Below, piece by piece: positions 1 through 64,000 of a DNA stretch of 64,000 nucleotides. The notes under the pieces are model-generated. The model did no database searches. It was not told the origin of the DNA and saw only the letters and a program-made list of their open reading frames with translations. The DNA comes from Burkholderia sp. HI2500 (GTDB taxonomy: Bacteria > Pseudomonadota > Gammaproteobacteria > Burkholderiales > Burkholderiaceae): the NCBI RefSeq assembly GCF_002223055.1, contig NZ_NKFL01000006.1:1550001-1614000 (forward strand), in the 5' to 3' direction. A program made the translations under genes and the position numbers. Numbering within the stretch: position 1 is the stretch's first letter; each line of letters opens with the position of its first letter.

Positions 1-1508
1 ACGATCCGCGCATCCGCGCGATCGGCGTGCATCTCGAAGGATTGAAGGACGTGCGCGCGTTCAGCGAGGCCGCCACCCGCGCGCTCGCGCGCGGCGTGCC
101 GATCATCGCGCTGAAGAGCGGGACCTCGGCGCTCGGCGCACAGCTCGCGATCAGCCACACGAGTTCGCTCGCGGGCTCGGACGCGCTGTACGACGCACTG
201 TTCCGGCGGCTCGGCGTGATCCGCGTGAAGGACCCGGTCGGCCTCGTCGAAACGCTGAAGCTGCTCGCGATCGCCGGTGTGCCCGAGCGCCGCACGCTCG
301 CCGCGCTGGCGACGTCCGGCGGCGATGCGGGGCTCGTCGCGGATCTCGGCGACGCGCAGGGCATCGCGTTCCCGCCGGTCGGCGACGCCGGGCGCCACGC
401 GCTCGGCAACGTGCTGCCCGCGTACGCGACGATCGCGAACCCGCTCGATTTCACGACGACACCGTGGGGCGATCCGGACAAGATGCGCGCGTGCTGCGAC
501 GCGCTGCTCGCCGACCGGCCCGGCGCGGCCGCGATGATTCTCGACTATCCGCAAGAAGCGACCGGCGAGCGACCGCTGTGCGACATCGCGGCAAACGCGT
601 TCGCGGCCTCCGCGCGCCAGCACGGCGTGGTCGGCGCGGTCATCTCGGTGTTTCCCGACCTCACGCCGCCCGATCACGCCGCACGCATGGCCGCGGCCGG
701 CATCGCGCCGCTGCAGGGGCTCGCCGACGGGATCGACGCAATCGGCGCGGCGATGACCTACGGCGAGACGCGCCGCCGCGTGCTCGACGCCGATGCGCTC
801 AACGCGCTGCCGGTACTGCGGGCCGGCAACGGCGGCGGCAGTCACGGCGCCACGACGCTGCACGACGAATGGGCGAGCAAGCGGATGCTGGCCGCGCACG
901 GGCTCGACGTACCGTCAGCGGAATGCGTCGCGCCCGCCGATGCACCGGCCGCCGCGCAGCGGCTCGGGTTTCCGGTCTGCGTGAAAGTGGTCAGCGATCG
1001 CCTGCCGCACAAGACCGAGGCCGGCGCGGTCGCGCTGAAGCTCGCATCGCCCGAAGCCGTCGCCGCCGCGGTCGAGCGGATGACCGAACAGGTCGCGCGC
1101 TACGCGCCGGACGTGCACGTCGAGCGCATCCTCGTCGAGAAGATGGCCGACGCGCCGCTGCTCGAACTGATCGTCGGCGTGAAGCGCGAGCCGAATTTCG
1201 GTCTAGCGCTCGTGCTCGGCGCCGGCGGCGTGCTGGTCGAGCTGATCCGCGACACCGCGACACTCCTGCTGCCGGTGCGTGAAAGCGACGTGCGCGACGC
1301 CCTGCTCGGGCTGAAGCTCGGCCCGCTGCTGACCGGCTATCGCGGACGGCCGAAGGCCGATCTCGATGCGGTGGTGGCGAACGTGATGGCGATCGCACGC
1401 TTCGCGCAGGCACACGCCGACACGCTCGTCGAACTCGACGTCAATCCGCTGCTGGTGATGGAATGCGGCGCGGTGGCCGTCGATGCGCTGGTGAGGCTCG
1501 ACGCCTGA
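1..1508 (+). CDS. Acyl-CoA synthetase (ADP-forming type), CoA-ligase plus ATP-grasp domains, 5' truncated
   Basis: The reading frame is open from the first bases (an in-frame ...DPRIRAIGVHLEG... precedes any possible start), so the true start lies upstream of the window. The visible ~500 residues hold the succinyl-CoA-ligase-like flavodoxin domain (TSGGDAGLVAD, then a stretch with DFTTTPWGDPD) followed by a C-terminal ATP-grasp domain (HKTEAGAVALKL, LVEKM, ELDVNPLLV). Family knowledge: such proteins make acyl-CoA from an acid, CoA and ATP with ADP release, or act as related acyl-CoA synthetase/acetyltransferase enzymes in the cytoplasm. The missing N-terminus should carry the Rossmann CoA-binding domain. 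It points toward the thioesterase and aldehyde dehydrogenase genes beyond the porin, which suggests a CoA-dependent catabolic neighbourhood. The substrate cannot be read from sequence. Confidence 0.85.
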   Translation, partial: DPRIRAIGVHLEGLKDVRAFSEAATRALARGVPIIALKSGTSALGAQLAISHTSSLAGSDALYDALFRRLGVIRVKDPVGLVETLKLLAIAGVPERRTLAALATSGGDAGLVADLGDAQGIAFPPVGDAGRHALGNVLPAYATIANPLDFTTTPWGDPDKMRACCDALLADRPGAAAMILDYPQEATGERPLCDIAANAFAASARQHGVVGAVISVFPDLTPPDHAARMAAAGIAPLQGLADGIDAIGAAMTYGETRRRVLDADALNALPVLRAGNGGGSHGATTLHDEWASKRMLAAHGLDVPSAECVAPADAPAAAQRLGFPVCVKVVSDRLPHKTEAGAVALKLASPEAVAAAVERMTEQVARYAPDVHVERILVEKMADAPLLELIVGVKREPNFGLALVLGAGGVLVELIRDTATLLLPVRESDVRDALLGLKLGPLLTGYRGRPKADLDAVVANVMAIARFAQAHADTLVELDVNPLLVMECGAVAVDALVRLDA

Positions 1509-1701
1509 CACCCGCCGGCCCGCTCATGCATCGCCCGAGCGGGCCGGCGGCAACCGTGCGCGGGTCTTCGCCGCAGTGCGTTCAGTGACGCTCGCCGAGC
1601 GTGCCGTCTGTGCTCACGTCATCGTCGCCGGGCGCGTCGCGCAGCACGGCGACGACGCCCCCTTCGACGCAGGCCCGGGCCGGGCCGTGCGGTAGAAGCG
1701 A

Positions 1702-2832
1702 TCAGAAGTTGTGCCGCATGCCGATGCGCGCGGCGGCTTGCGTGCGGCTCGTCGACGGCGTGAAGCTGTAGCCGATCACCGCATCGACGCCGTTCGACGC
1801 GCGCATCCAGTCGACGCCCGCATAGACGTCGGTGCGCTTGGACAGTGCGTAATGCGTGCCGAGCGCGACTTCGTGCCAGTGATGGCCTTCGAACGTCGTG
1901 TACTGGTAGCCCGCGACGAGCGACAGCGCCGGGGTCGCCTGGTACAGGCCGCCCGCCTCATACACGCGCATCGTCGACGATTGCCCATAACCCTTGAACG
2001 TCGTGTTGCTGAAATCCGCGTTGAGCGTCAGCTTGCCGAGCGTGTACGACGCGCCGATCCCGAAGATCGACTGCGAGTCGATCGAGAACGGCGTCGAATC
2101 GTGCAGGTCGGTGACGGCGCCCGTCGCCGGATCGACGGTCGCGACCGTCTGTCCGAGCATCGTCCTCACGCCCATCTGCGCATACGGATCGAGCGCCGCG
2201 AGCCGGCGCGGCGCGTTGAGCCGCGTATAGTTGCCGCCTGCCGAGAAATCGCCGTGCGTGTAGCTCGCGCCCAGGCTCCACGCACTGCCGTCGTGGAAGC
2301 TGCCCGCATCGTTGCTGAACGAATACATGCCACCGACCACGAGCCCGTGGAAACTGTTGCTGACGAACTTCACCGCGTTCTGCAGCCGGTCGCCGCTCTG
2401 ACGGTCGAAGTCGCCCAGGTGCACGCCGTAGCCGCTGCCGAACGCGCTGACGTTGTAGTTCGCGGTGAAATCGAATGCAAAGTCGTACTGGTTGCCGAAC
2501 GTCAGCGTGCCCCAGTCATTGCCCAGCCCCACGTACGCCTGCCGCCCGAACATCGCGCCGCCCTGGTTCAGCTTGCCGGTGCCGAGCCGGAACCCGTTCT
2601 CGAGCTTGAACACGGCCTTGTTGCCGCCGCCGAGATCCTCCGTGCCCATCAGGCCGACGCGGTTGCCGTACGACACGCCGTCGTCGAACAGGTACGCGTG
2701 CGCGCCGCCCGTATTGTTCACGTAGGTGATGCCGCCATCTATGATCCCGTACAGCGATACGCTGCTCTGGGCGTGTGCGTAGCCGTGGACCATCACCGAC
2801 ATCATGCCGGCCAGCAGGAAGCGCTTCTTCAT
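1702..2832 (-). CDS. Gram-negative general porin (OmpC/Opc type)
   Basis: This 376-residue protein has a clear Sec signal peptide (MKKRFLLAGMMSVMVHGYAHA, cleavage after AHA) followed by SSVSLYGIIDGG, the usual first strand of burkholderial trimeric porins. Typical porin elements follow (SYGNRVGLMGTEDLGGG, FGRQAYVGLG), and the chain ends in the aromatic outer-membrane signature RIGMRHNF. Length fits the family of about 350-390 residues. It would form a 16-stranded outer-membrane channel for small hydrophilic solutes. It is transcribed away from the thioesterase gene across a 273-bp gap holding two similar dyads, so it may be co-regulated with the adjacent catabolic genes. Substrate preference is unknown. 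Confidence 0.93.
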   Translation of the reverse strand: MKKRFLLAGMMSVMVHGYAHAQSSVSLYGIIDGGITYVNNTGGAHAYLFDDGVSYGNRVGLMGTEDLGGGNKAVFKLENGFRLGTGKLNQGGAMFGRQAYVGLGNDWGTLTFGNQYDFAFDFTANYNVSAFGSGYGVHLGDFDRQSGDRLQNAVKFVSNSFHGLVVGGMYSFSNDAGSFHDGSAWSLGASYTHGDFSAGGNYTRLNAPRRLAALDPYAQMGVRTMLGQTVATVDPATGAVTDLHDSTPFSIDSQSIFGIGASYTLGKLTLNADFSNTTFKGYGQSSTMRVYEAGGLYQATPALSLVAGYQYTTFEGHHWHEVALGTHYALSKRTDVYAGVDWMRASNGVDAVIGYSFTPSTSRTQAAARIGMRHNF

Positions 2833-2949
2833 TTTCGGTGTCTCCGGTTTCCGCGCGAGGCGGATCGATTTTTCGTTGTGCGTATCGTGCAGATGCGCCG
2901 CCCGCCCTGCTTCGCTTCGGCATCGCGGCGCTGGCGAGTATAGGTTCCG

Positions 2950-3034
2950 TTGAATGAATGTTCAATTAATTGAGCGATGAATCCGCACCGGTGTTTACAC
3001 GCATCGGCGATCTCTTTATTGAAAAAACGTTCAA
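2950..3034. promoter_or_regulatory. Two TTGAA-N6-TTCAA dyads in the porin/thioesterase divergent region
   Basis: TTGAA-N6-TTCAA occurs at 2950-2965 and again at 3019-3034, 69 bp apart, in the gap between the divergent porin and thioesterase genes. Both lie between the two start codons. Two copies of the same spaced dyad suggest a dimeric repressor, and the half-site resembles TetR-type choline/betaine operators (BetI-like, from memory). No regulator gene is adjacent in the window. Confidence 0.45.
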
Positions 3035-3105
3035 CCCGTCATAACATCGACCGGCAGCCCCCGCGGACGACGTGCGGGCCCGTTCCGAACCCTGGAGTGC
3101 ACTGG

Positions 3106-3684
3106 ATGACGACCCACCTCAGCCCCGCCGCCGAGCCGCGCCTGCGCTCGGCCTACGAAGGACAGAAGGCGCGTCCGTACGACCCCGCCGCACCGATCGC
3201 GACGCCCCTCGAACTGCATCGCTGCACCGTGCAGCCCGAGTGGGTCGATTACAACGGCCACATGAGCGAGTCGTGCTATCTGCTCGTGTTCGGCGACAGC
3301 AGCGATGCGTTCTTCCGCTACTTCGGCATCGACGACGACTATCGCGAGGCCGGCTGCTCGATTTACTCGGCGGAAACGCATATCCGCCACCTGCGCGAAG
3401 CGATGCTCGGCGAACCGCTCAGGCTCACGGTGCGGCTGCTCGACATGGACGACCGGCGGCTGCACGTGTTCCATTCGATGCACCATGCGACGACGGGCGC
3501 GCCACTCGCGACCGGCGAGCAACTGCTGACCCACGTCGACATGCGCGCGAAACGCTCCGCGCCGTTCCCGGCCGCGATCCGCCGGCATCTCGACGCGATT
3601 CACGCCGAACATGCGCGCGCGCCGCACGAGCCGCATGCGGGCCGCGCGATCGCGATCCGCCGCCCGACGCCCGCTTCACGCTGA
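3106..3684 (+). CDS. Hotdog-fold acyl-CoA thioesterase, carnitine/betaine-pathway type
   Basis: The 192-residue protein starts at the ATG at 3106, preceded by GGAG at the right distance; an in-frame upstream extension lacks a ribosome site. The hotdog thioesterase helix signature VDYNGHMSESCYLLVF, with its conserved Asp/Asn-Gly-His-Met, sits near residues 48-63. The rest is a standard 4HBT-like fold (AETHIRHLREAMLGEPL, VFHSMHH). Relatives include the betainyl-CoA thioesterases of carnitine degradation (CdhB-like), which release glycine betaine from its CoA ester; that link is an inference from memory. The aldehyde dehydrogenase gene follows after 28 bp, so the two are probably one operon. The tail after residue 165 is basic and low in complexity. 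Confidence 0.75.
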   Translation: MTTHLSPAAEPRLRSAYEGQKARPYDPAAPIATPLELHRCTVQPEWVDYNGHMSESCYLLVFGDSSDAFFRYFGIDDDYREAGCSIYSAETHIRHLREAMLGEPLRLTVRLLDMDDRRLHVFHSMHHATTGAPLATGEQLLTHVDMRAKRSAPFPAAIRRHLDAIHAEHARAPHEPHAGRAIAIRRPTPASR

Positions 3685-3712
3685 TCTCGCCGACCCACGA
3701 CGGAGTGTTCTC

Positions 3713-5200
3713 ATGCAGACGAACGACACCTGGCGCACGCGCGCCAGCCAGCTCGACATCGAATCCCGCGCATTCGTGGACGGTACGTTCCGCGACGCGC
3801 ACGACGGCGCCACCTTCGCCTGCACGAGCCCGATCGACGGCCGTGCGCTCGCACAGGTCGCGCATTGCCGGCAGGCCGACGCCGACCTCGCGGTCGCGGC
3901 CGCGCGGCGCGCATTCGAAAGCGGTGCGTGGCGCGACGCGTCGCCGCGCGAGCGCAAGCGCGTGATGCTGCGCTGGGCCGCGCTGATCCGCGAGCACGCG
4001 GACGATCTCGCGCTGCTCGAAACGCTCGACACCGGCAAGCCGATCGGCGACACGACCACGATCGACATCCCGTCGACCGCTTACTGCGCCGAGTGGTTCG
4101 CCGAAGCGATCGACAAGACGGGCGGCGAAGTCGCGCCGGCCGACGCGCATCTCGTCGGGCTCGTCACGCGCGAGCCGATCGGCGTGGTCGCGGCGGTCGT
4201 GCCATGGAATTTCCCCGCGATGATCGCGATGTGGAAATGCGCGCCGGCGCTCGCGGCCGGCAACAGCGTCGTGCTGAAGCCGTCGGAGAAATCGCCGCTC
4301 AGTGCGCTGCGACTCGCCGCGCTGGCCGCGCAGGCCGGGCTGCCGGCCGGCGTGCTGAACGTGCTGCCGGGCTTCGGCGATGCGGGCGAAGCGCTCGCGC
4401 GGCATCCGGACGTCGACTGCATCGCATTCACCGGCTCGACCGCGGTCGGCCACAAGGTCATGCGCTGCGCGGCCGATTCGAACCTGAAGCGCGTGTGGCT
4501 CGAACTCGGCGGCAAGTCGCCGCAGATCGTGCTGCCCGACTGTCCGGATCTCGAACGCGCGGCGCGCACCGTCGCGCATGCGGTGTTCTACAACACCGGG
4601 CAGATGTGTACGGCGGGTTCCCGTTTGCTCGTCCATCGCGCGATCCGTGACGAACTCGTTGCGCGCGTGCTCGCGATCGCCCCCGAGTACGCGCCCGGCG
4701 ATCCGCTGTCGCCCGCTACGCGCATGGGCAGCCTGATCGATGCCGCGCAGGTCGAACGCGTGCTCGGCTACGTCGACGCGGGCCGCGACGAGGCGACGTT
4801 GCTCGCGGGCGGCAAGCGTGCGCGCGCCGGGAGCGGCGGCCAGTACGTCGAACCGACCGTGTTCGACTGCCCGCGTGCCGACGCGCGGATCGTGCGCGAG
4901 GAGATTTTCGGGCCGGTGCTGGCGGTCACGGCGTTCGACGACCTCGATATGGCCATCGCGCACGCGAACGACACGCGCTACGGGCTGGCGGCATCGGTAT
5001 GGACGGCCAACCTGACGACCGCGCACGAAACCGCGCGCCGGCTGCGGGCCGGCACGGTGTGGGTGAACGGCTACGAGGAAACCGACGACATGAACTTCCC
5101 GTTCGGCGGCTTCAAGGAATCGGGCAACGGGCGCGACAACTCGCTGCACGCGCTGGAGAAATATACGGAGTTGAAATCGACGGTGATTCGGTTGCGGTGA
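3713..5200 (+). CDS. NAD(P)-dependent aldehyde dehydrogenase (PuuC/BetB-like)
   Basis: The protein has 495 residues from the ATG at 3713; the open frame extends upstream only as low-complexity shadow of the thioesterase gene. The ALDH hallmarks are complete: VPWNFP and KPSE for cofactor binding, ELGGKSP with the general-base Glu, the nucleophile Cys299 in NTGQMCTAGSR, EEIFGPV, and the C-terminal FPFGGFKESGNGRD. It oxidises an aldehyde to its acid with NAD(P)+ in the cytoplasm. Closest remembered relatives are the gamma-glutamyl-gamma-aminobutyraldehyde and betaine aldehyde groups. It follows the thioesterase gene by 28 bp, which favours a betaine, carnitine or amine substrate, but this is not proven. 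Confidence 0.88.
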   Translation: MQTNDTWRTRASQLDIESRAFVDGTFRDAHDGATFACTSPIDGRALAQVAHCRQADADLAVAAARRAFESGAWRDASPRERKRVMLRWAALIREHADDLALLETLDTGKPIGDTTTIDIPSTAYCAEWFAEAIDKTGGEVAPADAHLVGLVTREPIGVVAAVVPWNFPAMIAMWKCAPALAAGNSVVLKPSEKSPLSALRLAALAAQAGLPAGVLNVLPGFGDAGEALARHPDVDCIAFTGSTAVGHKVMRCAADSNLKRVWLELGGKSPQIVLPDCPDLERAARTVAHAVFYNTGQMCTAGSRLLVHRAIRDELVARVLAIAPEYAPGDPLSPATRMGSLIDAAQVERVLGYVDAGRDEATLLAGGKRARAGSGGQYVEPTVFDCPRADARIVREEIFGPVLAVTAFDDLDMAIAHANDTRYGLAASVWTANLTTAHETARRLRAGTVWVNGYEETDDMNFPFGGFKESGNGRDNSLHALEKYTELKSTVIRLR

Positions 5201-5262
5201 GGTCCGGGCGGCGGGCGCCCGCGGGACGAATCCGCTCCCGTTGCGGCATGACCGTCATGCGA

Positions 5263-5670
5263 TCAGTTTTCACGCGCCTCGGCGAGCCAATCCTCGACCT
5301 GTAGCCCCGGGACTCGCGCAAACTCGCGCACGTTATGGGTGACGAGCACCAGACGCCGAGCGCGTGCCTGCCCGGCGATCAACGCATCGTACGGACCGAT
5401 CGGGGTGCCCGCCGCAGTCAGATGCGCACGAATCTCGCCGGCGTGCTGAGCATCTTCGACATCGAACGACACCACCTCGAACTGAAGTGCCTCGACACGT
5501 GCCACGTTCGCAGCCGCTCTGTGGCTCTTGTAGGCGCCGTAATAGAGTTCATGCGCGACGATCGCCGGCATGCCGAAATCTGCTGGCTGATACGTGCGCA
5601 GCCGGGCCAGCATGGCCGGCTCGCCTTTCAGGATGGCGATTACGGCATGGGTATCCAGCAGAAATTTCAT
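5263..5670 (-). CDS. vapC: VapC-family PIN-domain ribonuclease toxin
   Basis: This 135-residue protein opens with the PIN-domain signature MKFLLDTHAVIAIL (first acidic residue Asp6), followed by the helix Glu in IVAHELYYGA and the third acidic cluster in IGPYDALIAGQA. LVLVTHNVREFARVPGL is the usual end of VapC. It would be a Mg-dependent RNase held inactive by VapB. The start codon overlaps the end of the antitoxin gene by 4 bp, the typical coupled arrangement. The acidic residues needed for activity all appear intact, so I see no sign of decay. Confidence 0.92.
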   Translation of the reverse strand: MKFLLDTHAVIAILKGEPAMLARLRTYQPADFGMPAIVAHELYYGAYKSHRAAANVARVEALQFEVVSFDVEDAQHAGEIRAHLTAAGTPIGPYDALIAGQARARRLVLVTHNVREFARVPGLQVEDWLAEAREN

Positions 5671-5909
5671 TCAAATACGTCCGGATCCGGGCGTTCCTGA
5701 GCGGCAGGCTCGGTCGTGGCGGCGGCTTCGAAATCGGCGTCGACCGGGCCGATCAGCGGCGTGAGCCATGCCCAGTCTTGCGGCACCGGCTCGAGAATCA
5801 CGGACGAACCGTGGCGACGAATCCGGACCTCGGTCGTGTCGAAGCGGAAATCCTTCGGCAGACGGACAGCCTGCGATCCGCCATGCTTGAAAAGCTTGGC
5901 AGTATCCAT
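5667..5909 (-). CDS. vapB: VapB-type antitoxin (AbrB/SpoVT-fold)
   Basis: The 80-residue protein begins MDTAKLFKHGGSQAVRLPKDF, the swapped-hairpin AbrB DNA-binding segment (GGSQAVRLPKD) seen in VapB antitoxins. VRIRRHGSSVILEP completes the barrel. The acidic C-terminal half (residues 50-80, rich in Asp, Glu, Ala and Pro) should wrap the VapC toxin. It lies upstream of vapC with a 4-bp overlap. It probably represses its own promoter; a direct repeat lies just upstream of the start codon. Confidence 0.9.
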   Translation of the reverse strand: MDTAKLFKHGGSQAVRLPKDFRFDTTEVRIRRHGSSVILEPVPQDWAWLTPLIGPVDADFEAAATTEPAAQERPDPDVFE

Positions 5910-5922
5910 CCTCGCCCCTCGC

Positions 5923-5943
5923 GTATCTACGAAATGTATCTAC
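5923..5943 (-). promoter_or_regulatory. Candidate VapB autoregulatory operator (direct repeat)
   Basis: GTATCTAC occurs twice, at 5923-5930 and 5936-5943, 13 bp apart, in an AT-richer patch 14 bp upstream of the vapB start codon. VapBC complexes usually bind repeats overlapping their own promoter, so this is the likely operator. Confidence 0.45.
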
Positions 5944-6123
5944 TTTAACCATTCCGCGCGCTGATGACGAGTCACCCGATCGGTATATGAACAACGAGCA
6001 ACGTGGCGTCGCGGAACACCCGATTCATTCCTGTCAGGAAACAATCAATCGCACGCCGGCGATTCACGTCACCGCCCGCACGCCCTAGACTGTCGCATCG
6101 CTCCCCTTTCCGAACCCCACGCC

Positions 6124-6807
6124 ATGACCGACGTCCTGCCGCTGACCACCGATCCCGAGTCGAGCCTCCAGTACCGGCTGCGCCCGGCCACCGGCCGCCC
6201 CGCTGCCCGCCTGTTGCTGCTGCATGGCGTCGGCGGCAACGAAACCAACCTGCTGAACCTGGCCGACGTCATCGATCCGCGCGTCGAGATCGCCTTCTTG
6301 CGCGCCCCGCTCGCGTTCGGGCCCGACCAGCACGCGTGGTTCCCGGTGCGCTTCGGCCCGAACGGCCCCGAAATCGACGCGGCCCGTGCGGACGCGAGCC
6401 GACTCAAGCTGATCACGCTGCTCCGCGGCTTCCGTGGCAACGATGACGCAGGCACCGCGTTGCCGACGGTGATTGCCGGCTTCAGCCAGGGCGGCATCAT
6501 GAGCGCGAGCGTCGGCCTCACGTCGCCGCAGGACGTCACCGCATTTGCAGTGCTGTGCGGGCGCATCCTGCCCGAAATCGATCCGCTGATCGCGCCGCGC
6601 GATGCCCTTCGCCCGCTCCATGCGCTGATCGTGCACGGCCGCGCCGACGACAAGCTGCCCGTCGCGTGGGCCGACACCGCCGACGCAAAACTCACGGCGC
6701 TCGGCGTCGCGCACGATACGCGGCTGTACGCGGCCGGCCACGAGCTGACCGCGGAGATGGCCGGCGATTTCGGCCGCTGGGTCGGCGAACGCACCGGATT
6801 GAACTGA
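6124..6807 (+). CDS. Carboxylesterase/phospholipase-like alpha/beta hydrolase
   Basis: This 227-residue protein belongs to the YpfH/carboxylesterase group. It shows LLLHGVGGNETNLLNLAD (oxyanion region), the nucleophile elbow GFSQGGIM with Ser121, the acid in HGRADDKLPV, and the catalytic His in AAGHELTAEM near the C-terminus. No signal peptide is evident, so it is probably cytoplasmic and cleaves small carboxylic esters. It is transcribed alone, convergent with the asparagine permease gene. The physiological substrate is not predictable. Confidence 0.85.
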   Translation: MTDVLPLTTDPESSLQYRLRPATGRPAARLLLLHGVGGNETNLLNLADVIDPRVEIAFLRAPLAFGPDQHAWFPVRFGPNGPEIDAARADASRLKLITLLRGFRGNDDAGTALPTVIAGFSQGGIMSASVGLTSPQDVTAFAVLCGRILPEIDPLIAPRDALRPLHALIVHGRADDKLPVAWADTADAKLTALGVAHDTRLYAAGHELTAEMAGDFGRWVGERTGLN

Positions 6808-6868
6808 CCGTCACGGGGCGCCGGGGCGCCGGCCGCGAACGACCCGGCGCGCCCGGCGCATACCGTCT

Positions 6869-8380
6869 TCAGGCGCCCCGCACCGGATCGGCAACGGCGC
6901 GCGTGGCCGAAGATGCAAGCGCATCCGCCGCCTGCTCCCGCGCCGCGCCACGCTTCGCGAGCTTCCAGCCGATCACCAGTGCGAGCACGACAACCGGAAT
7001 CGTCGCGATGGTCCACGTGCCGCCCGGATAGTCGAAGGCCATCAGCACCAGCACGCCGACGAGGAAGGCCAGCGTGAGCCACGACGTGAACGGCGCGCCG
7101 GGCATCCGGAACGACACCGCCTTCAGCTCGCCGCGATCGACCGCACGACGGAACAGGATCTGGCACATGACGATGAAGCCCCACGTCGTGATGATCCCGA
7201 GCGACGCCATGTTCAGCACGATCTCGAATGCCTGCGCCGGCACGATGTAGTTCAGCGGCACACCGATCGCATTGATCGCGACCGTGATCAGGATCCCGCC
7301 GTACGGCACGCCGCGTGCGTTCATCCGCGACACGAAGCGCGGCGCCGATCCGCCCATCGCGAGCGAGCGCAGCACGCGCCCGGTCGAATAGAGGCCGGAG
7401 TTCAGGCTCGACAGCGCGGCGGTCAGCACCACGACGTTCATCACGGTGCCGACGTACGGCACGCCGAGCTTGCTGAAGAACGTCACGAACGGGCTTTCGT
7501 GCGCGCTGTACGCCGTCCACGGCAGCAGCATCGTCAACAGCACGACCGAGCCGACGTAGAACAGCGCGATGCGCCACATCACGCTGTTGATGGCTTTCGG
7601 CAAGACCTTGCGCGCATCGGCCGTCTCGCCCGCCGCGACGCCGACGAGCTCGATGCTCGCGTAGGCAAACACGACGCCCTGCACGATCAGCACGGCCGGC
7701 AGGATGCCGTGCGGGAAGATCCCGCCGTGATCCGCGACCAGGTGAAGCCCCGGCATCTGCCCGGCGACCGGATGGCCGCTCGCGAGAAACACGGTGCCGA
7801 CCGCGAGGAACACCGCGAGCGTCCCCACCTTGACGAGCGAGAACCAGAACTCCATCTCGCCGAACACCTTCACGCCGATCATGTTCATCACCGACACGAT
7901 TCCGAGCGCGCCGAGCGCGAACACCCACTGCGGCACGTCCGTGAACACGGCCCAGTACTTCATGTAGATCGCGACCGCGGTGATATCGACGATGCCGGTG
8001 GTCGCCCAGTTCAGGTAGTACATCCAGCCCGCGACGAACGAGGCGCGTTCGCCCATGAACTCCCGTGCATACGACACGAAGCTGCCGCTGGTCGGCCGGT
8101 GCATCACGAGCTCGCCGAGCGCGCGCATGATCAGGAACGCGAACACGCCGCAGACGAGGTACACGAGCGCGAGCGCGGGCCCCGCGTGCTGCAGGCGCCC
8201 GCCCGCACCGAGAAAGAGGCCCGTGCCGATCGCGCCGCCCATCGCGATCATCTGCACGTGCCGGGGCTTCAACTGCTTCGCATAGCCGGCTTCGTGCGAC
8301 GCGAACATCGCATCGGGGTCGGCATGTCGGGAATCCGCGCCGCCGGCCGGATCGGCCGGGCGCTCGCTGCTGTGGGTCAT
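6869..8380 (-). CDS. ansP: L-asparagine permease (APC superfamily, AnsP-like)
   Basis: The 503-residue polytopic protein has about 12 predicted membrane segments and begins its core with [21 protein letters not shown], the amino-acid transporter consensus. Segments such as [41 protein letters not shown] and [23 protein letters not shown] match what I remember of enterobacterial AnsP closely. It would import L-asparagine, or aspartate, with protons across the inner membrane. The gene lies 108 bp downstream of aspA in the same direction, and asparaginase and a LysR regulator are nearby, so the substrate call fits the context. The hydrophilic N-terminus (about 35 residues) is cytoplasmic. Confidence 0.85.
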
Positions 8381-8445
8381 CGTGAGTCTCCGTTGTTTCT
8401 TGATGTGTCGCGCCCCGCGCGGGGGCGCTCAGGGTGCAGCCGCAT

Positions 8446-8478
8446 GCAGGCCGCCGGCGTCACGCACCGGCGGCCTGC
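8446..8478 (-). terminator. Strong hairpin between aspA and ansP
   Basis: A perfect 12-bp stem (GCAGGCCGCCGG with CCGGCGGCCTGC) and a 9-base loop sit just after the aspA stop codon. No T-run follows in the transcribed direction, so it may be an RNA-stabilising or partial stop element within the aspA-ansP transcript rather than a classic terminator. Confidence 0.6.
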
Positions 8479-8488
8479 GCAGCCGGCG

Positions 8489-9895
8489 TCAAAGCACGCG
8501 CGGCCGGATCAGTGCTTCGGGTTGCAGCGCTTCCTCGACCTGCGCGGCGGTCATCCACTCGCGCTCCAGCACGACCTCGCGGATCGACTTGCCGGTCGCG
8601 TGCGCTTCGGCCGCCACGGCGGTCGCGCGCTTGTAGCCGATGTACGGGTTCAGCGCGGTCGCGAGCGCGACCGAGCGCTCCATCGTTTCGCGCAGCCGTT
8701 CGGGGTTCGCGGTGATCCCGCTCACGCACCGCTGCGCGAGCGTCGTGCAGGCGGCCGTCAGGTGGCTGAAGCTGCGGAACAGCGCGCTGGCGATCACCGG
8801 CTCGAACGCGTTCAACTGAAGCTGTCCGGCCTCGGCCGCGAAGGTCACGGTCAGGTCGTTGCCGAACACCTCGAAGGCAACCTGGTTGACGACTTCCGGG
8901 ATCACCGGATTGACCTTGCCGGGCATGATCGACGAGCCGGCCTGCACGGGCGGCAGGTTGATCTCGCCGAACCCCGCGCGCGGGCCGCTCGACAGCAGCC
9001 GCAGGTCGTTGCAGATCTTCGACAGCTTCACGGCGATCCGCTTGAGCACGCCCGACACCTGCACGAACGCGCCGCAATCCTGGGTCGCTTCGATCAGGTT
9101 CGGCGCGGTGCTCAGGTCGAGCCCGGTAATGCGCCGCAGCGCCGCGAGCGCCTTCTCCGCGTACTGCGGATGCGCGGTGATCCCCGTGCCGATCGCGGTC
9201 GCGCCGAGGTTGATCTCGCGAATCAGCCAGCCGGCTTCCTGCAGGCGCGCGATGTCTTCCGTCAGCATCACCGCGTAGGTCGAGAATTCCTGGCCGAGCG
9301 TCATCGGCACCGCGTCCTGCAGCTGCGTGCGGCCGAGCTTCAGCAAGCCGGCGAACGCGTCGGCCCGCTCCGCGAACGCATCGCGCAGGCGCGCCATCGC
9401 TTCGAGCAGGTGCTCGACCGCGAAGCAGGTCGCCACGCGAATCGCGGTCGGATAGACGTCGTTGGTGCTCTGCGCGAGGTTCACGTGCTCGTTCGGATGC
9501 AGGTATTCGTACTGCCCGCGCGCGTGCCCCATGAGTTCGAGCGCGCGGTTGCAGATCACCTCGTTCGCGTTCATGTTGGTCGACGTGCCGGCCCCGCCCT
9601 GGATGATGTCGACGACGAACTGGTCGTGCAGGCGCCCTTCGCGGATCTCGACGCACGCGGCGGCGATCGCATCGCGGTACGGCCGCGGCAGCAGCCCGAG
9701 CTCGCAGTTCGCGTCGGCCGCGGCCTCCTTCACCGCGGCGAGCGCCATCACGAAGTAAGGCAGCGACGCGATGGTGCGGCCCGAAATGTCGAAATTCTCC
9801 TTCGCGCGCAGCGTATGGACGCCGTAGTAGGCCTCATTCGGGATGCTTCGCTTACCTAAAAGATCCGCTTCGACGCGGAAGCCGTTTTCTGTCAT
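8489..9895 (-). CDS. aspA: Aspartate ammonia-lyase (aspartase)
   Basis: The 468-residue length fits aspartase exactly. It starts MTENGFRVEADLLGKRSIPNEAYYGVHTLRA with a strong AGGAGGGG ribosome site upstream. The fumarase/aspartase superfamily signature GSSIMPGKVNP, the flexible loop bearing the catalytic Ser, is present, as are QGGAGTSTNMNANEV and QSTNDVYPTA. The enzyme deaminates L-aspartate to fumarate and ammonia in the cytoplasm. With the asparaginase and permease it completes asparagine import, hydrolysis to aspartate, and conversion to fumarate. The LysR gene is divergently transcribed across 142 bp and is the likely regulator. Confidence 0.95.
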   Translation of the reverse strand: MTENGFRVEADLLGKRSIPNEAYYGVHTLRAKENFDISGRTIASLPYFVMALAAVKEAAADANCELGLLPRPYRDAIAAACVEIREGRLHDQFVVDIIQGGAGTSTNMNANEVICNRALELMGHARGQYEYLHPNEHVNLAQSTNDVYPTAIRVATCFAVEHLLEAMARLRDAFAERADAFAGLLKLGRTQLQDAVPMTLGQEFSTYAVMLTEDIARLQEAGWLIREINLGATAIGTGITAHPQYAEKALAALRRITGLDLSTAPNLIEATQDCGAFVQVSGVLKRIAVKLSKICNDLRLLSSGPRAGFGEINLPPVQAGSSIMPGKVNPVIPEVVNQVAFEVFGNDLTVTFAAEAGQLQLNAFEPVIASALFRSFSHLTAACTTLAQRCVSGITANPERLRETMERSVALATALNPYIGYKRATAVAAEAHATGKSIREVVLEREWMTAAQVEEALQPEALIRPRVL

Positions 9896-10037
9896 CGTGC
9901 CCCTCCTGGATGTCTCGTGCCGCTCGTCGTGCGCCGCTTCCCGACGCGACGGGTTCGCATTCTATGCCTTTGCAAAAACAAGCTCACTTCTGTATTATCG
10001 AAAGCGGTTTTGCGTGGCACGCAACAATGAGAATCGG

Positions 10038-11012
10038 ATGAAAAAAGGCGCGAGGGAAACCGGCATCGACCACATGGGCGCGATGCGCGCGTTCGTCAGG
10101 GTGGTCGAAACGGGGAGTTTTTCGGCGGTCGCCAAGGAGATGCACGTGTCGACGTCCACCGTCGCACGCAAGGTCACGGCCATCGAGGAGGCGCTCGGCG
10201 TCGCGCTGCTGCACCGCTCCACGCATAGCGTGACGCTCACCGAAGCCGGCCACATCTACCTGGAACGCGCCGTCACGCTGATCGCCGATCTCGACGACAC
10301 CTTGCGCGTGGTCGCCGAGCTGAATGCGCAGCCGAGCGGCCCGCTGAAGCTCACCGCGCCGGTGGCGTTCGGCCGCCGCCATCTCGCACCGCTGGTCGCG
10401 CCGTTCCTCGCGCGCTACCCGACGATCCAGCTCGACGTGCGGCTCACCGACAACCACAACGACCTCGTGGCCGGCGGCTTCGATCTCGACATTCACGAAG
10501 GCGAGAACTACCTGGACAACCTCGTCGTCCACCGCCTGTCGCGCAACGACAGCATCCTGTGCGCGACGCCCGGCTATCTCGACCGCTGCGGGCGCCCGGC
10601 CACGCCCGACGACCTCAAGCAACACAACTGCCTGCGCTACGTGCATCCGGAAGGCGATCCGCGCTGGGATCTCGTGAACGGCGACGCGCATCACAGCGTG
10701 CTGCCGGCCGGCAACCTCGTCACCGACCATTCGGAGCTGCTGCTCGAAGCGACCTGCGCGGGGCTCGGCATCGCGGAGTTCGAGATCTGGCTGGTGCGCG
10801 ACCTGCTCGCGAGCGGGCGGCTCGAAGCCGTGCTGCCGCGCTACCGGCTGCAGAACCGGCTGACCGGCGAATACATCTACATCGCGTATCTGGCGAACCG
10901 GCGCAGCTCGGCGAAGCTGCGCGTGCTGAAGGACTTTCTCGCGGAACACCTCGCGCATATCGGCGAGTTGTCGGCGCTGGAGCTGACGAAGATTCGCGGC
11001 GCGAGCGTGTAG
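10038..11012 (+). CDS. LysR-family regulator of the aspartate/asparagine locus
   Basis: The 324-residue protein starts at the ATG at 10038 (MKKGARETGIDHMGAMRAF); an ATG at 10074 is a possible alternative. The winged helix is at the N-terminus (FVRVVETGSFSAVAKEMHVSTSTVARKVTAIEEALGV), with the effector-binding LysR substrate domain behind it (GPLKLTAPVAFGRRHLAPLVAPFLARYP). It sits divergent to aspA and convergent with the asparaginase gene, so it probably activates or represses aspA-ansP in response to aspartate or asparagine. The HTH sequence with TSTVARKVTAIEEALG is of the CrgA/DsdC-like type. The inducer is inferred from neighbours only. Confidence 0.85.
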   Translation: MKKGARETGIDHMGAMRAFVRVVETGSFSAVAKEMHVSTSTVARKVTAIEEALGVALLHRSTHSVTLTEAGHIYLERAVTLIADLDDTLRVVAELNAQPSGPLKLTAPVAFGRRHLAPLVAPFLARYPTIQLDVRLTDNHNDLVAGGFDLDIHEGENYLDNLVVHRLSRNDSILCATPGYLDRCGRPATPDDLKQHNCLRYVHPEGDPRWDLVNGDAHHSVLPAGNLVTDHSELLLEATCAGLGIAEFEIWLVRDLLASGRLEAVLPRYRLQNRLTGEYIYIAYLANRRSSAKLRVLKDFLAEHLAHIGELSALELTKIRGASV

Positions 11013-11100
11013 CGCACGCGCCCTGGGTCGGGTTCGCGCCGCTGCGCACGGCCCGCGTCGCGGACCACCGGCAGCAGCGCATCCGCGCCGTTCAGGCCGA

Positions 11101-12165
11101 TCAAGCCGCCTGCAATTCGAACGGGAACGTGGCGTGCCCGATCTCGACACCCTGCGTGTTGAGCATCCGCGGCCGATGGAAGCCGGCCAGCGGCGCGCGC
11201 TGCTCGGCCGTGCCGATCTGCAGCCGCTCGAGCAGCTCGCTGACGACCATGTAGAGCACGTCGAGATTGCCGTCCTCGATCTTCACCGAGATGCCGAGCG
11301 CGCCATCGGCGCCCAGCGCCCGCGTGCGCTCGGACGCCCGCACGCCGATCCCGTAGCACGCATCGGCGCCGAGCTTTCCGACCACCTGCCCGCCGAACGC
11401 GTTCATCAGCACCGTGCAATAGCGCCCTTCGCCGGCAACCAGCTCCGGATACGCGGTCATCGCATGATGAATGCGCGCCAGCGCGCGGACGCGATCGGAG
11501 ATGGCGTCACCGCCCGCTTCCACCGTATCCGCCCCGTCGGCCAGCGATGCGTAAAGCCGCGCGAGCCGGTCCAGCGAAAACGCCGGTGTCGGCAGGTTGC
11601 ACCCGTCGATGCCCCACTCGACCTCGTCGTCGCGCAGCCCGCACGCGTCGGCCACCACATGCTTCACGCGCACCTGCATCGGATGCTCGGGGAGATGGTA
11701 ATCGGCGATCGCGGCGCCGATCGCCTGCGCGCCGGCCAGCATCCCGACGTGCTTGCCCGAGCAGTTGCTGCACACGCCGGTCGGCGTGTAGTCGCGCTTG
11801 ATCCACGCGCGGTACACCGCGTCCGACAACGGCGGATGGCCGCCGCAACGCAAGTCCGATTCGTGCGCGGCGACCTTGGCGAGCATCGCGCGCGTGCGTT
11901 CGATGTGCCGGTCCTCGCTGCTGTGCGATGCGCACATCAGCGCGATGTCCGCATCGTCGAAGCCGAAGCGCTCGGGCGCGCCCGTCTCGAGCACCGACAG
12001 CGCCTGCGCCGGCTTGGCCGCCGAGCGCGCGAGCGTCATCCGGAACGGATCGCCGAACCGGGCCAGCAGCCGGCCGCGTGCATCGACCACCGCCACATGG
12101 GCGACGTGCGTGTTCTCGATCGCATCGCCTCGGTACGTGACGACTGCTGCGCGTTGGGTGTCCAT
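11101..12165 (-). CDS. L-asparaginase, Rhizobium etli type II family
   Basis: This 354-residue protein belongs to the small asparaginase family typified by the inducible R. etli enzyme (PF06089 from memory), unrelated to AnsA/AnsB of enterobacteria. Recognisable blocks are SAAKPAQALSVLETGAPERFGF, ALMCASHSSEDRH, TGVCSNCSGKHVGML with its conserved Cys and Ser-Gly-Lys, and WGIDGCNLPTPAF. The start at 12165 was chosen over a 57-residue low-complexity upstream extension. It hydrolyses asparagine to aspartate and ammonia, feeding the aspartase gene 1.2 kb away. It is convergent with the LysR gene and divergent from the TonB receptor. Confidence 0.9.
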   Translation of the reverse strand: MDTQRAAVVTYRGDAIENTHVAHVAVVDARGRLLARFGDPFRMTLARSAAKPAQALSVLETGAPERFGFDDADIALMCASHSSEDRHIERTRAMLAKVAAHESDLRCGGHPPLSDAVYRAWIKRDYTPTGVCSNCSGKHVGMLAGAQAIGAAIADYHLPEHPMQVRVKHVVADACGLRDDEVEWGIDGCNLPTPAFSLDRLARLYASLADGADTVEAGGDAISDRVRALARIHHAMTAYPELVAGEGRYCTVLMNAFGGQVVGKLGADACYGIGVRASERTRALGADGALGISVKIEDGNLDVLYMVVSELLERLQIGTAEQRAPLAGFHRPRMLNTQGVEIGHATFPFELQAA

Positions 12166-12318
12166 CTTGTGTTGTCTCCATGCTCGGGGCCAGCTTGCCG
12201 GGGCCCGTCCAACCGGTACGGCAGTGTATCGAGTCGTCGCCGCCGCGCACGGCCGGGTGATGGAAAGTGGTGTTGCACGCCACGCAAAGGCAATCCGCCC
12301 CCCACGAAAGCCTGACCA

Positions 12319-12359
12319 AATTAGTACAAAAACCATTCGATCGTTTACAGAATTAGTAC
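12319..12359. promoter_or_regulatory. AATTAGTAC direct repeats, candidate operator
   Basis: AATTAGTAC occurs at 12319-12327 and 12351-12359, 32 bp apart (three helical turns), inside the AT-rich part of the region between the divergent asparaginase and receptor genes. Helical phasing of two identical 9-mers suggests binding of a regulator on one DNA face. Confidence 0.4.
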
Positions 12360-12385
12360 CAATCCGTACAATTGCGACCGCAAAC

Positions 12386-12404
12386 GCGAATCATACGCAT
12401 TTAC
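12386..12404 (+). promoter_or_regulatory. Fur-box-like site upstream of the siderophore receptor
   Basis: GCGAATCATACGCATTTAC matches the classic 19-bp Fur consensus at 12 of 19 positions by eye. It lies about 85 bp before the likely start codon of the receptor gene, where iron-responsive repression would be expected. Confidence 0.4.
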
Positions 12405-12487
12405 ATTGACGTTTTCCGATGTTCCGTGCGGCCTGCCCGGCATCGAGAAGACGCACCTGCTCACCGAACCTTCTGCTGCCTCTCGAT

Positions 12488-14731
12488 ATGCCCGCCCAGT
12501 TCAAGACGAGGCCTCGCGCCCTCGTGTCGGCGCTGACCTGCTCCGCGTTCCTGACCCCGCTGCTCGCTTCCGCCGAAACCGCCCCTGCTCCCGCACCCGC
12601 CGCCGGCCAGCCGGCCCCGTCCGCCGACGTGCAGGCGACGCTGCCGACGATCCACGTCCAGTCGACCGCGCCGTCGGACATGCAGGTGAAGCGTTCGCCG
12701 TCGTACAAGTTCACCGCGCCGCTGCTCGACACGCCGCGCTCGGTCACGGTGATCCCCGAGCAACTGATCAAGGAAAAGAACGTCACGTCGTTCGCGGACG
12801 CGCTGCGCTCGGTGCCGGGCATCACGTTCCTCGGCGGCGATGCGGCCGCGAACCCGTCGGCCGATCGCCCGGTGATCCGCGGCTTCGAATCGCGCAACTC
12901 GATCTTCGTCGACGGGATGCGCGACTCGGGGTTGCAGAACCGCGAAACGTTCGCGGTCGAGCAGATCAGCGTGATCAAGGGCCCGGATTCGGTCTACGCG
13001 GGCCGCGGCTCGGTGGGCGGCAGTATCGACATCGTCACGAAGACGCCGAAGAACGACAACTTCATCAACAGCAGCATCGGCTTCGGCACCGACGGCTACA
13101 AGCGCGCGACGGTCGACGCGAACCACAAGATCAACGACACGACGGCCGTGCGCCTGAACGTGATGGGTCACGACGCGAACCAGGCCGGCCGCAACGACGT
13201 GTACAACAAGCGCTGGGGCGTCGCGCCGTCGATCGTGTTCGGGCTGAATACGCCGACCACGGTCACGGTCAGCTACTACCACATGAACTCGTACGACATG
13301 CCGGACTTCAGCGTGCCGTTCCGCGCGTCGGGCGGCACGCCGGTGCCGACCGATCGCGGGCAGTTCTTCGGGCTGAACACGCGCGACTACCGCTACGGGC
13401 AGACCGACACCGCCCAGGTGCGCGTCGAGCACAAGCTCAACGACGACTGGAAGCTGAAGAACACGACGATGTTCGGCCGCTCGACGCTCGATTACGTGGC
13501 GACGAACCCGCAGATCTCAACCAAGTACCCCGACCGACTCGGCATGCAGGCAAAGAGCGGCAAGTACGCGACCAACGGTGTCGCCAACCAGACCGAGATT
13601 ACCGGCCGAGCAAATCTGTTCGGCATGCAGCACACGATGACCGCTGGTGTGGAGTTCAGTCAGGAGCAGAACCGCTACGAGGGGTATCTCGTCTCGGACG
13701 CTTCAGGCACGAACCTCCGCTCGGGAGACATCTGCGTCACATCGCCAGCGTTCTGTGCACCAATCTCTGGCGGATGGAATCCAAACATGCCGTGGACCGG
13801 CAATATCGTGCTGAATGGAGACAAGGGCTTCCCCGGCGCGACGACGAACACCCGTACGACCACCGCGTCAGCGTACATCTTCGACACGGTGAAACTGACC
13901 GAACAATGGTTGTTCAATGCAGGTTTGCGCTTCGACCGCTACGATACGACGGCCAAACAGGCCGGCGTCGCCGACCTGTCAAACACGTCAAATCTGTTCA
14001 GTTACCAGTTTGGTCTCGTGTACAAACCCGTCCGCAATGTCAGCCTCTACGCATCCTATGGCACGTCGTCGAACCCACCCGGTTCGAACGGTGGCCTTGG
14101 CGGCGGAACTGATCAGCTCACGGCAAACACGCTGAACCTGTCGCCGGAACGCACGCGAAACATCGAAATCGGAGCGAAGTGGGACGTGCTGGATGAGCAA
14201 CTTTCGTTGACCTCTGCACTCTTTGACACCGAGAAAACCAACGCTCAAGTCCCCGATGGGCTCGGTCGCCAGGTTAATGCCGGCAAACAGCGTGTTCGCG
14301 GCGCGGAATTCGGCTTCGCGGGCAACTTGACGCCGAAGTGGCACGTGTTCGGCGGCTACTCGTACCTGAACGCGATCACGACCGACGCCGGCCCCGGCAG
14401 CCCGGGCGCATCGGGCCTGCCGATGGTGATGGTGCCGAAGCACAACTTCACGCTGTGGACGAGCTACGATGTGATGCCGAAGCTCACGCTCGGCGCGGGT
14501 GCGACGGTGATGAGCCAGACCTATGCGTCGGTATCGGCGACGACGAAGAAATGGACGCCCGGCTACGCACGCTTCGACGCGGCTGCGACGTGGCGCGTGA
14601 ACAAGACGATGGACGTGCAGCTCAACGTGCAGAACCTGTTCGACAAGAAGTATTACGCGAGCGCGTATCCGATCTACGCGACGTGGGCGCCGGGCCGTTC
14701 GGCGATGGTCACGCTCAACTTCTATCAGTAA
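12488..14731 (+). CDS. TonB-dependent siderophore receptor (catecholate/Fiu-like)
   Basis: The 747-residue protein starts best at the ATG at 12488, giving a proper signal peptide (MPAQFKTRPRALVSALTCSAF...LLASAET); an upstream ATG at 12419 adds 23 residues. The plug domain follows (DTPRSVTVIPEQLIKEKN, ADALRSVPGITFLGG, RPVIRGFESRNSIFVDGMRD), then the 22-strand barrel, ending in the receptor signature NLFDKKYYASAY...GRSAMVTLNFYQ. It would take ferric siderophores through the outer membrane using TonB energy. Codon use and GC content fall sharply between about 13,515 and 14,335 (residues about 343-616, barrel and loops), suggesting that segment was exchanged by recombination. A Fur-like site precedes it. 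Confidence 0.92.
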   Translation: MPAQFKTRPRALVSALTCSAFLTPLLASAETAPAPAPAAGQPAPSADVQATLPTIHVQSTAPSDMQVKRSPSYKFTAPLLDTPRSVTVIPEQLIKEKNVTSFADALRSVPGITFLGGDAAANPSADRPVIRGFESRNSIFVDGMRDSGLQNRETFAVEQISVIKGPDSVYAGRGSVGGSIDIVTKTPKNDNFINSSIGFGTDGYKRATVDANHKINDTTAVRLNVMGHDANQAGRNDVYNKRWGVAPSIVFGLNTPTTVTVSYYHMNSYDMPDFSVPFRASGGTPVPTDRGQFFGLNTRDYRYGQTDTAQVRVEHKLNDDWKLKNTTMFGRSTLDYVATNPQISTKYPDRLGMQAKSGKYATNGVANQTEITGRANLFGMQHTMTAGVEFSQEQNRYEGYLVSDASGTNLRSGDICVTSPAFCAPISGGWNPNMPWTGNIVLNGDKGFPGATTNTRTTTASAYIFDTVKLTEQWLFNAGLRFDRYDTTAKQAGVADLSNTSNLFSYQFGLVYKPVRNVSLYASYGTSSNPPGSNGGLGGGTDQLTANTLNLSPERTRNIEIGAKWDVLDEQLSLTSALFDTEKTNAQVPDGLGRQVNAGKQRVRGAEFGFAGNLTPKWHVFGGYSYLNAITTDAGPGSPGASGLPMVMVPKHNFTLWTSYDVMPKLTLGAGATVMSQTYASVSATTKKWTPGYARFDAAATWRVNKTMDVQLNVQNLFDKKYYASAYPIYATWAPGRSAMVTLNFYQ

Positions 14732-14739
14732 CGCGGTTG

Positions 14740-14774
14740 GCGGCGGGCGGGCGCGATGCGCCCTTCCCCGCCGC
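14740..14774. terminator. Bidirectional terminator-like inverted repeat
   Basis: An imperfect GC-rich inverted repeat (GCGGCGGGCGGGCGC against GCGCCC...CCCCGCCGC) fills the short gap between the convergent receptor and aldehyde dehydrogenase genes. The location suits a terminator serving both strands, though there is no T-run. Confidence 0.45.
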
Positions 14775-14776
14775 GC

Positions 14777-16231
14777 TCACCACGGCAGCGAATACGTCTT
14801 CACGTTCGTGAAGCTCTTCATCGCTTCCTGCACGCCTTCCTTGTAGCCCAGCCCCGAATCCTTCAGGCCGCCGAACGGCGTCACTTCGAGCCGGTAGCCC
14901 GGCACGTCACGCACGTTCACGCTGCCGACTTCCAGCTCGGTGATGAAGCGCGTGATGTGGTCGAAGCGGTTCGTGCAGACCGACGACGACAGCGCATAGT
15001 CGGTGCTGTTCGACATCCGGATCGCGTCGTCGATGTCGCGAAAGCGCATGATCGGCGACACGGGGCCGAAGGTTTCGTACTTCACGAGCGGCATGTCGGG
15101 CGTCACGCGATCGATCACCGTCGGCGAATACAGCGCGCCGTTGCGCACGTTGCCGACCAGCAGCCGCGCACCGCGTGCGATTGCGTCATTCACCTGCTGC
15201 TCGCAGAACTTCGCGGCCGCTTCGTCGATCACCGTGCCCATGTCGACCGACGGATCGGCCGGATTGCCGTACGACCACGCACGCGTTTTCTCGACCACCA
15301 GCTCCGTGAAGCGATCGGCCACCGACTCGTGCACGAGCATCCGCTTGATCGCCGTGCAGCGCTGCCCCGAGTTTTTATATGAACCCGACACCGCGAGCGT
15401 GCTCGCTTCGTCGAGATCGGCGTCTTCCATCACGATGATCGGATCGTTGCCGCCGAGTTCGAGCACCGCGCGGCGGTAGCCCATCCGCGACGCGATCGAT
15501 TTGCCGATCGACACACCGCCCGTGAACGTAATGAGGTCGATCGCCGGGTTCGTGATCAGCTCGTCGGCAATCTCCTTCGGGTCGCCGGTGAGCACTTGCA
15601 GCATCTGCGGCGGCAACCCGGCTTCATACAGGATGTCCGCGAACAGGTAGCACGACAGCGGCACCTTCTCCGACGGCTTCACGACGATCCGGTTGTTGGT
15701 CGCCACCGACGGCACGATCTTGTGCGCGACCTGGTTCATCGGATGATTGAACGGCGTGATCGCGGAAATCACGCCGAGCAGCGGATCGCGCTGCGTGTAC
15801 ACGCGGCGCTTCTTGCCGTGCGGGGTCAGGTCGCACGAGAAGATCTGCCCGTCGTCCTTCAGCACTTCACCCGCGCCGAACGTCAGCACGTCGGCCACGC
15901 GGCCGGCTTCGTACGTCGAATCCTTGATGCACAGACCAGACTCGGCCGTGATCAGCGCTGCAATCTCGGCGGTGCGCGAACGCACGATGTCGGCCGCGCG
16001 GCGCAGGATCGCCGCTCGATCGTAACGTGTGAGCGTCGGCCGGTAAGCGCGTGCGACCGCGAAGGCACGCCGCACGTCGTCCAGCGTCGCCTTCGGCACG
16101 GTGCCGACGAGCTCGCCGTCGTACGGGTTGCGCACGTCGATGACCGCGTCGCGCCACACGCGCTGCCCGTCGATGCGCAGCGCTTCGTGCCGCACGTCGG
16201 ATGCGGGAATCGGCTTCAGGACCGTGCTCAT
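14777..16231 (-). CDS. phnY: Phosphonoacetaldehyde-dehydrogenase-like ALDH
   Basis: The 484-residue ALDH starts at the ATG at 16231 behind a GGAGA ribosome site. It shows TPFNHPMNQVAHKI, KPSEKVPLS, LELGGNDPIIV (general-base Glu), and the nucleophile Cys in SGQRCTAIKR. From memory it is closest to PhnY, which oxidises phosphonoacetaldehyde to phosphonoacetate with NAD+. No other phosphonate genes (PhnW, PhnA, PhnX) are in the window, whereas sulfoacetaldehyde genes are, so the chemically similar sulfoacetaldehyde is a plausible alternative substrate (SafD-like role). A GNAT gene lies 44 bp upstream in the same direction and a MocR regulator is divergent. Confidence 0.7.
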   Translation of the reverse strand: MSTVLKPIPASDVRHEALRIDGQRVWRDAVIDVRNPYDGELVGTVPKATLDDVRRAFAVARAYRPTLTRYDRAAILRRAADIVRSRTAEIAALITAESGLCIKDSTYEAGRVADVLTFGAGEVLKDDGQIFSCDLTPHGKKRRVYTQRDPLLGVISAITPFNHPMNQVAHKIVPSVATNNRIVVKPSEKVPLSCYLFADILYEAGLPPQMLQVLTGDPKEIADELITNPAIDLITFTGGVSIGKSIASRMGYRRAVLELGGNDPIIVMEDADLDEASTLAVSGSYKNSGQRCTAIKRMLVHESVADRFTELVVEKTRAWSYGNPADPSVDMGTVIDEAAAKFCEQQVNDAIARGARLLVGNVRNGALYSPTVIDRVTPDMPLVKYETFGPVSPIMRFRDIDDAIRMSNSTDYALSSSVCTNRFDHITRFITELEVGSVNVRDVPGYRLEVTPFGGLKDSGLGYKEGVQEAMKSFTNVKTYSLPW

Positions 16232-16275
16232 GTCGTCTCCGTCTTGGTGCAGCGTGATCTTGGTCACGCTGTCGG

Positions 16276-16617
16276 TTAGCGCACCACCACCAGCCCTTCG
16301 TATTCGAGGCAGCGGCACAGCGTCGCCCAGGCCGGCGTATCGGGCCATTCACGCGCGCGGGCATCGATGCGGATCGGCCGCCCGAATTCGCGCGACGCGC
16401 ACGCCAGCAGCGTGTGCGCGATGCCGCTGCGCCGATACGCGGGTTCGACGTACAGCCGCGTGAGCGACGGCGATCGCACGGCACCGCCACTGTGGTCGTC
16501 GATATCGAGTTCGCCGATCGCCTCGTCGTCGCGATACGCGACCGCCGTCGCGCGTGCGTCGTCGAACACGATGCGGATCACGCGCTCGCAGCGATCCCTG
16601 AACACGACGACGTGCAT
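16276..16617 (-). CDS. Small GNAT-family acetyltransferase
   Basis: This 113-residue protein has the core GNAT pattern: SLTRLYVEPAYRRSGIAHTLLACA, in which RRSGIA is the acetyl-CoA pyrophosphate-binding loop. ARATAVAYRDDEAIGELDI forms the preceding strands. It is shorter than most GNAT enzymes (about 140-180 residues). The start is supported by AGGAGAGG upstream. It is read just upstream of the phnY-like gene in the same direction, so the pair may form one operon. The acetyl acceptor is unknown; an aminoalkylphosphonate or amine is conceivable by context only. Confidence 0.75.
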   Translation of the reverse strand: MHVVVFRDRCERVIRIVFDDARATAVAYRDDEAIGELDIDDHSGGAVRSPSLTRLYVEPAYRRSGIAHTLLACASREFGRPIRIDARAREWPDTPAWATLCRCLEYEGLVVVR

Positions 16618-16753
16618 GGCGCGCCTCTCCTTGGCAACACGTTGCAGGCGAACGCGATGCGCGCACGCCTCCCTGCGCCCGCGAACCGGGGACTAATCCG
16701 GATCGTCCAGCGGCGACGGTTTGAGTATCGTCTTGCCACGTCGGCGCGCAGTA

Positions 16754-16767
16754 GTGCCAGACGGCAC
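16754..16767 (+). promoter_or_regulatory. GTGCC-N4-GGCAC palindrome upstream of the MocR gene
   Basis: A perfect 5-4-5 palindrome sits about 120 bp before the MocR start codon, in the gap shared with the divergent GNAT/phnY genes. It could be the binding site of the MocR protein. Only one copy is seen. Confidence 0.3.
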
Positions 16768-16888
16768 CTTTCATTGAGTCCACATCCGCGGCGCGGCGCG
16801 CGTATTCTCGCGACATCGCGCCCCTCGCGGGCCGCACGCACGCCACGCGCACCGCCTCGCGTTTCCCGTACCGATCACAGGAGGAAGC

Positions 16889-18415
16889 ATGCCGAGTCGT
16901 ACCCCGACCGCCTTATGGGCCCAGCAGTTCCGGCGGTCGTCGGCGTCGAGCCTGCAGGACCAGATCCGGCGGATGCTCGTGGCCGCGATCCTCGACGGCC
17001 AGCTCGCGCCCGATGCCGCGCTGCCGTCGAGCCGCGAGCTCGCCGACCAGCTCGGCGTCGCGCGCAACACCGTCGTGCTCGCGTACCAGATGCTCGTCGA
17101 AGAGGGCTACCTGATCTCGCGCGAACGCAGCGGGCACTTCGTGAACCCGAAGATGCTCGAGGGCGTGCCCGGCTTCACGGCCGCCAAGCCCGCCGCGCAG
17201 CCCGGCGGCGGCGACGACACGCCGGGCCGCCCCGCATGGGACAAGCGCATCGCACATCCGCCGTCGAGACAGCGCAACATCGTGAAGCCCGCGAACTGGC
17301 AGCATTACGAATATCCGTTCATCTACGGGCAGTTCGACCAGTCGCTGTTTCCGACCAACGACTGGCGCGAATGCTGCCTGAAGGCGCTGTCGGTGATGGA
17401 GATCCGCAACTGGGCGCCCGACCTGATCGAGCGCGACGACGAATCGCTGATCCAGCAGATCCGCACGCGCGTGCTGCCGCGGCGCGGCGTGTTCGCGATG
17501 CCCGACGAGATCGTCGTCACGAACGGCTGCCAGCAGGCGCTGTACCTGATCGCGGACCTGCTGTGCGGCAAGCACTCGACGGTCGGCTTCGAGAACCCCG
17601 GCTATCCGGACGCGCGCAACATCTTCGAGAACCGCAACGCACGGCTCTTGCCGCTGCCCGTCGACGGCCACGGGATCGCACCCGACGCGCTCGGCGCAAC
17701 GCTCTCGCGCTGCGACTACGTGTACGTGACGCCGAGCCACCAGTGCCCGACCACCGCGACGATGCCGGTCGAACGCCGCCGCGCGCTGCTCGATTGCGCG
17801 CAGCAGCATGACTTCGTGATCATCGAGGACGACTACGAGAGCGAGAACACGTTCTCCGGCACGCCGCATCCGGCGCTGAAGAGCCTCGACACGGCCGACC
17901 GCGTGATCTACGTCGGCAGCCTGTCGAAGACATTCGCGCCGGGGCTGCGGCTCGGCTACGTGGTCGGGCCGCGCGAGCTGATCCGCGAACTGCGCGCGCT
18001 GCGGCGGCTGATGGTGCGCCACCCGGTTGCGTATATCCAGCGCGCGTTCGCGACCTTTCTCGCGCTCGGTCATCACGACGCATTGCTGCGTCGGCTCGCG
18101 CATGCGTACAGCGAGCGCTCGCAGGCACTGATGGCCGCGCTCGATGCGCACTTGCCGGAAGCGCGCTACGTGCCGGTGTCGGGCGGCGCGTCGTGCTGGG
18201 TCGAGGGCCCGCCGTGGCTGGATGCGACGCGCCTCGCCGCCGATGCACAGGAAGCCGGCATCCTGATCGAGCCGGGCAGCGTGTTCTTCATGAACGATGA
18301 AGGCGACGCGCGGCGCTGCTTCCGGATGGGGTTTTCCGCGATCCCGCTCGAACGGATCGAGCCGGGCGTGCGGGCGCTCGCGCAATGCGTGCGCACGCAA
18401 CGTCCGGTGGACTGA
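16889..18415 (+). CDS. MocR-type regulator: GntR winged helix fused to class I aminotransferase domain
   Basis: The 508-residue protein joins an N-terminal GntR winged helix (LQDQIRRMLVAAILDGQL, LPSSRELADQLGVARNTVVLAYQML) to a fold-type I aminotransferase domain from about residue 120. The PLP-binding block VIYVGSLSKTFAPGLRLGYVVGP carries the Schiff-base Lys, with IIEDDYESE ahead of it. Such proteins sense PLP-bound amino compounds and control genes for GABA, taurine or PLP metabolism. The start has a strong AGGAGGAA site. It is divergent from the phnY-like ALDH, and a TauR-like role in taurine use is possible because xsc lies 4.3 kb downstream, but a direct link is not shown. Confidence 0.9.
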   Translation: MPSRTPTALWAQQFRRSSASSLQDQIRRMLVAAILDGQLAPDAALPSSRELADQLGVARNTVVLAYQMLVEEGYLISRERSGHFVNPKMLEGVPGFTAAKPAAQPGGGDDTPGRPAWDKRIAHPPSRQRNIVKPANWQHYEYPFIYGQFDQSLFPTNDWRECCLKALSVMEIRNWAPDLIERDDESLIQQIRTRVLPRRGVFAMPDEIVVTNGCQQALYLIADLLCGKHSTVGFENPGYPDARNIFENRNARLLPLPVDGHGIAPDALGATLSRCDYVYVTPSHQCPTTATMPVERRRALLDCAQQHDFVIIEDDYESENTFSGTPHPALKSLDTADRVIYVGSLSKTFAPGLRLGYVVGPRELIRELRALRRLMVRHPVAYIQRAFATFLALGHHDALLRRLAHAYSERSQALMAALDAHLPEARYVPVSGGASCWVEGPPWLDATRLAADAQEAGILIEPGSVFFMNDEGDARRCFRMGFSAIPLERIEPGVRALAQCVRTQRPVD

Positions 18416-18896
18416 CCGCACGTGAACAGGCATCGTGCGCCGGCGCTGCGCAGTGACCCGGAAGCACGAACGTTGCGTGTGCGGCGGCTGGCGAAACCCG
18501 TTTCAACGATCGGCCGTGAGTCATCCTGCAACGTGACTCACGGCCGCATGATTGCCGACCGCGTTGTCAGGTATCGATGAATCGCAGACGTGAACGCAAG
18601 ATGCATCGATTCGACCGGCAGGCCATATCCGCTGCTTCATCGGACACCGCGTGCATCGCTCACGCTTGCACACCGCTACAGTGCGGCTTCAACACACGAT
18701 CGCCTGGATTGTTTTCGTTTCGATTCGTTTAGTAAATCCAATAAAAACATTACAACTCTCCAAATCCGATTGACAACGGATTCATCCAAATCCTAGTGTT
18801 ACGACGCTGAAAGACGGCAACAATCCACGACGAACCGACGGTTCGATCGATTGGACTGCCGATGAAAAAATGCATGGATAACCGGAGGGGGCGATC
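18416..18896. other. 481-bp intergenic region with a 13-bp-stem hairpin
   Basis: No gene is supported. A perfect inverted repeat (CGGCCGTGAGTCA at 18511-18523, TGACTCACGGCCG at 18534-18546, 10-base loop) follows the MocR gene and may terminate it. From about 18,690 to 18,800 the DNA becomes AT-rich, with the probable promoter of the GH92 gene. A variant of the hairpin's core sequence recurs after the GH92 gene. Confidence 0.6.
18770..18799 (+). promoter_or_regulatory. Candidate sigma-70 promoter of the GH92 gene
   Basis: TTGACA at 18770-18775 and TAGTGT at 18794-18799 are separated by 18 bp inside an AT-rich stretch, about 95 bp upstream of the start codon at 18897. The -35 box is consensus and the -10 box is weak. 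Confidence 0.4.
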
Positions 18897-21782
18897 ATGA
18901 TTCGATTCACGACGCTCGCGGCAATCCTGGCCGCGGCGTGCGCGTTGAGCGGGTGCGGAGGCGGTGACGGCAGCGACGGAACTGCGGCGTCGGCATTGGC
19001 GGCACGCCCGTCGGACGCCGTGGCCGATACGACCAATCTCGATGACAACCGCAACCTGTCGTTGACACAGTACGTCGATCCGCTGATCGGCACGCTCGCG
19101 AGCAATTCGCCGAACCCGGTACCGGCGGGACAGGCCGGCAGCGTCGAACCGGCCGCCGGCCTGCCGTCGGGCATGGTGCAGTGGGCGCCCGACACCAACA
19201 CCACGCCGGCGCCGAGCAACAGCCAGGAGCCGAACTCGCCCGCCGGCTACTACTACGACATCCACTCGATCCAGGGCTTCAGCCTGACGCACATGCCGGG
19301 CGCCGGCTGCAGCGGCAACAACGGCGAATTTCCGGTCATGCCGACCACCGACCCGACGCAGCTCTCGCCAACCTTCAGTCATGCGAATGAAACGGCCAGA
19401 CCCGGCTACTATTCCGTGCTGCTCGACTCGCAGATCAAGGTGGAGCTGACCGCCACCCTGCGCACCGGCTTCGGCCAGTTCGCGTACCCGGCCGGCAAAC
19501 CCGCGCTGCTGGTACTCGACGTGACCCGCACCAACACCAAGACCTCGACCACCGGCGCCATCACGCAGGTTTCCGACAGCGCCATCTCCGGCAGCACGAT
19601 CGGCGGCGGCTTCTGCGGCAACTCGGTGCCGGTACCCGTCTACTTCTACGCCGCCTTCGACCAAGCTTTTACGTCGGCGTCGATTACGCACGGCGTGGCC
19701 CAACTGGGTTTCCGCCCGGGCCAGACGGTCAGGATGAAGATCGGCCTCTCCTACGTCAGCGTCGCCAACGCGAAAGCCAACCTCGACGCGGAAAATCGCG
19801 GCTGGGACTTCGCAGGTGTCCGCACGCAGGCCGACCGTATCTGGAATGACCGCCTCAACAGCATCCGCGTAGCGGGCGGCACGCTCGACGCGAAGAAGAA
19901 GTTCTACACGGCGCTGTATCACGCGCTGTGGGCACCCAGCATCTTCAGTGACGTGAACGGCCAGTACATCGGCTTCGACAACACCGTGCATCAGGTCGCC
20001 AAGGGCCAGCAGGCCCAGTATTCGTCGTTCTCGGGCTGGGACATCTACCGCTCGCTGATCCAGCTGAAGTCGATCCTCAATCCGTCCGAGACCAGCGACA
20101 TGATCCAGTCGCTGATCAACGACGCGGATCAATGCGGCGCGATTCCACACTGGGTCAACGACAACGTCGAGGACGGCGTGATGCCGGGCGACGCCGGTTC
20201 GCTGATCGTCTCGAACGCCTATGCGTTCGGCGCGCGGCGCTTCGATACGCGGTCCGCGCTGCAGCACATGGTGAAGATGGCGAACATCCCCGGCACGGCC
20301 TGCAACAACGTGACCACCAACGGCGGCCGCGCGAGCTACCTGCAGACCGGCTACATCACCAACGGCGAGTGGGGGCAGGCTTCGTCCACGCTCGAATACA
20401 CGAGCAGCGATTTCGCGATCTCGCGCTTCGCCGGGGCGCTCGGCGATACCGCCACGCAGCGCATGCTGCTGAGCCGCTCGGCCTACTGGCAGAACCTGCT
20501 CGACACCACGCTGACGCCGCCGCTGATCGCGGCGCGCCAGTCGAACGGCGCGTGGATTCCCGAGACGCCGAGCAGCGGCGACAACTACGTGGAAGGCAAT
20601 GCCGAGCAGTACACGTGGATGGTGCCGTACAACGGCGCCGGCCTGTTCGCGCAGCTGGGCGGCAATGCGGCGGTGACGTCGCGGCTCGACCAGTTCTTCA
20701 CGGTGCTCAATGCGGGCCTGAGCCTGCCCAACTTCTACATGGGCAACGAGCCGACCTTCGAGGTGCCCTGGCTCTACAACTGGGCCGGGCAGCCGTCGGG
20801 CACGCAGCGCGTGGTGCAGCAGATCCTCGCCAGCGCGTTCGGCACCGGCCCCGACGGCTTGCCGGGCAACGACGACCTCGGCGCCGTGTCGGGCTGGTAT
20901 GTGTGGGGCGCGCTGGGCCTGTATCCGCAGATCCCCGGCGTGGCGGGCCTGGCGATCGGCAGTCCGCAGTTCCCGCAGATCGACGTCCGGCTCGGCAACG
21001 GTCGCACGTGGCGGATTCGTGCCGAAGGTGCACCCGCGTCCAGCTATGTGCAGTCGCTGTCGATCAACGGTCGCGCGCACGATGTGCCGTGGGTCGCCTA
21101 CGACGACATCGCGAACGGCGCGACGCTGCACTTCGCGATGGGCAGCACGCCGTCGCAATGGGGCAGCCGGAAGCAGCCGCCGTCGTTCGGCGTGCCGGTG
21201 GCGGTCAACGCGATCGACAGCTACAACAATCGCGGCTTCAGCGCGGACGGCGCGACCAATGCCGACGGCCAGGGCGCGGACTTCGACGGCAGCCTGTTCA
21301 GCTACTCGCTGAATGCGCTGGCAGCGGCGGGCGTGCAGCCCGGCAAGCCGTTCGCGGTGGCCGGCGCGAGCGTCGCGGTGGCGGGTGGGCCGCTCTCGCT
21401 CGACAACACCGTGACCGTCGGCCAGACCGTGATGCTGCCGCCGGGATCGGCCGGCACCGGCGTGGTGGTGCTCGGCTCGGCCAACAATGGCCCGAGCAGC
21501 GGCACGGCTCAGCTGAATTTTGCGGATGGATCGAGTCAGGCTGTGACGCTGGCTTTCGACGACTGGACGCTGAATGGCGGCAGCGCGCATGCCAGCGCGG
21601 CGATCGCCGTCACGATGGCGTACCGCAATTCGGGCAGCGGCCAGCAGGACAACGTCAAGACCTATATCTTCGCGCAGAAGATTCCGGTGCCGCCCGGCAA
21701 GGTGGTGACGAGCATCGTGCTGCCGCGGCAGGTGAGCGCCGGCAAGATGCATGTGTTCGGGATCGGGATGGCGGCGTCTTGA
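18897..21782 (+). CDS. GH92 alpha-mannosidase family lipoprotein
   Basis: The 961-residue protein has a lipoprotein signal (MIRFTTLAAILAAACALSGCGGG) with lipobox LSGC, so it is likely anchored to the outer membrane. GH92 landmarks are YVDPLIGT, FSLTHMPGAGC, a long central alpha/alpha barrel with WDIYRSLIQL, and the conserved GNEPTFEVPWLYNWAG. Family members are calcium-dependent exo-alpha-mannosidases acting on mannans or N-glycans. Past about residue 765 an extra beta-sandwich-like module begins (YNNRGFSADGATNADGQGADFDG), similar to C-terminal modules I recall from actinobacterial glycosidases. The start follows GGAGGGGG. No transporter or other glycosidase accompanies it. GH92 is unusual in this group, so transfer is possible. 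Confidence 0.88.
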   Translation: MIRFTTLAAILAAACALSGCGGGDGSDGTAASALAARPSDAVADTTNLDDNRNLSLTQYVDPLIGTLASNSPNPVPAGQAGSVEPAAGLPSGMVQWAPDTNTTPAPSNSQEPNSPAGYYYDIHSIQGFSLTHMPGAGCSGNNGEFPVMPTTDPTQLSPTFSHANETARPGYYSVLLDSQIKVELTATLRTGFGQFAYPAGKPALLVLDVTRTNTKTSTTGAITQVSDSAISGSTIGGGFCGNSVPVPVYFYAAFDQAFTSASITHGVAQLGFRPGQTVRMKIGLSYVSVANAKANLDAENRGWDFAGVRTQADRIWNDRLNSIRVAGGTLDAKKKFYTALYHALWAPSIFSDVNGQYIGFDNTVHQVAKGQQAQYSSFSGWDIYRSLIQLKSILNPSETSDMIQSLINDADQCGAIPHWVNDNVEDGVMPGDAGSLIVSNAYAFGARRFDTRSALQHMVKMANIPGTACNNVTTNGGRASYLQTGYITNGEWGQASSTLEYTSSDFAISRFAGALGDTATQRMLLSRSAYWQNLLDTTLTPPLIAARQSNGAWIPETPSSGDNYVEGNAEQYTWMVPYNGAGLFAQLGGNAAVTSRLDQFFTVLNAGLSLPNFYMGNEPTFEVPWLYNWAGQPSGTQRVVQQILASAFGTGPDGLPGNDDLGAVSGWYVWGALGLYPQIPGVAGLAIGSPQFPQIDVRLGNGRTWRIRAEGAPASSYVQSLSINGRAHDVPWVAYDDIANGATLHFAMGSTPSQWGSRKQPPSFGVPVAVNAIDSYNNRGFSADGATNADGQGADFDGSLFSYSLNALAAAGVQPGKPFAVAGASVAVAGGPLSLDNTVTVGQTVMLPPGSAGTGVVVLGSANNGPSSGTAQLNFADGSSQAVTLAFDDWTLNGGSAHASAAIAVTMAYRNSGSGQQDNVKTYIFAQKIPVPPGKVVTSIVLPRQVSAGKMHVFGIGMAAS

Positions 21783-22157
21783 TGTCCGCATGACCGGCGG
21801 GGATGCATCGGGCACTCCGATGTATCCCCTCGTCGGCCGGCGCTGCTGCCGTGCGGTTTCCGCCCGCCGTGACTCATCGTGCAACAGCGACGGAGTCGCG
21901 ACACTCCCCTGCGGCTGATCTTTTTGCCCATTGATCCGCACCGGTGATTTCTGTCGATGCGCGTCAACGAACCCGCCGTCGGGCAGCCACCGGGCGCCGG
22001 TAGCCGGGCGCACCGGCCCGGCTTCTCCCGCTGGCCCAAGCGAATCCCCCCCACTGGCGCTACCGCCAATAACAAGCGCTCACTAACGTGTCGATACCGC
22101 GTGCCGCATGCGCGCCAGCGCCTTGCGCACCGCCCACCATTCGACAGGAGACACGTT
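21783..22157. other. 375-bp intergenic region with a GH92-flanking repeat
   Basis: No gene is supported. GTGACTCATCGTGCAAC at 21869-21885 matches 15 of 17 bases of GTGAGTCATCCTGCAAC at 18516-18532 on the other side of the GH92 gene, in the same orientation. The remainder is GC-rich and shows nothing I can name. Confidence 0.5.
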
Positions 22158-22556
22158 ATGGCAGATACGCTCACCGGCCCCGTCACGGCCGCCACGCTCG
22201 CGGCATTTTCCGACGCCTTCAACCGGCATGACGCCAATGCGTTGATGGGCTTCATGACCGAGGACTGCGTGTTCGACGCGGCCGGCGGCCCCGACATCCA
22301 CGGCACGCGCTTCGTCGGCCGTGACGCGGTACGCGCCGCGTTCGAAGCCGTGTTCAAGACCTTCCCCGACGCGCACTGGGGCCACGGCCGCCACACCGTC
22401 GCCGGCGAGCGCGGCGTCTCCGAATGGGTGTTCACGGGCACGCACGCCGAAGGCTGGCGCATCGAAGCCGAAGGCTGCGACCTGTTCGAATTCCGCGACG
22501 GACTGATCGCCGTCAAGCGTGCCTTCCGCAAGGAACGGCCGAAGCAGCCGGCCTGA
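22158..22556 (+). CDS. SnoaL/NTF2-fold protein
   Basis: The 132-residue protein starts at the ATG at 22158 after AGGAGA; an upstream in-frame extension looks non-coding. It has the SnoaL-like cone pattern: AAFSDAFNRHDANALMGFMTEDCVFD, FVGRDAVRAAFEAVFKTFPDAHW, and the final strand GCDLFEFRDGLIAVKRAFRKE. Proteins of this fold are small polyketide cyclases, isomerases or ligand-binding proteins; nothing specific can be assigned. It precedes xsc by 160 bp in the same direction, but xsc has its own promoter signals, so co-transcription is uncertain. Confidence 0.8.
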   Translation: MADTLTGPVTAATLAAFSDAFNRHDANALMGFMTEDCVFDAAGGPDIHGTRFVGRDAVRAAFEAVFKTFPDAHWGHGRHTVAGERGVSEWVFTGTHAEGWRIEAEGCDLFEFRDGLIAVKRAFRKERPKQPA

Positions 22557-22593
22557 GCGCACCGCCCGGGCCACCGTGCCCGGCACGCATTTT

Positions 22594-22613
22594 GAAACGA
22601 ATCGATTCATTTC
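22594..22613 (+). promoter_or_regulatory. 20-bp palindrome upstream of the xsc promoter
   Basis: GAAACGAATCGATTCATTTC is a near-perfect palindrome (9 of 10 positions per half). It is centred about 80 bp upstream of the likely xsc transcription start, where an activator could bind. The 10-mer half-site (ATTCGTTTCA on the other strand) recurs exactly in the iseJ/iseR intergenic region at 41923-41932. Confidence 0.5.
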
Positions 22614-22645
22614 ATTCCACATTTCCCGGCAGCGGGCGGAATGAC

Positions 22646-22690
22646 TTGACCGGCCTTCCCCAGCAAATAGCATCTGGAACAAGACGTTCC
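22646..22690 (+). promoter_or_regulatory. xsc promoter with GGAAC-N5-GTTCC operator at the start site
   Basis: TTGACC (22646-22651), a 16-bp spacer and TAGCAT (22668-22673) form a candidate promoter. Immediately after lies TGGAACAAGACGTTCC, containing the palindrome GGAAC-N5-GTTCC (22676-22690), which would cover the transcription start. The same palindrome with the same spacing and flanks lies between cobS and the IclR gene at 29336-29350. Confidence 0.5.
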
Positions 22691-22716
22691 GTTAATTGAA
22701 AAATCGGAGACAACCC

Positions 22717-24534
22717 ATGAGCGAACAATCCACTTCCCTGCGTGCATCGGCTAACGGTCCGCAGGACATGACGCCGTCCGAAGCCTTCGTCGAGACCCTC
22801 GCGGCCAACGGCGTGACCGACATGTTCGGCATCATGGGCTCCGCGTTCATGGATGCGATGGACATCTTCGCGCCGGCCGGCATCCGCCTGATTCCTGTCG
22901 TGCACGAACAGGGCGCGGGCCACATGGCCGACGGCTATGCGCGCGTATCGGGCCGCCACGGCGTCGTGATCGGCCAGAACGGCCCCGGCATCAGCAACTG
23001 CGTGACGGCGATCGCGGCCGCGTACTGGGCGCATAGCCCCGTCGTGATCGTCACGCCGGAAGCCGGCACGATGGGCATCGGCCTCGGCGGTTTCCAGGAA
23101 GCGAACCAGCTGCCGATGTTCCAGGAATTCACGAAATACCAGGGCCACGTCACGCACCCGGCGCGGATGGCCGAATTCACCGCGCGCTGCTTCGACCGCG
23201 CGCAGGCCGAGATGGGCCCGACCCAGCTGAACATCCCGCGCGACTATTTCTACGGCAAGGTCAAGGTCGAGATTCCGCAACCGCGCCGGCTCGATCGCGG
23301 CGCCGGCGGCGAACAGAGCCTCGACGACGCAGCCGCACTGATCGCGCAGGCAAAGTTCCCGGTGATCATCTCGGGCGGCGGCGTCGTGATGGCCGACGCG
23401 ATCGAGGAATGCAAGGCGCTCGCCGAACGGCTCGGTGCGCCGGTCGTCAACAGCTACCTGCACAACGACTCGTTCCCGGCGAACCATCCGCTGTGGTGCG
23501 GCCCGCTCGGCTACCAGGGCTCGAAAGCGGCGATGAAGCTGCTGTCGCGCGCGGACGTCGTGATCGCGCTCGGCTCGCGCCTCGGGCCGTTCGGCACGCT
23601 GCCGCAGCACGGGATGGACTACTGGCCGAAGGACGCGAAGATCATCCAGATCGACGCCGATCACAAGATGCTCGGCCTCGTGAAGAAGATCTCGGTCGGC
23701 ATCTGCGGCGACGCGAAGGCCGCGGCGGTCGCGCTCACGCAACGCCTCGAAGGTCGCACGCTCGCGTGCGACGGCTCGCGCGGCGAGCGCGCCGACCAGA
23801 TCGCGACCGAGAAGGCCGCATGGGAAAAGGAACTCGACGACTGGACGCACGAGCGCGACGCGTACAGCCTCGACATGATCGAGGAGCAGAAGCACGAGAA
23901 GCCGTTCAGCGGCGGCCAGTACCTGCATCCGCGCCAGGTGCTGCGCGAGCTCGAGAAGGCGATGCCCGAGGACGTGATGGTGTCGACCGACATCGGCAAC
24001 ATCAACTCGGTCGCGAACAGCTACCTGCGCTTCAACAAGCCGCGCAGCTTCTTCGCGGCGATGAGCTGGGGCAACTGCGGCTATGCGTTCCCGACGATCA
24101 TCGGCGCGAAGGTCGCCGCGCCGCACCGCCCGGCCGTGTCGTATGCGGGAGACGGCGCGTGGGGCATGAGCCTGATGGAAACGATGACCTGCGTGCGCCA
24201 CAACATCCCGGTCACGGCCGTCGTGTTCCACAACCGTCAATGGGGCGCGGAGAAGAAGAACCAGGTCGACTTCTACAACCGCCGCTTCGTCGCCGGTGAA
24301 CTCGACAACCAGAGCTTCGCGGCAATCGCGCGGGCGATGGGTGCGGAAGGGATCACGGTCGACCGCCTCGAGGATGTCGGCCCGGCGCTCAAGCGCGCGA
24401 TCGACATGCAGATGAACGAAGGCAAGACGACGATCATCGAGATCATGTGCACGCGCGAACTCGGCGACCCGTTCCGTCGCGATGCGCTGTCGAAGCCGGT
24501 GCGCATGCTCGACAAGTACAAGGACTACGTGTAA
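22717..24534 (+). CDS. xsc: Sulfoacetaldehyde acetyltransferase
   Basis: The 605-residue thiamine-diphosphate enzyme starts at the ATG at 22717 behind CGGAGA. It has the ThDP-activating Glu in VVHEQGAGHMADGYAR, and the GDG...N cofactor motif (GDGAWGMSLMETMTC to VVFHNRQWGAEKKNQ). FYNRRFVAGELDNQSFAAIARAMG near the C-terminus and the overall length match Xsc rather than acetolactate synthase. It converts sulfoacetaldehyde and phosphate to acetyl phosphate and sulfite in the cytoplasm, the convergence point for taurine and isethionate breakdown. Pta and a TauE/SafE exporter follow in the same direction, the standard partners for acetyl phosphate and sulfite. Confidence 0.94.
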   Translation: MSEQSTSLRASANGPQDMTPSEAFVETLAANGVTDMFGIMGSAFMDAMDIFAPAGIRLIPVVHEQGAGHMADGYARVSGRHGVVIGQNGPGISNCVTAIAAAYWAHSPVVIVTPEAGTMGIGLGGFQEANQLPMFQEFTKYQGHVTHPARMAEFTARCFDRAQAEMGPTQLNIPRDYFYGKVKVEIPQPRRLDRGAGGEQSLDDAAALIAQAKFPVIISGGGVVMADAIEECKALAERLGAPVVNSYLHNDSFPANHPLWCGPLGYQGSKAAMKLLSRADVVIALGSRLGPFGTLPQHGMDYWPKDAKIIQIDADHKMLGLVKKISVGICGDAKAAAVALTQRLEGRTLACDGSRGERADQIATEKAAWEKELDDWTHERDAYSLDMIEEQKHEKPFSGGQYLHPRQVLRELEKAMPEDVMVSTDIGNINSVANSYLRFNKPRSFFAAMSWGNCGYAFPTIIGAKVAAPHRPAVSYAGDGAWGMSLMETMTCVRHNIPVTAVVFHNRQWGAEKKNQVDFYNRRFVAGELDNQSFAAIARAMGAEGITVDRLEDVGPALKRAIDMQMNEGKTTIIEIMCTRELGDPFRRDALSKPVRMLDKYKDYV

Positions 24535-24559
24535 CGCCGCGTCGCCGACGCACCCCGTT

Positions 24560-24642
24560 GCCGGCCGCGCGCCCCTCTCGCGCGGCCGGCCCTCCGGCCG
24601 GACGCCGTGCCCCGTGCGGGCCGCCGCATCCGGCCGTTTTTT
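24560..24642 (+). terminator. Hairpins plus T-run between xsc and pta (attenuator-like)
   Basis: A perfect 12-bp stem (GCCGGCCGCGCG at 24560-24571 with its complement at 24579-24590) is followed by CGGCCGGA (24595-24602) pairing with TCCGGCCG (24629-24636), then six T residues. This looks like an intrinsic terminator inside the operon, 22 bp before the pta start codon, and would lower pta-tauE expression relative to xsc. Confidence 0.6.
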
Positions 24643-24663
24643 CTTTTCTTACCCGAGCGAACG

Positions 24664-25698
24664 ATGAAAGCCCTCGACCGCATTCTCGACGCCGCGCGCC
24701 GCCAGCCGATGCGCATCGCACTGTGCGAAGCCGACGATCCGCGCGTGCTGCAGGCCGCCGCGCGCGCGACGCGCGACGGCATCGCCCGCATCGTGCTGGT
24801 CGGCAACCGTGCGGCCATTCACGCGGCGGCCGCGCGCGACGCGATCGATCTCGACGGCATGACGCTCGTCGATCCGGCCACCGCCACGCAACGCGACGCC
24901 TATGCCGACACGCTGCACGCGCTGCGCAAGAGCAAGGGCATGACGGCCGATGCCGCGCGCGACGCGGTGCTCGACCCGCTCTGCCACGCGAACCTGATGG
25001 TGCGGCTCGGCGATGCGGACGGCTCGGTCGCGGGCGCCGTGCATGCGACGGCCGACGTCGTGCGCGCGGCAATCCAGCTGATCGGCGTCGATCCGGCGTT
25101 CCGGATCGTGTCGAGCTTCTTCCTGATGATGCTGTGCGAGCCGTTTCACACGATCAAGGGCGGGCTGATCTTCTCCGACTGCGCGCTGGTCGTCGATCCG
25201 GACGCCGATCAGCTCGCCGAGATCGCGATGGCTGCCGCCGACAGCGCGCACGCGCTGCTCGGCGAGGCGCCGCGCGTGGCGATGCTGTCGTTCTCGACGA
25301 GCGGCAGCGCGCATCACGCGGCGGTCGACAAGGTGACGGCCGCGACCGCGCACGTGCGCGAACTCCGCCCCACCCTCGCGATCGACGGCGACGTGCAGCT
25401 CGACGCGGCGATCGTCGCGGAAATCGCCGAGCGCAAGATCGCGCATTCACAGGTGGGCGGCCACGCGAACGTGCTCGTGTTCCCGAGCCTCGAAGCCGGC
25501 AACATCGGCTACAAGCTCGCCGAACGGATCGGCCGCGCGAAGGCCGTCGGCCCGCTGCTGCAAGGGCTGCGCCGCCCCGCGAACGACCTGTCGCGCGGCT
25601 GCAGCGCCGACGACGTGTATCACGTGATCGCGGCGACCACCGTGCAGGCGCAGGCGGCCGCGCAGCGCGCCGCAACCGGCGAGGCCGCACACGCATGA
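24664..25698 (+). CDS. pta: Phosphate acetyltransferase of the sulfonate pathway
   Basis: The 344-residue protein is the short, catalytic-domain-only form of Pta usual in xsc operons. It begins MKALDRILDAARRQPMRIALCEADDPRVLQAA, and includes VSSFFLMML, VAMLSFSTSGSA and NVLVFPSLEAGNIGYKLAERIG, all typical of the Pta/PlsX family. It moves the acetyl group of acetyl phosphate from Xsc onto CoA to give acetyl-CoA. It lies 129 bp after xsc beyond a terminator-like structure. Its stop codon overlaps the tauE start by 4 bp (ATGA), indicating translational coupling. An unrelated housekeeping Pta elsewhere in the genome is likely. Confidence 0.92.
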   Translation: MKALDRILDAARRQPMRIALCEADDPRVLQAAARATRDGIARIVLVGNRAAIHAAAARDAIDLDGMTLVDPATATQRDAYADTLHALRKSKGMTADAARDAVLDPLCHANLMVRLGDADGSVAGAVHATADVVRAAIQLIGVDPAFRIVSSFFLMMLCEPFHTIKGGLIFSDCALVVDPDADQLAEIAMAAADSAHALLGEAPRVAMLSFSTSGSAHHAAVDKVTAATAHVRELRPTLAIDGDVQLDAAIVAEIAERKIAHSQVGGHANVLVFPSLEAGNIGYKLAERIGRAKAVGPLLQGLRRPANDLSRGCSADDVYHVIAATTVQAQAAAQRAATGEAAHA

Positions 25699-26462
25699 CA
25701 GCCGACAAACTGGCGATCCTGATCGCGGTGATCGGCGCCGGCAGCTATTTCCAGACCGTCACCGGGTTCGGGCTCGGGATGATCGTGATGGGCGCGACGA
25801 GCGGCTTCGGGCTCGCGCCGCTTGCCACCGTCGCCACGCTGATGAGCGTCGTGTCGCTCGCGAACGGCGCGACCGCACTGCCCGGCCGGCTGCATCACAT
25901 CGACTGGCGCGCGGTCGGCGCGGCGACGCTCGGCATCCTGCCGTCGGTCGTCGCGGGCGTGCTGCTGCTCGAATGCCTGAGCCGATCGGCGGCTGACCTG
26001 CTGCAACTGATCCTCGGCGCGGTCGTGCTGTACGGCGGCCTGAGCGCGGCGCTGCGCCCGACGCCGCTCACCGAGCGCTCGGACAACCGCAGCTTCTTCG
26101 TCAGCGGCCTGTTCGGCGGCTTGCTGAGCGGGATGTTCGGCGTGTCGGGGCCGCCGCTGATCTTCCAGTTCTACCGGCAGCCGCTGACGCTCGTGCAGAT
26201 CCGCTGCGCGCTGATCGTGCTGTTCACGACGACCTCGGCCACGCGCGTGCTGTACAGCGCATGCGAAGGCCAGCTCGATCGCGACATCTGGCTGCTGGCC
26301 GCGATCGCGACGCCGGTCGTGATGCTGACGACGGTGGCCGCCCGCCAGTACCCGCCGCCGCTGTCGCCGGTCGCGCTGCGCCGGCTTGCGTTCGGCGTGC
26401 TGATGGCGATCGGTATCGGGCTGATCGCGACGTCGCTGCCGCCGCTGCTGCATCGCGCTTGA
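25695..26462 (+). CDS. tauE: TauE/SafE-family sulfite exporter
   Basis: This 255-residue inner-membrane protein has about 8 predicted membrane segments in two repeats, with the TauE/SafE motif GFGLGMIVMG in the first and SGLFGGLLSGMFGVSGPPLIFQFY in the second. The family exports sulfite or related small anions released by sulfonate desulfonation. It overlaps pta by 4 bp and is the last gene of the xsc-pta-tauE operon, so sulfite export is a strong contextual inference. A sulfite dehydrogenase locus lies 5 kb away, so the cell may both export and oxidise sulfite. Confidence 0.88.
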   Translation: MTADKLAILIAVIGAGSYFQTVTGFGLGMIVMGATSGFGLAPLATVATLMSVVSLANGATALPGRLHHIDWRAVGAATLGILPSVVAGVLLLECLSRSAADLLQLILGAVVLYGGLSAALRPTPLTERSDNRSFFVSGLFGGLLSGMFGVSGPPLIFQFYRQPLTLVQIRCALIVLFTTTSATRVLYSACEGQLDRDIWLLAAIATPVVMLTTVAARQYPPPLSPVALRRLAFGVLMAIGIGLIATSLPPLLHRA

Positions 26463-26517
26463 TGTCGCGCGGCACGCGCCGCGTCGAACCGCCTTGTTCC
26501 CGGCGATCGATTCGGAC

Positions 26518-26535
26518 TCGACGCATCCGCGTCGA
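26518..26535. terminator. Small hairpin between convergent tauE and cobT
   Basis: TCGACGC and GCGTCGA form a 7-bp stem around ATCC in the gap between the two convergent genes. It could act as a weak terminator on either strand; there is no T-run. Confidence 0.35.
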
Positions 26536-26550
26536 ATGCGGTCACCCGCG

Positions 26551-28272
26551 TCACCGCCGCGCGCCGATCCATCCGGCGATTTCAACGAGCCGCTTCATGT
26601 CGGGCGCCGACGCAAGATCGATCGCCAGCCGGTGCCGGTAATACGGGCCGAGATCGAGCCCGACACCCAACCCGAGCACTTCGACGCGGCCCGCCGACTC
26701 CTGGCGCGCAACCACCTGCTTCAGGTGGTTATCGAGGTAGAACGGATCGTTCGCGAGCGCCGTCGCGCCGTCCATCGGGCTGCCGTCGGAGATCACAACA
26801 AGGATCTTGCGCGCCTCCGGCCGCGCCGCGAGCCGCGCGCACGCCCATTCGACCGCTTCGCCGTCCACACCTTCGCGGAACAGATCAGCCTTGAACAGCG
26901 CGGCAATGCCCGTGCGCGCATGCCGCCAGCGGGTATCCGCGTCCTTGAACACCAGGTGGCCGGTTTCGTTGAGCCGGCCCGGATGGCGCGGCTTGCCGCG
27001 CGCGAGCCAGTCCTGCCGCGCACGGCCGCCGTTCCAGGCGAGCGTCGTGAAGCCGAGCACTTCGGTTGCGAGACCGGCGGCGTCGCCCGCGCGGGCCAGC
27101 GTGTCGACCATCAGCGCGACGCCGTCGATCCACGTCTTCATCGACCCCGAGCAGTCGATCAGGAACGCGAGCGCGCAGTCGGCATGCGGCCGCACGCGTT
27201 CGAGCCGGAACAACCGCCGTTCGGCCGGCGAGCTGACGAGTTGCGCGAGCCGGCGGCCGTCGAGGCGGCCATGCTCCTCGCCGAACGACCAGCCGTCGGC
27301 TTGCGGCACGACGAGCGCCGCGCGCAGCACACGCGCGAGCCGCGTGACGTTGATCCGCTGCGCGGCGACCTGGGCGTCGAGCCGGTCGCGATACTCGCGC
27401 AGCAGTGCCGCGCGGATCTGCGCGGCCGGTCGAAGCTCGCGATCGTAGCGCGTCGTGTATGCACGGTAGACGGCGTCGCCGCCTTGCAGCACGACGCTGT
27501 CGCCCGTCTCCACGAGTGCCGGCATATCGATGCCCGTCTCGTCGAAATCGACCCAGAGCGAGAAATTCGTCAGTGCATCGTCCTGCTCGCGTGCGTCTTC
27601 CGTCTCCGTTTCCACGACGGCTGCACGCGCATCGCGGATCATCGCCGCAATGCACTTCGCGAGCGCGAGTGCATGTTCCGCAAAGGCGCGCTGATCGTGC
27701 CGGCACCGCTTGAGCCCGGCAAGCTGCACGCCGATCTCGGGCACGATCGCCGCGCGCGATGCTTCGATCAGGTCTTCCGTCTCTTCGAGCACGGGCCAGC
27801 CCGTCAGCCGCGACCATGCGATCTGCGCGACCGTGTACACGAGAATCCCGACATGCGTATCGGCCTGCCCCGACCGGTGAAACGCGCGTGACCAGGTCTC
27901 GAAGCGATGACGCAGGTTCTGCACGACACCGCGCATGGCAGGCGGCGCGAGCGACTCGCAGCGCAGTTGCTCGAGCATCTCGAACAGCACGCGTTCGACC
28001 GGATCGTCTCCGGACAGCGCGCGATGCAGGTCCGCATCGGAATGCAGGATACGCAGCGCGGCACCGTCGGCCGCGCCGCGCCATGACGCGAGATCGTCGT
28101 CGGCGGCCTGCGCGCGCAGGTGCGGCGCATGGATCGGCAACGGCCGCGAGTCGCGGCACACGCGGCCCGCCCGGTAATGCAGCGCCGCGTCACGCGTCAG
28201 CGCGCGTACCGTCGACGCACCCAGCGCTTCGCGCGCCGACGCGCGGCGCGCGGCGTCGCGATCGGCGCTCAC
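26551..28272 (-). CDS. cobT: Cobaltochelatase CobT-like protein with VWA domain
   Basis: The 573-residue protein starts at GTG 28272, which overlaps the cobS stop codon by 4 bases (GTGA). This is better supported than a much longer upstream frame that is only the cobS shadow. The C-terminal half is a von Willebrand A domain with the metal-binding motif LIDCSGSMKTWIDG and ILVVISDGSPMDG. The N-terminal half matches CobT (VQNLRHRFETWSRAFHRSGQADTHVGILVYTVAQI). Only a short acidic stretch (ETETEDAREQDD) replaces the long acidic linker I associate with alphaproteobacterial CobT. With CobS it forms the ATP-driven ring that powers CobN for cobalt insertion in aerobic B12 synthesis. CobN is not in the window. 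Confidence 0.82.
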   Translation of the reverse strand: MSADRDAARRASAREALGASTVRALTRDAALHYRAGRVCRDSRPLPIHAPHLRAQAADDDLASWRGAADGAALRILHSDADLHRALSGDDPVERVLFEMLEQLRCESLAPPAMRGVVQNLRHRFETWSRAFHRSGQADTHVGILVYTVAQIAWSRLTGWPVLEETEDLIEASRAAIVPEIGVQLAGLKRCRHDQRAFAEHALALAKCIAAMIRDARAAVVETETEDAREQDDALTNFSLWVDFDETGIDMPALVETGDSVVLQGGDAVYRAYTTRYDRELRPAAQIRAALLREYRDRLDAQVAAQRINVTRLARVLRAALVVPQADGWSFGEEHGRLDGRRLAQLVSSPAERRLFRLERVRPHADCALAFLIDCSGSMKTWIDGVALMVDTLARAGDAAGLATEVLGFTTLAWNGGRARQDWLARGKPRHPGRLNETGHLVFKDADTRWRHARTGIAALFKADLFREGVDGEAVEWACARLAARPEARKILVVISDGSPMDGATALANDPFYLDNHLKQVVARQESAGRVEVLGLGVGLDLGPYYRHRLAIDLASAPDMKRLVEIAGWIGARR

Positions 28273-29258
28273 CGCCCCGCCCCCGGCTCGCCGCCGCCGG
28301 CCCGCGACGCAACCGCCAGCTCCTCGCCGAAACAGCGCTGGTAATACTCGGCGACGACCGGCCGCTCCGCGTCGTCGCACTTGTTCAGGAACGTGAGCCG
28401 GAACGCGAGCGCCGGATCGCGGAAGATCTGGCAGTTCTCGGCCCAGTTGATCACCGTGCGCGGCGACATCAGCGTCGACAGGTCGCCGGTCGCGAAGCCG
28501 TTGCGCGTCAGCTCCGCGAGGCTCACCATCGATTCGAGCAGCGGGCGGCCGGCTTCGTCCGCGAGTTCCGGCACGCGCGCCCGCACGATGCCGATCTCCT
28601 CGTCGCGCGGCAGGTAGTCGAGCGTCGCGACCACGTTCCAGCGGTCCATCTGCGCGTGGTTGAGCATCTGCGTGCCGTGGTAAAGCCCGTTCAGGTTGCC
28701 GAGCCCGACCGTGTTCGCGGTCGCGAACAGCCGGAACGACGGATGCGGGTGAATCACGCGGTTCTGGTCGAGCAGCGTGAACTTGCCGTCGCGCTCCAGA
28801 ATCCGCTGGATCACGAACATCACGTCGGGCCGCCCCGCGTCGTATTCGTCGAAAATCAGCGCGACCGGGCGCTGCAATGCCCACGGCACGATTCCTTCCT
28901 GGAATTCGGTCACCTGCACGTCGTCGCGCACGACGATCGCATCCTTGCCGACGAGGTCGAGCCGGCTGATGTGGCCGTCGAGGTTCACGCGCACGCACGG
29001 CCAGTTCAGCCGTGCCGCGACCTGTTCGATATGCGTCGACTTGCCGGTGCCGTGCATCCCCTGCACGAGCACGCGGCGGTTGCGTGCGAAGCCCGCGAGG
29101 ATCGCGAGCGTGACGTCCGGGTTGAAACGGTATGCATCGTCGATATCGGGTACGTGATCGTCGCGCGTGCTGAACGCGGGCACCATCAGGTCCGAATCGA
29201 ACCCGAACCGTTCGCGGACCGACACCATGCAGTCCGGCTTGTTCGCCACCCCATCCAT
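28269..29258 (-). CDS. cobS: Cobaltochelatase AAA+ ATPase subunit CobS
   Basis: The 329-residue MoxR-like AAA+ protein starts at the ATG at 29258 (MDGVANKPDCMVSVRERFG). Walker A is GMHGTGKST and Walker B is ALIFDEYDAG. The blocks DVMFVIQRILERDGKFTLLDQNRVIHPHPSF and FATANTVGLGNLNGLYHGTQ are diagnostic of CobS. Sensor residues follow in MDRWNVVATLDYLP. It hydrolyses ATP for cobalt chelation with CobT and CobN. It is coupled to cobT by a 4-bp overlap and is divergent from the IclR gene across 187 bp that contain a perfect palindrome. Confidence 0.88.
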   Translation of the reverse strand: MDGVANKPDCMVSVRERFGFDSDLMVPAFSTRDDHVPDIDDAYRFNPDVTLAILAGFARNRRVLVQGMHGTGKSTHIEQVAARLNWPCVRVNLDGHISRLDLVGKDAIVVRDDVQVTEFQEGIVPWALQRPVALIFDEYDAGRPDVMFVIQRILERDGKFTLLDQNRVIHPHPSFRLFATANTVGLGNLNGLYHGTQMLNHAQMDRWNVVATLDYLPRDEEIGIVRARVPELADEAGRPLLESMVSLAELTRNGFATGDLSTLMSPRTVINWAENCQIFRDPALAFRLTFLNKCDDAERPVVAEYYQRCFGEELAVASRAGGGEPGAGR

Positions 29259-29335
29259 TGCGTTGCGCTCCTGTCGTTGCTGTCGTTGCTGGCCGCGCGG
29301 GCATCGATCTTCGCGCCCGCGCCGGTCGCGTTTAT

Positions 29336-29350
29336 GGAACGATTCGTTCC
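29336..29350. promoter_or_regulatory. GGAACG-ATT-CGTTCC palindrome, candidate IclR operator
   Basis: A perfect 15-bp palindrome lies between cobS and the divergent IclR gene. The outer GGAAC-N5-GTTCC, with flanking T and GT, is the same as at the xsc promoter (22676-22690). The most likely binder is the adjacent IclR protein. Confidence 0.5.
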
Positions 29351-29445
29351 GTCGCTGAAAATGCGTGCCGGGTTGCCGCGCCCACCGCCCCACGCGGCCG
29401 GCCTGCCGGGCCGTTCGGTACAATGGCCGCCATCCAGTTTCCGGA

Positions 29446-30207
29446 ATGCCTGCCATGCTGCCCGCGGATACGCCCACGCTGCGCGCCTTCGCGCTGCTCG
29501 AACATCTCGTCCAGGCCGGCGACGCCGTGTCGCTCGCCGATCTCGTGCGTGAAGTCGATATCCCGAAGGCGTCGCTGCACCGGATGCTCGCGTCGCTCGA
29601 AGCCGGCGGCCTCGTGATCCGCGAGCCGGGTCGCAAGAACGCGTATGCGATCGGCCCGCGCCTCGCGCGGCTCGGCACCGGCGTGATGCTGCATGCGGGC
29701 GCGCGCCGGCTGCGCCACGCGATCCTCGAACGGCTCGTCGCCGATCTCGGCGAAACCTGCAACCTCACCGCGCTGCACGACACGGAAGTCGTCTATCTCG
29801 ACCGCGTCGAAGCCGACTGGCCGCTGCGGCTCGACCTGAAGCCCGGCTCGCGCGTGCCCGCGCATTGCAGCGCCAGCGGCAAGCTGCTGCTGGCGCTGCT
29901 GCCGCGCGACGAACGCGCCGCGCTGGTGCGCGCACTGGCGCTGCCGCGCTACACGCCGAACACGATCTCGGACCCCGAGCTGCTCGAGGCCGAACTCGAC
30001 CGCACCGCGCACAAGGGCGTCGCGATCGACAACGAGGAATTCGTCGCGGGCATCGTGTGCATCGCGGCACCGATCGTCGGCGCCGACGGCGCGTGCATCG
30101 CCGCCGTCGCCGTGCATGCACCCGTGTCGCGCGCACCGCTGTCGCAACTGCTCGATCACGTGCCGCGTTTGCAGGAAGCGGCCCGCGCGCTCGCGGACAC
30201 GTTCTAG
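29446..30207 (+). CDS. IclR-family regulator, probable regulator of xsc
   Basis: The 253-residue protein starts at the ATG at 29446 (or 29455). The N-terminal winged helix reads VSLADLVREVDIPKASLHRMLASLEAGGLV, followed by the IclR effector domain with LGETCNLTALHDTEVVYLDRVE and HCSASGKLLLALL, then GVAIDNEEFVAGIVCIAAPI. It is clearly paralogous to the second IclR protein at 41987. Its own promoter region and the xsc promoter share a GGAAC-N5-GTTCC palindrome, so I infer it controls xsc-pta-tauE, probably responding to a sulfonate intermediate. The DNA link is sequence-based, while the effector is a guess. Confidence 0.88.
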   Translation: MPAMLPADTPTLRAFALLEHLVQAGDAVSLADLVREVDIPKASLHRMLASLEAGGLVIREPGRKNAYAIGPRLARLGTGVMLHAGARRLRHAILERLVADLGETCNLTALHDTEVVYLDRVEADWPLRLDLKPGSRVPAHCSASGKLLLALLPRDERAALVRALALPRYTPNTISDPELLEAELDRTAHKGVAIDNEEFVAGIVCIAAPIVGADGACIAAVAVHAPVSRAPLSQLLDHVPRLQEAARALADTF

Positions 30208-30239
30208 TTCCCGCACGGCGTGGCGGCGCACGCGCAACG

Positions 30240-31187
30240 TCATGACGCGCGCTGGTAGTAGAGGTTCTGCGGATGCCGCGCATCCGCGAAGAAGAACCAG
30301 CGTTCCGCGACCAGCCCCGCATACTGGATCACGAACGCCGCGCCAAGCGCGACGGCGGCCGCGACCGACGTCGGCGCGAGCGCGCCCGCGCCGGTCAGCA
30401 CGAACGGCACCGCGAATGCGCCGATCAGGAAGCCGGCCTTCACCGCGCGCAGCGTGCCGTTGCCCTGCCCGTGAAAGAATTCCCGCGTATTGAACGCGCT
30501 GGCCGTGAAGCCGCGCGATTTCTGCTCGACCTTGTCGCTGCGGATCCCGGTCGCGCTCTGCACGGTCGACTTCGGCCGCAGCCGCGCATTGCGTGCGAGC
30601 GACGCGAGCCGCGCCACGCCGCCCGCGAGCGTCAGCACGCAGGCAGCCACCGCAAGCCGGCCGACCAGCGCCGGCGCGAGCCACGCGGCGCACGCCGTCG
30701 CCAGCGTGCAGCCGGACGCGCAGCCGAGCAGCACGAAGTTCACGAGCGTCAGCGGGCTTGCCCATTCCTGCAGGAAGCGCAGGCACGCGTAGATCATCGC
30801 GGTGCACACGAACAGCGCAACGCTCGCGAGCGCGCCCACCGCGCCGATCAGCAACGTGCCCGGCCAGCCGAACAGGTGCGCCGCGCCATATGCGAACGCA
30901 CACGCGAGAAACACCGGCAGCGCGATGCATTCGCGTGACAGCCACGACGTGCGCCACATCGCGATCGCACGCCACGCGCGTTCGGGGTGGCCGAGATGGA
31001 AGAACGACGCCAGCAGGCCGAGTGCGCCGAGCGAGACCGACAGCGCGGCGCCGGTCACGTAGAACGACGCGGCAATATCGACGCCTGCCGCGCGCGCCAG
31101 TGCCTCGACGATCACGAGCGTCAGCAACAGACCCTGTGCGGCACCGCACAGGGTGGTAAGGAAAACGACCGAAAAGGCTGGGCGCAT
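30240..31187 (-). CDS. soeC: DmsC/SoeC-type membrane anchor of a molybdoenzyme
   Basis: The 315-residue polytopic protein has about 8-9 predicted membrane helices and DmsC-family features: SFFHLGHPERAWRAIAMWRTSWLSREC, FLQEWASPLTLVNFVLLG, and FFHGQGNGTLRAVKAGFLIG. Such subunits anchor a cytoplasmic or periplasmic molybdoenzyme pair to the inner membrane and exchange electrons with quinone. It is the last gene of a three-gene run (catalytic, iron-sulfur, membrane subunits) on this strand, 41 bp after the iron-sulfur gene. Context with xsc and tauE favours a sulfite dehydrogenase anchor. Confidence 0.75.
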   Translation of the reverse strand: MRPAFSVVFLTTLCGAAQGLLLTLVIVEALARAAGVDIAASFYVTGAALSVSLGALGLLASFFHLGHPERAWRAIAMWRTSWLSRECIALPVFLACAFAYGAAHLFGWPGTLLIGAVGALASVALFVCTAMIYACLRFLQEWASPLTLVNFVLLGCASGCTLATACAAWLAPALVGRLAVAACVLTLAGGVARLASLARNARLRPKSTVQSATGIRSDKVEQKSRGFTASAFNTREFFHGQGNGTLRAVKAGFLIGAFAVPFVLTGAGALAPTSVAAAVALGAAFVIQYAGLVAERWFFFADARHPQNLYYQRAS

Positions 31188-31228
31188 GGGGACTCCGTTT
31201 TTTCGACTATGAGTAAGGGACTGCGCGC

Positions 31229-31975
31229 TCAGCGCTGTGTCGCGAGCGACACGAGATCGATGTCGCCACGTGCCGCGCGAGCTTCGAACGACGCGTCTTC
31301 GTCGCTCCCGTTCGACGTACTGCCGCATCCGCCGCTGCTCCCGCAACCGCACGACGATTCGGTCTTCACGCGCGGCAGGTAATGGTTCGACGGACGCGTG
31401 TCCCATTCGGGCATCAGCTGATAGCCGCCGCGTTCGCGGATCGCGCGCGACACCTCCGACTCCGGATCGTGCACGTCGCCGAACAGCCGCGCCGAAGTCG
31501 GGCACGCGAGCACACAGGCCGGCTTCCGGTCACGCTCGGGCAGCGCCGGGTTGTCGATGCGGTCCGCGCACAGCGTGCACTTCGTCATCTCCTTGCGGCC
31601 TTCGTCGAGCTCGCGCGCGCCGTACGGGCACGCCCACGCGCAGTACTTGCAGCCGATGCACTTGTCGTAGTCGACCAGCACGATCCCGTCCGACTTGCGC
31701 TTGTAGCTCGCGCCGGTCGGGCATACCGGCACGCACGGCGGATCCTCGCAGTGCAGGCACGACTTCGGGAAATGGATCGTGTCGGTCATCGGGAACACGC
31801 CCGCTTCGTACGTCTGCACGCGGTTGAAGAACGTGCCGGACGGATCGTCGTCGTACGGGCGCATATCGGCGAGACTGCCGGCTTCGCCCGACGTGTTCCA
31901 TTCCTTGCAGCTCGTCACGCAGGCATGGCAGCCGACGCACACGTTCAGGTCGATGACGAGGGCCATCTGGGTCAT
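31229..31975 (-). CDS. soeB: Four-cluster ferredoxin subunit (SoeB/DmsB type)
   Basis: The 248-residue protein starts at the ATG at 31975 after AAGGAGCA. Four cysteine sets for [4Fe-4S] clusters are complete: CVGCHACVTSC from residue 13, CLHCEDPPCVPVC, CIGCKYCAWACPYG, and CTLCADR paired with CVLACPTSARLFG. It passes electrons from the molybdenum subunit to the membrane anchor. The C-terminus adds an odd Cys/Gly/Ser run (SSCGCGSSGGCGSTSNGS) not needed for the four clusters. The gene follows the catalytic subunit by 16 bp. Confidence 0.85.
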   Translation of the reverse strand: MTQMALVIDLNVCVGCHACVTSCKEWNTSGEAGSLADMRPYDDDPSGTFFNRVQTYEAGVFPMTDTIHFPKSCLHCEDPPCVPVCPTGASYKRKSDGIVLVDYDKCIGCKYCAWACPYGARELDEGRKEMTKCTLCADRIDNPALPERDRKPACVLACPTSARLFGDVHDPESEVSRAIRERGGYQLMPEWDTRPSNHYLPRVKTESSCGCGSSGGCGSTSNGSDEDASFEARAARGDIDLVSLATQR

Positions 31976-31991
31976 GGTGGTGCTCCTTCGA

Positions 31992-34928
31992 TCAGCGATC
32001 TTCAGACTTCGGGCCGGCGGACGCCGCGCGCCGCAGCCGCGCGGCGAATGCGCCGGTTCCCGCGAAATACGCCTGCACGCGCTGCAGCACGCGCGGCGTG
32101 CCCGGCAGCGCCGGCATCGGCGCGAACTGCGGCAAGGTCGTCGCCGCATCGGCTTCGGCCGGATAGATCCGCACCTGCACGTCGTACCAGCCGGCCTGCC
32201 CCGTGATCGGATCGGAGTTCGACATCCGCGCACCACCGCGCGCCGCATCCGGCAGCTCGTCGGTGATCACGTGGTTCAACAGGAAGCCGCGCTGCGACTC
32301 GCCCGCCTGCGGCCCGAGGTTCCACGCGCCGGCCGCCTTGCCGATCGCGTTCCAGGTCCATACGGTGCCGGGCTCGACCGCCTCGCTGTAGCGCGCGCGG
32401 CACCGCACCTTGCCCCATGGCGATTCGACGTAGATCCACGCGCCGTCTTCGATCTGCTGCGCGGCGGCCGTCACCGGGTTCACGAACAGGTGGTTCTCGC
32501 CATGGATCTGCCGTAACCACGCGTTCTGCGAATCCCACGAGTGATACATCGCCATCGGCCGCTGCGTGATCGCCGCGAGCGGATAGCGGCCCGCATCGGT
32601 CAGCCCGCTTTCGAGCGACCGATGCCAGAACGGCAGCGGATCGAAATAGCGCGCGATACGCTTGCGCAGATGGTCGGGCGGCTGGCGGCCCGACGTGCGA
32701 CCCTGCGCGGCGAGCCGGAATTTCTGCATCACGTCCGAGTAGAGCTGGATCACGATCGGCACGCCGAACTTGCGCATCCCGTTGTCGACCGCCCACTGCA
32801 TGTACGGGCCGTTGCAGTTGCGCATGTACTGCAGCGGCTCCGGCAGCCGGTGGTGGTACACGCAGTTGTTCTCCGCGTAGCGCTTCCACTGGTCGGGGTT
32901 CGGCTCGCCGACGACGGCCTTGTCGCCGTCCTTGCCGCGCCAGCCGATCAGGAAGCCGGTGCCGGAATCGGGCGCGGTCTGGAAATTGATGACGAAATCC
33001 GGATAGTCGCGAAACTTGCGTTGCCCGTCCGCGGTCGTGAAGGCCGGAAACTTCAGCCGGCTCGCGAGTTCGATCAGCACTTCCTGGAACGGCTTGCATT
33101 CGCCGGTCGGCGGCACGACCGGCACGCGCACCGAGTCGACCGGCCCGTCGAATTCGGAGATCGGCCGGTCGAGCACCGACATCACGTCGTGCCGCTCGAG
33201 GTAGGTCGTGTCGGGCAGGATCAGGTCGGCGAACGCCGTCATCTCCGACGCGAACGCATCGCACACGACGAGGAACGGGATCCGGTATTCGCCGTCGTCG
33301 CGCTTGTCGACCAGCATCTTGCGCACTTCCGTCGTATTCATCGACGAATTCCACGCCATGTTGGCCATGAAGATCAGCAGCGTGTCGATCGGATAGGGAT
33401 CGCCGCGCCACGCATTGGTGATCACCGAATGCATGAGCCCGTGCACCGCGAGCGGGTATTCCCACGAGAACGCCTTGTCGAGCCGCGCGGGCGTGCCGTC
33501 CGGATGGACGAACAGATCCTCGGGGCCCGCCGGCCAGCCGAGCGGGCCGGTGGCGAGCGGCGTGTTCGGCCTGATCTGCGCCGGGTCGTTCGGCGGTTTC
33601 GCCGACGGCGGCACCGCGCGCGGATACGGCGCCTTGTGCCGGAAGCCGCCCGGCCGGTCGATCGTGCCGAGCAGCGACATCAGCACGGCAAGCGCGCGGA
33701 TCGTCTGGAAGCCGTTCGAATGCGCGGCGAGCCCGCGCATCGCATGGAACGCGATCGGCACGCCCTTCACCGAATCGTGTTCCTTGCCCCATGAATCCGT
33801 CCAGCGCACCGGCAGCGCGATCGCGTGGTCGCGCGCGACCGTCTCCATCTCGCGCGCCAGGCGGCGGATCGTGTCGGCCGCGATGCCGGTGATGTCGGCC
33901 GCCCATTCGGGCGTGCATTCGGCCACCTGCTCACGCAGCAGCGTGAACGACGGCGCGACGGGCGTGCCGTCGTCGAGCGTATAGCGGCCGTCGAGTGCAG
34001 GCTCGGCGCCTTCCGTGTGATGCAGCACCGCGCGGTTCGTCTTCGTGTCCCACCACATCCGGTTCTGCGGATACAGCGCGTTGACCTCCGGCGCGCCGGC
34101 GTCGCGCACGAACAGCCCGAACGTGTCGGCGCCGTCGCGCTGGTCGATCAGCTCCGCCGCGTTCGTGAAGCGCGACACGAATTCGAGGTCGAACGCGTCG
34201 CGCGCGATCAGCTCGTGCATCAGCGCCATGAACAGCGCGCCATCGGTGCCGGGGCGAATCGGAATCCATTCGTCGGCGATCGCCGCGTAGCCGGTGCGCA
34301 CCGGATTGATCGCGATGAAGCGGCCGCCCGCCCGCTTGAACTTGCCGAGCGCGATCTTCAGCGGATTCGAATGGTGGTCCTCCGCGGTGCCGATCATGAA
34401 GAACAGCTTCGCGTTGTCGAGATCAGGCCCGCCGAATTCCCAGAACGAGCCGCCGATCGTATAGATCATCCCGGCCGCCATGTTCGCCGAGCAGAATCCG
34501 CCATGCGCCGCATAGTTCGGCGTACCGAACTGTTTCGCGAACAGGCCGGTGAGCGCCTGCATCTGGTCGCGGCCGGTGAACAGCGCAAAGCGCTTCGGGT
34601 CGGTGGCGCGCAGGTGCGCGAGACGCTTTTCGAGCACGTCGAACGCGACCTCCCACGACACCGGCTCGAACTGCGCGTCGCCGCGCTCGGCGCCCGGCTT
34701 GCGCATCAGCGGCTGCGTGAGCCGCGCGGGCGAATACTGCTTCATGATTCCGGACGAACCTTTCGCGCAGATGACGCCCTGGTTCAGCGGATGCGCGGGA
34801 TTGCCGTCGATATAGCGCACCTCGCCGTCGCGCAGGTGCACGCGGATGCCGCAGCGGCACGCGCACATGTAGCACGTCGTCGTCTTGATCTCGGCCTGCT
34901 CGTCCCGCTCGCGTGCCCGATGTTCCAT
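31992..34928 (-). CDS. soeA: Molybdopterin oxidoreductase catalytic subunit, probable sulfite dehydrogenase SoeA
   Basis: The 978-residue protein starts at the ATG at 34928 (MEHRARERDEQ), with no Tat or Sec signal, so it is cytoplasmic. The N-terminal [4Fe-4S] ligands are Cys19, Cys22, Cys26 and Cys54 (C-x2-C-x3-C-x27-C in TTTCYMCACRC...GVICAKGSSG). AHGGFCSANMAAGM holds Cys146, the likely Mo ligand. The rest matches the DMSO-reductase superfamily. Lack of a signal peptide argues against periplasmic DMSO or polysulfide reductase and agrees with cytoplasmic SoeABC sulfite dehydrogenase, which fits the nearby sulfite-releasing Xsc. Formate dehydrogenase or another DMSO-family enzyme remains possible. 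Confidence 0.7.
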   Translation of the reverse strand: MEHRARERDEQAEIKTTTCYMCACRCGIRVHLRDGEVRYIDGNPAHPLNQGVICAKGSSGIMKQYSPARLTQPLMRKPGAERGDAQFEPVSWEVAFDVLEKRLAHLRATDPKRFALFTGRDQMQALTGLFAKQFGTPNYAAHGGFCSANMAAGMIYTIGGSFWEFGGPDLDNAKLFFMIGTAEDHHSNPLKIALGKFKRAGGRFIAINPVRTGYAAIADEWIPIRPGTDGALFMALMHELIARDAFDLEFVSRFTNAAELIDQRDGADTFGLFVRDAGAPEVNALYPQNRMWWDTKTNRAVLHHTEGAEPALDGRYTLDDGTPVAPSFTLLREQVAECTPEWAADITGIAADTIRRLAREMETVARDHAIALPVRWTDSWGKEHDSVKGVPIAFHAMRGLAAHSNGFQTIRALAVLMSLLGTIDRPGGFRHKAPYPRAVPPSAKPPNDPAQIRPNTPLATGPLGWPAGPEDLFVHPDGTPARLDKAFSWEYPLAVHGLMHSVITNAWRGDPYPIDTLLIFMANMAWNSSMNTTEVRKMLVDKRDDGEYRIPFLVVCDAFASEMTAFADLILPDTTYLERHDVMSVLDRPISEFDGPVDSVRVPVVPPTGECKPFQEVLIELASRLKFPAFTTADGQRKFRDYPDFVINFQTAPDSGTGFLIGWRGKDGDKAVVGEPNPDQWKRYAENNCVYHHRLPEPLQYMRNCNGPYMQWAVDNGMRKFGVPIVIQLYSDVMQKFRLAAQGRTSGRQPPDHLRKRIARYFDPLPFWHRSLESGLTDAGRYPLAAITQRPMAMYHSWDSQNAWLRQIHGENHLFVNPVTAAAQQIEDGAWIYVESPWGKVRCRARYSEAVEPGTVWTWNAIGKAAGAWNLGPQAGESQRGFLLNHVITDELPDAARGGARMSNSDPITGQAGWYDVQVRIYPAEADAATTLPQFAPMPALPGTPRVLQRVQAYFAGTGAFAARLRRAASAGPKSEDR

Positions 34929-35120
34929 CGTCTGTCCTCGTTCGCGGATTCGCGGATGAGGGCGCGCCCGGCGGGCGCACCCGTGAATCGGTTCATCCAT
35001 GCTATGCCGGCACGCGGCCGACATAAAGTCGCATCCTCTGATCGGTGCTATCGGTCGGCCCGATAGTTGCGCCGATAGTTGCCCCGGTCATCCATCGGCT
35101 CGGGCCTGAAGCCGCATGCA

Positions 35121-35150
35121 CGAAGGCCCGGTACGCGGGCCGGGCCTTCG
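35121..35150 (-). terminator. Hairpin downstream of the permease gene
   Basis: CGAAGGCCCGG (35121-35131) and CCGGGCCTTCG (35140-35150) form an 11-bp stem with an 8-base loop, 30 bp past the permease stop codon. It should separate the permease transcript from the soeABC genes that follow on the same strand; no T-run is present. Confidence 0.5.
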
Positions 35151-35180
35151 GCGTCAGGCGTTAGCGCGCATTACCCGGCA

Positions 35181-36602
35181 TCAACGCGGCGGATAGGCGA
35201 GCAGTTCGCTGTCGTCGAGATGCTCGCGGCGGCTGCGGCGCGTGAGCCCGTAGGCGACGACCAGTACGCCGAGGCTGGCGACACCGAGCCACAGCGGCTT
35301 GCGCTGGTCGGGGATGAACGCCATCGCGACGAGGATGCCGACCATCCCGATGATCGCGACCCAGGTGAGGTACGGATACGCCCACATCTTGACGCGCAGC
35401 TTGCTGGCGGCCACCGGGTCGAGGCGCTTGCGCAGGCGCAGTTGCGAGAACGCGATCAGCACGTACACGAACAGCGCGACGGTGCCGTACGAATTGACGA
35501 GGAACGCGAACACGGTATCGGGCGACACGTACGACATCACCACCGACACGTAACCGAACACCGTGCCGAGCAGGATCGCGCGCACCGGCACGCCGCGCTT
35601 GTTGACCTTCGCGAGCGCGGCCGGCGCGTCGCCGTGGCGGGTCAGCGCGAACAGCATCCGCGACGCCGCATAGAGGCCCGAGTTGAGCGCGGACAGCACG
35701 GCCGTCAGCACGATCGCGTTCATCACGTTGGCGGCAGCCGGCAGGCCCATCACTTCGAGTGCGCTCACGTACGGCGTGGCCATCTGATGCGAGTTCCACG
35801 GCACCAGCGCCACGACGAGCGCGACCGAGCCGACGTAGAACACCAGCACGCGCGTGATCACCGAATTGGTGGCCTTCGCAACCGCTTTCGCCGGTTCCTT
35901 CGCCTCGGCCGCCGCGATCGTGACGATCTCGGCGCCGAAGTAGAAGCCGGTCGCCGCGACCGCCCCGCTCATCACCGGCCCGATGCCGAGCGGCATGAAG
36001 CCGCCGTGGCCGAGCAGCGTCGGCAGCACCGACGTCGTGTGCATCGACGCGGGCCACAGGCCGAGCACGTAGAGGCCGCCGAGGAACAGGAACACCATGA
36101 TCGCGCCGACCTTGATCGACGAGAACCAGAACTCGAACTCGCCGTAGCTGCCGACCGAGATCAGGTTCGTGAGCGTCAGCACGACCAGCAGCGCGAGGCT
36201 GATGATCCATGCGGGCGTATCGGGTAGCCAGAACTGGATCAGCTTGGCGCCGGCCACCGCTTCGAGCGCGACGACGATCACCCAGAAATACCAGTACATC
36301 CAGCCGGTCAGGAAGCCCGCCATCTTGCCGGGCCCGCGCCAGTTGCCGAACGCGAGCCGCGCGTACTCGTAGAACGAACCGACGGCCGGCATCGCGCATG
36401 CCATCTCGCCGAGCATCCGCATCACGAGCACGACGAGCCCGCCCGTGATCAGGAACGACAGGATCGCGGCCGGCCCGGTCTGCTGAATCACCACGCCGCT
36501 GCCGACGAACAGCCCGGCACCGATCACGCCGCCAAGCGCGATCATCGTCATGTGGCGCTGCTTGAGCCCACACTTCAGGTCACTCTGATTCGAGGGTTGC
36601 AT
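35181..36602 (-). CDS. APC-family amino acid permease
   Basis: The 473-residue, about 12-helix protein starts at the ATG at 36602 after TGGAGAAG. The core begins LKQRHMTMIALGGVIGAGLFVGSGVVIQQTGPAA, the APC consensus, and continues with AVGSFYEYARLAFG and NSGLYAASRMLFALTRHGDAP. Family members import amino acids such as GABA, proline or aromatic amino acids with protons. The flavoprotein gene lies 180 bp upstream on the same strand, and soeABC and xsc are close, so taurine (an aminosulfonate) is a contextual candidate substrate. Sequence alone does not fix the substrate. Confidence 0.85.
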   Translation of the reverse strand: MQPSNQSDLKCGLKQRHMTMIALGGVIGAGLFVGSGVVIQQTGPAAILSFLITGGLVVLVMRMLGEMACAMPAVGSFYEYARLAFGNWRGPGKMAGFLTGWMYWYFWVIVVALEAVAGAKLIQFWLPDTPAWIISLALLVVLTLTNLISVGSYGEFEFWFSSIKVGAIMVFLFLGGLYVLGLWPASMHTTSVLPTLLGHGGFMPLGIGPVMSGAVAATGFYFGAEIVTIAAAEAKEPAKAVAKATNSVITRVLVFYVGSVALVVALVPWNSHQMATPYVSALEVMGLPAAANVMNAIVLTAVLSALNSGLYAASRMLFALTRHGDAPAALAKVNKRGVPVRAILLGTVFGYVSVVMSYVSPDTVFAFLVNSYGTVALFVYVLIAFSQLRLRKRLDPVAASKLRVKMWAYPYLTWVAIIGMVGILVAMAFIPDQRKPLWLGVASLGVLVVAYGLTRRSRREHLDDSELLAYPPR

Positions 36603-36782
36603 GTCTTCTCCATATCCAGTTGTCCGGACGCCGCCCGCACACCACCATCGGGTGAGCGCGGGCGCCGCCGGCGACGGCGCGTGCAGGGGCGCCTGCAGCC
36701 CCGGCCGCACGGATTTCTATTGCTTTTATTGTGTTCGACAGCCCGGCGCGCGTTGTGTCACGCCGGGCGATATGCACTACGT

Positions 36783-38198
36783 TCAGGGCTTTTCGTCGTT
36801 CCTGAAGTAAGACAGGTAGAGCATCCGTTGCCCGAGGCGCCGGAACGGCGCGAACGGGTGGCCAGGCAGCGGCGACGTGAAGATCGGCAGCGTCTGGCGT
36901 GCGCCCTTCCCCGCGATCTGCTCGGCCAGCCGGCGGCCGGCCTGCTGCGAGTACGACACGCCGTTGCCGCCGTAGCCGAGCGCGTAGTACACCGACTGCC
37001 GCGGGTCGGGCTGGCACACGCGCGGCATCATGTCGTGGCTCACGTCCACCCAGCCCCACCATGAATAGTCGATCTCCACGCCGCGCAGCGCGGGAAACTT
37101 GCGCGCCATCCCGTCCTTCAGCAATTCGAAGTGACGCGGGTTCGGCGCATCGTCACCGGTGATCGCGCTGCGGCTGCCGATCTGCAAGCGGCGATCCGGC
37201 AGGAAGCGATAGTAGAAGCGCAGCGTGCGCGTATCGGTCAGCACCTGCGTCGTGCGGAAATTGCATGCGTCGATCTCCGCGTCGGTGAGCGGGCGCGTGA
37301 CCATCGAATTCGACAGGATCGGCATCACCTTGCTGCGCAGCGACGGATGCAGCGTCTGCGCGGTATACGCACCGGTCGCGATGCCGACCGCACGGGCCCG
37401 CACGACGCCGCCGGGCGTGCGCAGGTGGTGCACGCCGTCGATCGTCTCGAAGCCGAGCACCGGGCTGCTCGTATGCACCTTCGCGCCGGCTTCGCGCGCG
37501 AGGCGCAGGTAGCCGAACGCGAGCTTCAGCGCGTGGATGCCGATGCCTTCCGGCTCGTGCAGCGCGCCGGCCGCTTCGTGGTCGTTGATGAATTCGCGAC
37601 GGAAGGTTTCGGCGCTCAGCAGTTCGGACGGATAGCCGAACACGTCCTTCCACACCTTCGCCTCGGCCGCGAGCTTGGCCATGATGCGCGGACGATGCGC
37701 GATCAGGAAATGGCCGCCCGGCTGCGGGTCGCAGTCGATTTCCGCCACGAGCGACTTGAAGTTCTCGAAGCCTTCGAGGATCTCGTCGTGCATCTTCAGC
37801 GCGACGTCCTTGCCCCAGCGCTCGATCCACTGCGAGCGCGACAGCCGGCCCGATGCGTTCTGCCCCTGCCCGCCGTTGCGGCTGCTGCAGCCCCAGCTCG
37901 TGCGGTTGGCTTCCAGCACGACGGCCTTGATGCCGTGGTCCCGCGCGAGGCACAGCGCGGTCGCGAGGCCCGTGTAGCCGGCGCCGATGATCGCGACGTC
38001 GACATCGAGATCGCGCGTCACGGGGCCGTCGTCGGGCGGCGGGGTGCCGGCCGTCGCGACCCAGTAGGTCGGCGCGTACTGCCGGCCGCACCCGGGCCCC
38101 GGCGACACGAGCGGATCGTAGGTCGGGTCGTAACGCGTGTCGTTCGGCCGGCCGCCGTTGAAACCGCTCGCGGTGCGTTCGATGGAAGGGGTCGACAT
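36783..38198 (-). CDS. FAD-dependent amine oxidoreductase (DAO superfamily, TauY/PuuB-like)
   Basis: The 471-residue protein starts at the ATG at 38198 after GGAGGT. An N-terminal extension of about 55 residues (YDPLVSPGPGCGRQYAPTYWVATAG) precedes the FAD-binding motif VDVAIIGAGYTGLATALCLARDHG, then CSSRNGGQGQNASG, as in glycine/amine oxidases. The C-terminus has VYYALGYGGNGVSYSQQAG. The length and N-terminal extension agree with what I recall of TauY, the large subunit of taurine dehydrogenase, which yields sulfoacetaldehyde and ammonia. No small TauX subunit is adjacent, so a PuuB-like polyamine-pathway oxidase is the main alternative. The permease follows on the same strand. Confidence 0.6.
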   Translation of the reverse strand: MSTPSIERTASGFNGGRPNDTRYDPTYDPLVSPGPGCGRQYAPTYWVATAGTPPPDDGPVTRDLDVDVAIIGAGYTGLATALCLARDHGIKAVVLEANRTSWGCSSRNGGQGQNASGRLSRSQWIERWGKDVALKMHDEILEGFENFKSLVAEIDCDPQPGGHFLIAHRPRIMAKLAAEAKVWKDVFGYPSELLSAETFRREFINDHEAAGALHEPEGIGIHALKLAFGYLRLAREAGAKVHTSSPVLGFETIDGVHHLRTPGGVVRARAVGIATGAYTAQTLHPSLRSKVMPILSNSMVTRPLTDAEIDACNFRTTQVLTDTRTLRFYYRFLPDRRLQIGSRSAITGDDAPNPRHFELLKDGMARKFPALRGVEIDYSWWGWVDVSHDMMPRVCQPDPRQSVYYALGYGGNGVSYSQQAGRRLAEQIAGKGARQTLPIFTSPLPGHPFAPFRRLGQRMLYLSYFRNDEKP

Positions 38199-38712
38199 GC
38201 TCAGACCTCCGACGCGGGCTGGCCTGCCACGCCGCAACGGGCGCGCGAGGCGATTCGACTGACTGATGCGGGGCGCACGCTCGCCGCACGGGCGAATGCT
38301 GCCGACTGCCTGTTGGTCATGCCTGTCTCCTGATCGTTCTCTTCGGGTCGATCGTGTGCAGATGCTTCAATGCGGCGATCTGTCGAGGAAAGTGTAGGCA
38401 GGCCGATTTGTCGCAGGTAGGGCCAGTCGACCGGATTCGCTTGGACCAGCGTGTGGGCGGCCGAATGGCGGGCAGCCGGTGGTGGGTCGCGATCGGCAAG
38501 GGGTGCGGCGCGGGCCTGTCACCACCGGGAAATCGATCAGCCGGCAGCATCGGACGACCTGCTGACGGCAACGGTCAGCGGCATAGGCATGGGCATGGGC
38601 ATGGGCGTAGCCGTGGCCGTCGTCGTGGGCTCGGGTGTCGGCTCAGGTGTGGGCACGGCACCGACCGGCGACCGCCCCGCCGATACGACCCCGCGCCCCG
38701 CCCCACCCGCTG
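38199..38712. other. 514-bp intergenic region
   Basis: No gene is supported between the flavoprotein start and the MFS stop codon. The right part carries a degenerate hexanucleotide repeat (listed separately). The left 150 bp should hold the promoter of the flavoprotein gene; I see no clear operator there. Confidence 0.5.
38581..38658 (+). repeat. Degenerate hexanucleotide tandem repeat
   Basis: About 13 hexamer units of the type GCATGG/GTGTGG run head to tail, with three perfect GCATGG copies at 38587-38604. It lies 55 bp past the MFS stop codon and is not inside a supported gene. An overlapping open frame would give a Gly-Met/Val-Gly run that I do not believe is expressed. Confidence 0.6.
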
Positions 38713-40017
38713 TCACATCGCCCGCACCGCGACGCCGTCCACGCCGCCGCGCTTCTCGATCGCCCGCGCGGACACGATCGACAGGAGTGCAGACAACATC
38801 ACGTAAACCCCGACGAGCCACGGCGCCCCGCCGTTCACGCGCAGCAGCGCGGTCGCGACGATCGGCGTGAGCCCGCTCGCGAAGATGCCCGACACCTGGT
38901 AGACGAACGAAATCCCCGTGTAACGCACGTTCGCGTCGAACAGCTCCGCGAACAGCGCGGCTTCCGGCCCGTACGCCATCGCGTAGAAGATCCCGAACGG
39001 GATCACCAGCGCGAGCCACACGGCGAGCAGGTGGGTCGACTGCGTCTGCAGCAGCCAGAACGCGGGCAGCACCGACAACCCGCACAGCGTCGCGCCCCAC
39101 CGGTACACGCGCGCACGGCCGAGCCGGTCGGACAGCCCGCCGAACACCGGGATGAACACGCACATCACGACGGCCGCGCTCATCACGCCGAGCAGCGCGT
39201 CGCCGCGCGAGATCGACAGGTTGCGCGTCATGTAGCCGATCGAGAACACCGCGAACACGTTGAAGAACACGCCGTCGATATAACGCGCGCCCATCCCGAG
39301 CAGGATCGCCCGACGATAGTTGGCGAGCAACTCGACGACCGGCAGCTTCGTATCGCGCCGCTGGCGCTTGAGCGCGACGAACTCGGGCGTATCGGCCACC
39401 CGCGTGCGGATGTAGAAGCCGACCGCCACCAGCAGCAGCGACGCCGCGAACGCGACGCGCCAGCCCCACGCGAGAAAGGCGGCGTCCGGCAGCGCACGCG
39501 ACAGCGCCGCGACCACGCCGGCCGCGAGGCACAGCCCGATCGCGAGCCCGATCTGCGGCAGGCTCGCATACAGCCCGCGCCGGTGCGGCGGCGCGTACTC
39601 GTAGGCCATCAGCACCGCGCCGCCCCACTCGCCGCCGAGGCCGATGCCCTGCAGCACGCGCAGCGTCAGCAGCAGCACCGGCGCCCACATGCCGATCTGC
39701 GCATAAGTCGGCAGGAACGCGACGCCGGCCGTCGACACGCCCATGATCAGCATCGTCAGGATCAGCGCGGACTTGCGCCCGACGCGGTCGCCGAGATGGC
39801 CGAACAGCAAGCCGCCGAGCGGGCGCGTGATGAAGCCGACCGCGAACGTCGCATACGCGAGCATCGTCGACACGAACGCGTCGCCGGCCGGAAAGTACTG
39901 CTTGTCGAACACGATGCCGGCGACCACGCCGTACAGGAAAAAGTCGTACCACTCGACGGTCGCGCCGATCACGCTGGCCGCGGCCACGCGTCGGACGACC
40001 CGGGAATCGATTGCCAT
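38713..40017 (-). CDS. iseU: MFS metabolite:H+ symporter, probable isethionate transporter
   Basis: The 434-residue, 12-helix protein starts at the ATG at 40017 after TGGAGAAG. The MHS-family signatures are ASVIGATVEWYDFFLYG, GGLLFGHLGDRVGRK between helices 2 and 3, and RVLQGIGLGGEWGGAVLM. It imports an organic anion with protons. The upstream gene on the same strand is a GMC dehydrogenase and the next one, divergent, is an IclR regulator. This trio matches the iseU-iseJ-iseR isethionate cluster I recall from Cupriavidus necator, where IseU is an MFS carrier. Other sulfonates or carboxylates are possible substrates. Confidence 0.7.
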   Translation of the reverse strand: MAIDSRVVRRVAAASVIGATVEWYDFFLYGVVAGIVFDKQYFPAGDAFVSTMLAYATFAVGFITRPLGGLLFGHLGDRVGRKSALILTMLIMGVSTAGVAFLPTYAQIGMWAPVLLLTLRVLQGIGLGGEWGGAVLMAYEYAPPHRRGLYASLPQIGLAIGLCLAAGVVAALSRALPDAAFLAWGWRVAFAASLLLVAVGFYIRTRVADTPEFVALKRQRRDTKLPVVELLANYRRAILLGMGARYIDGVFFNVFAVFSIGYMTRNLSISRGDALLGVMSAAVVMCVFIPVFGGLSDRLGRARVYRWGATLCGLSVLPAFWLLQTQSTHLLAVWLALVIPFGIFYAMAYGPEAALFAELFDANVRYTGISFVYQVSGIFASGLTPIVATALLRVNGGAPWLVGVYVMLSALLSIVSARAIEKRGGVDGVAVRAM

Positions 40018-40144
40018 GCGAGCTTCTCCAGGTAAGGATGCGCCGCAACCTGCCCCGGCGCCGTACCGGCGGGGGCATCGATGAACGCGCGGCGGCCGTC
40101 CGGGCGCAGGCGCACGGGCCACGCGGGTGATGCGTGGCGACGCC

Positions 40145-41800
40145 CTACGCGAGCGCCTCGGCGGCCGGCGCGACGCTGTGGCCGCGATCGGCCGCGCGCG
40201 CGTCCTCGAGGATCATGTCGGACGCCTTCTCGGCGACCATCACGATCGGCACGTTGGTATTGCCCGATACGAGGGTCGGCATGATCGAGCAGTCGACCAC
40301 GCGCAACCCGCGCGTGCCGTACACGCGCAGCCGCTCGTCGACGACCGCGAGCGGATCGCTCGCGACGCCCATTTTCGCGGTGCCGGACGGATGGAAGATC
40401 GTCTGCCCGTATTCCCGGCAGAACTCGAGCAGCTCGTCGTCAGTCTGCGCGTCCGCGCCCGGCCGCACCTCGCGCTTCATCAGCCGCGCCATCGGCTCGG
40501 TGGCCGCGACGCGGCGCGCGAAGCGCACGCCGGCCACCGTCGTGCGGCGGTCGCGCTCGGTGTCGAGATAGTTCGGCTGGATCGACGGCGCGTCGCGCGC
40601 ATCGTCGGTGCGGATGCGCACGGTGCCGCGCGATTCGGGCCGCAGCTGGCAGATCGAATACGTGCAGCCGGGAAACGGATGCACGCTGCCGCCGGCCGAA
40701 TCGGCCGACAGCGTCGAGAAATGGAACTGGATGTCCGGCGTCGCCGATTCGTCCGGCAGCGCACGGCAGAACATCCCGCCCTGGTTGATGCCGATCGCGA
40801 GCGGGCCGCCGCGGAACAGCGCCCACTGCAGCCCCATCTTCGCGCGACCGATCCACGAGTGCAGTTCGTCATTGGTCGTGATCGGCTTCGTCACTTCATA
40901 GATCAGACGAATCTGCAGGTGATCCTGCAGGTTCTCGCCGACGCCCGCGCGATCGGCGACGACCGGAATCCCGTGCCGGTTCAAGAGCGCGGCCGGCCCG
41001 ACGCCCGACACCTGCAGCAGTTGCGGCGATTGCAACGCGCCGGCCGCGAGAATCACCTCGCGCAGCGCGCGCACCTCATGCACCTTGCCATGCTGGACGT
41101 ACCGCACGCCGGACGCCTGCGCGCCGTCGAACAGCACCTTCAGCGCCTGCGCATCGGTTTCGACATGCAGGTTCGGCCGCCCGCGCGCGGGCTTCAGGTA
41201 CGCCACCGCCGTCGAGCAGCGCAGCCCGTTGCGCGTGGTGAGCTGGTAATAGCCGACGCCTTCCTGGTCACCCGTGTTGAAATCGTCGACCGTGCGCACG
41301 CCGAGCCGGTTCGACGCGGCCACGAACGCATCGACGAGTTCGTGCCGCTGCCGGATCGCGGACGCCCACAGCGGGCCGCCGGTGCCGCGCGTGGGCCCGT
41401 CGCCGAGCGTGTTGTGTTCGAGCTTGCGGAAATACGGCAGGCACTCGCGCCAGCTCCAGCCGCGATTGCCGAGTGCGGCCCAATGGTCGTAGTCCTGCTG
41501 CTGCCCGCGCACGTAGATCAGCCCGTTGATCGAGCTGCAGCCGCCGAGCGTGCGGCCGCGCGGCCAGTACAGGCGGCGGTTGTGCATGTTCGGATCGGGA
41601 TCGGTGTGGAAGCCCCAGTTGTACACGGGATGAAACATCGTCTTGCCGTACCCGATCGGCACGTGGATCCACATGTAGCGGTCGGCGGGGCCCGCTTCCA
41701 GCAGGCACACCGTATGGCGGCCGCCGTCGGACAGCCGGTTGGCGAGGACGCAACCGGCCGATCCCGCGCCGACCACGACATAGTCGAAGCTGCGTGTCAT
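40145..41800 (-). CDS. iseJ: GMC-family flavoprotein dehydrogenase, probable isethionate dehydrogenase
   Basis: The 551-residue protein begins MTRSFDYVVVGAGSAGCVLANRLS with the FAD Rossmann motif, and has the GMC signatures YWPRGRTLGGCSSINGLIYVRG and GALQSPQLLQVSGVGP. The C-terminal HPSGTAKMG holds the active-site His and MPTLVSGNTNVPIVMVAEKASD ends the chain. This is the choline/alcohol dehydrogenase group, acting on a primary alcohol with electrons to the respiratory chain. Context (MFS carrier, IclR regulator, and xsc on the same DNA) makes isethionate oxidation to sulfoacetaldehyde the best fit. Choline dehydrogenase BetA is less likely because no betaine genes adjoin it. Confidence 0.72.
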   Translation of the reverse strand: MTRSFDYVVVGAGSAGCVLANRLSDGGRHTVCLLEAGPADRYMWIHVPIGYGKTMFHPVYNWGFHTDPDPNMHNRRLYWPRGRTLGGCSSINGLIYVRGQQQDYDHWAALGNRGWSWRECLPYFRKLEHNTLGDGPTRGTGGPLWASAIRQRHELVDAFVAASNRLGVRTVDDFNTGDQEGVGYYQLTTRNGLRCSTAVAYLKPARGRPNLHVETDAQALKVLFDGAQASGVRYVQHGKVHEVRALREVILAAGALQSPQLLQVSGVGPAALLNRHGIPVVADRAGVGENLQDHLQIRLIYEVTKPITTNDELHSWIGRAKMGLQWALFRGGPLAIGINQGGMFCRALPDESATPDIQFHFSTLSADSAGGSVHPFPGCTYSICQLRPESRGTVRIRTDDARDAPSIQPNYLDTERDRRTTVAGVRFARRVAATEPMARLMKREVRPGADAQTDDELLEFCREYGQTIFHPSGTAKMGVASDPLAVVDERLRVYGTRGLRVVDCSIMPTLVSGNTNVPIVMVAEKASDMILEDARAADRGHSVAPAAEALA

Positions 41801-41841
41801 TCGTGTCTCCGTTCCGGGGTTTTGGAAAAATCCGGTATGTT

Positions 41842-41932
41842 TTGTCCAAATTTATTGAGCACACGGAACGCATACAAGCCGATTTATTGTCCACGCCGCG
41901 AATGTGGTACAAAAACCGTTCAATTCGTTTCA
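41842..41932. promoter_or_regulatory. Direct repeats and shared half-site in the iseJ/iseR intergenic region
   Basis: TTGTCCA occurs at 41842-41848 and 41887-41893, and ATTTATTG at 41850-41857 and 41882-41889. ATTCGTTTCA at 41923-41932 is an exact copy of one arm of the palindrome upstream of xsc. The region is AT-rich and separates the divergent dehydrogenase and IclR genes, so these are likely operator elements. Confidence 0.45.
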
Positions 41933-41986
41933 TTTCCGTCGCACACACCATGCCGGGACGCACGCCGATCCCGACGGAGGAGACAC

Positions 41987-42811
41987 ATGCGCGAAACCGC
42001 CCCCGCGCCGCCCGATGGCGCGCCCGCCGACGACGCGCGCGTCCTGCGCGCGCTCGCGGTGCTCGAAGCACTCGCGTCGGCCGGCCAGCCCTACACGCTG
42101 TCGCAGCTCGCCGCGCGGCTGCATATCCCGAAGGCGACGCTGCTGCGCCTGATCGAATCGCTCGAAACGCGCGGCTACGTGATCCACATGCCCGACTCGC
42201 GCGGCCACGATCGCGGCATCGCGCTGGGCCCGCGCGCCGCGCAGTTCGCGCTCGCGGCGCTGTCGAACAACACCTTCACGCGCGGCTGCCGCTCGGTGCT
42301 GCGCTCGCTCGTCGACGTGCTTGGCGAAACCTGCAACCTCACCGCGCTCGACGGCGACACGGTGCTGTACGTCGAACGCGTCGAGACGACCGAGCCGCTA
42401 CGGCTCGAGATGCGGCCCGGCATGCGCGTGCCGCTGCATTGCACGGCGAGCGGCAAGCTGTTCCTGTCGCAGATGAATGCGCTGGAGCGCAACGCGATGC
42501 TCGCGCGGCTCACGCTGAAGAAGATGACCTACCGGACGCTGACCGATGCGCAGTTGCTCGCGGCCGAGCTCGACCGGCTCGCCGCGCGCGGCGTCGGGAT
42601 CGACAACGAGGAGTTCGTGCGCGGGATGGTGGCGGTTGCGGTGCCGGTGAAAGAGGCAGCAAGCGGCCGTGTGCTCGCGGCGCTCGCCGTGCATGCGCCG
42701 ACCGCGCGCGCGACGCTCAACGACCTGCTGGAGAACGTGCCGAAGATGCGGGAAGCGGCTACGCGGCTCGCGCCGCTGCTGCATGCGGCTGAGGGTGTGC
42801 CGCCGGGGTGA
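41987..42811 (+). CDS. iseR: IclR-family regulator, probable regulator of isethionate use
   Basis: The 274-residue protein starts at the ATG at 41987 after GGAGGAGA; a much longer open frame upstream is the antisense shadow of the dehydrogenase. The winged helix is YTLSQLAARLHIPKATLLRLIESLETRGYVI. The effector domain contains LGETCNLTALDGDTVLYVERVE and GVGIDNEEFVRGMVAVAVPV, closely parallel to the IclR protein at 29446. It is divergent from the GMC dehydrogenase and MFS genes, as expected for their regulator. A half-site shared with the xsc promoter hints that it also acts there. Confidence 0.8.
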   Translation: MRETAPAPPDGAPADDARVLRALAVLEALASAGQPYTLSQLAARLHIPKATLLRLIESLETRGYVIHMPDSRGHDRGIALGPRAAQFALAALSNNTFTRGCRSVLRSLVDVLGETCNLTALDGDTVLYVERVETTEPLRLEMRPGMRVPLHCTASGKLFLSQMNALERNAMLARLTLKKMTYRTLTDAQLLAAELDRLAARGVGIDNEEFVRGMVAVAVPVKEAASGRVLAALAVHAPTARATLNDLLENVPKMREAATRLAPLLHAAEGVPPG

Positions 42812-42850
42812 TGCGGCCGCGCGCGGTCACACCGCTATGCCGTCACACGT

Positions 42851-43174
42851 TCACGCGAGGTGGTAGCGCAGCCAGAAAGTCTCGCGGCAAGCGTTGTCGA
42901 ACGTCATCCGCGTCGGGCCGATCGCTTGCGCATCGGGATGGCGGAGCACGTCGTAGTCGATCCAGCATTCCGCGCACAGCAGGTCGGACGGCGCGCGATC
43001 CTGCTCGACCGAGCGACGCACGATCGCGCCGTTGTCGAAGCGGTATTCGGTTTCGTCGCGCGTGACTTCGACGTCGTCGTCGGTCCAGCGGTCGTGCGAC
43101 GTCGTGTGCGACACGATCGACACGGGGCCCGAGAGTCCGTGGATCGCGGCGACGTAGGAAATAAGCTTGTCCAT
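42851..43174 (-). CDS. Uncharacterised 107-residue protein
   Basis: I do not recognise this protein. It starts at the ATG at 43174 (MDKLISYVAAIHGLSGPVSIVS). It has no signal peptide or membrane segment, and includes the block LLCAECWIDYDVLRHPDAQAIG with two Cys residues, and a C-terminus of the form FDNACRETFWLRYHLA. Codon use resembles real genes here. It is read 115 bp downstream of the DUF2891 gene on the same strand and is convergent with the IclR gene. Confidence 0.6.
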   Translation of the reverse strand: MDKLISYVAAIHGLSGPVSIVSHTTSHDRWTDDDVEVTRDETEYRFDNGAIVRRSVEQDRAPSDLLCAECWIDYDVLRHPDAQAIGPTRMTFDNACRETFWLRYHLA

Positions 43175-43289
43175 GGCGAGGCGGCAAGGAAACAGATGGC
43201 CGCATCGCGCAACGCATGCTGCGCGATACGGCCCGAGCGGCGAGTATAGCCGCGTGCCGAAGACCTTGCCGCCGGCGGGGTTTCGCGCG

Positions 43290-44312
43290 CTACGCCTCCA
43301 GCGCCAGCAACGCGAACGTCGCGAGCCAGTGCTCGCCCATGTAGTCGCCGGCCACGTGCGCGAGTGCGCTCGCGAGATGCCGGTCGGCCGCGTCGAGCAG
43401 CTTCGCGCGCCGCGCATCGCCTTCCGGCAGCGCCCCGGCCAGCGCACGCTGGCACCACGCGCGGCTCAGGTTCAGCCCGTCGAGGTGCGCGATCTTGCCG
43501 TCGCTGCGATCACTGACCGTCGCCGGCTCGAACAGCGTCGCCGGCTCGCCGCGCGCGAGATCGGGCAGGAAGCGCGCGAACCAGCCGTCGAATTCGGCAG
43601 CCGGCAGCACGCGCCGCATCAGCTCCGCCTCCATCAGCGCGGGCGACAGGAATTCGTCGCCCGACGGTTCCCACGCCTGGCATGCGACATCGTTCAGGTG
43701 CCAGCGCTTCGCGGTATCGACGATCAGCGCCGCGAGCCCGTCGCGCTGCGTGTCGCGCGCGAAGTCGAGCGTGAGCGCCAGCGCGAACGCGGTGTTGAAG
43801 TGCGTGCCGACGCGCAGCGGATAGGTCGCTTTCGGCAGGAAGGTCTCGAAGCGCGACACGAACAGGTCGGTCAGCGGCGCCATCGTCTTCGCCCAGCGCG
43901 CGGCCTGCGGCATCGCCCCCTTCAGCGCGAGCCGCTCCAGTTGCGCGGACAGCGCGAGCAGCCACGCCCAGCCGTACGGCCGCTCGAAACCGGCGTTGTG
44001 CGGCCGCGCGAGATACGCGCGCTCGCCGGCGACGTTCGCGTCGGTGAAGTGCGCATCGACGATCGCGACGATGCGTTCGGCCTCCGGCAATGCCGGGTAG
44101 CGTTCGAGCACACGCAGCACGAGCCAGTAGCCGTGCACGCACGAGTGCCAGTCGTAGCTGCCGTAGAAGATCGGGTGCAGCGCGCGCGGCCCCTGCACGT
44201 CGTGCGGACCTTCGAGCGAATGCGTGAGCTTGTTCGGATATTCGCGGGTCAGGTGCGCGAGCGCGAGCGACGCGAATTTCGAGGCGAGTTCGGGGGTCAA
44301 TCGGTCGGTCAT
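43290..44312 (-). CDS. DUF2891 family protein
   Basis: The 340-residue cytoplasmic protein begins MTDRLTPELASKFASLALAHLTREYPNKLTHSLEG. The conserved blocks ALHPIFYGSYDWHSCVHGYWLV, ERPYGWAWLLALSAQLE, and THFNTAFALALTLDFAR look like an alpha/alpha-toroid with conserved His, Trp and Asp residues. This family (DUF2891, from memory) has no known activity; the fold and conserved polar residues suggest a sugar- or peptide-related enzyme. It begins 10 bp after the DUF979 stop, so the three DUF genes form one operon. Confidence 0.85.
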   Translation of the reverse strand: MTDRLTPELASKFASLALAHLTREYPNKLTHSLEGPHDVQGPRALHPIFYGSYDWHSCVHGYWLVLRVLERYPALPEAERIVAIVDAHFTDANVAGERAYLARPHNAGFERPYGWAWLLALSAQLERLALKGAMPQAARWAKTMAPLTDLFVSRFETFLPKATYPLRVGTHFNTAFALALTLDFARDTQRDGLAALIVDTAKRWHLNDVACQAWEPSGDEFLSPALMEAELMRRVLPAAEFDGWFARFLPDLARGEPATLFEPATVSDRSDGKIAHLDGLNLSRAWCQRALAGALPEGDARRAKLLDAADRHLASALAHVAGDYMGEHWLATFALLALEA

Positions 44313-44322
44313 GCGGATCTCG

Positions 44323-45273
44323 TCAGAAGCGGAATGCGAACGCGTACATCAGCAGCGTGTTCACGGCGAGCAGCAGCAAGGCCGTCGGCCACTGCACCTT
44401 GATCACGCCATTCTTGTCCTTCAGTTCGAGCAGCGCCGCCGGCACGATGTTGAAGTTCGCGGCCATCGGCGTCATCAGCGTACCGCAGAAGCCGCTCAGC
44501 ATCCCGATCGCGCCGACGATCGCCGGGTTGCCGTGGAACTGGTGGACGATCAGCGGCAGGCCGATGCCGGCCGTCATCACGGGGAACGCGGCGAAGCCGT
44601 TGCCCATGATCATCGTGAACAGCGCCATGCCGACCGTGTAGGCCGCGACCACCGCGAACGGCGAATCGATCGGCACCCACGCCTTCACGAGCCCCGACAC
44701 CACGCCGCCGACACCGGCCACCGCGAACAGCGCGCCGAGCGCCGCGAGCATCTGCGGCAGGATCGCGGCCCAGCCGACCGCGTCCATCGTGTGGCGTGCC
44801 TCCTTCACCGCATGCACGGGCGAGTCGCGCAGCATCGCGAGCGCGACGGCGAACGCGACGAGCGTGCCGAGCACGAGCGAGATCAGCGTCACGCTCTTCT
44901 GCTCGACGAACGGCACGAGCTTCAACGCGAACGTGCCGATCAGCGTGACGACCGGAATCAGCAGCGCGGGCAGGAACAGCGTGTTGCCGAAACGCTGCGC
45001 GAGCGTCTCGCGCCGCACGGCCGCGGCCTCCCCGGCTTCGTCGGACTTGCCGCGCCCGAGCTTGCCCGAGCCGGCGATCACCGCGAGCGCGATCGCGAGG
45101 CAGCCCGTCACGAAATGCGGCAGCAGCGCGCCGAACAGGAACGTGAGCGCGTAGATCGCCCAGAACGCGAAATTGACGATGCGGCGCGGGTTCGTGCGAT
45201 CGGTCAGGTTGAAGAAGGCGAACGCGGCGAACATCAGCCCCGCGAGCGTGTACAGCGATTCGAGGCCGATCAT
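44323..45273 (-). CDS. DUF979 family membrane protein
   Basis: The 316-residue protein has about 9 predicted membrane segments. It begins MIGLESLYTLAGLMFAAFAFFNLTDRTNPRR and has the conserved block GFAAFPVMTAGIGLP and GFCGTLMTPMAANFN, matching the DUF979 family (permease-like, no verified substrate). Its start overlaps the DUF969 stop by 4 bp (45270-45273). The two proteins probably form one transporter, likely for a small organic acid or peptide-derived compound. I recall similar pairs next to pyrrolidone-carboxylate peptidase in other bacteria, but none is seen here. Confidence 0.85.
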   Translation of the reverse strand: MIGLESLYTLAGLMFAAFAFFNLTDRTNPRRIVNFAFWAIYALTFLFGALLPHFVTGCLAIALAVIAGSGKLGRGKSDEAGEAAAVRRETLAQRFGNTLFLPALLIPVVTLIGTFALKLVPFVEQKSVTLISLVLGTLVAFAVALAMLRDSPVHAVKEARHTMDAVGWAAILPQMLAALGALFAVAGVGGVVSGLVKAWVPIDSPFAVVAAYTVGMALFTMIMGNGFAAFPVMTAGIGLPLIVHQFHGNPAIVGAIGMLSGFCGTLMTPMAANFNIVPAALLELKDKNGVIKVQWPTALLLLAVNTLLMYAFAFRF

Positions 45274-45959
45274 CGCGCGCCCTCCTGCGCCACCAGGCCG
45301 AAGCCGCGCGTAAGCCGGCGGTCGAGCAACGCAAGGCGCGTGCAATGGATCACGAGTGCGGCGATCGCGGTCGGGATCGCCCACACCGACAAATGCAGCG
45401 GCTCGATGGCGATGCCGTTCTGTTCGAGAAAGCCCTTGATCAGCAGGATCGACTGGATCGCGATGAAGATGTCCTCGCCGAAGAACACGGCGACGTTGTC
45501 GGCGCCCGATGCATGCGCGCGGATCTGCTGGCGCACCGATTCGGGCAGCTCGCCATGCCGGTTGACCGCGGCGGCCTCGGCCATCGGCGCGATCAGCGGC
45601 CGCACCATCTGCGCATGGCCGCCGAGCGACGTGAGACCGAGCGCGGCCGTCGCCTGGCGCAGCACGAAGTACAGCATCAGCACGCGGCCCGTGGTCGCCG
45701 CCTGCACGCGCGAGATCATCCGCTTCGCCTGCTCCTTGAGCCCGTTGCGCTCGAGCAGCGCGATCACCGGCAGCGTCAGCCAGATGAGCCCCATGTAGCG
45801 GTTTTCGGTGAACGCCTTGCCGAACGCGCTGACGATGTCGACGAGATTCAGCCCGCCCGCCAGCCCCGTCGCGAGCCCCGCGATCGTGACCACCAGCAGC
45901 GCATTGAAGCGCAGCGCAAAACCGATCACGACGATCGGCACCCCAATCAGCACCAGCAT
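45270..45959 (-). CDS. DUF969 family membrane protein
   Basis: This 229-residue protein, starting at the ATG at 45959 after AAGGAGGAGC, has about 5-6 membrane segments. The N-terminus is MLVLIGVPIVVIGFALRFNALLVVTIAGLATGLAGG, and it has conserved blocks TENRYMGLIWLTLPVIALLERNGLKEQAKRMI and ADNVAVFFGEDIFIAIQSILLIKGF. It is the first gene of the DUF969-DUF979-DUF2891 operon. DUF969 and DUF979 are almost always paired and are presumed to be subunits of one carrier. A TCGACA tandem sits upstream. Confidence 0.85.
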   Translation of the reverse strand: MLVLIGVPIVVIGFALRFNALLVVTIAGLATGLAGGLNLVDIVSAFGKAFTENRYMGLIWLTLPVIALLERNGLKEQAKRMISRVQAATTGRVLMLYFVLRQATAALGLTSLGGHAQMVRPLIAPMAEAAAVNRHGELPESVRQQIRAHASGADNVAVFFGEDIFIAIQSILLIKGFLEQNGIAIEPLHLSVWAIPTAIAALVIHCTRLALLDRRLTRGFGLVAQEGAR

Positions 45960-46286
45960 TGCTCCTCCTTGTGTCGAATGCACGGCGCCTTGGCAACGCG
46001 CCGCCTGCCCGGTTTGGACCGGGCTCTGACGGCGCAATCTAACACGAGACTTTATCGACAAAAAGTCGACAATTTACTGCTCCGGGTAAACGTTGAAGTG
46101 TGCGAACGCCGTGCCCGGGCCAGGTGTCGGTGGAGTTTCATCGGAGGAAACGGGGGACGCGAACGCGCCGGTTGCGGCACGCGCGTCAGCGCCCCGGCCG
46201 GCGGCATGCAGCGGCCCGCCGCGCGTGGCGGAGCCCCGGTGCGCCGACTACACTGGAAAGCATCGGCAACGGACGGGAGAGCCGCC
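45960..46286. other. 327-bp intergenic region before the DUF969 operon
   Basis: No gene is supported between the divergent DUF969 operon and a small gene on the + strand. An AT-rich patch at about 46,040-46,090 contains the TCGACA repeat and probably the DUF969 promoter. The remainder is GC-rich and featureless. Confidence 0.5.
46055..46071 (-). promoter_or_regulatory. TCGACA tandem, candidate operator of the DUF969 operon
   Basis: TCGACA occurs at 46055-46060 and 46066-46071, spaced one helical turn apart in an AT-rich patch about 100 bp upstream of the DUF969 start codon. GntR-type regulators bind similar GTCGAC-containing sites, but no such regulator is adjacent. Confidence 0.35.
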
Positions 46287-46511
46287 ATGATTGACGTATT
46301 CCAGACCATCGGCAGCCGCGCGTTCTCCGCTCATCTGGCGAAGGACGGGATGGTGACGCTGATGGAGCAACGCCATGAGGTCGATCGCGTGACGCTCGCG
46401 ACCGCGTATGCCGCGCTCGTCGAGGAGTCCGAGCAGGAAGCCGACCTGCTCGACGCGACCGTCGAAGGCATGATGCGCGCGCTGATCCAGGGGTACGCGC
46501 GCAGCCATTGA
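46287..46511 (+). CDS. Uncharacterised 74-residue protein
   Basis: The start at ATG 46287 follows GGGAGA at the right spacing. The product (MIDVFQTIGSRAFSAHLAKDGMVTL...) is mainly helical and acidic towards its C-terminus (EESEQEADLLDATVEGMMRALI), with no membrane or signal segment. I recognise no family. Codon use is normal for the window, and the ribosome site supports expression. Confidence 0.55.
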   Translation: MIDVFQTIGSRAFSAHLAKDGMVTLMEQRHEVDRVTLATAYAALVEESEQEADLLDATVEGMMRALIQGYARSH

Positions 46512-46559
46512 CGGTGCGGCCCTCGCCCGTCGGAACGGATGACGGGCAGCCCCCGGGCG

Positions 46560-46988
46560 CTACGCGGCCGGCGTACCGGCGCCCATGTCGAACCACCGGC
46601 CCGCGCGCAGTTGCCGGTAGTCGGCCTGCGTGAAGATCCTCAGCAGGTTCGCGACCGCGCCGTTGCTGGCGCGGTCGAGTTCCGTCATGAACGCTTCGAC
46701 CTCGTCGCGGCCGGCAAACAGGATCGTGCGAAAGTAGCGTTCGCGTTCCGCGTCGGACAGGTTCGTTGCGCGCAGCTGGTACGGATGGTGAAGCGCCGCG
46801 AACAGGAAGTAAAAGCGCTCGGCGTCGTCGCGCAGCACGCGCACCGCGTCCGGATCGACCGGAAAATCGCGGTGGAACGACGCATGCCCGCTCTCGATGG
46901 GGATCCGGTACAGCAAGCGGCCGTCGTGCTCGGTCACGACCGGCGCGTACGGATCGCGGCTGACCAGCAGGGTATCGGGCACGGTCAT
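46560..46988 (-). CDS. Uncharacterised 142-residue protein
   Basis: The start is ATG 46988 with GGGGGAGA upstream. The protein contains FHRDFPVDPDAVRVLRDDAERFYFLFAALHHPYQLR and SDAERERYFRTILFAGRDEVEAFMTELDRA, suggesting a soluble helical protein. No known domain is recognised. It is convergent with the small gene at 46287 and divergent from wspF. Confidence 0.6.
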   Translation of the reverse strand: MTVPDTLLVSRDPYAPVVTEHDGRLLYRIPIESGHASFHRDFPVDPDAVRVLRDDAERFYFLFAALHHPYQLRATNLSDAERERYFRTILFAGRDEVEAFMTELDRASNGAVANLLRIFTQADYRQLRAGRWFDMGAGTPAA

Positions 46989-47329
46989 CCGGCATTCTCC
47001 CCCGTCATTGTTATCGAAGCCGCCACGGTAACATGCCGGCTTGCGCGGCCGGTCGTGCCGAAACCGCCGGACCGGCATGCGCGGGCCGACCCGGCTCCCC
47101 TGCTGTCGGCAAACACCGCACCGTCATAGAGGAAACGCACTGAAACGGCACCATGCGCGAATTTTTCGATTGCCGCCGCCCGCGCCGCATGACAGCATGC
47201 GGGCGTCGCCAACCCAAAAGAATGCCGTGCCGTCCGGCCGCCGATGCCGTCCGGCGGCGCCGAACAGGCAGCCCCTTCCATGAACCCGGCCCACCTCCAA
47301 CACTACGAACCGACCGGAGAATTCCGCTT
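46989..47329. other. 341-bp intergenic region upstream of wspF
   Basis: No gene is supported between the divergent unknown gene and wspF. I see no clear operator. The wspA-E genes that would normally precede wspF are absent here. Confidence 0.5.
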
Positions 47330-48334
47330 GTGAACATCGGCATCGTCAACGACCTCCCGCTTGCCGTCGAGGCGATGCGCCGCGCGATCGCGCGCCGGCC
47401 CGAGCACCGCGTGCTGTGGGTCGCGACCGACGGCGCACAAGCCGTCGAGCTGTGCGCCGCGCAGCCGCCCGACGTCGTGCTGATGGACCTGATCATGCCG
47501 AAATTCGACGGGATCGAAGCGACGCGGCGGATCATGCGATCCGAACGACCGTGCGCGATCCTGATCGTGACGAGCTGCATCGGCGCGAATGCCTGGCGCG
47601 TGTTCGAGGCGATGGGCGCCGGCGCGCTCGACGCGGTCGATACGCCGCGGCTCGGCGACGGCGCGGCCGGCGACACGACCCGCCTGCTGCTCGCGAAGAT
47701 CGACCAGATCGGCCGCCTGCTCGACGCGCCCGGCGGCACGCGCGTCGCCGGCACGGCCTCCCGCGCCGGCGGCGGCCCGCTGGTCGCGATCGGCGCATCG
47801 GCCGGCGGCCCCGGCGCGCTCGCGTCGGTGCTCGGCGGCCTGCCGGCCGATTTCAGCGCCCCGATCGTGATCGTCCAGCACGTCGACCGCGCGTTCGCCG
47901 AAGGCATGGCGCAATGGCTCGACGGCCAGACACCGCTCGCCGTGCGCGTCGCGCGCGAAGGCGACCGCCCGCAGCCGGGCGTCGCGCTGCTCGCCGCGAC
48001 CGACGACCACCTGCGCATCACCCGTGCCGGCACGCTCGAATACACGCGCGAGCCGGCCGCCACGCCGTATCGCCCGTCGGTCGACGTGTTCTTCAACAGC
48101 CTGACCGAGCACTGGCCCGGCCGCGTGATCGGCGTGCTGCTCACCGGCATGGGCCGCGACGGCGCGATCGGCCTGAAGGCGCTGCGGATGAAGGGCTACC
48201 ATACGATCGCGCAGGACGAGGCGACGAGCGCCGTGTACGGCATGCCGAAAGCGGCCGCGACACTCGGCGCGGCGCGTGCGATCCTGCCGCTCGGGCGCAT
48301 CGCGGGCGAGCTGGCGGCGCTCGCGAAAATCTGA
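47330..48334 (+). CDS. wspF: WspF-type chemotaxis methylesterase (CheB family)
   Basis: The 334-residue protein starts at GTG 47330 (a GGAGA site lies ahead). It carries a receiver domain at residues 1-120 with the phospho-acceptor Asp in VLMDLIMPKFDG, and begins NIGIVNDLPLAVEAM as in Pseudomonas WspF. The CheB methylesterase domain spans about 145-334, with catalytic Ser in AIGASAGGPGAL, His in VQHVD, and Asp in LLTGMGRDGA. WspF removes methyl groups from the Wsp receptor and damps the pathway. wspR follows after 67 bp. No wspA-E genes are upstream in the window. Confidence 0.9.
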   Translation: MNIGIVNDLPLAVEAMRRAIARRPEHRVLWVATDGAQAVELCAAQPPDVVLMDLIMPKFDGIEATRRIMRSERPCAILIVTSCIGANAWRVFEAMGAGALDAVDTPRLGDGAAGDTTRLLLAKIDQIGRLLDAPGGTRVAGTASRAGGGPLVAIGASAGGPGALASVLGGLPADFSAPIVIVQHVDRAFAEGMAQWLDGQTPLAVRVAREGDRPQPGVALLAATDDHLRITRAGTLEYTREPAATPYRPSVDVFFNSLTEHWPGRVIGVLLTGMGRDGAIGLKALRMKGYHTIAQDEATSAVYGMPKAAATLGAARAILPLGRIAGELAALAKI

Positions 48335-48401
48335 GCCCGACGATGAACACGCGCAACACCCATGCCTGCTCCTGCAACAACCGCAACAACCCGCGTCGAT
48401 C

Positions 48402-49469
48402 ATGACCATTGACCTGACTCGCCCGCCAGGCGGCCCCTATACGCCGCCCGTCGACGTGCCGGCGATGGTGCTGCTGGTCGATGACCAGACGATCGTCGCG
48501 GAAGCCGTGCGGCGTGCGCTCGTCGACGAGGAAGGCATCGATTTCCACTACTGCCCGCGTTCGGACGACGCGATGGCCACCGCGATCGAGACGCGGCCGA
48601 CCGTGATCCTGCAGGACCTCGTGATGCCCGGCACCGACGGGCTGAGCCTCGTGAAGGCGTACCGCGCGAATCCGGCGACGCGCGACGTGCCGATCATCGT
48701 GCTGTCGACGCAGGAAGAGCCCGTGATCAAGAGCGCCGCGTTCGCGGCCGGCGCGAACGACTACCTCGTGAAGCTGCCCGACCGCATCGAGCTCGTCGCG
48801 CGGGTGCGCTACCACTCGCGCTCGTACATGAACCTGCTGCAGCGCGACGAGGCCTACCGCGCGCTGCGGCAATCGCAGCAGCAGTTGCTCGAAGCCAATC
48901 TCGAGCTGCGGCGCCTCACGCATTCCGACGGCCTGACCGGGCTGTCGAACCGGCGCTATCTCGACGAATACCTCGCCGCGGAATGGCGGCGCGGCACGCG
49001 CGAGCGCAGCGAACTGTCGCTGCTGATGATCGACGTCGACAACTTCAAGCTGTACAACGACACGTACGGCCACGTGTCGGGCGACAGCGTGCTCAAGCAG
49101 ATCGCGTCGACCATCGAGCGCTGCCTCGGCCAGTCGGGCGATCTCGCCGCGCGTTTCGGCGGCGAGGAATTCGCGGTCGTGATGCCGGCCACGTCGCCGG
49201 GCGCCGCGCGGCTGCTCGGCGAGAAGATCCGCCTCGCGGTCGAGGCGCTGCGGCTGCGGCACGCGCATTCGTCGACGGGCAACACCGTGACGATCAGCAT
49301 CGGCGGCGCGAGCATCGTGCCGATGCCCGGCCTGCCGACGACGCTGCTGATCGAAGCGGCCGACCGTGCGCTCTATCGCGCGAAGCACGCAGGCAAGAAC
49401 CGCGTCGAGATCGATGCGACGCCGACGGCGCCGGTCCCCGGCGGGTTCGGCGGGCCGCCCGTCGACTGA
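48402..49469 (+). CDS. wspR: WspR-type response regulator with diguanylate cyclase domain
   Basis: The 355-residue protein has a receiver domain with Asp in VILQDLVMPGTDG, a coiled stalk (QRDEAYRALRQSQQQLLEANLELRRL) and a GGDEF domain with active-site GGEEF. It matches Pseudomonas WspR along its length (AAFAAGANDYLVKLPDRIELVARVRYHSRSYM). The usual inhibitory RxxD site five residues before GGEEF reads QSGD here, so the Arg is replaced by Gln. It makes cyclic di-GMP once phosphorylated. It follows wspF in the same operon. The missing Arg suggests weakened product inhibition. Confidence 0.92.
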   Translation: MTIDLTRPPGGPYTPPVDVPAMVLLVDDQTIVAEAVRRALVDEEGIDFHYCPRSDDAMATAIETRPTVILQDLVMPGTDGLSLVKAYRANPATRDVPIIVLSTQEEPVIKSAAFAAGANDYLVKLPDRIELVARVRYHSRSYMNLLQRDEAYRALRQSQQQLLEANLELRRLTHSDGLTGLSNRRYLDEYLAAEWRRGTRERSELSLLMIDVDNFKLYNDTYGHVSGDSVLKQIASTIERCLGQSGDLAARFGGEEFAVVMPATSPGAARLLGEKIRLAVEALRLRHAHSSTGNTVTISIGGASIVPMPGLPTTLLIEAADRALYRAKHAGKNRVEIDATPTAPVPGGFGGPPVD

Positions 49470-49496
49470 GCGCCGAACGCCGAACGCGCGCCGCGC

Positions 49497-51746
49497 TCAC
49501 ACGGCGCCGAGCCGGCGCGCGTAGTCGCTCGGGTCCAGCGGGCGGCTGAACAGATAGCCCTGCTGCATGTCGCAGCCGATCTGCTGCAGGAACCACGATT
49601 GCGCCTGCGTCTCGACCCCTTCGGCCGTGACCTTCATCCCGAGCGAATGCGCCATCGCGACCACGGCCTGCGTGATCGCCACCGAGTCGTGATGATCGGG
49701 CACGCCCGACACGAACGAGCGGTCGACCTTCAGGTTGTGCAGCGGAAAGCGCTTCAGGTACGCGAGCGATGAATAGCCGGTGCCGAAATCGTCGACCGAG
49801 ATTCGCACGTTCATGTCCGTGAGCGCCTCGAGCATCGGCAGCACGGTTTCCGTGTCGTTCATCAGCAGTCCTTCGGTAATCTCGAGTTCGAGCGCGGACG
49901 GATCGAGCTGAGTCTGCGCGAGGCAGCGACCGACCGATTCGACGAGCCCTTCGTGAAACTGCCGCGGCGACAGGTTGACGGCCAGCATCAGGTCGGGCGC
50001 GATCGTGCGGCGCCATTCGGCCGCCTGCCGGCACGCGGTTTCGAGCACCCACTGGCCGATCGCGACGATCAGCCCCGTATCTTCCGCGACCGGAATGAAC
50101 TCCGCCGGCGACATCGGCCCGAGCTCGGGGCTCGTCCAGCGCAACAGCGCCTCGGCGCCGACCGTGCGGCCGCTGCGCGCGTCGACGACGGGCTGATACG
50201 CGAGCCGCAGCATGTCCGACGACAGCGCACGCCGCAGCGACTGCTCGATCGCGAAGCGGCGCTGCAGCCGCAGGTTGAGCTGCGCGGTGAAGAACGTGAA
50301 GTGGTTGCGGCCGCGCTGCTTCGCGTCATACATCGCCGAATCGGCATTGCGCATCAGCGTGACGGCATCGTCGCCGTCGCGCGGCGCGACGCTGATCCCG
50401 ATCGACACGCCGAGCCAGTATTCGTTGTTCGCGATCGCGAACGGCTTCGCGATCGCGTCGATCACCTCGCGCGCGAGCACCGCGAGCCGGTCGGGATCGT
50501 CGCAGTCGTCGACGAGGATCACGAACTCGTCGCCGCCGACCCGCGTCAGCGCGTACTGGCCGCCGCCGCACGCCGCGAGCCGCGCGGCCACGCTGCGCAG
50601 CAGCGCGTCGCCCGCGTCGTGGCCGGCCGTGTCGTTGACCTTCTTGAAACCGACGAGATCGATGAACAGGATCGCGACGCGTGCGGGCCCGCCCGCCGCA
50701 TCGTGTCCGCCGAACAGCTCGCGCATGCGGTCGCCGAGCCAGCGGCGGTTGTAGAGGCCCGTCAGCGCATCGCGCGTCGCCAGGTAGCGCAACTGCTGCT
50801 GCGCTTCGCGCACGGGGCCGATGTCGTTGAACGACACGAGCACCGAATCGGCCTGCGTCTCTCCCGGCCTCACGATCGGCACCGCGTTGCCGCGCACCCA
50901 GATGATGTCGCCGTCCGCCAGGCCGAAGCCGACCGTGTAGCCGAGCATCGGCGTGGCCGTCTCGAGCGCGCGCCGGCTCGGCCAGTCGTCGGGCGCGATC
51001 GGCGTGCCGTCCTCGTGCAGCTTGCGCAGGATCACCGTCGACAGCCGGCGGCCGACGAGGTCGCCCCTCACGCGCATCATCCGGTTCGCACTCGGGTTGC
51101 TCGCGATGACGATGCCGTCGCGCGACACCACGAGGATCCCTTCGTTCAGGCTGTTGACCACGAGCCGGTGATGTTCCTCGCTGCGCGCGAGCTGTCGCGC
51201 GATCCGGTCCTGGTGCACCGCGAGGCCGACGCTGTTGCCGATGTCGCGCAACAGTTCGGTTTCCTCGTCGCCCGGCCGGCGCGGCGTGCGGTAATAGACG
51301 GCGAACGCGCCGAGCACGACGCCCGCTTCGTCGAGGAACGGCACCGACCAGCACGCGCGCAAGCCCAGCGGCAATGCGACGGCCCGGTAGTCGGCCCACA
51401 GGGGATCGGTTTCGATGTCTTCGACGACGACCATCCGGCGCAGGTACATCGCCGTGCCGCACGAGCCGGCCGCAGGCCCGATCGACGCGCCTTCGATCGC
51501 CGCGCTGTACCGCACGGGCAGCGATGGCGCGGCACCGACGTGCACGTGCACGCCGTCGGTGTCGAGCAGCAGGATCGTGCACGACGCGCCGTCGCCGAGC
51601 AACGCCTCGGCGCGCCGGCAGACCTCGACGAGCAGCTCCGGCAGCGGTGTGTTGCGCGTGATCAGCCTCAGCACGCTTTGCTCGGATGCGAGCACTTCCG
51701 CCGCGAGCCCGAGACTGTAACGAGAACTTTGCGGTTCGGTATTCAA
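49497..51746 (-). CDS. GAF-PAS-GGDEF-EAL cyclic di-GMP protein
   Basis: The 749-residue protein starts best at TTG 51746, with a GGCAGGA site before it; upstream sequence shows no alternative start. Domains run GAF (about 25-175; GPAAGSCGTAMYLRRMVVVEDI), PAS (about 190-310), GGDEF (RVGGDEFVIL) and EAL (AEALLRW). In EAL the catalytic residues look complete: NLSPRQF, EITEG, VDDFGTGYSS, KVDRSFV, AEGVE, QGYLFSRP. No RxxD site precedes GGDEF. It could both make and hydrolyse cyclic di-GMP, with the EAL activity probably dominant. It is convergent with wspR 27 bp away. Confidence 0.88.
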   Translation of the reverse strand: MNTEPQSSRYSLGLAAEVLASEQSVLRLITRNTPLPELLVEVCRRAEALLGDGASCTILLLDTDGVHVHVGAAPSLPVRYSAAIEGASIGPAAGSCGTAMYLRRMVVVEDIETDPLWADYRAVALPLGLRACWSVPFLDEAGVVLGAFAVYYRTPRRPGDEETELLRDIGNSVGLAVHQDRIARQLARSEEHHRLVVNSLNEGILVVSRDGIVIASNPSANRMMRVRGDLVGRRLSTVILRKLHEDGTPIAPDDWPSRRALETATPMLGYTVGFGLADGDIIWVRGNAVPIVRPGETQADSVLVSFNDIGPVREAQQQLRYLATRDALTGLYNRRWLGDRMRELFGGHDAAGGPARVAILFIDLVGFKKVNDTAGHDAGDALLRSVAARLAACGGGQYALTRVGGDEFVILVDDCDDPDRLAVLAREVIDAIAKPFAIANNEYWLGVSIGISVAPRDGDDAVTLMRNADSAMYDAKQRGRNHFTFFTAQLNLRLQRRFAIEQSLRRALSSDMLRLAYQPVVDARSGRTVGAEALLRWTSPELGPMSPAEFIPVAEDTGLIVAIGQWVLETACRQAAEWRRTIAPDLMLAVNLSPRQFHEGLVESVGRCLAQTQLDPSALELEITEGLLMNDTETVLPMLEALTDMNVRISVDDFGTGYSSLAYLKRFPLHNLKVDRSFVSGVPDHHDSVAITQAVVAMAHSLGMKVTAEGVETQAQSWFLQQIGCDMQQGYLFSRPLDPSDYARRLGAV

Positions 51747-52082
51747 ATTGAATCCTGCCGTCTGTCCGATCGGGTCTGATGCGCCCGATTCGTTTTCGAT
51801 CCTTCGTGCCGTATTTCGCTCCGGGTTTACGCCGATGCCCGGTGCGCCCCGTATTGCGCGCGGTGCCAACACGCGCCGAAATACATTTAACACCAATCCG
51901 TGACAAGCGGCGCATCCACGTGCATCAGGGGTTACGCGTGGTCGGCACGGCGGTTGCCGCCGGCAGTCAGCTCGCCGAAAGACTTGCGCACGGCGCGACA
52001 ACCCGGGGCAACGCCGCGCGTGGTGCGCGGCGAGCATGCAAACCGTTCGTCAGATTGTGGCGGCGCCCGACTCCGTTCGCCT
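51747..52082. other. 336-bp intergenic region upstream of the GGDEF-EAL gene
   Basis: No gene is supported between the LysR stop codon and the GGDEF-EAL start. The open frame continuing upstream of the TTG has low-complexity Arg/Ala-rich content. The promoter of the GGDEF-EAL gene must lie here, but I can name no box with confidence. Confidence 0.5.
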
Positions 52083-53114
52083 TCATGCCACCGCGCCGGG
52101 CTCCATGCGCGTCACGGCCTTCAATGCATCGATCGCGGCCGCGACCGACACGCCCGCGGGTGCCGAATACAGCGCACCGACCGTGTCCGGCATCGTCGAC
52201 AGCTTCAGCGGCAACCGGCCGACCCGCTCCCCCGCGCGCACGGCCAGCTCGAACGCGCGGGCCGACTGCACGAACAGGCAAGGCGACTGCCCGGCCACCA
52301 TGCGGTTGGTCTGCCATGACACCGATTCCATCAGCACGGGCGGTGGCGGCAAGCCCGCATTCGCGAACTCGGCGTCCAGCGCCGTGCGCGCGGGCGACCC
52401 GAGCGGCGGCGCGATCCACGGGAACGCGGCCGCGTCGCGCCAGCCGATCCGCGCGCGCCTGAGCAGCGGATGGCGCGGCCCGCACACGACGATCATGTCG
52501 TCGCGATACAGCGGCGCGACGTCGAGCCCCGCGCTCAGCGCCGATGCGTCGAGCCGGCACACGAGCAGGTCGAGCTCGTGGCGCTGCGCCTGCGCGAGCA
52601 TCCGGTCGAGCGTGTCCTCGCGCACGTTGAGCTGCACCGCGCGGCCGGCTTCCCGCAGCCACGCCAGCGCGCCCGGAATCAGTTGCGGCGCCATGTTCGG
52701 CAGCAGGCCGATCGACACCGGGCGGCCGGTGCCGGTACGCAACGCGTCGAACGCGGGCGCGACGCCGCGCATGTCGGTCAACACGCGGCCGATGCATTCG
52801 AGCAGCGCATCGCCGTAGACGGTCGGCGCGACGCGCCGCGACGTGCGTTCGAACAGCGGCAGGCCGAGCGCGTCCTCGAGCTCGCGCAGCCATTTCGACA
52901 ACGCGGGCTGCGTGATCGACGCGGCCTCGGCCGTGCGCGCGAAGCTGCGTGTGCGCCCGAGCGAGTCGAGCGTTTCCATGTCGCGCACGCGCAGCCGGCG
53001 CAGCGCCTGCGCGATGCGCTGCTCGTGGGCCGGCGCGCCGGGCGGCGCGAGCGGTTCCGGCCGCGTGCGGCGGGCCGGGCCGCGTGGATCGTAGGTCACG
53101 GGCGCCTCCGTCAT
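52083..53114 (-). CDS. LysR-family regulator divergent from a sulfatase
   Basis: The 343-residue protein has a longer than usual N-terminal lead of about 45 residues before the winged helix (METLDSLGRTRSFARTAEAASITQPALSKWLRELEDALGLPLF). The LysR substrate domain follows (VSIGLLPNMAPQLIPGALAWL, DLLVCRLDASALSAGL, DMIVVCGPRHPLLRRARI). It resembles the GbpR/CbbR-like branch. Divergent transcription from the sulfatase, with a dyad in the 119 bp between them, indicates it controls that gene, perhaps in response to a sulfate ester. Confidence 0.88.
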   Translation of the reverse strand: MTEAPVTYDPRGPARRTRPEPLAPPGAPAHEQRIAQALRRLRVRDMETLDSLGRTRSFARTAEAASITQPALSKWLRELEDALGLPLFERTSRRVAPTVYGDALLECIGRVLTDMRGVAPAFDALRTGTGRPVSIGLLPNMAPQLIPGALAWLREAGRAVQLNVREDTLDRMLAQAQRHELDLLVCRLDASALSAGLDVAPLYRDDMIVVCGPRHPLLRRARIGWRDAAAFPWIAPPLGSPARTALDAEFANAGLPPPPVLMESVSWQTNRMVAGQSPCLFVQSARAFELAVRAGERVGRLPLKLSTMPDTVGALYSAPAGVSVAAAIDALKAVTRMEPGAVA

Positions 53115-53129
53115 TCATATTCGTCAGGT

Positions 53130-53162
53130 TATCAATCGACCCTGATCTTTCATCGATCGATA
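53130..53162. promoter_or_regulatory. Dyad between the LysR gene and sulfatase gene
   Basis: TATCAATCGA (53130-53139) and TCGATCGATA (53153-53162) are complementary in 9 of 10 positions with a 13-bp spacer, in the short gap between the divergent genes. The size fits a LysR recognition site. Confidence 0.45.
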
Positions 53163-53233
53163 CATGATCCTGCCGCATAGTCGTCCGCATGAAAACCCCC
53201 GGCACGAGCCGGCATGACCAGGAGACAGCCGAC

Positions 53234-55120
53234 GTGAAAGACGATCAGGACACCCCCGCCGCCGAACCCACCCCGCGGCGCCAGTTCCTCAAGCGGGCCG
53301 GCGCGGCCGTCGCGGCGGCCGGCTTCGGCGCCGACGCGCTGGCCGCGAGCGCGCCGCCGGCCGCCCAGGTCGCCCCGGTCGCCCCGGTCGCCCCGGTCGC
53401 CCCGGTCGCCGCCGGCGCGGGCGTCGATCCCGCGCCCGCGTTCCACGGCGCGACGACCGCGCCCGCCGCGCCGCCCGCCGGCTACAACATCCTGTTCATC
53501 CTGACCGACCAGGAGCGCCACTTCGATCGCTGGCCGTTCCCGGTGCCGGGCCGCGAAGCGCTGCGGCGAGACGGCATCACGTTCATGCACCACCAGATCG
53601 CCGCCTGCGTGTGCTCGCCGTCGCGCTCGACGGTCTACACCGGGCAGCACATCCAGCACACCGGCGTGCTCGACAACACGGGCGTGCCCTGGCAGAAGGA
53701 CATGTCGCCGGACGTGCGCACCGTTGGTCACATGCTGCGCGATGCCGGCTACTACGCCGCGTATCTCGGCAAGTGGCACCTGAGCGCGTCGATGCACGAA
53801 ACCGCGAGCCCGTATACGGCACCCGTGGCCGACTACAACCGCACGATCCGGTCGTACGGCTTCGACGACTATTTCGGCGTGGGCGACCTGATCGGGATGG
53901 TGCGCGGCGGCTACCAGTACGACGGGATCACGGCCGAGGCGGCGGTGAGCTGGATGCGCAACCACGCGCCGCGTCTCGCGAAGGAAGGCAAGCCGTGGTT
54001 CCTCGCGGTGAACCTGGTGAACCCGCACGACGCGATGTTCGTGAACACCGACACGAACGGCTCGACAGTGCAGGACGCGAACCACCCGATGCTCGGCAAC
54101 GCGCCGCCGCCGAACGACGCGCTGTATCGCACGTCATGGCACGACGTGCCGCTCGCGGCTTCGCGGCGGCAGCCCTACGACGAGCCGGGGCGGCCGCCGG
54201 CGCACGGAATGTTCAACGCCGCGCATGCGAACCTGGTCGGACGCTATCCGTTCACCGACGAACGCCTGCGCATCTATCAGAACAACTACTTCAACTGCGT
54301 ACGCGACTGCGACACGCATGTCGTGCGCCTGCTGCAATCGCTGCAGTCGCTCGGCCTCGACGAACGCACGATCGTCGTGATGACGGCCGACCACGGCGAT
54401 CACATCGGCGCGCACCAGCTCGTCGGCAAGGGCGCGACCGCGTACCAGCCGCAGAACCACGTGCCGCTCGTGATCCGCCATCCCGCGTATCCGGGCGGCA
54501 TGCAGTGCGATGCGCTGACGTCGCACATCGACATCGCGCCGACGCTGCTCGGGCTCACCGGTCTCGACGATGCGCGGCTCGCGTCGATTCGCGGCAGCGC
54601 GCTGAAGGGGCACGACCTCACGCGCTGGCTCGCGAAGCCGGCCGACGCGAAGCTGCACGCGGCGCGCGACGCCACGCTGTTCAACTACGCGATGCTGCTC
54701 TACTACGACAGCGAATGGATGCTGAAGGAACTGGGCACGATGCGCCAGAAAGGCGTGCCCGAGGACGAGCTGCTGCGCCGCGCGCTCGCGCAGCAGCCCG
54801 ATTTCCGGTTGCGCGGCACGATCCGCAGCGTGTTCGACGGCCGCTACCGGTTCACGCGCTATTTCTCGCCGCTCGAATTCAACCGGCCGACGACGATGGA
54901 GGCTTTGTTCGCACGCAACGACGTCGAGCTGTTCGATATCGCGAGCGATCCGGGCGAGATGCGCAATCTCGCGATGGACCGGAAAAAGCACGGCGAGCTG
55001 CTGCTCGCGATGAACGCCCGCCTGAACGACCTGATCGCGAGCGAGGTAGGCGACGACAGTCCCGACGTCATGCCGATCCGCGACGGCAAGGTGCAGGTGC
55101 AGATCCGCAAGTGGCATTGA
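53234..55120 (+). CDS. Tat-exported type I sulfatase
   Basis: The 628-residue form starts at GTG 53234 behind AGGAGA; an ATG at 53189 adds 15 residues but lacks a ribosome site. The twin-arginine signal PRRQFLKRAGAAVAAAGFGADALA implies folded export to the periplasm. The sulfatase core begins GYNILFILTDQERHFDRWPF, with the formylglycine motif CSPSRSTVYTG (Cys converted by a maturase), then YLGKWHL and VMTADHGDHIGAH for metal binding. It would hydrolyse a sulfate ester. A V-A-P repeat (4 copies of a 9-bp unit) follows the signal. No sulfatase-maturing enzyme is in the window. Confidence 0.9.
   Translation: MKDDQDTPAAEPTPRRQFLKRAGAAVAAAGFGADALAASAPPAAQVAPVAPVAPVAPVAAGAGVDPAPAFHGATTAPAAPPAGYNILFILTDQERHFDRWPFPVPGREALRRDGITFMHHQIAACVCSPSRSTVYTGQHIQHTGVLDNTGVPWQKDMSPDVRTVGHMLRDAGYYAAYLGKWHLSASMHETASPYTAPVADYNRTIRSYGFDDYFGVGDLIGMVRGGYQYDGITAEAAVSWMRNHAPRLAKEGKPWFLAVNLVNPHDAMFVNTDTNGSTVQDANHPMLGNAPPPNDALYRTSWHDVPLAASRRQPYDEPGRPPAHGMFNAAHANLVGRYPFTDERLRIYQNNYFNCVRDCDTHVVRLLQSLQSLGLDERTIVVMTADHGDHIGAHQLVGKGATAYQPQNHVPLVIRHPAYPGGMQCDALTSHIDIAPTLLGLTGLDDARLASIRGSALKGHDLTRWLAKPADAKLHAARDATLFNYAMLLYYDSEWMLKELGTMRQKGVPEDELLRRALAQQPDFRLRGTIRSVFDGRYRFTRYFSPLEFNRPTTMEALFARNDVELFDIASDPGEMRNLAMDRKKHGELLLAMNARLNDLIASEVGDDSPDVMPIRDGKVQVQIRKWH
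53371..53406 (+). repeat. 9-bp tandem repeat in the sulfatase gene
   Basis: CGCCCCGGT is repeated four times without change, with one imperfect copy (CGCCCAGGT) ahead. Because the unit is a multiple of 3, copy-number change would only vary the number of Val-Ala-Pro units in the linker after the signal peptide, not the reading frame. Confidence 0.8.
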
Positions 55121-55353
55121 AGGCGGCCGGCTTTCTTCCGAACCGGGCAATCATCGGACGATTCCGCGTCCCGTGATCCCCTGCCGTACGGTCGCGCCAT
55201 GCGCGCCGTACGCGGGGCGTCTCTTTTCGTCATCGCTCAAGACAGGTAAGCATCGAGTAAGCATGACGCCCTACAGTGTGCTGATTCTCCAGGACGGATC
55301 ATCGCGGCGAGCGCGCGCTTCGCCCGGATCCAGGCAACATGAAGGGAAACGGC

Positions 55354-56289
55354 ATGCAGAACCGGCCAGCGTTGAGCTATGTGTGTGCGAAACATCCCGA
55401 CGGACGCCGGTCGAACTGGCAACCGCCCGCGAGCTGGAAACGGCAGCTGGCGACGCCGTCGCGCGGCGTCGTCGCGATCGATCACTACATCGCGAATGCG
55501 TCGGAGGTGATCGATCTCGAGACGACCGAGCCCGTCTTCACGCTGCACTTGCGCGCACCGACGGGACTGGAGATGCGCACCGACGGCAACGGCTGGGCCG
55601 CGCATGTGATGCGCACGCCGTTGACCTACGTGCCGCCCGGCTTCGCGTGTTCCAGCCGCTGGTCGAACGACATCGAGTGGCTCGCCGTCCACTTCGACGT
55701 GGCCTGGCTGTCGCGCTCCGGCCTGCTGGCCAGCACGCCGACCGTGCCGGCCGTGCCCCGCTTCGACGTAAGCGACGATCTGCTCGTGCAGATCATCCGG
55801 AGCATCCATGAAGATGCGGTCGCGGGGATGCCGTCGGGGCCGACCTACGTCGAAACCCTCGGCGCGGCCGCGCTCGGCCGCATGTCGTATCTCGAGTCGA
55901 CACGCAAGGCGCGTGAGTACACGCATGCGCAGGGCATGCGACGGGCCGTCGAGTACATCCGCGACAACTTCCGCGATCCGCTGACGCTCGTGACGCTGGC
56001 CGAAGCGGTCGACTACCCCGGCGACCTGTATTCGTTCATCCGGAACTTCAAGAAGGCCAACGGGATGACGCCGCATCAGTACATCGTCGAAACCCGGCTG
56101 CAAGCCGCCCGCGACCTGATCGAACGCGGACGATGCGATGTGACCGAGGCCGCGCTCGCATGCGGCTTTTCGACCACCAGCCACTTCTCCGCAACCTTCC
56201 GCAAACGCTGGGGATGCTCGCCGTCCGGGCTCAAGCCGCGTGCCGCGAACGTCACGCGAGCGGCAGCGACAGGATCCACAGGCCGCTGA
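55354..56289 (+). CDS. AraC-family transcription regulator
   Basis: The protein has 311 residues from the ATG at 55354 (AAGGGA ahead), or 316 from 55339. The C-terminal HTH pair is clear: MRRAVEYIRDNFRDPLTLVTLAEAVDYPGDLYSFIRNFKKANGMTPHQYIVETRLQAARDLI, then VTEAALACGFSTTSHFSATFRKRWGCSPS. The N-terminal half is a cupin-like effector domain with no recognised ligand. It lies between the sulfatase and the membrane-protein operon and overlaps the last operon gene's 3' end by 38 bp in convergent orientation, so either neighbour could be its target. Confidence 0.88.
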   Translation: MQNRPALSYVCAKHPDGRRSNWQPPASWKRQLATPSRGVVAIDHYIANASEVIDLETTEPVFTLHLRAPTGLEMRTDGNGWAAHVMRTPLTYVPPGFACSSRWSNDIEWLAVHFDVAWLSRSGLLASTPTVPAVPRFDVSDDLLVQIIRSIHEDAVAGMPSGPTYVETLGAAALGRMSYLESTRKAREYTHAQGMRRAVEYIRDNFRDPLTLVTLAEAVDYPGDLYSFIRNFKKANGMTPHQYIVETRLQAARDLIERGRCDVTEAALACGFSTTSHFSATFRKRWGCSPSGLKPRAANVTRAAATGSTGR

Positions 56290-57748
56290 TCGTCAGCGCG
56301 ATCGTCAGCACCAGCAACGGCAACTGGTTGAGCACCACGGTGCCGGCCAGCACGCGATGACGGACGGCGATCGCGTGCGTGACGACCACGCTCAGCACAT
56401 GGCCGGCGAGAATCAGCAGGACCTGCGCGTGCCAGATGGTGCCGACGTTGATCAGGAGCGCGGTCGGCGCGACCTGCGCCGGTTCGATCGACAGCAGGTT
56501 CCAGCCGATGCCGAGCGGATCGGACAGCAGTGAAACGACCTGCCGCCCCTGATCGATGAACAGCGTGAAGTAGTGGCACACGTTGTAGAACAGCGCGATC
56601 GGCAACAGCAACAGGCAGAACTGCCGCGCAAACGCGCTGCCATCCAGCCCCGAACGCGCCCCCGCCGCGCCGAGCGCGCAGAACCCCCGGAACAGCCCAT
56701 GGTAGGCCAGCCCGACCGCGGCAAACGTTGCCCACTGCCCGGCGAGCACGAGGTCTCCCGCAATCGCGTAGTTGTTCTTGAGCGCCGGCAACACCGCGAC
56801 GATCAGCGGATAGATGCCGCGCCAGAAGAAGGTGTTCCAGACGGCCGTATCGCGCAGGCCGTCGTAGGCCGTCGACGACAGCATGAACGACAGGAAAATC
56901 ACGACGCTGGTGTCGAACGGCGGCTCCGCTGCCATCGCGGCGACCGGATTCCTCAGCCTGATGCCGATTTCGCGCGCCGACCCGCGACGCCATTCGATTG
57001 GCGACAGTCGCGCGCACAATCCGCACAGGATGCCGAATGCATCGAAATGCCTGAGCCACACGTCGCGGCCGAAGCAGAATGAACCGGCCAGTGCGTAGAT
57101 TGCATAGCCGGCAAGAAACAGGCTGGCGTCTCGCGGCCGTGCCGCGCCGAACAGCTCCAAAGCGATCAGGGCCACATACACGATCAGCGCGGGATACGAT
57201 GCGAGGCCACGCGGATAGCGATACCGGCCCCGGTCGATTGCCGTGACGCAGCGCGCCGCGATCCGCAACATCAATGCGAATGGATTCGTGAACGCATAGA
57301 GGTCGCCGAACACCGCACTGACATAGATCGACCCCAGGTAGAACCAGAGCCAGAATCCCGACATGCCGAGATTGACGAACGGGTTCTGGGTGCCGAAGAG
57401 GCCCGACACGATCAGCAGGACGACGAAGCCCAGGCTGACGGCCTGCCCCGCAGCGAGCGCCATGGCCGGTATCCGCCATGCCCGCCGCGATCGGGTCACC
57501 GGCGCGCGCGTGCCCGAGCCCGATGCGAACGCCAGGATCATGAAGGACACCACGAGCGTGCCGGTGGCCGCGTATGCATAGAGCCACAACGGCACCGGCA
57601 GGTAGTAGGGAATATTCCACGCATGCGCATCGGCACCGGTCGGCGCGCAGGCTAGCAACACCGCAGCCCCCGCGACCCGCCACGCGTTACGGCGCGGTAC
57701 GTGGCGGCTGGCCGGGTGAGTCGCATGAGATTCGAAGTCGTCGTGCAT
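56252..57748 (-). CDS. Polytopic membrane protein, last gene of an uncharacterised operon
   Basis: The 498-residue protein has a cleavable-type N-terminus (RRNAWRVAGAAVLLACAPTGADAHA) followed by about 11 predicted membrane helices, with a start such as NIPYYLPVPLWLYAYAATGTLVVSFMILAF. Conserved-looking polar blocks in the loops include FWLWFYLGSIYVSAVFGDLYAFTNPF, FDAFGILCGLCARLSPIEW and NTFFWRGIYPL. From memory it resembles membrane proteins labelled fenitrothion hydrolase in actinobacteria, with no proof of that activity. The start follows the upstream gene's stop by 1 nt, so translation is coupled. It overlaps the AraC gene end by 38 bp. Confidence 0.75.
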   Translation of the reverse strand: MHDDFESHATHPASRHVPRRNAWRVAGAAVLLACAPTGADAHAWNIPYYLPVPLWLYAYAATGTLVVSFMILAFASGSGTRAPVTRSRRAWRIPAMALAAGQAVSLGFVVLLIVSGLFGTQNPFVNLGMSGFWLWFYLGSIYVSAVFGDLYAFTNPFALMLRIAARCVTAIDRGRYRYPRGLASYPALIVYVALIALELFGAARPRDASLFLAGYAIYALAGSFCFGRDVWLRHFDAFGILCGLCARLSPIEWRRGSAREIGIRLRNPVAAMAAEPPFDTSVVIFLSFMLSSTAYDGLRDTAVWNTFFWRGIYPLIVAVLPALKNNYAIAGDLVLAGQWATFAAVGLAYHGLFRGFCALGAAGARSGLDGSAFARQFCLLLLPIALFYNVCHYFTLFIDQGRQVVSLLSDPLGIGWNLLSIEPAQVAPTALLINVGTIWHAQVLLILAGHVLSVVVTHAIAVRHRVLAGTVVLNQLPLLVLTIALTISGLWILSLPLA

Positions 57749-57749
57749 G

Positions 57750-59165
57750 TCAGTAATCGGATGACGCAATCAGTCCCGTGACCTTCCAGCCGGCCCCGCT
57801 TCCCTGCTCCGACACCACGCCGATCGTGTCGTACGGCGCATCGAGCAGCTTGATCAACGCGACGGCGCGCTTGTTGCCGTCCGCCGAATCGGGCAGCGGA
57901 AACACCAGGAACGGCAGGATCGGCGACGGCTTGTCGCCCTCCACGATGAGCGGCAACACCGCATCGTTCAACGATTTGAAGACCGCGAACGACGCGCGGT
58001 TGCGCAAGATCGCGCTGGCGCTTGCCGTCGGCTGCGACGGGGTTCCGATGGCGAGATAGGCACCGTGATCCCGCAAGCGCCAGCCGGTCAATTGCTCGAC
58101 CAGCGCGCCGTCGGGCTTGCCGGCGCGGCCGGCAGCCAGTGCGGGCAGCCAGCGCCTGTCCACCGGCGACGTCGTGACCCAGTCGCTGAAGAAGCGCGCG
58201 TAGAAATCGGCGAGCCCCTTGTCGACGCCGGGTTGCGCGCCCAGCGAGGGCGGCTTCGGCACGTCGCGCCGGCCGTGCCAGCGGACCGCCTGCCAGGCGG
58301 GCCCGTCAGGCAGGCTCGTGCCGTCGAGAAACGATGTGTCCTTCACGCCATTCGCGACGAACCAGCCCGCTTTCGCGTGCTTGGTCCGCGCGTCGATGAA
58401 ACCGGCAAGCATCGGCCGGACCTGCTCCCACGGCAGCGCATTTCTCGACGCGCCGTTGATCTTCGGATAACGAATCATCTGGAGATACGTCGACTTCGCC
58501 ATCGCCTCCGTATCGACGGGCCAACGCCAGGTCATCTCGGCGGCGTGGCCGGCCGGACCACCGCGCTCGACTGGCGCGGCCATCGCCAGACCGGCGTCGC
58601 ATTCGATCCCATAGCGGCGCCAGTCGGGTGCGGACGGCGTACCCTGGTGCGCCCACGCATCCTGCAGCGCATGCAGCGCCCGGCCGAACTCACCCAACAT
58701 GATTCCCGCGTTGCGCCCTTCCGCACGCCGTAGCGCGGTTTCGACCAACGACCGCGACGCCGGGCCGTCCGGCACCACGCGACGGGCTGTGGCAGCGGCC
58801 GGCACCCGCGTCTCGCCCGGATAGTGGGCCGCCTGGGCATCCTGAGCATCGGGCGCGAAGCGCGACAGGCACGCGAACTGCAGCGGCGACGTCATGTATT
58901 CGATCGAGCCGGCATCCAGCCGCTGGTCGGCAAGCGCAATCGCATCGGCCTCGCCGGGCGCGAACCCCGCCTGCCGCGCGAGCCAGAACGTGAGGCCGAA
59001 GTGCACGTCCGCTTCGAACCCCGAGCACGTCAGCGGCATAGCGAGCGCCGCCAGCAGGGCCAGCCCGGCCACGCCCGGATTGCTCCGGGCGCGGCCTCGC
59101 ACGCCCGCCCTGCCGGTAGCGCCCCCCTCGCGCGACTGTCCGCGCGCAACCCGTGTGCTACGCAT
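57750..59165 (-). CDS. Exported protein with zinc-phospholipase-like motifs
   Basis: The 471-residue protein starts at ATG 59165, one base overlapping the lipoprotein stop (TGATG). A signal-like hydrophobic segment lies at about residues 30-48 (NPGVAGLALLAALAMPLTC). It then reads FEADVHFGLTFWLARQAGF and later GRALHALQDAWAHQGTP, a spaced His/Asp pattern recalling the zinc-dependent phospholipase C/S1-P1 fold. The family is not certain. Residues 180-471 show no known domain. It is the third gene of a four-gene operon of exported and membrane proteins. Confidence 0.65.
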   Translation of the reverse strand: MRSTRVARGQSREGGATGRAGVRGRARSNPGVAGLALLAALAMPLTCSGFEADVHFGLTFWLARQAGFAPGEADAIALADQRLDAGSIEYMTSPLQFACLSRFAPDAQDAQAAHYPGETRVPAAATARRVVPDGPASRSLVETALRRAEGRNAGIMLGEFGRALHALQDAWAHQGTPSAPDWRRYGIECDAGLAMAAPVERGGPAGHAAEMTWRWPVDTEAMAKSTYLQMIRYPKINGASRNALPWEQVRPMLAGFIDARTKHAKAGWFVANGVKDTSFLDGTSLPDGPAWQAVRWHGRRDVPKPPSLGAQPGVDKGLADFYARFFSDWVTTSPVDRRWLPALAAGRAGKPDGALVEQLTGWRLRDHGAYLAIGTPSQPTASASAILRNRASFAVFKSLNDAVLPLIVEGDKPSPILPFLVFPLPDSADGNKRAVALIKLLDAPYDTIGVVSEQGSGAGWKVTGLIASSDY

Positions 59166-60799
59166 CAATTGCCGATCTCCGTTGCTTTCGTGCTTTCAGG
59201 GAACGGCCACGCGCCGTTCTCGAACGACAGCACGATCAGGCCGTTGTCCTGGCACGCCGTGGTCAGCAGGTGGCGGTCGAAGTCGAAATCGAGACGCGAC
59301 GCACACCAGTCCGGGCCGCCCGGGCGGTACTGGCCGAACATCAGGTGCGCGGAACCGGCGCCGGGCGACTTTGCCGAAGGCGGGTTGTAGTACGCAATTT
59401 CCTTGGGCTTCGACGGATCGCGAATGTCGAACACACGCACGCCGGAGTTGAAGTAGCTGCACGCGAGCGCCGTGGCGTTCTGCCGGTTGTCGACGCTGCA
59501 GTAGTGCGACCCGTACGTGAAGGTGGAAAGACCGAGAATGTCGGGCATCACCTTGCTGCAGTTCTGCACCGCATGCGTTTCGAGCCGCAGCTCGGACACG
59601 AGCTTGGGCGCCGCCTCGTTCGACATGTCGTAGATATGGCCCAGCGGGAATGGCGTCATCCCCGCATTGCACGCGGCCTTCACGCCTGCCGCACCCGGAT
59701 CCTGGATTCCGCCCGAGCCGCCTTCATCCACTTCGACCAGATAGGGCTTGCCGCCCACCATGAACGGAATCGTATGCTGGCCCGCACTGCCGTCGCGCAC
59801 CGGCACCGTCGCGATCCGGTGCATCTGCGCATTCGGGCGCCGGCTCTGCACTTCGCTGGTGTCGATGACGAAGAACCCGTTGTCGCCGTTCGAGTTCGCG
59901 TTGTCCAGCGGCGGCGCACCCGCCCCGGCCGCCGCGCCCGTGTTGCCGAGGCCGATGAAGTATGCGCGGTTGCCGTCCTGGCTCACCGACAGCCCGTGCG
60001 GAACCGCCCCGAAGCCCAGGTCGGCCATCGTGATCGCAGAAATCAGCTTGGGCCGCGTCGGGATCGTCACGTCGACCGCATAGTAGGACTTCGAATAGGC
60101 GCCGCCGATGTAATACGTGAAGCCGTCCGGCGAAAAACCGCCTTCATGGCCCATCGGCCTGGCACTCGGGAGAATGCCGCCGTCGGCGCCCGTGCCGATC
60201 GGTACGCTTGCGAGCAGTTGCGGGCGCGTGCAGTCGGTCGCCACGTCGTACAGGTCGACTTCGGGGCCGGCGCCGCCGCCGAGCCCGTTATCGGCGGCGA
60301 GAATCCCGCGCGCGACGTTCACGCGCAGCGATTCCCACGGATCGATCATCGCCGTGGACGTCAGCGAACTCACCCGCACCGGCTTGGCCGGATCGGTGAT
60401 GTCGATCACCGGCACCCCAGGGTTCACGCGCGGCGGTGCATCGGGGTTGTTGAAGGCCGGTGTGGCGCCCATCGTCGCATGGTAGAAGCAGGTCTTGCCC
60501 TGCCGGTCGGTGTAGGTCGCCGCCGACCACGACGCGCCTTCGCCCTGCACCTGGCTGACGCGCTTCAGGTTGCAGTTGAAGCCGCCGAACCCGGACTGGC
60601 GCAGCGCGGCGGGCACCTGCCCTTGCAGCGCCGTCTCGGGCGTATCGCCGGGGCTGCAGCCGGGCACGCGCGGCACGACGTAGTCGGCCACCGATACGGC
60701 GGGCGTCGCGCTCGTCGTGACGTTGTCGTCTCCGCCGCAGCCGGCGAGCATGAGTGTGCCGAGCGATAACGCGATCGCCAGGCGATTCAGTCCGTGCAT
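59165..60799 (-). CDS. LVIVD-repeat surface lipoprotein
   Basis: The 544-residue protein starts at ATG 60799 after CAGGAGGAGG. The lipoprotein signal MHGLNRLAIALSLGTLMLAGCGGDD gives a lipobox LAGC. The rest is a beta-propeller-like repeat protein with LVIVD motifs (VPVIDITDPAKPVRVSSL, VRVFDIRDPSKPKEIAYY, PKLVSELRL). Many Cys residues (CSPGDTPE, CFYHATMG, CNAGMTPF, CSKVMPD, CSVDN, CSYFNSG) suggest disulfides in the periplasm or at the cell surface. Such repeat lipoproteins often bind ligands or scaffold assemblies. It is the second gene of the operon. Confidence 0.82.
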   Translation of the reverse strand: MHGLNRLAIALSLGTLMLAGCGGDDNVTTSATPAVSVADYVVPRVPGCSPGDTPETALQGQVPAALRQSGFGGFNCNLKRVSQVQGEGASWSAATYTDRQGKTCFYHATMGATPAFNNPDAPPRVNPGVPVIDITDPAKPVRVSSLTSTAMIDPWESLRVNVARGILAADNGLGGGAGPEVDLYDVATDCTRPQLLASVPIGTGADGGILPSARPMGHEGGFSPDGFTYYIGGAYSKSYYAVDVTIPTRPKLISAITMADLGFGAVPHGLSVSQDGNRAYFIGLGNTGAAAGAGAPPLDNANSNGDNGFFVIDTSEVQSRRPNAQMHRIATVPVRDGSAGQHTIPFMVGGKPYLVEVDEGGSGGIQDPGAAGVKAACNAGMTPFPLGHIYDMSNEAAPKLVSELRLETHAVQNCSKVMPDILGLSTFTYGSHYCSVDNRQNATALACSYFNSGVRVFDIRDPSKPKEIAYYNPPSAKSPGAGSAHLMFGQYRPGGPDWCASRLDFDFDRHLLTTACQDNGLIVLSFENGAWPFPESTKATEIGN

Positions 60800-60857
60800 C
60801 TTTGCCTCCTCCTGTTTCGAACTTCGTTTCGAATTTCGTTCCGTTCCGTCTTTATCG

Positions 60858-61265
60858 TTAGTTATCCGGATAGATCTCGATGACGGCCACCTCGATCTGC
60901 TCGCCGGTCCGGCTGTGAAAGTGCAGCGAAAAGCGCCCGGTGATCCCGACCGGGAGAAGATCCATCGACTGATCGGTTCCGGACGTGCATGCCGCGAGCG
61001 CACCCGGGATTTCATGCGCCATCAGCACACCCGCCTCTCGCGCATGCACGCGGATATGCGCCGGCACGCCCTCGCGAATCGCGATCACCGATCGCGCCCA
61101 CGGCGCCCTGTCCCGATCGACGTCGACGGAAAAAAACTGTTGATCCGGGGGGCGTGTCGACGCGTGCGACAGATGTCGTGCCACACCGTAGGCGAACACC
61201 AGCGCCGACACGGTCGCGATCAACGCGACGAGTCGACGCCGCGGTCGCGGATTCCTCTCCTCCAT
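60858..61265 (-). CDS. Small anchored periplasmic protein, first gene of the operon
   Basis: The 135-residue protein has a basic N-terminus (MEERNPRPRRR) and one membrane segment (LVALIATVSALVFAYGVARHL), so it is an anchored or exported protein with its C-terminus in the periplasm. The mature part has cupredoxin-like features (VHAREAGVLMAHEIPG, LLPVGITGRFSLHFHSRTGEQIEVAVIEIYP), but a full set of copper ligands is not obvious. It lies 58 bp upstream of the LVIVD lipoprotein. It may be a small electron-carrier or ligand-binding partner. Confidence 0.6.
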   Translation of the reverse strand: MEERNPRPRRRLVALIATVSALVFAYGVARHLSHASTRPPDQQFFSVDVDRDRAPWARSVIAIREGVPAHIRVHAREAGVLMAHEIPGALAACTSGTDQSMDLLPVGITGRFSLHFHSRTGEQIEVAVIEIYPDN

Positions 61266-61627
61266 GGCGACGCTCCGTTTCGTCGGCAGGCGTGCCGCGC
61301 CGAATCGTCGCGGCGCTCAGCCGTTCGACGAATGGTAGAGAGCGGTCCGGTGCAGCGATATCTGCTTATTGCGGGTTGTCGGAAAATTGCGTCCGGAGTA
61401 ACCCGAGCCGGGGCGGCCGGGCAAGGTTGCACGCCGGATTCGGGAATCGCCACACGGGAATCTCGCGAGCCAAAGACGCACGACGGGCGATTCGCGCGCG
61501 TCGATGCCGGGCGGTTCGATCGCACGCCCCAACCGGGGCGACGGCCTCGATGCGATAAAAGCGCGACGGGATGCACCGGCCGCCTCGGCGCGCCCGGCGG
61601 CAACACACCGAACGCGGCCGCCGCGCG
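61266..61627. other. 362-bp intergenic region upstream of the exported-protein operon
   Basis: No gene is supported between the LysR stop codon and the operon start. It must contain the promoter of the four-gene operon. I see no convincing -35/-10 pair or repeat. Confidence 0.5.
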
Positions 61628-62521
61628 TCAATCCCTGCGGATGTGTTCGGCCAGGAAGTCGATCAACAGACGCACGCGCGGCAGCAGCCCGCGCCGCGAC
61701 GGAAACACCGCATGGATCACGCCGCCCTTCGGCGCCCATCCGGGCAGCACGTCGACCAGCGTGCCGTTGCGCAGGTCGTCCTCGACGACCATGCACGGCA
61801 GTTGCACGATGCCGACGCCGTGAATCGCCGCATCGCGCAGCGCATGCAGATCGTCGGTAATGAAGCGCGGGTGATGGCGCAATGGCACCTGCTCGCCGTT
61901 CGGCCCGACCAGTTGCCACACGTGATGCCGCGCCGGCCCCCAGTCGAGGCTCGGCACGCCAGCGAGTTCGGCGGGATCCAACGGCGCGGCGCGCCCGCCC
62001 AGCCAGTGCGGCGCAGCCACCAGCCGCTGCGGGCTGTCGCCGAGGATGCGCATCACGAGATCGCTGTCCTCCAGCGGCGGAAAGCGCACGCGCAACGCGA
62101 GGTCGATTCCTTCGCTCAACAGGTCGACGCGCCGATTCGTCGCCTCGAGATGGACCTGCACCTGCGGATGAATCGCCATGAAGCGTGCGATCAGTTCGCT
62201 CACCCGGTATTCGAGCAGCGCGGTCGGGCAGCTCACGCGGACGATGCCTCGCGGCTCCGCGTGCCGGCGCTCGATCACCTCGCGCGCCGCCTCGGCTTCG
62301 ACCAGCACGGCGAGGCACCGCTCGTAGAATTCGCGCCCGGTTTCCGTCACCGTGAACCGGCGCGTCGTGCGCTGCAGCAGCCGCACGTCGTATTGCGCCT
62401 CCAGCGCCGCGATGCGCCGGCTCAGCGTCGATTTCGGCACGTCCAGCGCGCGCCCCGCCTGCGTGAACCCGCCGTGTTCGACCACCTTCACGAAGTAGTA
62501 GAGGTCGTTCAGGTCATCCAT
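61628..62521 (-). CDS. LysR-family regulator divergent from isochorismatase-like gene
   Basis: The 297-residue protein starts at ATG 62521 (MDDLNDLYYFVKVVEHGGFTQAGRAL); an upstream ATG at 62536 adds five residues. The HTH (FTQAGRALDVPKSTLSRRIAALEAQYDVRLL) and substrate domain (GIVRVSCPTALLEYRVSELIARFMAIHP, VDLLSEGIDLALRVRF) are typical of the GstR/DsdC-like branch. The divergent hydrolase 188 bp away is its probable target. A GTTC-N8-GAAC palindrome at 62526-62541 lies next to the start codon. Confidence 0.9.
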   Translation of the reverse strand: MDDLNDLYYFVKVVEHGGFTQAGRALDVPKSTLSRRIAALEAQYDVRLLQRTTRRFTVTETGREFYERCLAVLVEAEAAREVIERRHAEPRGIVRVSCPTALLEYRVSELIARFMAIHPQVQVHLEATNRRVDLLSEGIDLALRVRFPPLEDSDLVMRILGDSPQRLVAAPHWLGGRAAPLDPAELAGVPSLDWGPARHHVWQLVGPNGEQVPLRHHPRFITDDLHALRDAAIHGVGIVQLPCMVVEDDLRNGTLVDVLPGWAPKGGVIHAVFPSRRGLLPRVRLLIDFLAEHIRRD

Positions 62522-62709
62522 GATTGTTCCATTCATAGAACACTGACGGCATTTTAAGGGACTGGAACGCCGTTTGTTGCACGAATAGCATCTTGATTCG
62601 ACGTGTATCGCGGTCGTCGCAGTGGCCCGGACGGTTTCCGTCCGGCCCCACTGCCGCCCCGGCCCGTCGGCACTCCCCTTCACTTCCTGCACTGTCTCTG
62701 GAGGCAACC

Positions 62710-63348
62710 ATGGCAAGCGAACCGATTCGCGACCCCGCGAACGACCACCTGCTCACCCCGCAGAATGCGGCGTTCATCGTCATCGATTACCAGCCGGTCC
62801 AGGTGAATTCCATCGCGTCGATGGATCGCCAGCTGCTGATCAACAACATCGTCGGCGCGTCGAAGGCGGCCGTCGCGTACGGCCTGCCGATCGTCCACTC
62901 GACCGTCAACGTGAAGACCGGCCTGAACAAGCCGCCGATCCCGCAACTGCGCGCGGCGCTGGAAGGCCATCCGACGTACGACCGCACGAGCATCAATTCG
63001 TGGGAAGACGTCGAGTTCCGCCAGGCCGTCGAGGCGACCGGCCGCAAGAAGCTGATCATGACCGCGCTGTGGACCGAAGCGTGCCTGACGTTCCCGGCGC
63101 TCGACGCGCTGAAGGCCGGCTACGAGGTGTATGTGGTCGTCGACGCGGTGGGCGGCACGTCGGTTGCCGCGCACGACGCGGCGCTGCGCCGCATCGAGCA
63201 GGCCGGCGGCCGGATGATCAGCGTCGCGCAGCTGTTCTGCGAGTTGCAGCGCGACTGGGCGCGCAGCGCCACCGTGCCGGCCTTCATCGACCTGTTCATC
63301 GAAACCGGCGGCACGGCAGGCATCCAGTTCTCGTACGACAAGAGCTGA
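62710..63348 (+). CDS. Isochorismatase-family cysteine hydrolase
   Basis: The 212-residue protein starts at ATG 62710 after GGAGGC. The cysteine hydrolase triad is visible: Asp in FIVIDYQPVQV, Lys in GRKKLIMTALWTE, and the nucleophile Cys in TEACLTFPALDAL. This is the YcaC-like group of amidases or isochorismatase-like hydrolases; the substrate is unknown. The LysR gene is divergent and probably regulates it. It precedes the haloacid dehalogenase gene, but the 204-bp gap leaves co-transcription uncertain. Confidence 0.88.
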   Translation: MASEPIRDPANDHLLTPQNAAFIVIDYQPVQVNSIASMDRQLLINNIVGASKAAVAYGLPIVHSTVNVKTGLNKPPIPQLRAALEGHPTYDRTSINSWEDVEFRQAVEATGRKKLIMTALWTEACLTFPALDALKAGYEVYVVVDAVGGTSVAAHDAALRRIEQAGGRMISVAQLFCELQRDWARSATVPAFIDLFIETGGTAGIQFSYDKS

Positions 63349-63552
63349 CCGGGCTGCGCGGCCGCGGACGTTTCAGGCCGGCGGCGCGCATCCGCGCGCT
63401 GCCGGCCTCATCCGTTCCGCGTCGCCTGGCTGCCCGCACGGCCGGCCAAACCGCCTTTCCGTATCCGTGATTCAATGACGATCGAACCGGCGTCGCGCAG
63501 TCAGGCGGCACGGCGATTCGCCACCTCATCGATCGACCCTCACTGGATCACC

Positions 63553-64000
63553 ATGACGAACCCTGCCGAAATCAAGGCGCTCGTTTTCGATGTCTTCGGA
63601 ACGATCGTCGACTGGAGAAGCGGCGTCGCACGCGGCGCCGCCGCGTTCCTCGACCGCTATGCCCCCGCGCTCGACCCGCTCGAATTCGCCGATGCATGGC
63701 GGGCCGAATATTCGCCGTCGATGGAAGAAATCCGCAGCGGACGCCGCCGCTACGTGCGGCTCGACGTCCTGCACCGCGAGAACCTGGTCCGCACGCTCGA
63801 CCGCTACGGGATCGACGACGTGCCCGACGCCGACATCGACGCGCTCAACCTCGCGTGGCACAGCCTCGACCCGTGGCCCGACGCCGTCGCGGCGCTGCAA
63901 CGGCTGAAGCGACGCTTCATCATCGCGCCGCTGTCGAACGGCAACATCCGGTTGATGGTCGACGTCGCGAAACGCGCGGGGCTGCCGTGGGATGCGATTC
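63553..64000 (+). CDS. Haloacid dehalogenase type II family, 3' truncated
   Basis: The frame starts at ATG 63553 (MTNPAEIKALVFDVFGTIVDW) and is open to the window end, so the C-terminus is missing. About 149 residues are visible: motif I DVFGTIVDW with nucleophile Asp, the cap region RRYVRLDVLHRENLVRTLDRYG, and motif II in IIAPLSNGN. HAD type II enzymes dehalogenate (S)-2-haloacids or act on phosphoesters. The missing Lys and motif IV lie beyond the window, so activity cannot be checked. Confidence 0.82.
   Translation, partial: MTNPAEIKALVFDVFGTIVDWRSGVARGAAAFLDRYAPALDPLEFADAWRAEYSPSMEEIRSGRRRYVRLDVLHRENLVRTLDRYGIDDVPDADIDALNLAWHSLDPWPDAVAALQRLKRRFIIAPLSNGNIRLMVDVAKRAGLPWDAI

Follow-up and report, generated by a model that had tools for sequence, protein, structure and literature searches.

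The described systems closest to the locus analysed here include the alphaproteobacterial tauABC-tauXYZ-xsc-pta clusters, such as the one annotated on Aminobacter pUSP1, which runs MocR-like regulator, tauABC, NTF2-like, FAD, xsc, YeiH, and pta. In Ruegeria pomeroyi DSS-3, going by the accessible part of the published report, soeCBA-pta-tauR (SPO3557-3560, 3562), iseJKLM-R (SPO2355-2359), and tpa-tauABC (SPO0673-0676) are described (PMC4334477). An isethionate route in which the flavin dehydrogenase IseJ and the MFS carrier IseU feed Xsc also appears in the available portion of a further report (PMC6453916). TauR is a MocR-type activator whose operator is a direct repeat with the consensus CTGGACYTAA, and the Burkholderia TauR regulons include GabP (PMC5320631).

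The locus spans 26 kb on a Burkholderia chromosome and is situated in a window of 64,000 nucleotides (the whole stretch of DNA that was analysed). As a whole it belongs with the known sulfonate clusters, as a new variant (Table 1). It has in common with the Aminobacter type a MocR-like regulator, an NTF2-fold TauX, an FAD-containing TauY, Xsc, and Pta. Unlike that type, it contains an APC permease instead of tauABC, TauE instead of the YeiH-type exporter, a split between tauX and tauY, and additional soeABC, cobST-like, and GMC/MFS/IclR genes. As far as the accessible text of the R. pomeroyi report goes, that organism likewise has a sulfite dehydrogenase beside Pta and TauR together with isethionate and taurine feeders; however, its parts lie in three places, and a TRAP carrier takes up its isethionate. 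The sequence-only reading had stated that known clusters usually hold only part of this set; this stands for R. pomeroyi, with its separate tau, ise, and soe/pta/tauR regions, but similar joint loci exist in Paraburkholderia and Pandoraea. The text of the R. pomeroyi report does not name xsc, which we take to be SPO3561. The flavin dehydrogenase and MFS carrier of the IseJ/IseU route resemble the pair found here, and IseJ is presumably a GMC protein. What seems to be the same tauX-xsc pair occurs in a close species, Burkholderia cenocepacia, as BCAM1182-83, and is listed there among human-host-adaptation genes (PMC6829993).

Table 1. Features of the locus, in window coordinates. Gene starts are picks among in-frame candidates.
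Feature	Coordinates	Strand	Basis
tauR, MocR-type regulator	16889..18415	+	Pfam GntR + Aminotran_1_2
GH92 glycosidase, outside the pathway	18897..21782	+	Pfam GH92; insert between tauR and tauX
TauR-like box	22031..22063	+	CTGGCCCAAG-N13-CTGGCGCTAC; ~95 bp upstream of tauX
tauX, SnoaL/NTF2-fold small subunit of predicted taurine dehydrogenase	22158..22556	+	Pfam SnoaL_2
xsc, sulfoacetaldehyde acetyltransferase	22717..24534	+	TIGR03457 equivalog 1083 bits, cut-off 676
pta, phosphate acetyltransferase	24664..25698	+	PTA_PTB; TIGR00651 353 bits, cut-off 311
tauE, TauE/SafE sulfite exporter	25695..26462	+	PF01925 72 bits, cut-off 32.6
CobT-like VWA protein, Xsc-linked clade	26551..28272 (start uncertain)	-	CobT_C 154 bits
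CobS-like AAA+ ATPase	28269..29258	-	491 bits to solved CobS (PDB 9ujv); Walker A and B motifs
IclR-type regulator 2	29455..30207	+	IclR_C + HTH
soeC, membrane anchor of sulfite dehydrogenase	30240..31187	-	DmsC PF04976 53 bits, cut-off 22.3
soeB, 4Fe-4S subunit	31229..31975	-	Fer4_11 and related domains
soeA, molybdopterin subunit	31992..34928	-	molybdopterin domains; ORF open to 35024
APC permease, GABA-permease-like, proposed taurine importer	35181..36602	-	AA_permease; GABAperm 548 bits, below cut-off 678
tauY, FAD (DAO-family) large subunit of predicted taurine dehydrogenase	36783..38198	-	DAO 194 bits
TauR-like box	38417..38449	-	CTGGTCCAAG-N13-CTGGCCCTAC; ~219 bp upstream of tauY
iseU-like MFS transporter	38713..40017	-	MFS/Sugar_tr
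iseJ-like GMC flavoprotein, proposed isethionate dehydrogenase	40145..41800	-	GMC_oxred_N/C
iseR-like IclR-type regulator	41987..42811	+	IclR_C 126 bits

Every gene that the sequence-only reading had named, xsc, pta, tauE/safE, soeABC, the permease, the DAO flavoprotein, and the MFS, GMC, and IclR genes, was found. Its account did not contain TauR, TauX, the CobS/CobT-like pair, or the second IclR gene; its left end is the start codon of tauX, the SnoaL-domain gene. The identity of Xsc, already called there, is unambiguous given the TIGR03457 score.

Among 61 Burkholderia genomes (that of the window included), Xsc and a TauY-type DAO protein are present in the same 17, of which 16 also have the GMC ortholog and CobS; the exception is an 82%-complete assembly of ~1100 contigs. 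As had been suggested, related genomes were compared, and gene order is kept in the retrieved neighbourhoods; one locus, that of genome G042, has no MFS match. Joint gene presence extends to B. multivorans and, rearranged, to P. phymatum. Because these genes occur jointly across the 61 genomes, their association is not chance, and 17 of the genomes have inherited the locus as one unit. In an order-wide sample of 399 Burkholderiales genomes, the Fisher p-values for co-occurrence with Xsc, uncorrected for relatedness, are 3e-17 for TauY, 6e-26 for GMC, and 3e-11 for CobS, which overstate independence since the genomes are related.

The prediction that the locus handles taurine uptake, probably isethionate uptake, desulfonation, and the disposal of toxic sulfite largely holds, and it is quite probable that this is one inherited locus for C2 sulfonate dissimilation, with taurine and likely isethionate feeders, SoeABC, TauR control, and a chaperone pair. 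Taurine would be imported by the APC permease and oxidized to sulfoacetaldehyde by TauXY, while a second compound, most likely isethionate, would enter through the MFS carrier and be oxidized to sulfoacetaldehyde by the GMC flavoprotein in an arm under an IclR regulator. Xsc would then convert sulfoacetaldehyde to acetyl phosphate and sulfite, Pta would convert acetyl phosphate to acetyl-CoA, and the sulfite would either be exported by TauE or be oxidized to sulfate by SoeABC, with the electrons passing to quinone. If this is true, cepacia-complex Burkholderia and their relatives inherit, as a single block with a readable regulator box, a route by which two, perhaps three, C2 sulfonates are turned into acetyl-CoA and sulfate. 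The family-level gene identities, the joint inheritance, the conservation of the boxes, and the CobT clade are computed results, whereas the substrates, the operon structure, the match of regulator to box, the directions of transport, and the chaperone's role and client are inferences.

For the taurine arm, the evidence supports a TauY-type flavoprotein, with taurine dehydrogenase activity as the prediction. The DAO family label is broad. Among the 120 matches listed, 14 relatives are named taurine dehydrogenase large subunit and 1 gamma-glutamylputrescine oxidase. TauY and Xsc occur together in 18 of the 19 TauY-bearing genomes of the order-wide sample, and elsewhere TauY relatives adjoin a SnoaL/NTF2-fold TauX and Xsc, which bears out the suggestion that the flavoprotein is a sulfonate feeder. 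TauX homologs, in turn, adjoin a DAO gene in 8 Burkholderiales loci, and one lies within the Aminobacter pUSP1 cluster; the DAO-type TauY is thus paired with an NTF2/SnoaL-fold TauX in a tau/xsc setting. The permease gene adjoins tauR-tauX-tauY in G373, of the Cupriavidus group (76%), and in P. phymatum (77%).

TauR has the GntR and aminotransferase domains and, in other genera, neighbours tauX/tauY (62% identical in G373, 77% in P. phymatum), although its passing of the NCBIfam PdxR equivalog (367 bits, cut-off 320) counts against the name. In this locus tauX and tauY are ~14 kb apart and are linked by a common 33-bp TauR-like box. Both boxes are present in 17 of 17 superlocus genomes with 0-1 mismatch. 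Two points weigh against the assignment to TauR: a backwards box pattern still gave 0-5 matches per genome with up to 2 mismatches, and each half of this conserved direct repeat has 2-3 of its 10 positions off the published TauR consensus (3 in either half of the box before tauX). TauR may act at two promoters, those of tauX-xsc-pta-tauE and tauY-permease-soeABC, and in that case the two halves of taurine dehydrogenase would be made together despite the distance between their genes.

The surprising part of the locus is the CobST-like pair, which recurs beside the pathway in many bacteria. The pair shares with cobaltochelatase CobST (PDB 9ujv, 9uka; S. meliloti cobST) an AAA+ motor with Walker motifs and a VWA adaptor, as do the MoxR/VWA chaperones NorQD and CbbQO, which serve nitric oxide reductase and Rubisco, respectively. 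It differs from cobaltochelatase CobST in its Xsc-linked CobT clade, set apart from canonical CobT with tree support of 100/100; in a MIDAS site that reads DCSGS instead of DNSGS; in a presence independent of CobN; and in its linkage to sulfonate genes. The CobT-like protein scores 284 bits against TIGR01651 cobaltochelatase, below the cut-off of 759, and CobS exceeds the TIGR01650 cut-off in none of the 61 Burkholderia genomes. When the 80 nearest named Xsc loci were examined, 65 had a CobST-like pair within 12 kb of Xsc, and 13 of the 15 CobS-bearing genomes among the 399 Burkholderiales also carry Xsc. Xsc does not strictly require the pair, since CobS was not found in 36 of the 49 Xsc genomes of Burkholderiales, nor in two genomes that carry both Xsc (80-82%) and TauY. 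Comparative evidence of this kind leaves evenly balanced the proposal that the pair is a new, widespread MoxR/VWA chaperone branch serving sulfonate degradation, wrongly labelled as cobaltochelatase, which would activate, load, or repair Xsc (or another pathway enzyme) by ATP-driven remodelling.

Our best guess for the client is Xsc. It is less likely, but deserves weight, that the pair serves SoeABC or TauXY instead. Enzymes with complex cofactors, such as SoeABC, are the kind served by such chaperones; however, SoeA lies within reach at only 6 of the 80 Xsc loci, against 65 for the pair, and no CobS hit appears in the six genomes that carry SoeA but lack Xsc. TauXY would fit the 12 of 15 CobS genomes of the order sample that have TauY, as well as G373, where the pair stands beside tauXY and 24 kb from xsc. 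Against TauXY, the pair in Rhodococcus opacus is near Xsc, with genes for alanine dehydrogenase and a class III aminotransferase nearby, and the 16.6 kb examined there contain no TauXY match. If Xsc is indeed the client, a thiamine-diphosphate enzyme would have an unforeseen need for ATP-driven maintenance. On this reading, the recurring cobaltochelatase-like label on genes independent of CobN raises a question open to experiment, namely which of the sulfonate-degrading enzymes depends on an AAA+/VWA helper.

The isethionate role of the GMC/MFS/IclR trio is suggested by the company it keeps. The GMC protein (E<=1e-190) is present in 34 of the 399 Burkholderiales genomes, and 29 of these also have Xsc, as expected from the earlier view of it as a sulfonate feeder. 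At five loci distant from xsc it retains the same MFS and IclR neighbours; the MFS gene adjoins the same GMC gene in four loci besides that of G373 (66%), and the IclR gene is divergent from the GMC gene here, in G373, and in four further loci. A flavin dehydrogenase, an MFS carrier, and an IclR regulator are thus linked to Xsc. The GMC of G373 is 74% identical and has the MFS and IclR neighbours. A second GMC clade (51-55% identical) is also found near Xsc, and the characterised IseJ, that of Cupriavidus necator H16, could belong to either clade.

It is improbable that the core of the locus is for taurine dissimilation only and that the trio is a chance neighbour degrading an unrelated alcohol. 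Such a reading could draw on the 5 of 34 GMC genomes without Xsc, on the ~32 kb between GMC and xsc in G373, and on three genomes with the GMC gene on another contig, but it must contend with the 29 that have Xsc, with four loci, from four other families, in which a GMC protein 64-69% identical is encoded no more than 2.5 kb from Xsc, and with the joint presence or absence of GMC and Xsc across Burkholderia. The GMC family label is itself broad. The comparison with choline oxidases, which had been named as a possible refutation, is mixed: the protein fails the BetA equivalog (501 bits, cut-off 732), in keeping with the earlier reading, but it narrowly passes the broad choline dehydrogenase subfamily of NCBIfam (615 vs 605 bits), a point for the unrelated-alcohol explanation. 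The 4 paralogs examined, out of 8 GMC paralogs in the same genome, also fail BetA, so the GMC tree has no certified BetA.

Sulfite oxidation by SoeABC is consistent with the family and order of its genes, a molybdopterin A, a 4Fe-4S B, and a DmsC-type C subunit, and the earlier SoeABC-like reading agrees with the R. pomeroyi order soeCBA-pta-tauR as published in the accessible text. SoeABC is not tied to the C2 sulfonate pathway, since 6 of the 23 Burkholderia genomes that carry it lack Xsc. It is quite unlikely that, instead of oxidizing sulfite, it acts on formate, thiosulfate, or some other compound, or accepts electrons from TauXY. In favour of such a role, the best NCBIfam model is PhsA, far below its cut-off; among the 120 matches listed, the other named relatives are mostly formate dehydrogenase or molybdopterin oxidoreductase; and bisC, dmsC, and hybA of the Rhodobacterales TauR regulons have been read as possible TauXY electron acceptors (PMC5320631). 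Against it, 4 of the 120 listed matches, relatives at 81-85%, carry the IMG name SoeA, albeit an automatic one, and R. pomeroyi soeCBA, beside pta and tauR, is annotated as sulfite dehydrogenase in the available part of its report (PMC4334477). Of 49 Burkholderiales xsc loci, 34 have an IclR gene 41-59% identical to regulator 2 close by, a count in which any IclR member may match.

Finally, it is highly improbable that the CobS/CobT-like pair forms a genuine cobaltochelatase placed here by chance. In favour of this, its CobS strongly matches the solved canonical CobS and, at 537 bits, is just under the TIGR01650 cut-off of 559, and 9 of the 10 superlocus genomes tested have CobN. However, CobN (E<=1e-50) also occurs in all 10 superlocus-negative genomes tested, none of which has a CobS hit (E<=1e-60), and it was not found in G042 even though the pair is there, so that across these 20 genomes the pair does not go with CobN. 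The separate CobT clade with its altered MIDAS residue and the pair's place at most Xsc loci also speak against a cobaltochelatase.

Two observations concern the surroundings of the pathway. The GH92 gene has no match in the remaining superlocus neighbourhoods retrieved, but it also separates tauR from tauX in four other genomes. The genome has a third TauR-like box, which is on a different contig and lies upstream of a symporter/amidohydrolase/COG0523 operon that resembles N-acetyltaurine genes and would probably supply taurine from N-acyltaurines.

The superlocus is inherited as a unit. Domain and profile searches of the window recovered, in place, every gene that the sequence-only reading had named in a superlocus at 22158..42811 joining taurine, isethionate and sulfite handling. 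The left limit of that reading coincides with the start codon (ATG) of a gene with a SnoaL domain, absent from its account, and the full locus is longer (see table). Among 61 evenly drawn Burkholderia genomes, including the window's own, SoeA, of the proposed sulfite dehydrogenase SoeABC, is present in 23 and Xsc, the sulfoacetaldehyde acetyltransferase, in 17, all of which carry SoeA. The same 17 have the DAO protein of the TauY type, and 16 of them have both a GMC ortholog (at least 88% identity) and CobS, which is found in no other of the 61. The sole Xsc genome without GMC and CobS, G031, is 82% complete and in about 1100 contigs, one of which stops within the MFS gene. Gene order is conserved in the Burkholderia superlocus neighbourhoods compared, of which G028 and G031 are broken by contig ends and G049 is covered to 20 kb only; query sequences for some genes started inside the ORF. 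No MFS match was found in the locus neighbourhood of G042.

Features of the superlocus and of related loci (positions are those of the window unless another sequence is named)
Feature	Position	Strand or setting
Full locus	16.9 to 42.8 kb	
tauR - (GH92 insert) - tauX - xsc - pta - tauE		plus
cobT-like, cobS-like (CobST-like pair)	26551-29258	minus; then second IclR gene on plus strand
soe genes, permease, tauY, MFS, GMC		minus; then IclR gene on plus strand
GH92 glycosidase gene	18897-21782	
DUF2891 gene	43290-44312	adjoins IclR gene
SoeA match with one TGA	G053:C2:1013747-1016749	
SoeA match with one TGA	G042:C1:352284-355250	
Third box and gene row	L190 5473-10032 (G000:C7, ~1066272-1070831)	window's own genome, far from main locus
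Second-clade GMC genes	L108-L111, L114-L116, L118-L120, L128, L136, L139, L146, L147, L164	near Xsc

SoeA is present without Xsc in six of the 61 genomes. In two of these, G012 and G045, soeABC and DUF2891 persist in unchanged order, and G045 additionally retains an IclR relative (74%) and a fragment of the second IclR gene; thus, the remainder of the locus looks to have been lost from both. The complete set is present in B. multivorans at 87-96%, while on Paraburkholderia phymatum pBPHY01 it is present but rearranged, with tauR-tauX-tauY-permease adjacent. In Paraburkholderia xenovorans LB400 (locus L112), the tauX, tauY, permease, pta, tauE, cobST, GMC and MFS genes all fall no more than about 10 kb from xsc. 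Among the matches listed, the nearest named species is B. aenigmatica for the DAO protein (98%), and B. contaminans and B. lata for SoeA (99%); the window's 8.26-Mb genome thus probably belongs to the cepacia complex. B. cenocepacia BCAM1182-83, apparently the same gene pair, has been published as tauX/xsc (PMC6829993, content repeated in PMC12580581).

Two further genes lie in or beside the locus. Besides the window, 4 Burkholderia genomes have the GH92 glycosidase gene between tauX and tauR, the gene of a MocR-type regulator, and G012, without the xsc part, likewise has a nearby GH92 match. The DUF2891 gene stays beside the locus in most neighbourhoods compared and is also retained in G012 and G045, both lacking the xsc part.

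For the taurine arm, 399 Burkholderiales genomes were searched (DAO at E<=1e-130, Xsc at E<=1e-150). Xsc is present in 49 and the DAO protein in 19, 18 of which also have Xsc. In 8 loci from other genera, the DAO gene has a SnoaL homolog next to it, and on an Aminobacter plasmid the annotated genes are MocR-like, tauABC, NTF2-like, FAD oxidoreductase, xsc, YeiH and pta. From this co-occurrence, adjacency and plasmid order, the SnoaL protein is read as TauX and the DAO protein as TauY. The two genes are separated in the window and the other Burkholderia neighbourhoods compared; a TauX ORF sought in the tauY-MFS gap of the window was not found, and TauX corresponds to the SnoaL gene preceding xsc. 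A polyamine or choline oxidase identity for the flavoprotein of the DAO/permease pair, the alternative that the sequence-only reading had recognized, is rejected, given that relatives of this flavoprotein are found next to TauX and Xsc. Among 120 DAO relatives listed, 14 are called taurine dehydrogenase large subunit by IMG and 1 is named gamma-glutamylputrescine oxidase. The GABA-permease-like partner is 76% identical to a permease beside tauR-tauX-tauY in G373, a Cupriavidus-group genome, and GabP is listed in Burkholderia TauR regulons (PMC5320631).

A common 33-base element, CTGGYCCAAG-N13-CTGGCSCTAC plus further shared bases, is located upstream of tauX and of tauY. It occurs 2 times in the window versus 0 in 100 shuffles, a count that is only descriptive because the pattern was built from those two sites. 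Both boxes are kept in all 17 superlocus genomes, with 0-1 mismatch to CTGGNCCAAG-N13-CTGGCNCTAC. The plain TauR consensus, CTGGACYTAA, has no site in the window at <=1 mismatch; it was looser scans that yielded the conserved box pairs. A weaker element before xsc (22674), for which G053, G042, G058 and G059 gave no match, was dropped. The search also covered 11 other Burkholderiales genomes: in G373 a perfect box stands directly before tauX, and the remaining 10 have 2-mismatch sites only, or none.

A third box is found elsewhere in the genome in 16 of the 17 superlocus genomes (not in G042), 13 of them showing 1 mismatch and 3 showing 2, and no site of this sequence was listed in 24 searched Burkholderia genomes without Xsc. 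As background, reversing the pattern leaves 0-5 hits in each genome at <=2 mismatches, and a different site with 2 mismatches is present both with and without the locus. In G043, the third box is followed by genes for a DUF3311 protein and a sodium:solute symporter, and the corresponding region of the window's genome is almost identical. The gene row after the box in the window's genome encodes the symporter, an Amidohydro_3 protein, of a family that we take to belong to COG1574, and a CobW/COG0523 protein; in the near-identical locus L191, DUF3311 heads the row. This operon is likely an N-acyltaurine feeder. By annotation, R. pomeroyi naaT encodes a putative metallochaperone and naaS an N-acetyltaurine amidohydrolase (PMC4334477), and Comamonadaceae TauR regulons include COG523 and COG1574 proteins (PMC5320631). 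Relatives of the symporter (45%) and of the amidohydrolase (35%) are also present near xsc in Rhodococcus opacus.

For sulfite, the locus encodes both TauE and SoeABC. A sulfite dehydrogenase beside this pathway is already known and is not new, because the order soeCBA - pta - tauR has been published for R. pomeroyi (SPO3557-3560 and SPO3562; PMC4334477, in a text that omits the name xsc). Similar genes in Rhodobacterales have alternatively been read as possible TauXY electron acceptors (PMC5320631).

The proposed isethionate module consists of GMC, MFS and IclR genes. The GMC protein (E<=1e-190) is present in 34 of the 399 Burkholderiales genomes, 29 of them with Xsc; co-occurrence p-values for this sample assume independent genomes, which these are not. 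In 5 loci distant from xsc (L197-L200, L206), MFS and IclR genes still neighbour GMC, and four loci of four families have a GMC of 64-69% identity <=2.5 kb from xsc. In a tree built from 51 of 62 segments matched, a single clade (100/100) holds the locus GMCs of Burkholderia and Paraburkholderia. The grouping of all xsc-linked GMCs against paralogs from the window's own genome is weak (53/60), with one such paralog, on a long branch, placed among the xsc-linked rows. A second GMC clade, of 51-55% identity and also found near xsc, comes from Pandoraea, Caballeronia, Trinickia, Azoarcus and others; its GMC has MFS and IclR neighbours in L110 (Pandoraea) and in L111, from a strain in the tree's Caballeronia group. 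Burkholderia is thus not alone in having joint feeders close to xsc. Characterised IseJ might belong to either clade. A comparison of the GMC protein with choline oxidases gave a mixed result: by NCBIfam it falls well below BetA but narrowly above the broad choline dehydrogenase subfamily. Of 8 own-genome GMC paralogs, 4 were scanned; all 4 fail BetA and 1 passes the broad model. Isethionate is therefore an inferred substrate of the GMC protein.

The part of the locus worth following is the CobST-like pair, a CobS-like AAA+ ATPase and a CobT-like VWA protein, both of which score below the NCBIfam cobaltochelatase cut-offs. A test for CobN (E<=1e-50) in 20 Burkholderia genomes was positive in 19, namely every one of the 10 lacking both Xsc and CobS and 9 of the 10 that carry the locus. 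The exception is G042, in which the pair is present and CobN was not found at this threshold. Because CobN occurs without CobS, and the pair once without CobN, a role for the pair in B12 synthesis in Burkholderia is unlikely. A literature search, with primary isethionate/Xsc cluster papers outside its scope, found no report linking cobaltochelatase-like genes to sulfoacetaldehyde, taurine or xsc.

Relatives of CobS (at least 50% identity) and CobT (at least 30%) occur together in 65 of the 80 nearest named Xsc loci, analysed with flanks of up to 10 kb, and CobS is <=11.4 kb from xsc. These 65 span Beta- and Gammaproteobacteria and Rhodococcus. Among the 15 misses, 7 are stretches of <20 kb, and one (L135, a G218 contig) has CobS ~31 kb from xsc. 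SoeA is nearby in just 6 of the 80. Across the 399 Burkholderiales genomes, CobS is found in 15, 13 of them with Xsc. Setting aside G143 and G229, whose CobT is nearer that of S. meliloti than the window's, and G189, whose CobS match is partial (142 residues, close to a contig end), all 12 CobS genomes have Xsc and TauY. In R. opacus, genes for a class III aminotransferase and an alanine dehydrogenase are close to the pair, and the stretch analysed contains no TauXY match. Xsc is the member common to loci with the pair, and our best guess is that Xsc would be its client. Counting against this, CobS had no match in G202 and G387, both with Xsc and TauY, or in 36 of the 49 Xsc genomes of Burkholderiales. 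In a tree of 39 of 99 CobT rows, 34 Xsc-linked and 5 canonical rows are split at 100/100, the branch of L182 being very long. At the MIDAS site, 91 of 94 Xsc-linked CobT rows, near copies included, have DCS[GA]S, versus DNS[GS]S in 5 of 5 canonical rows.
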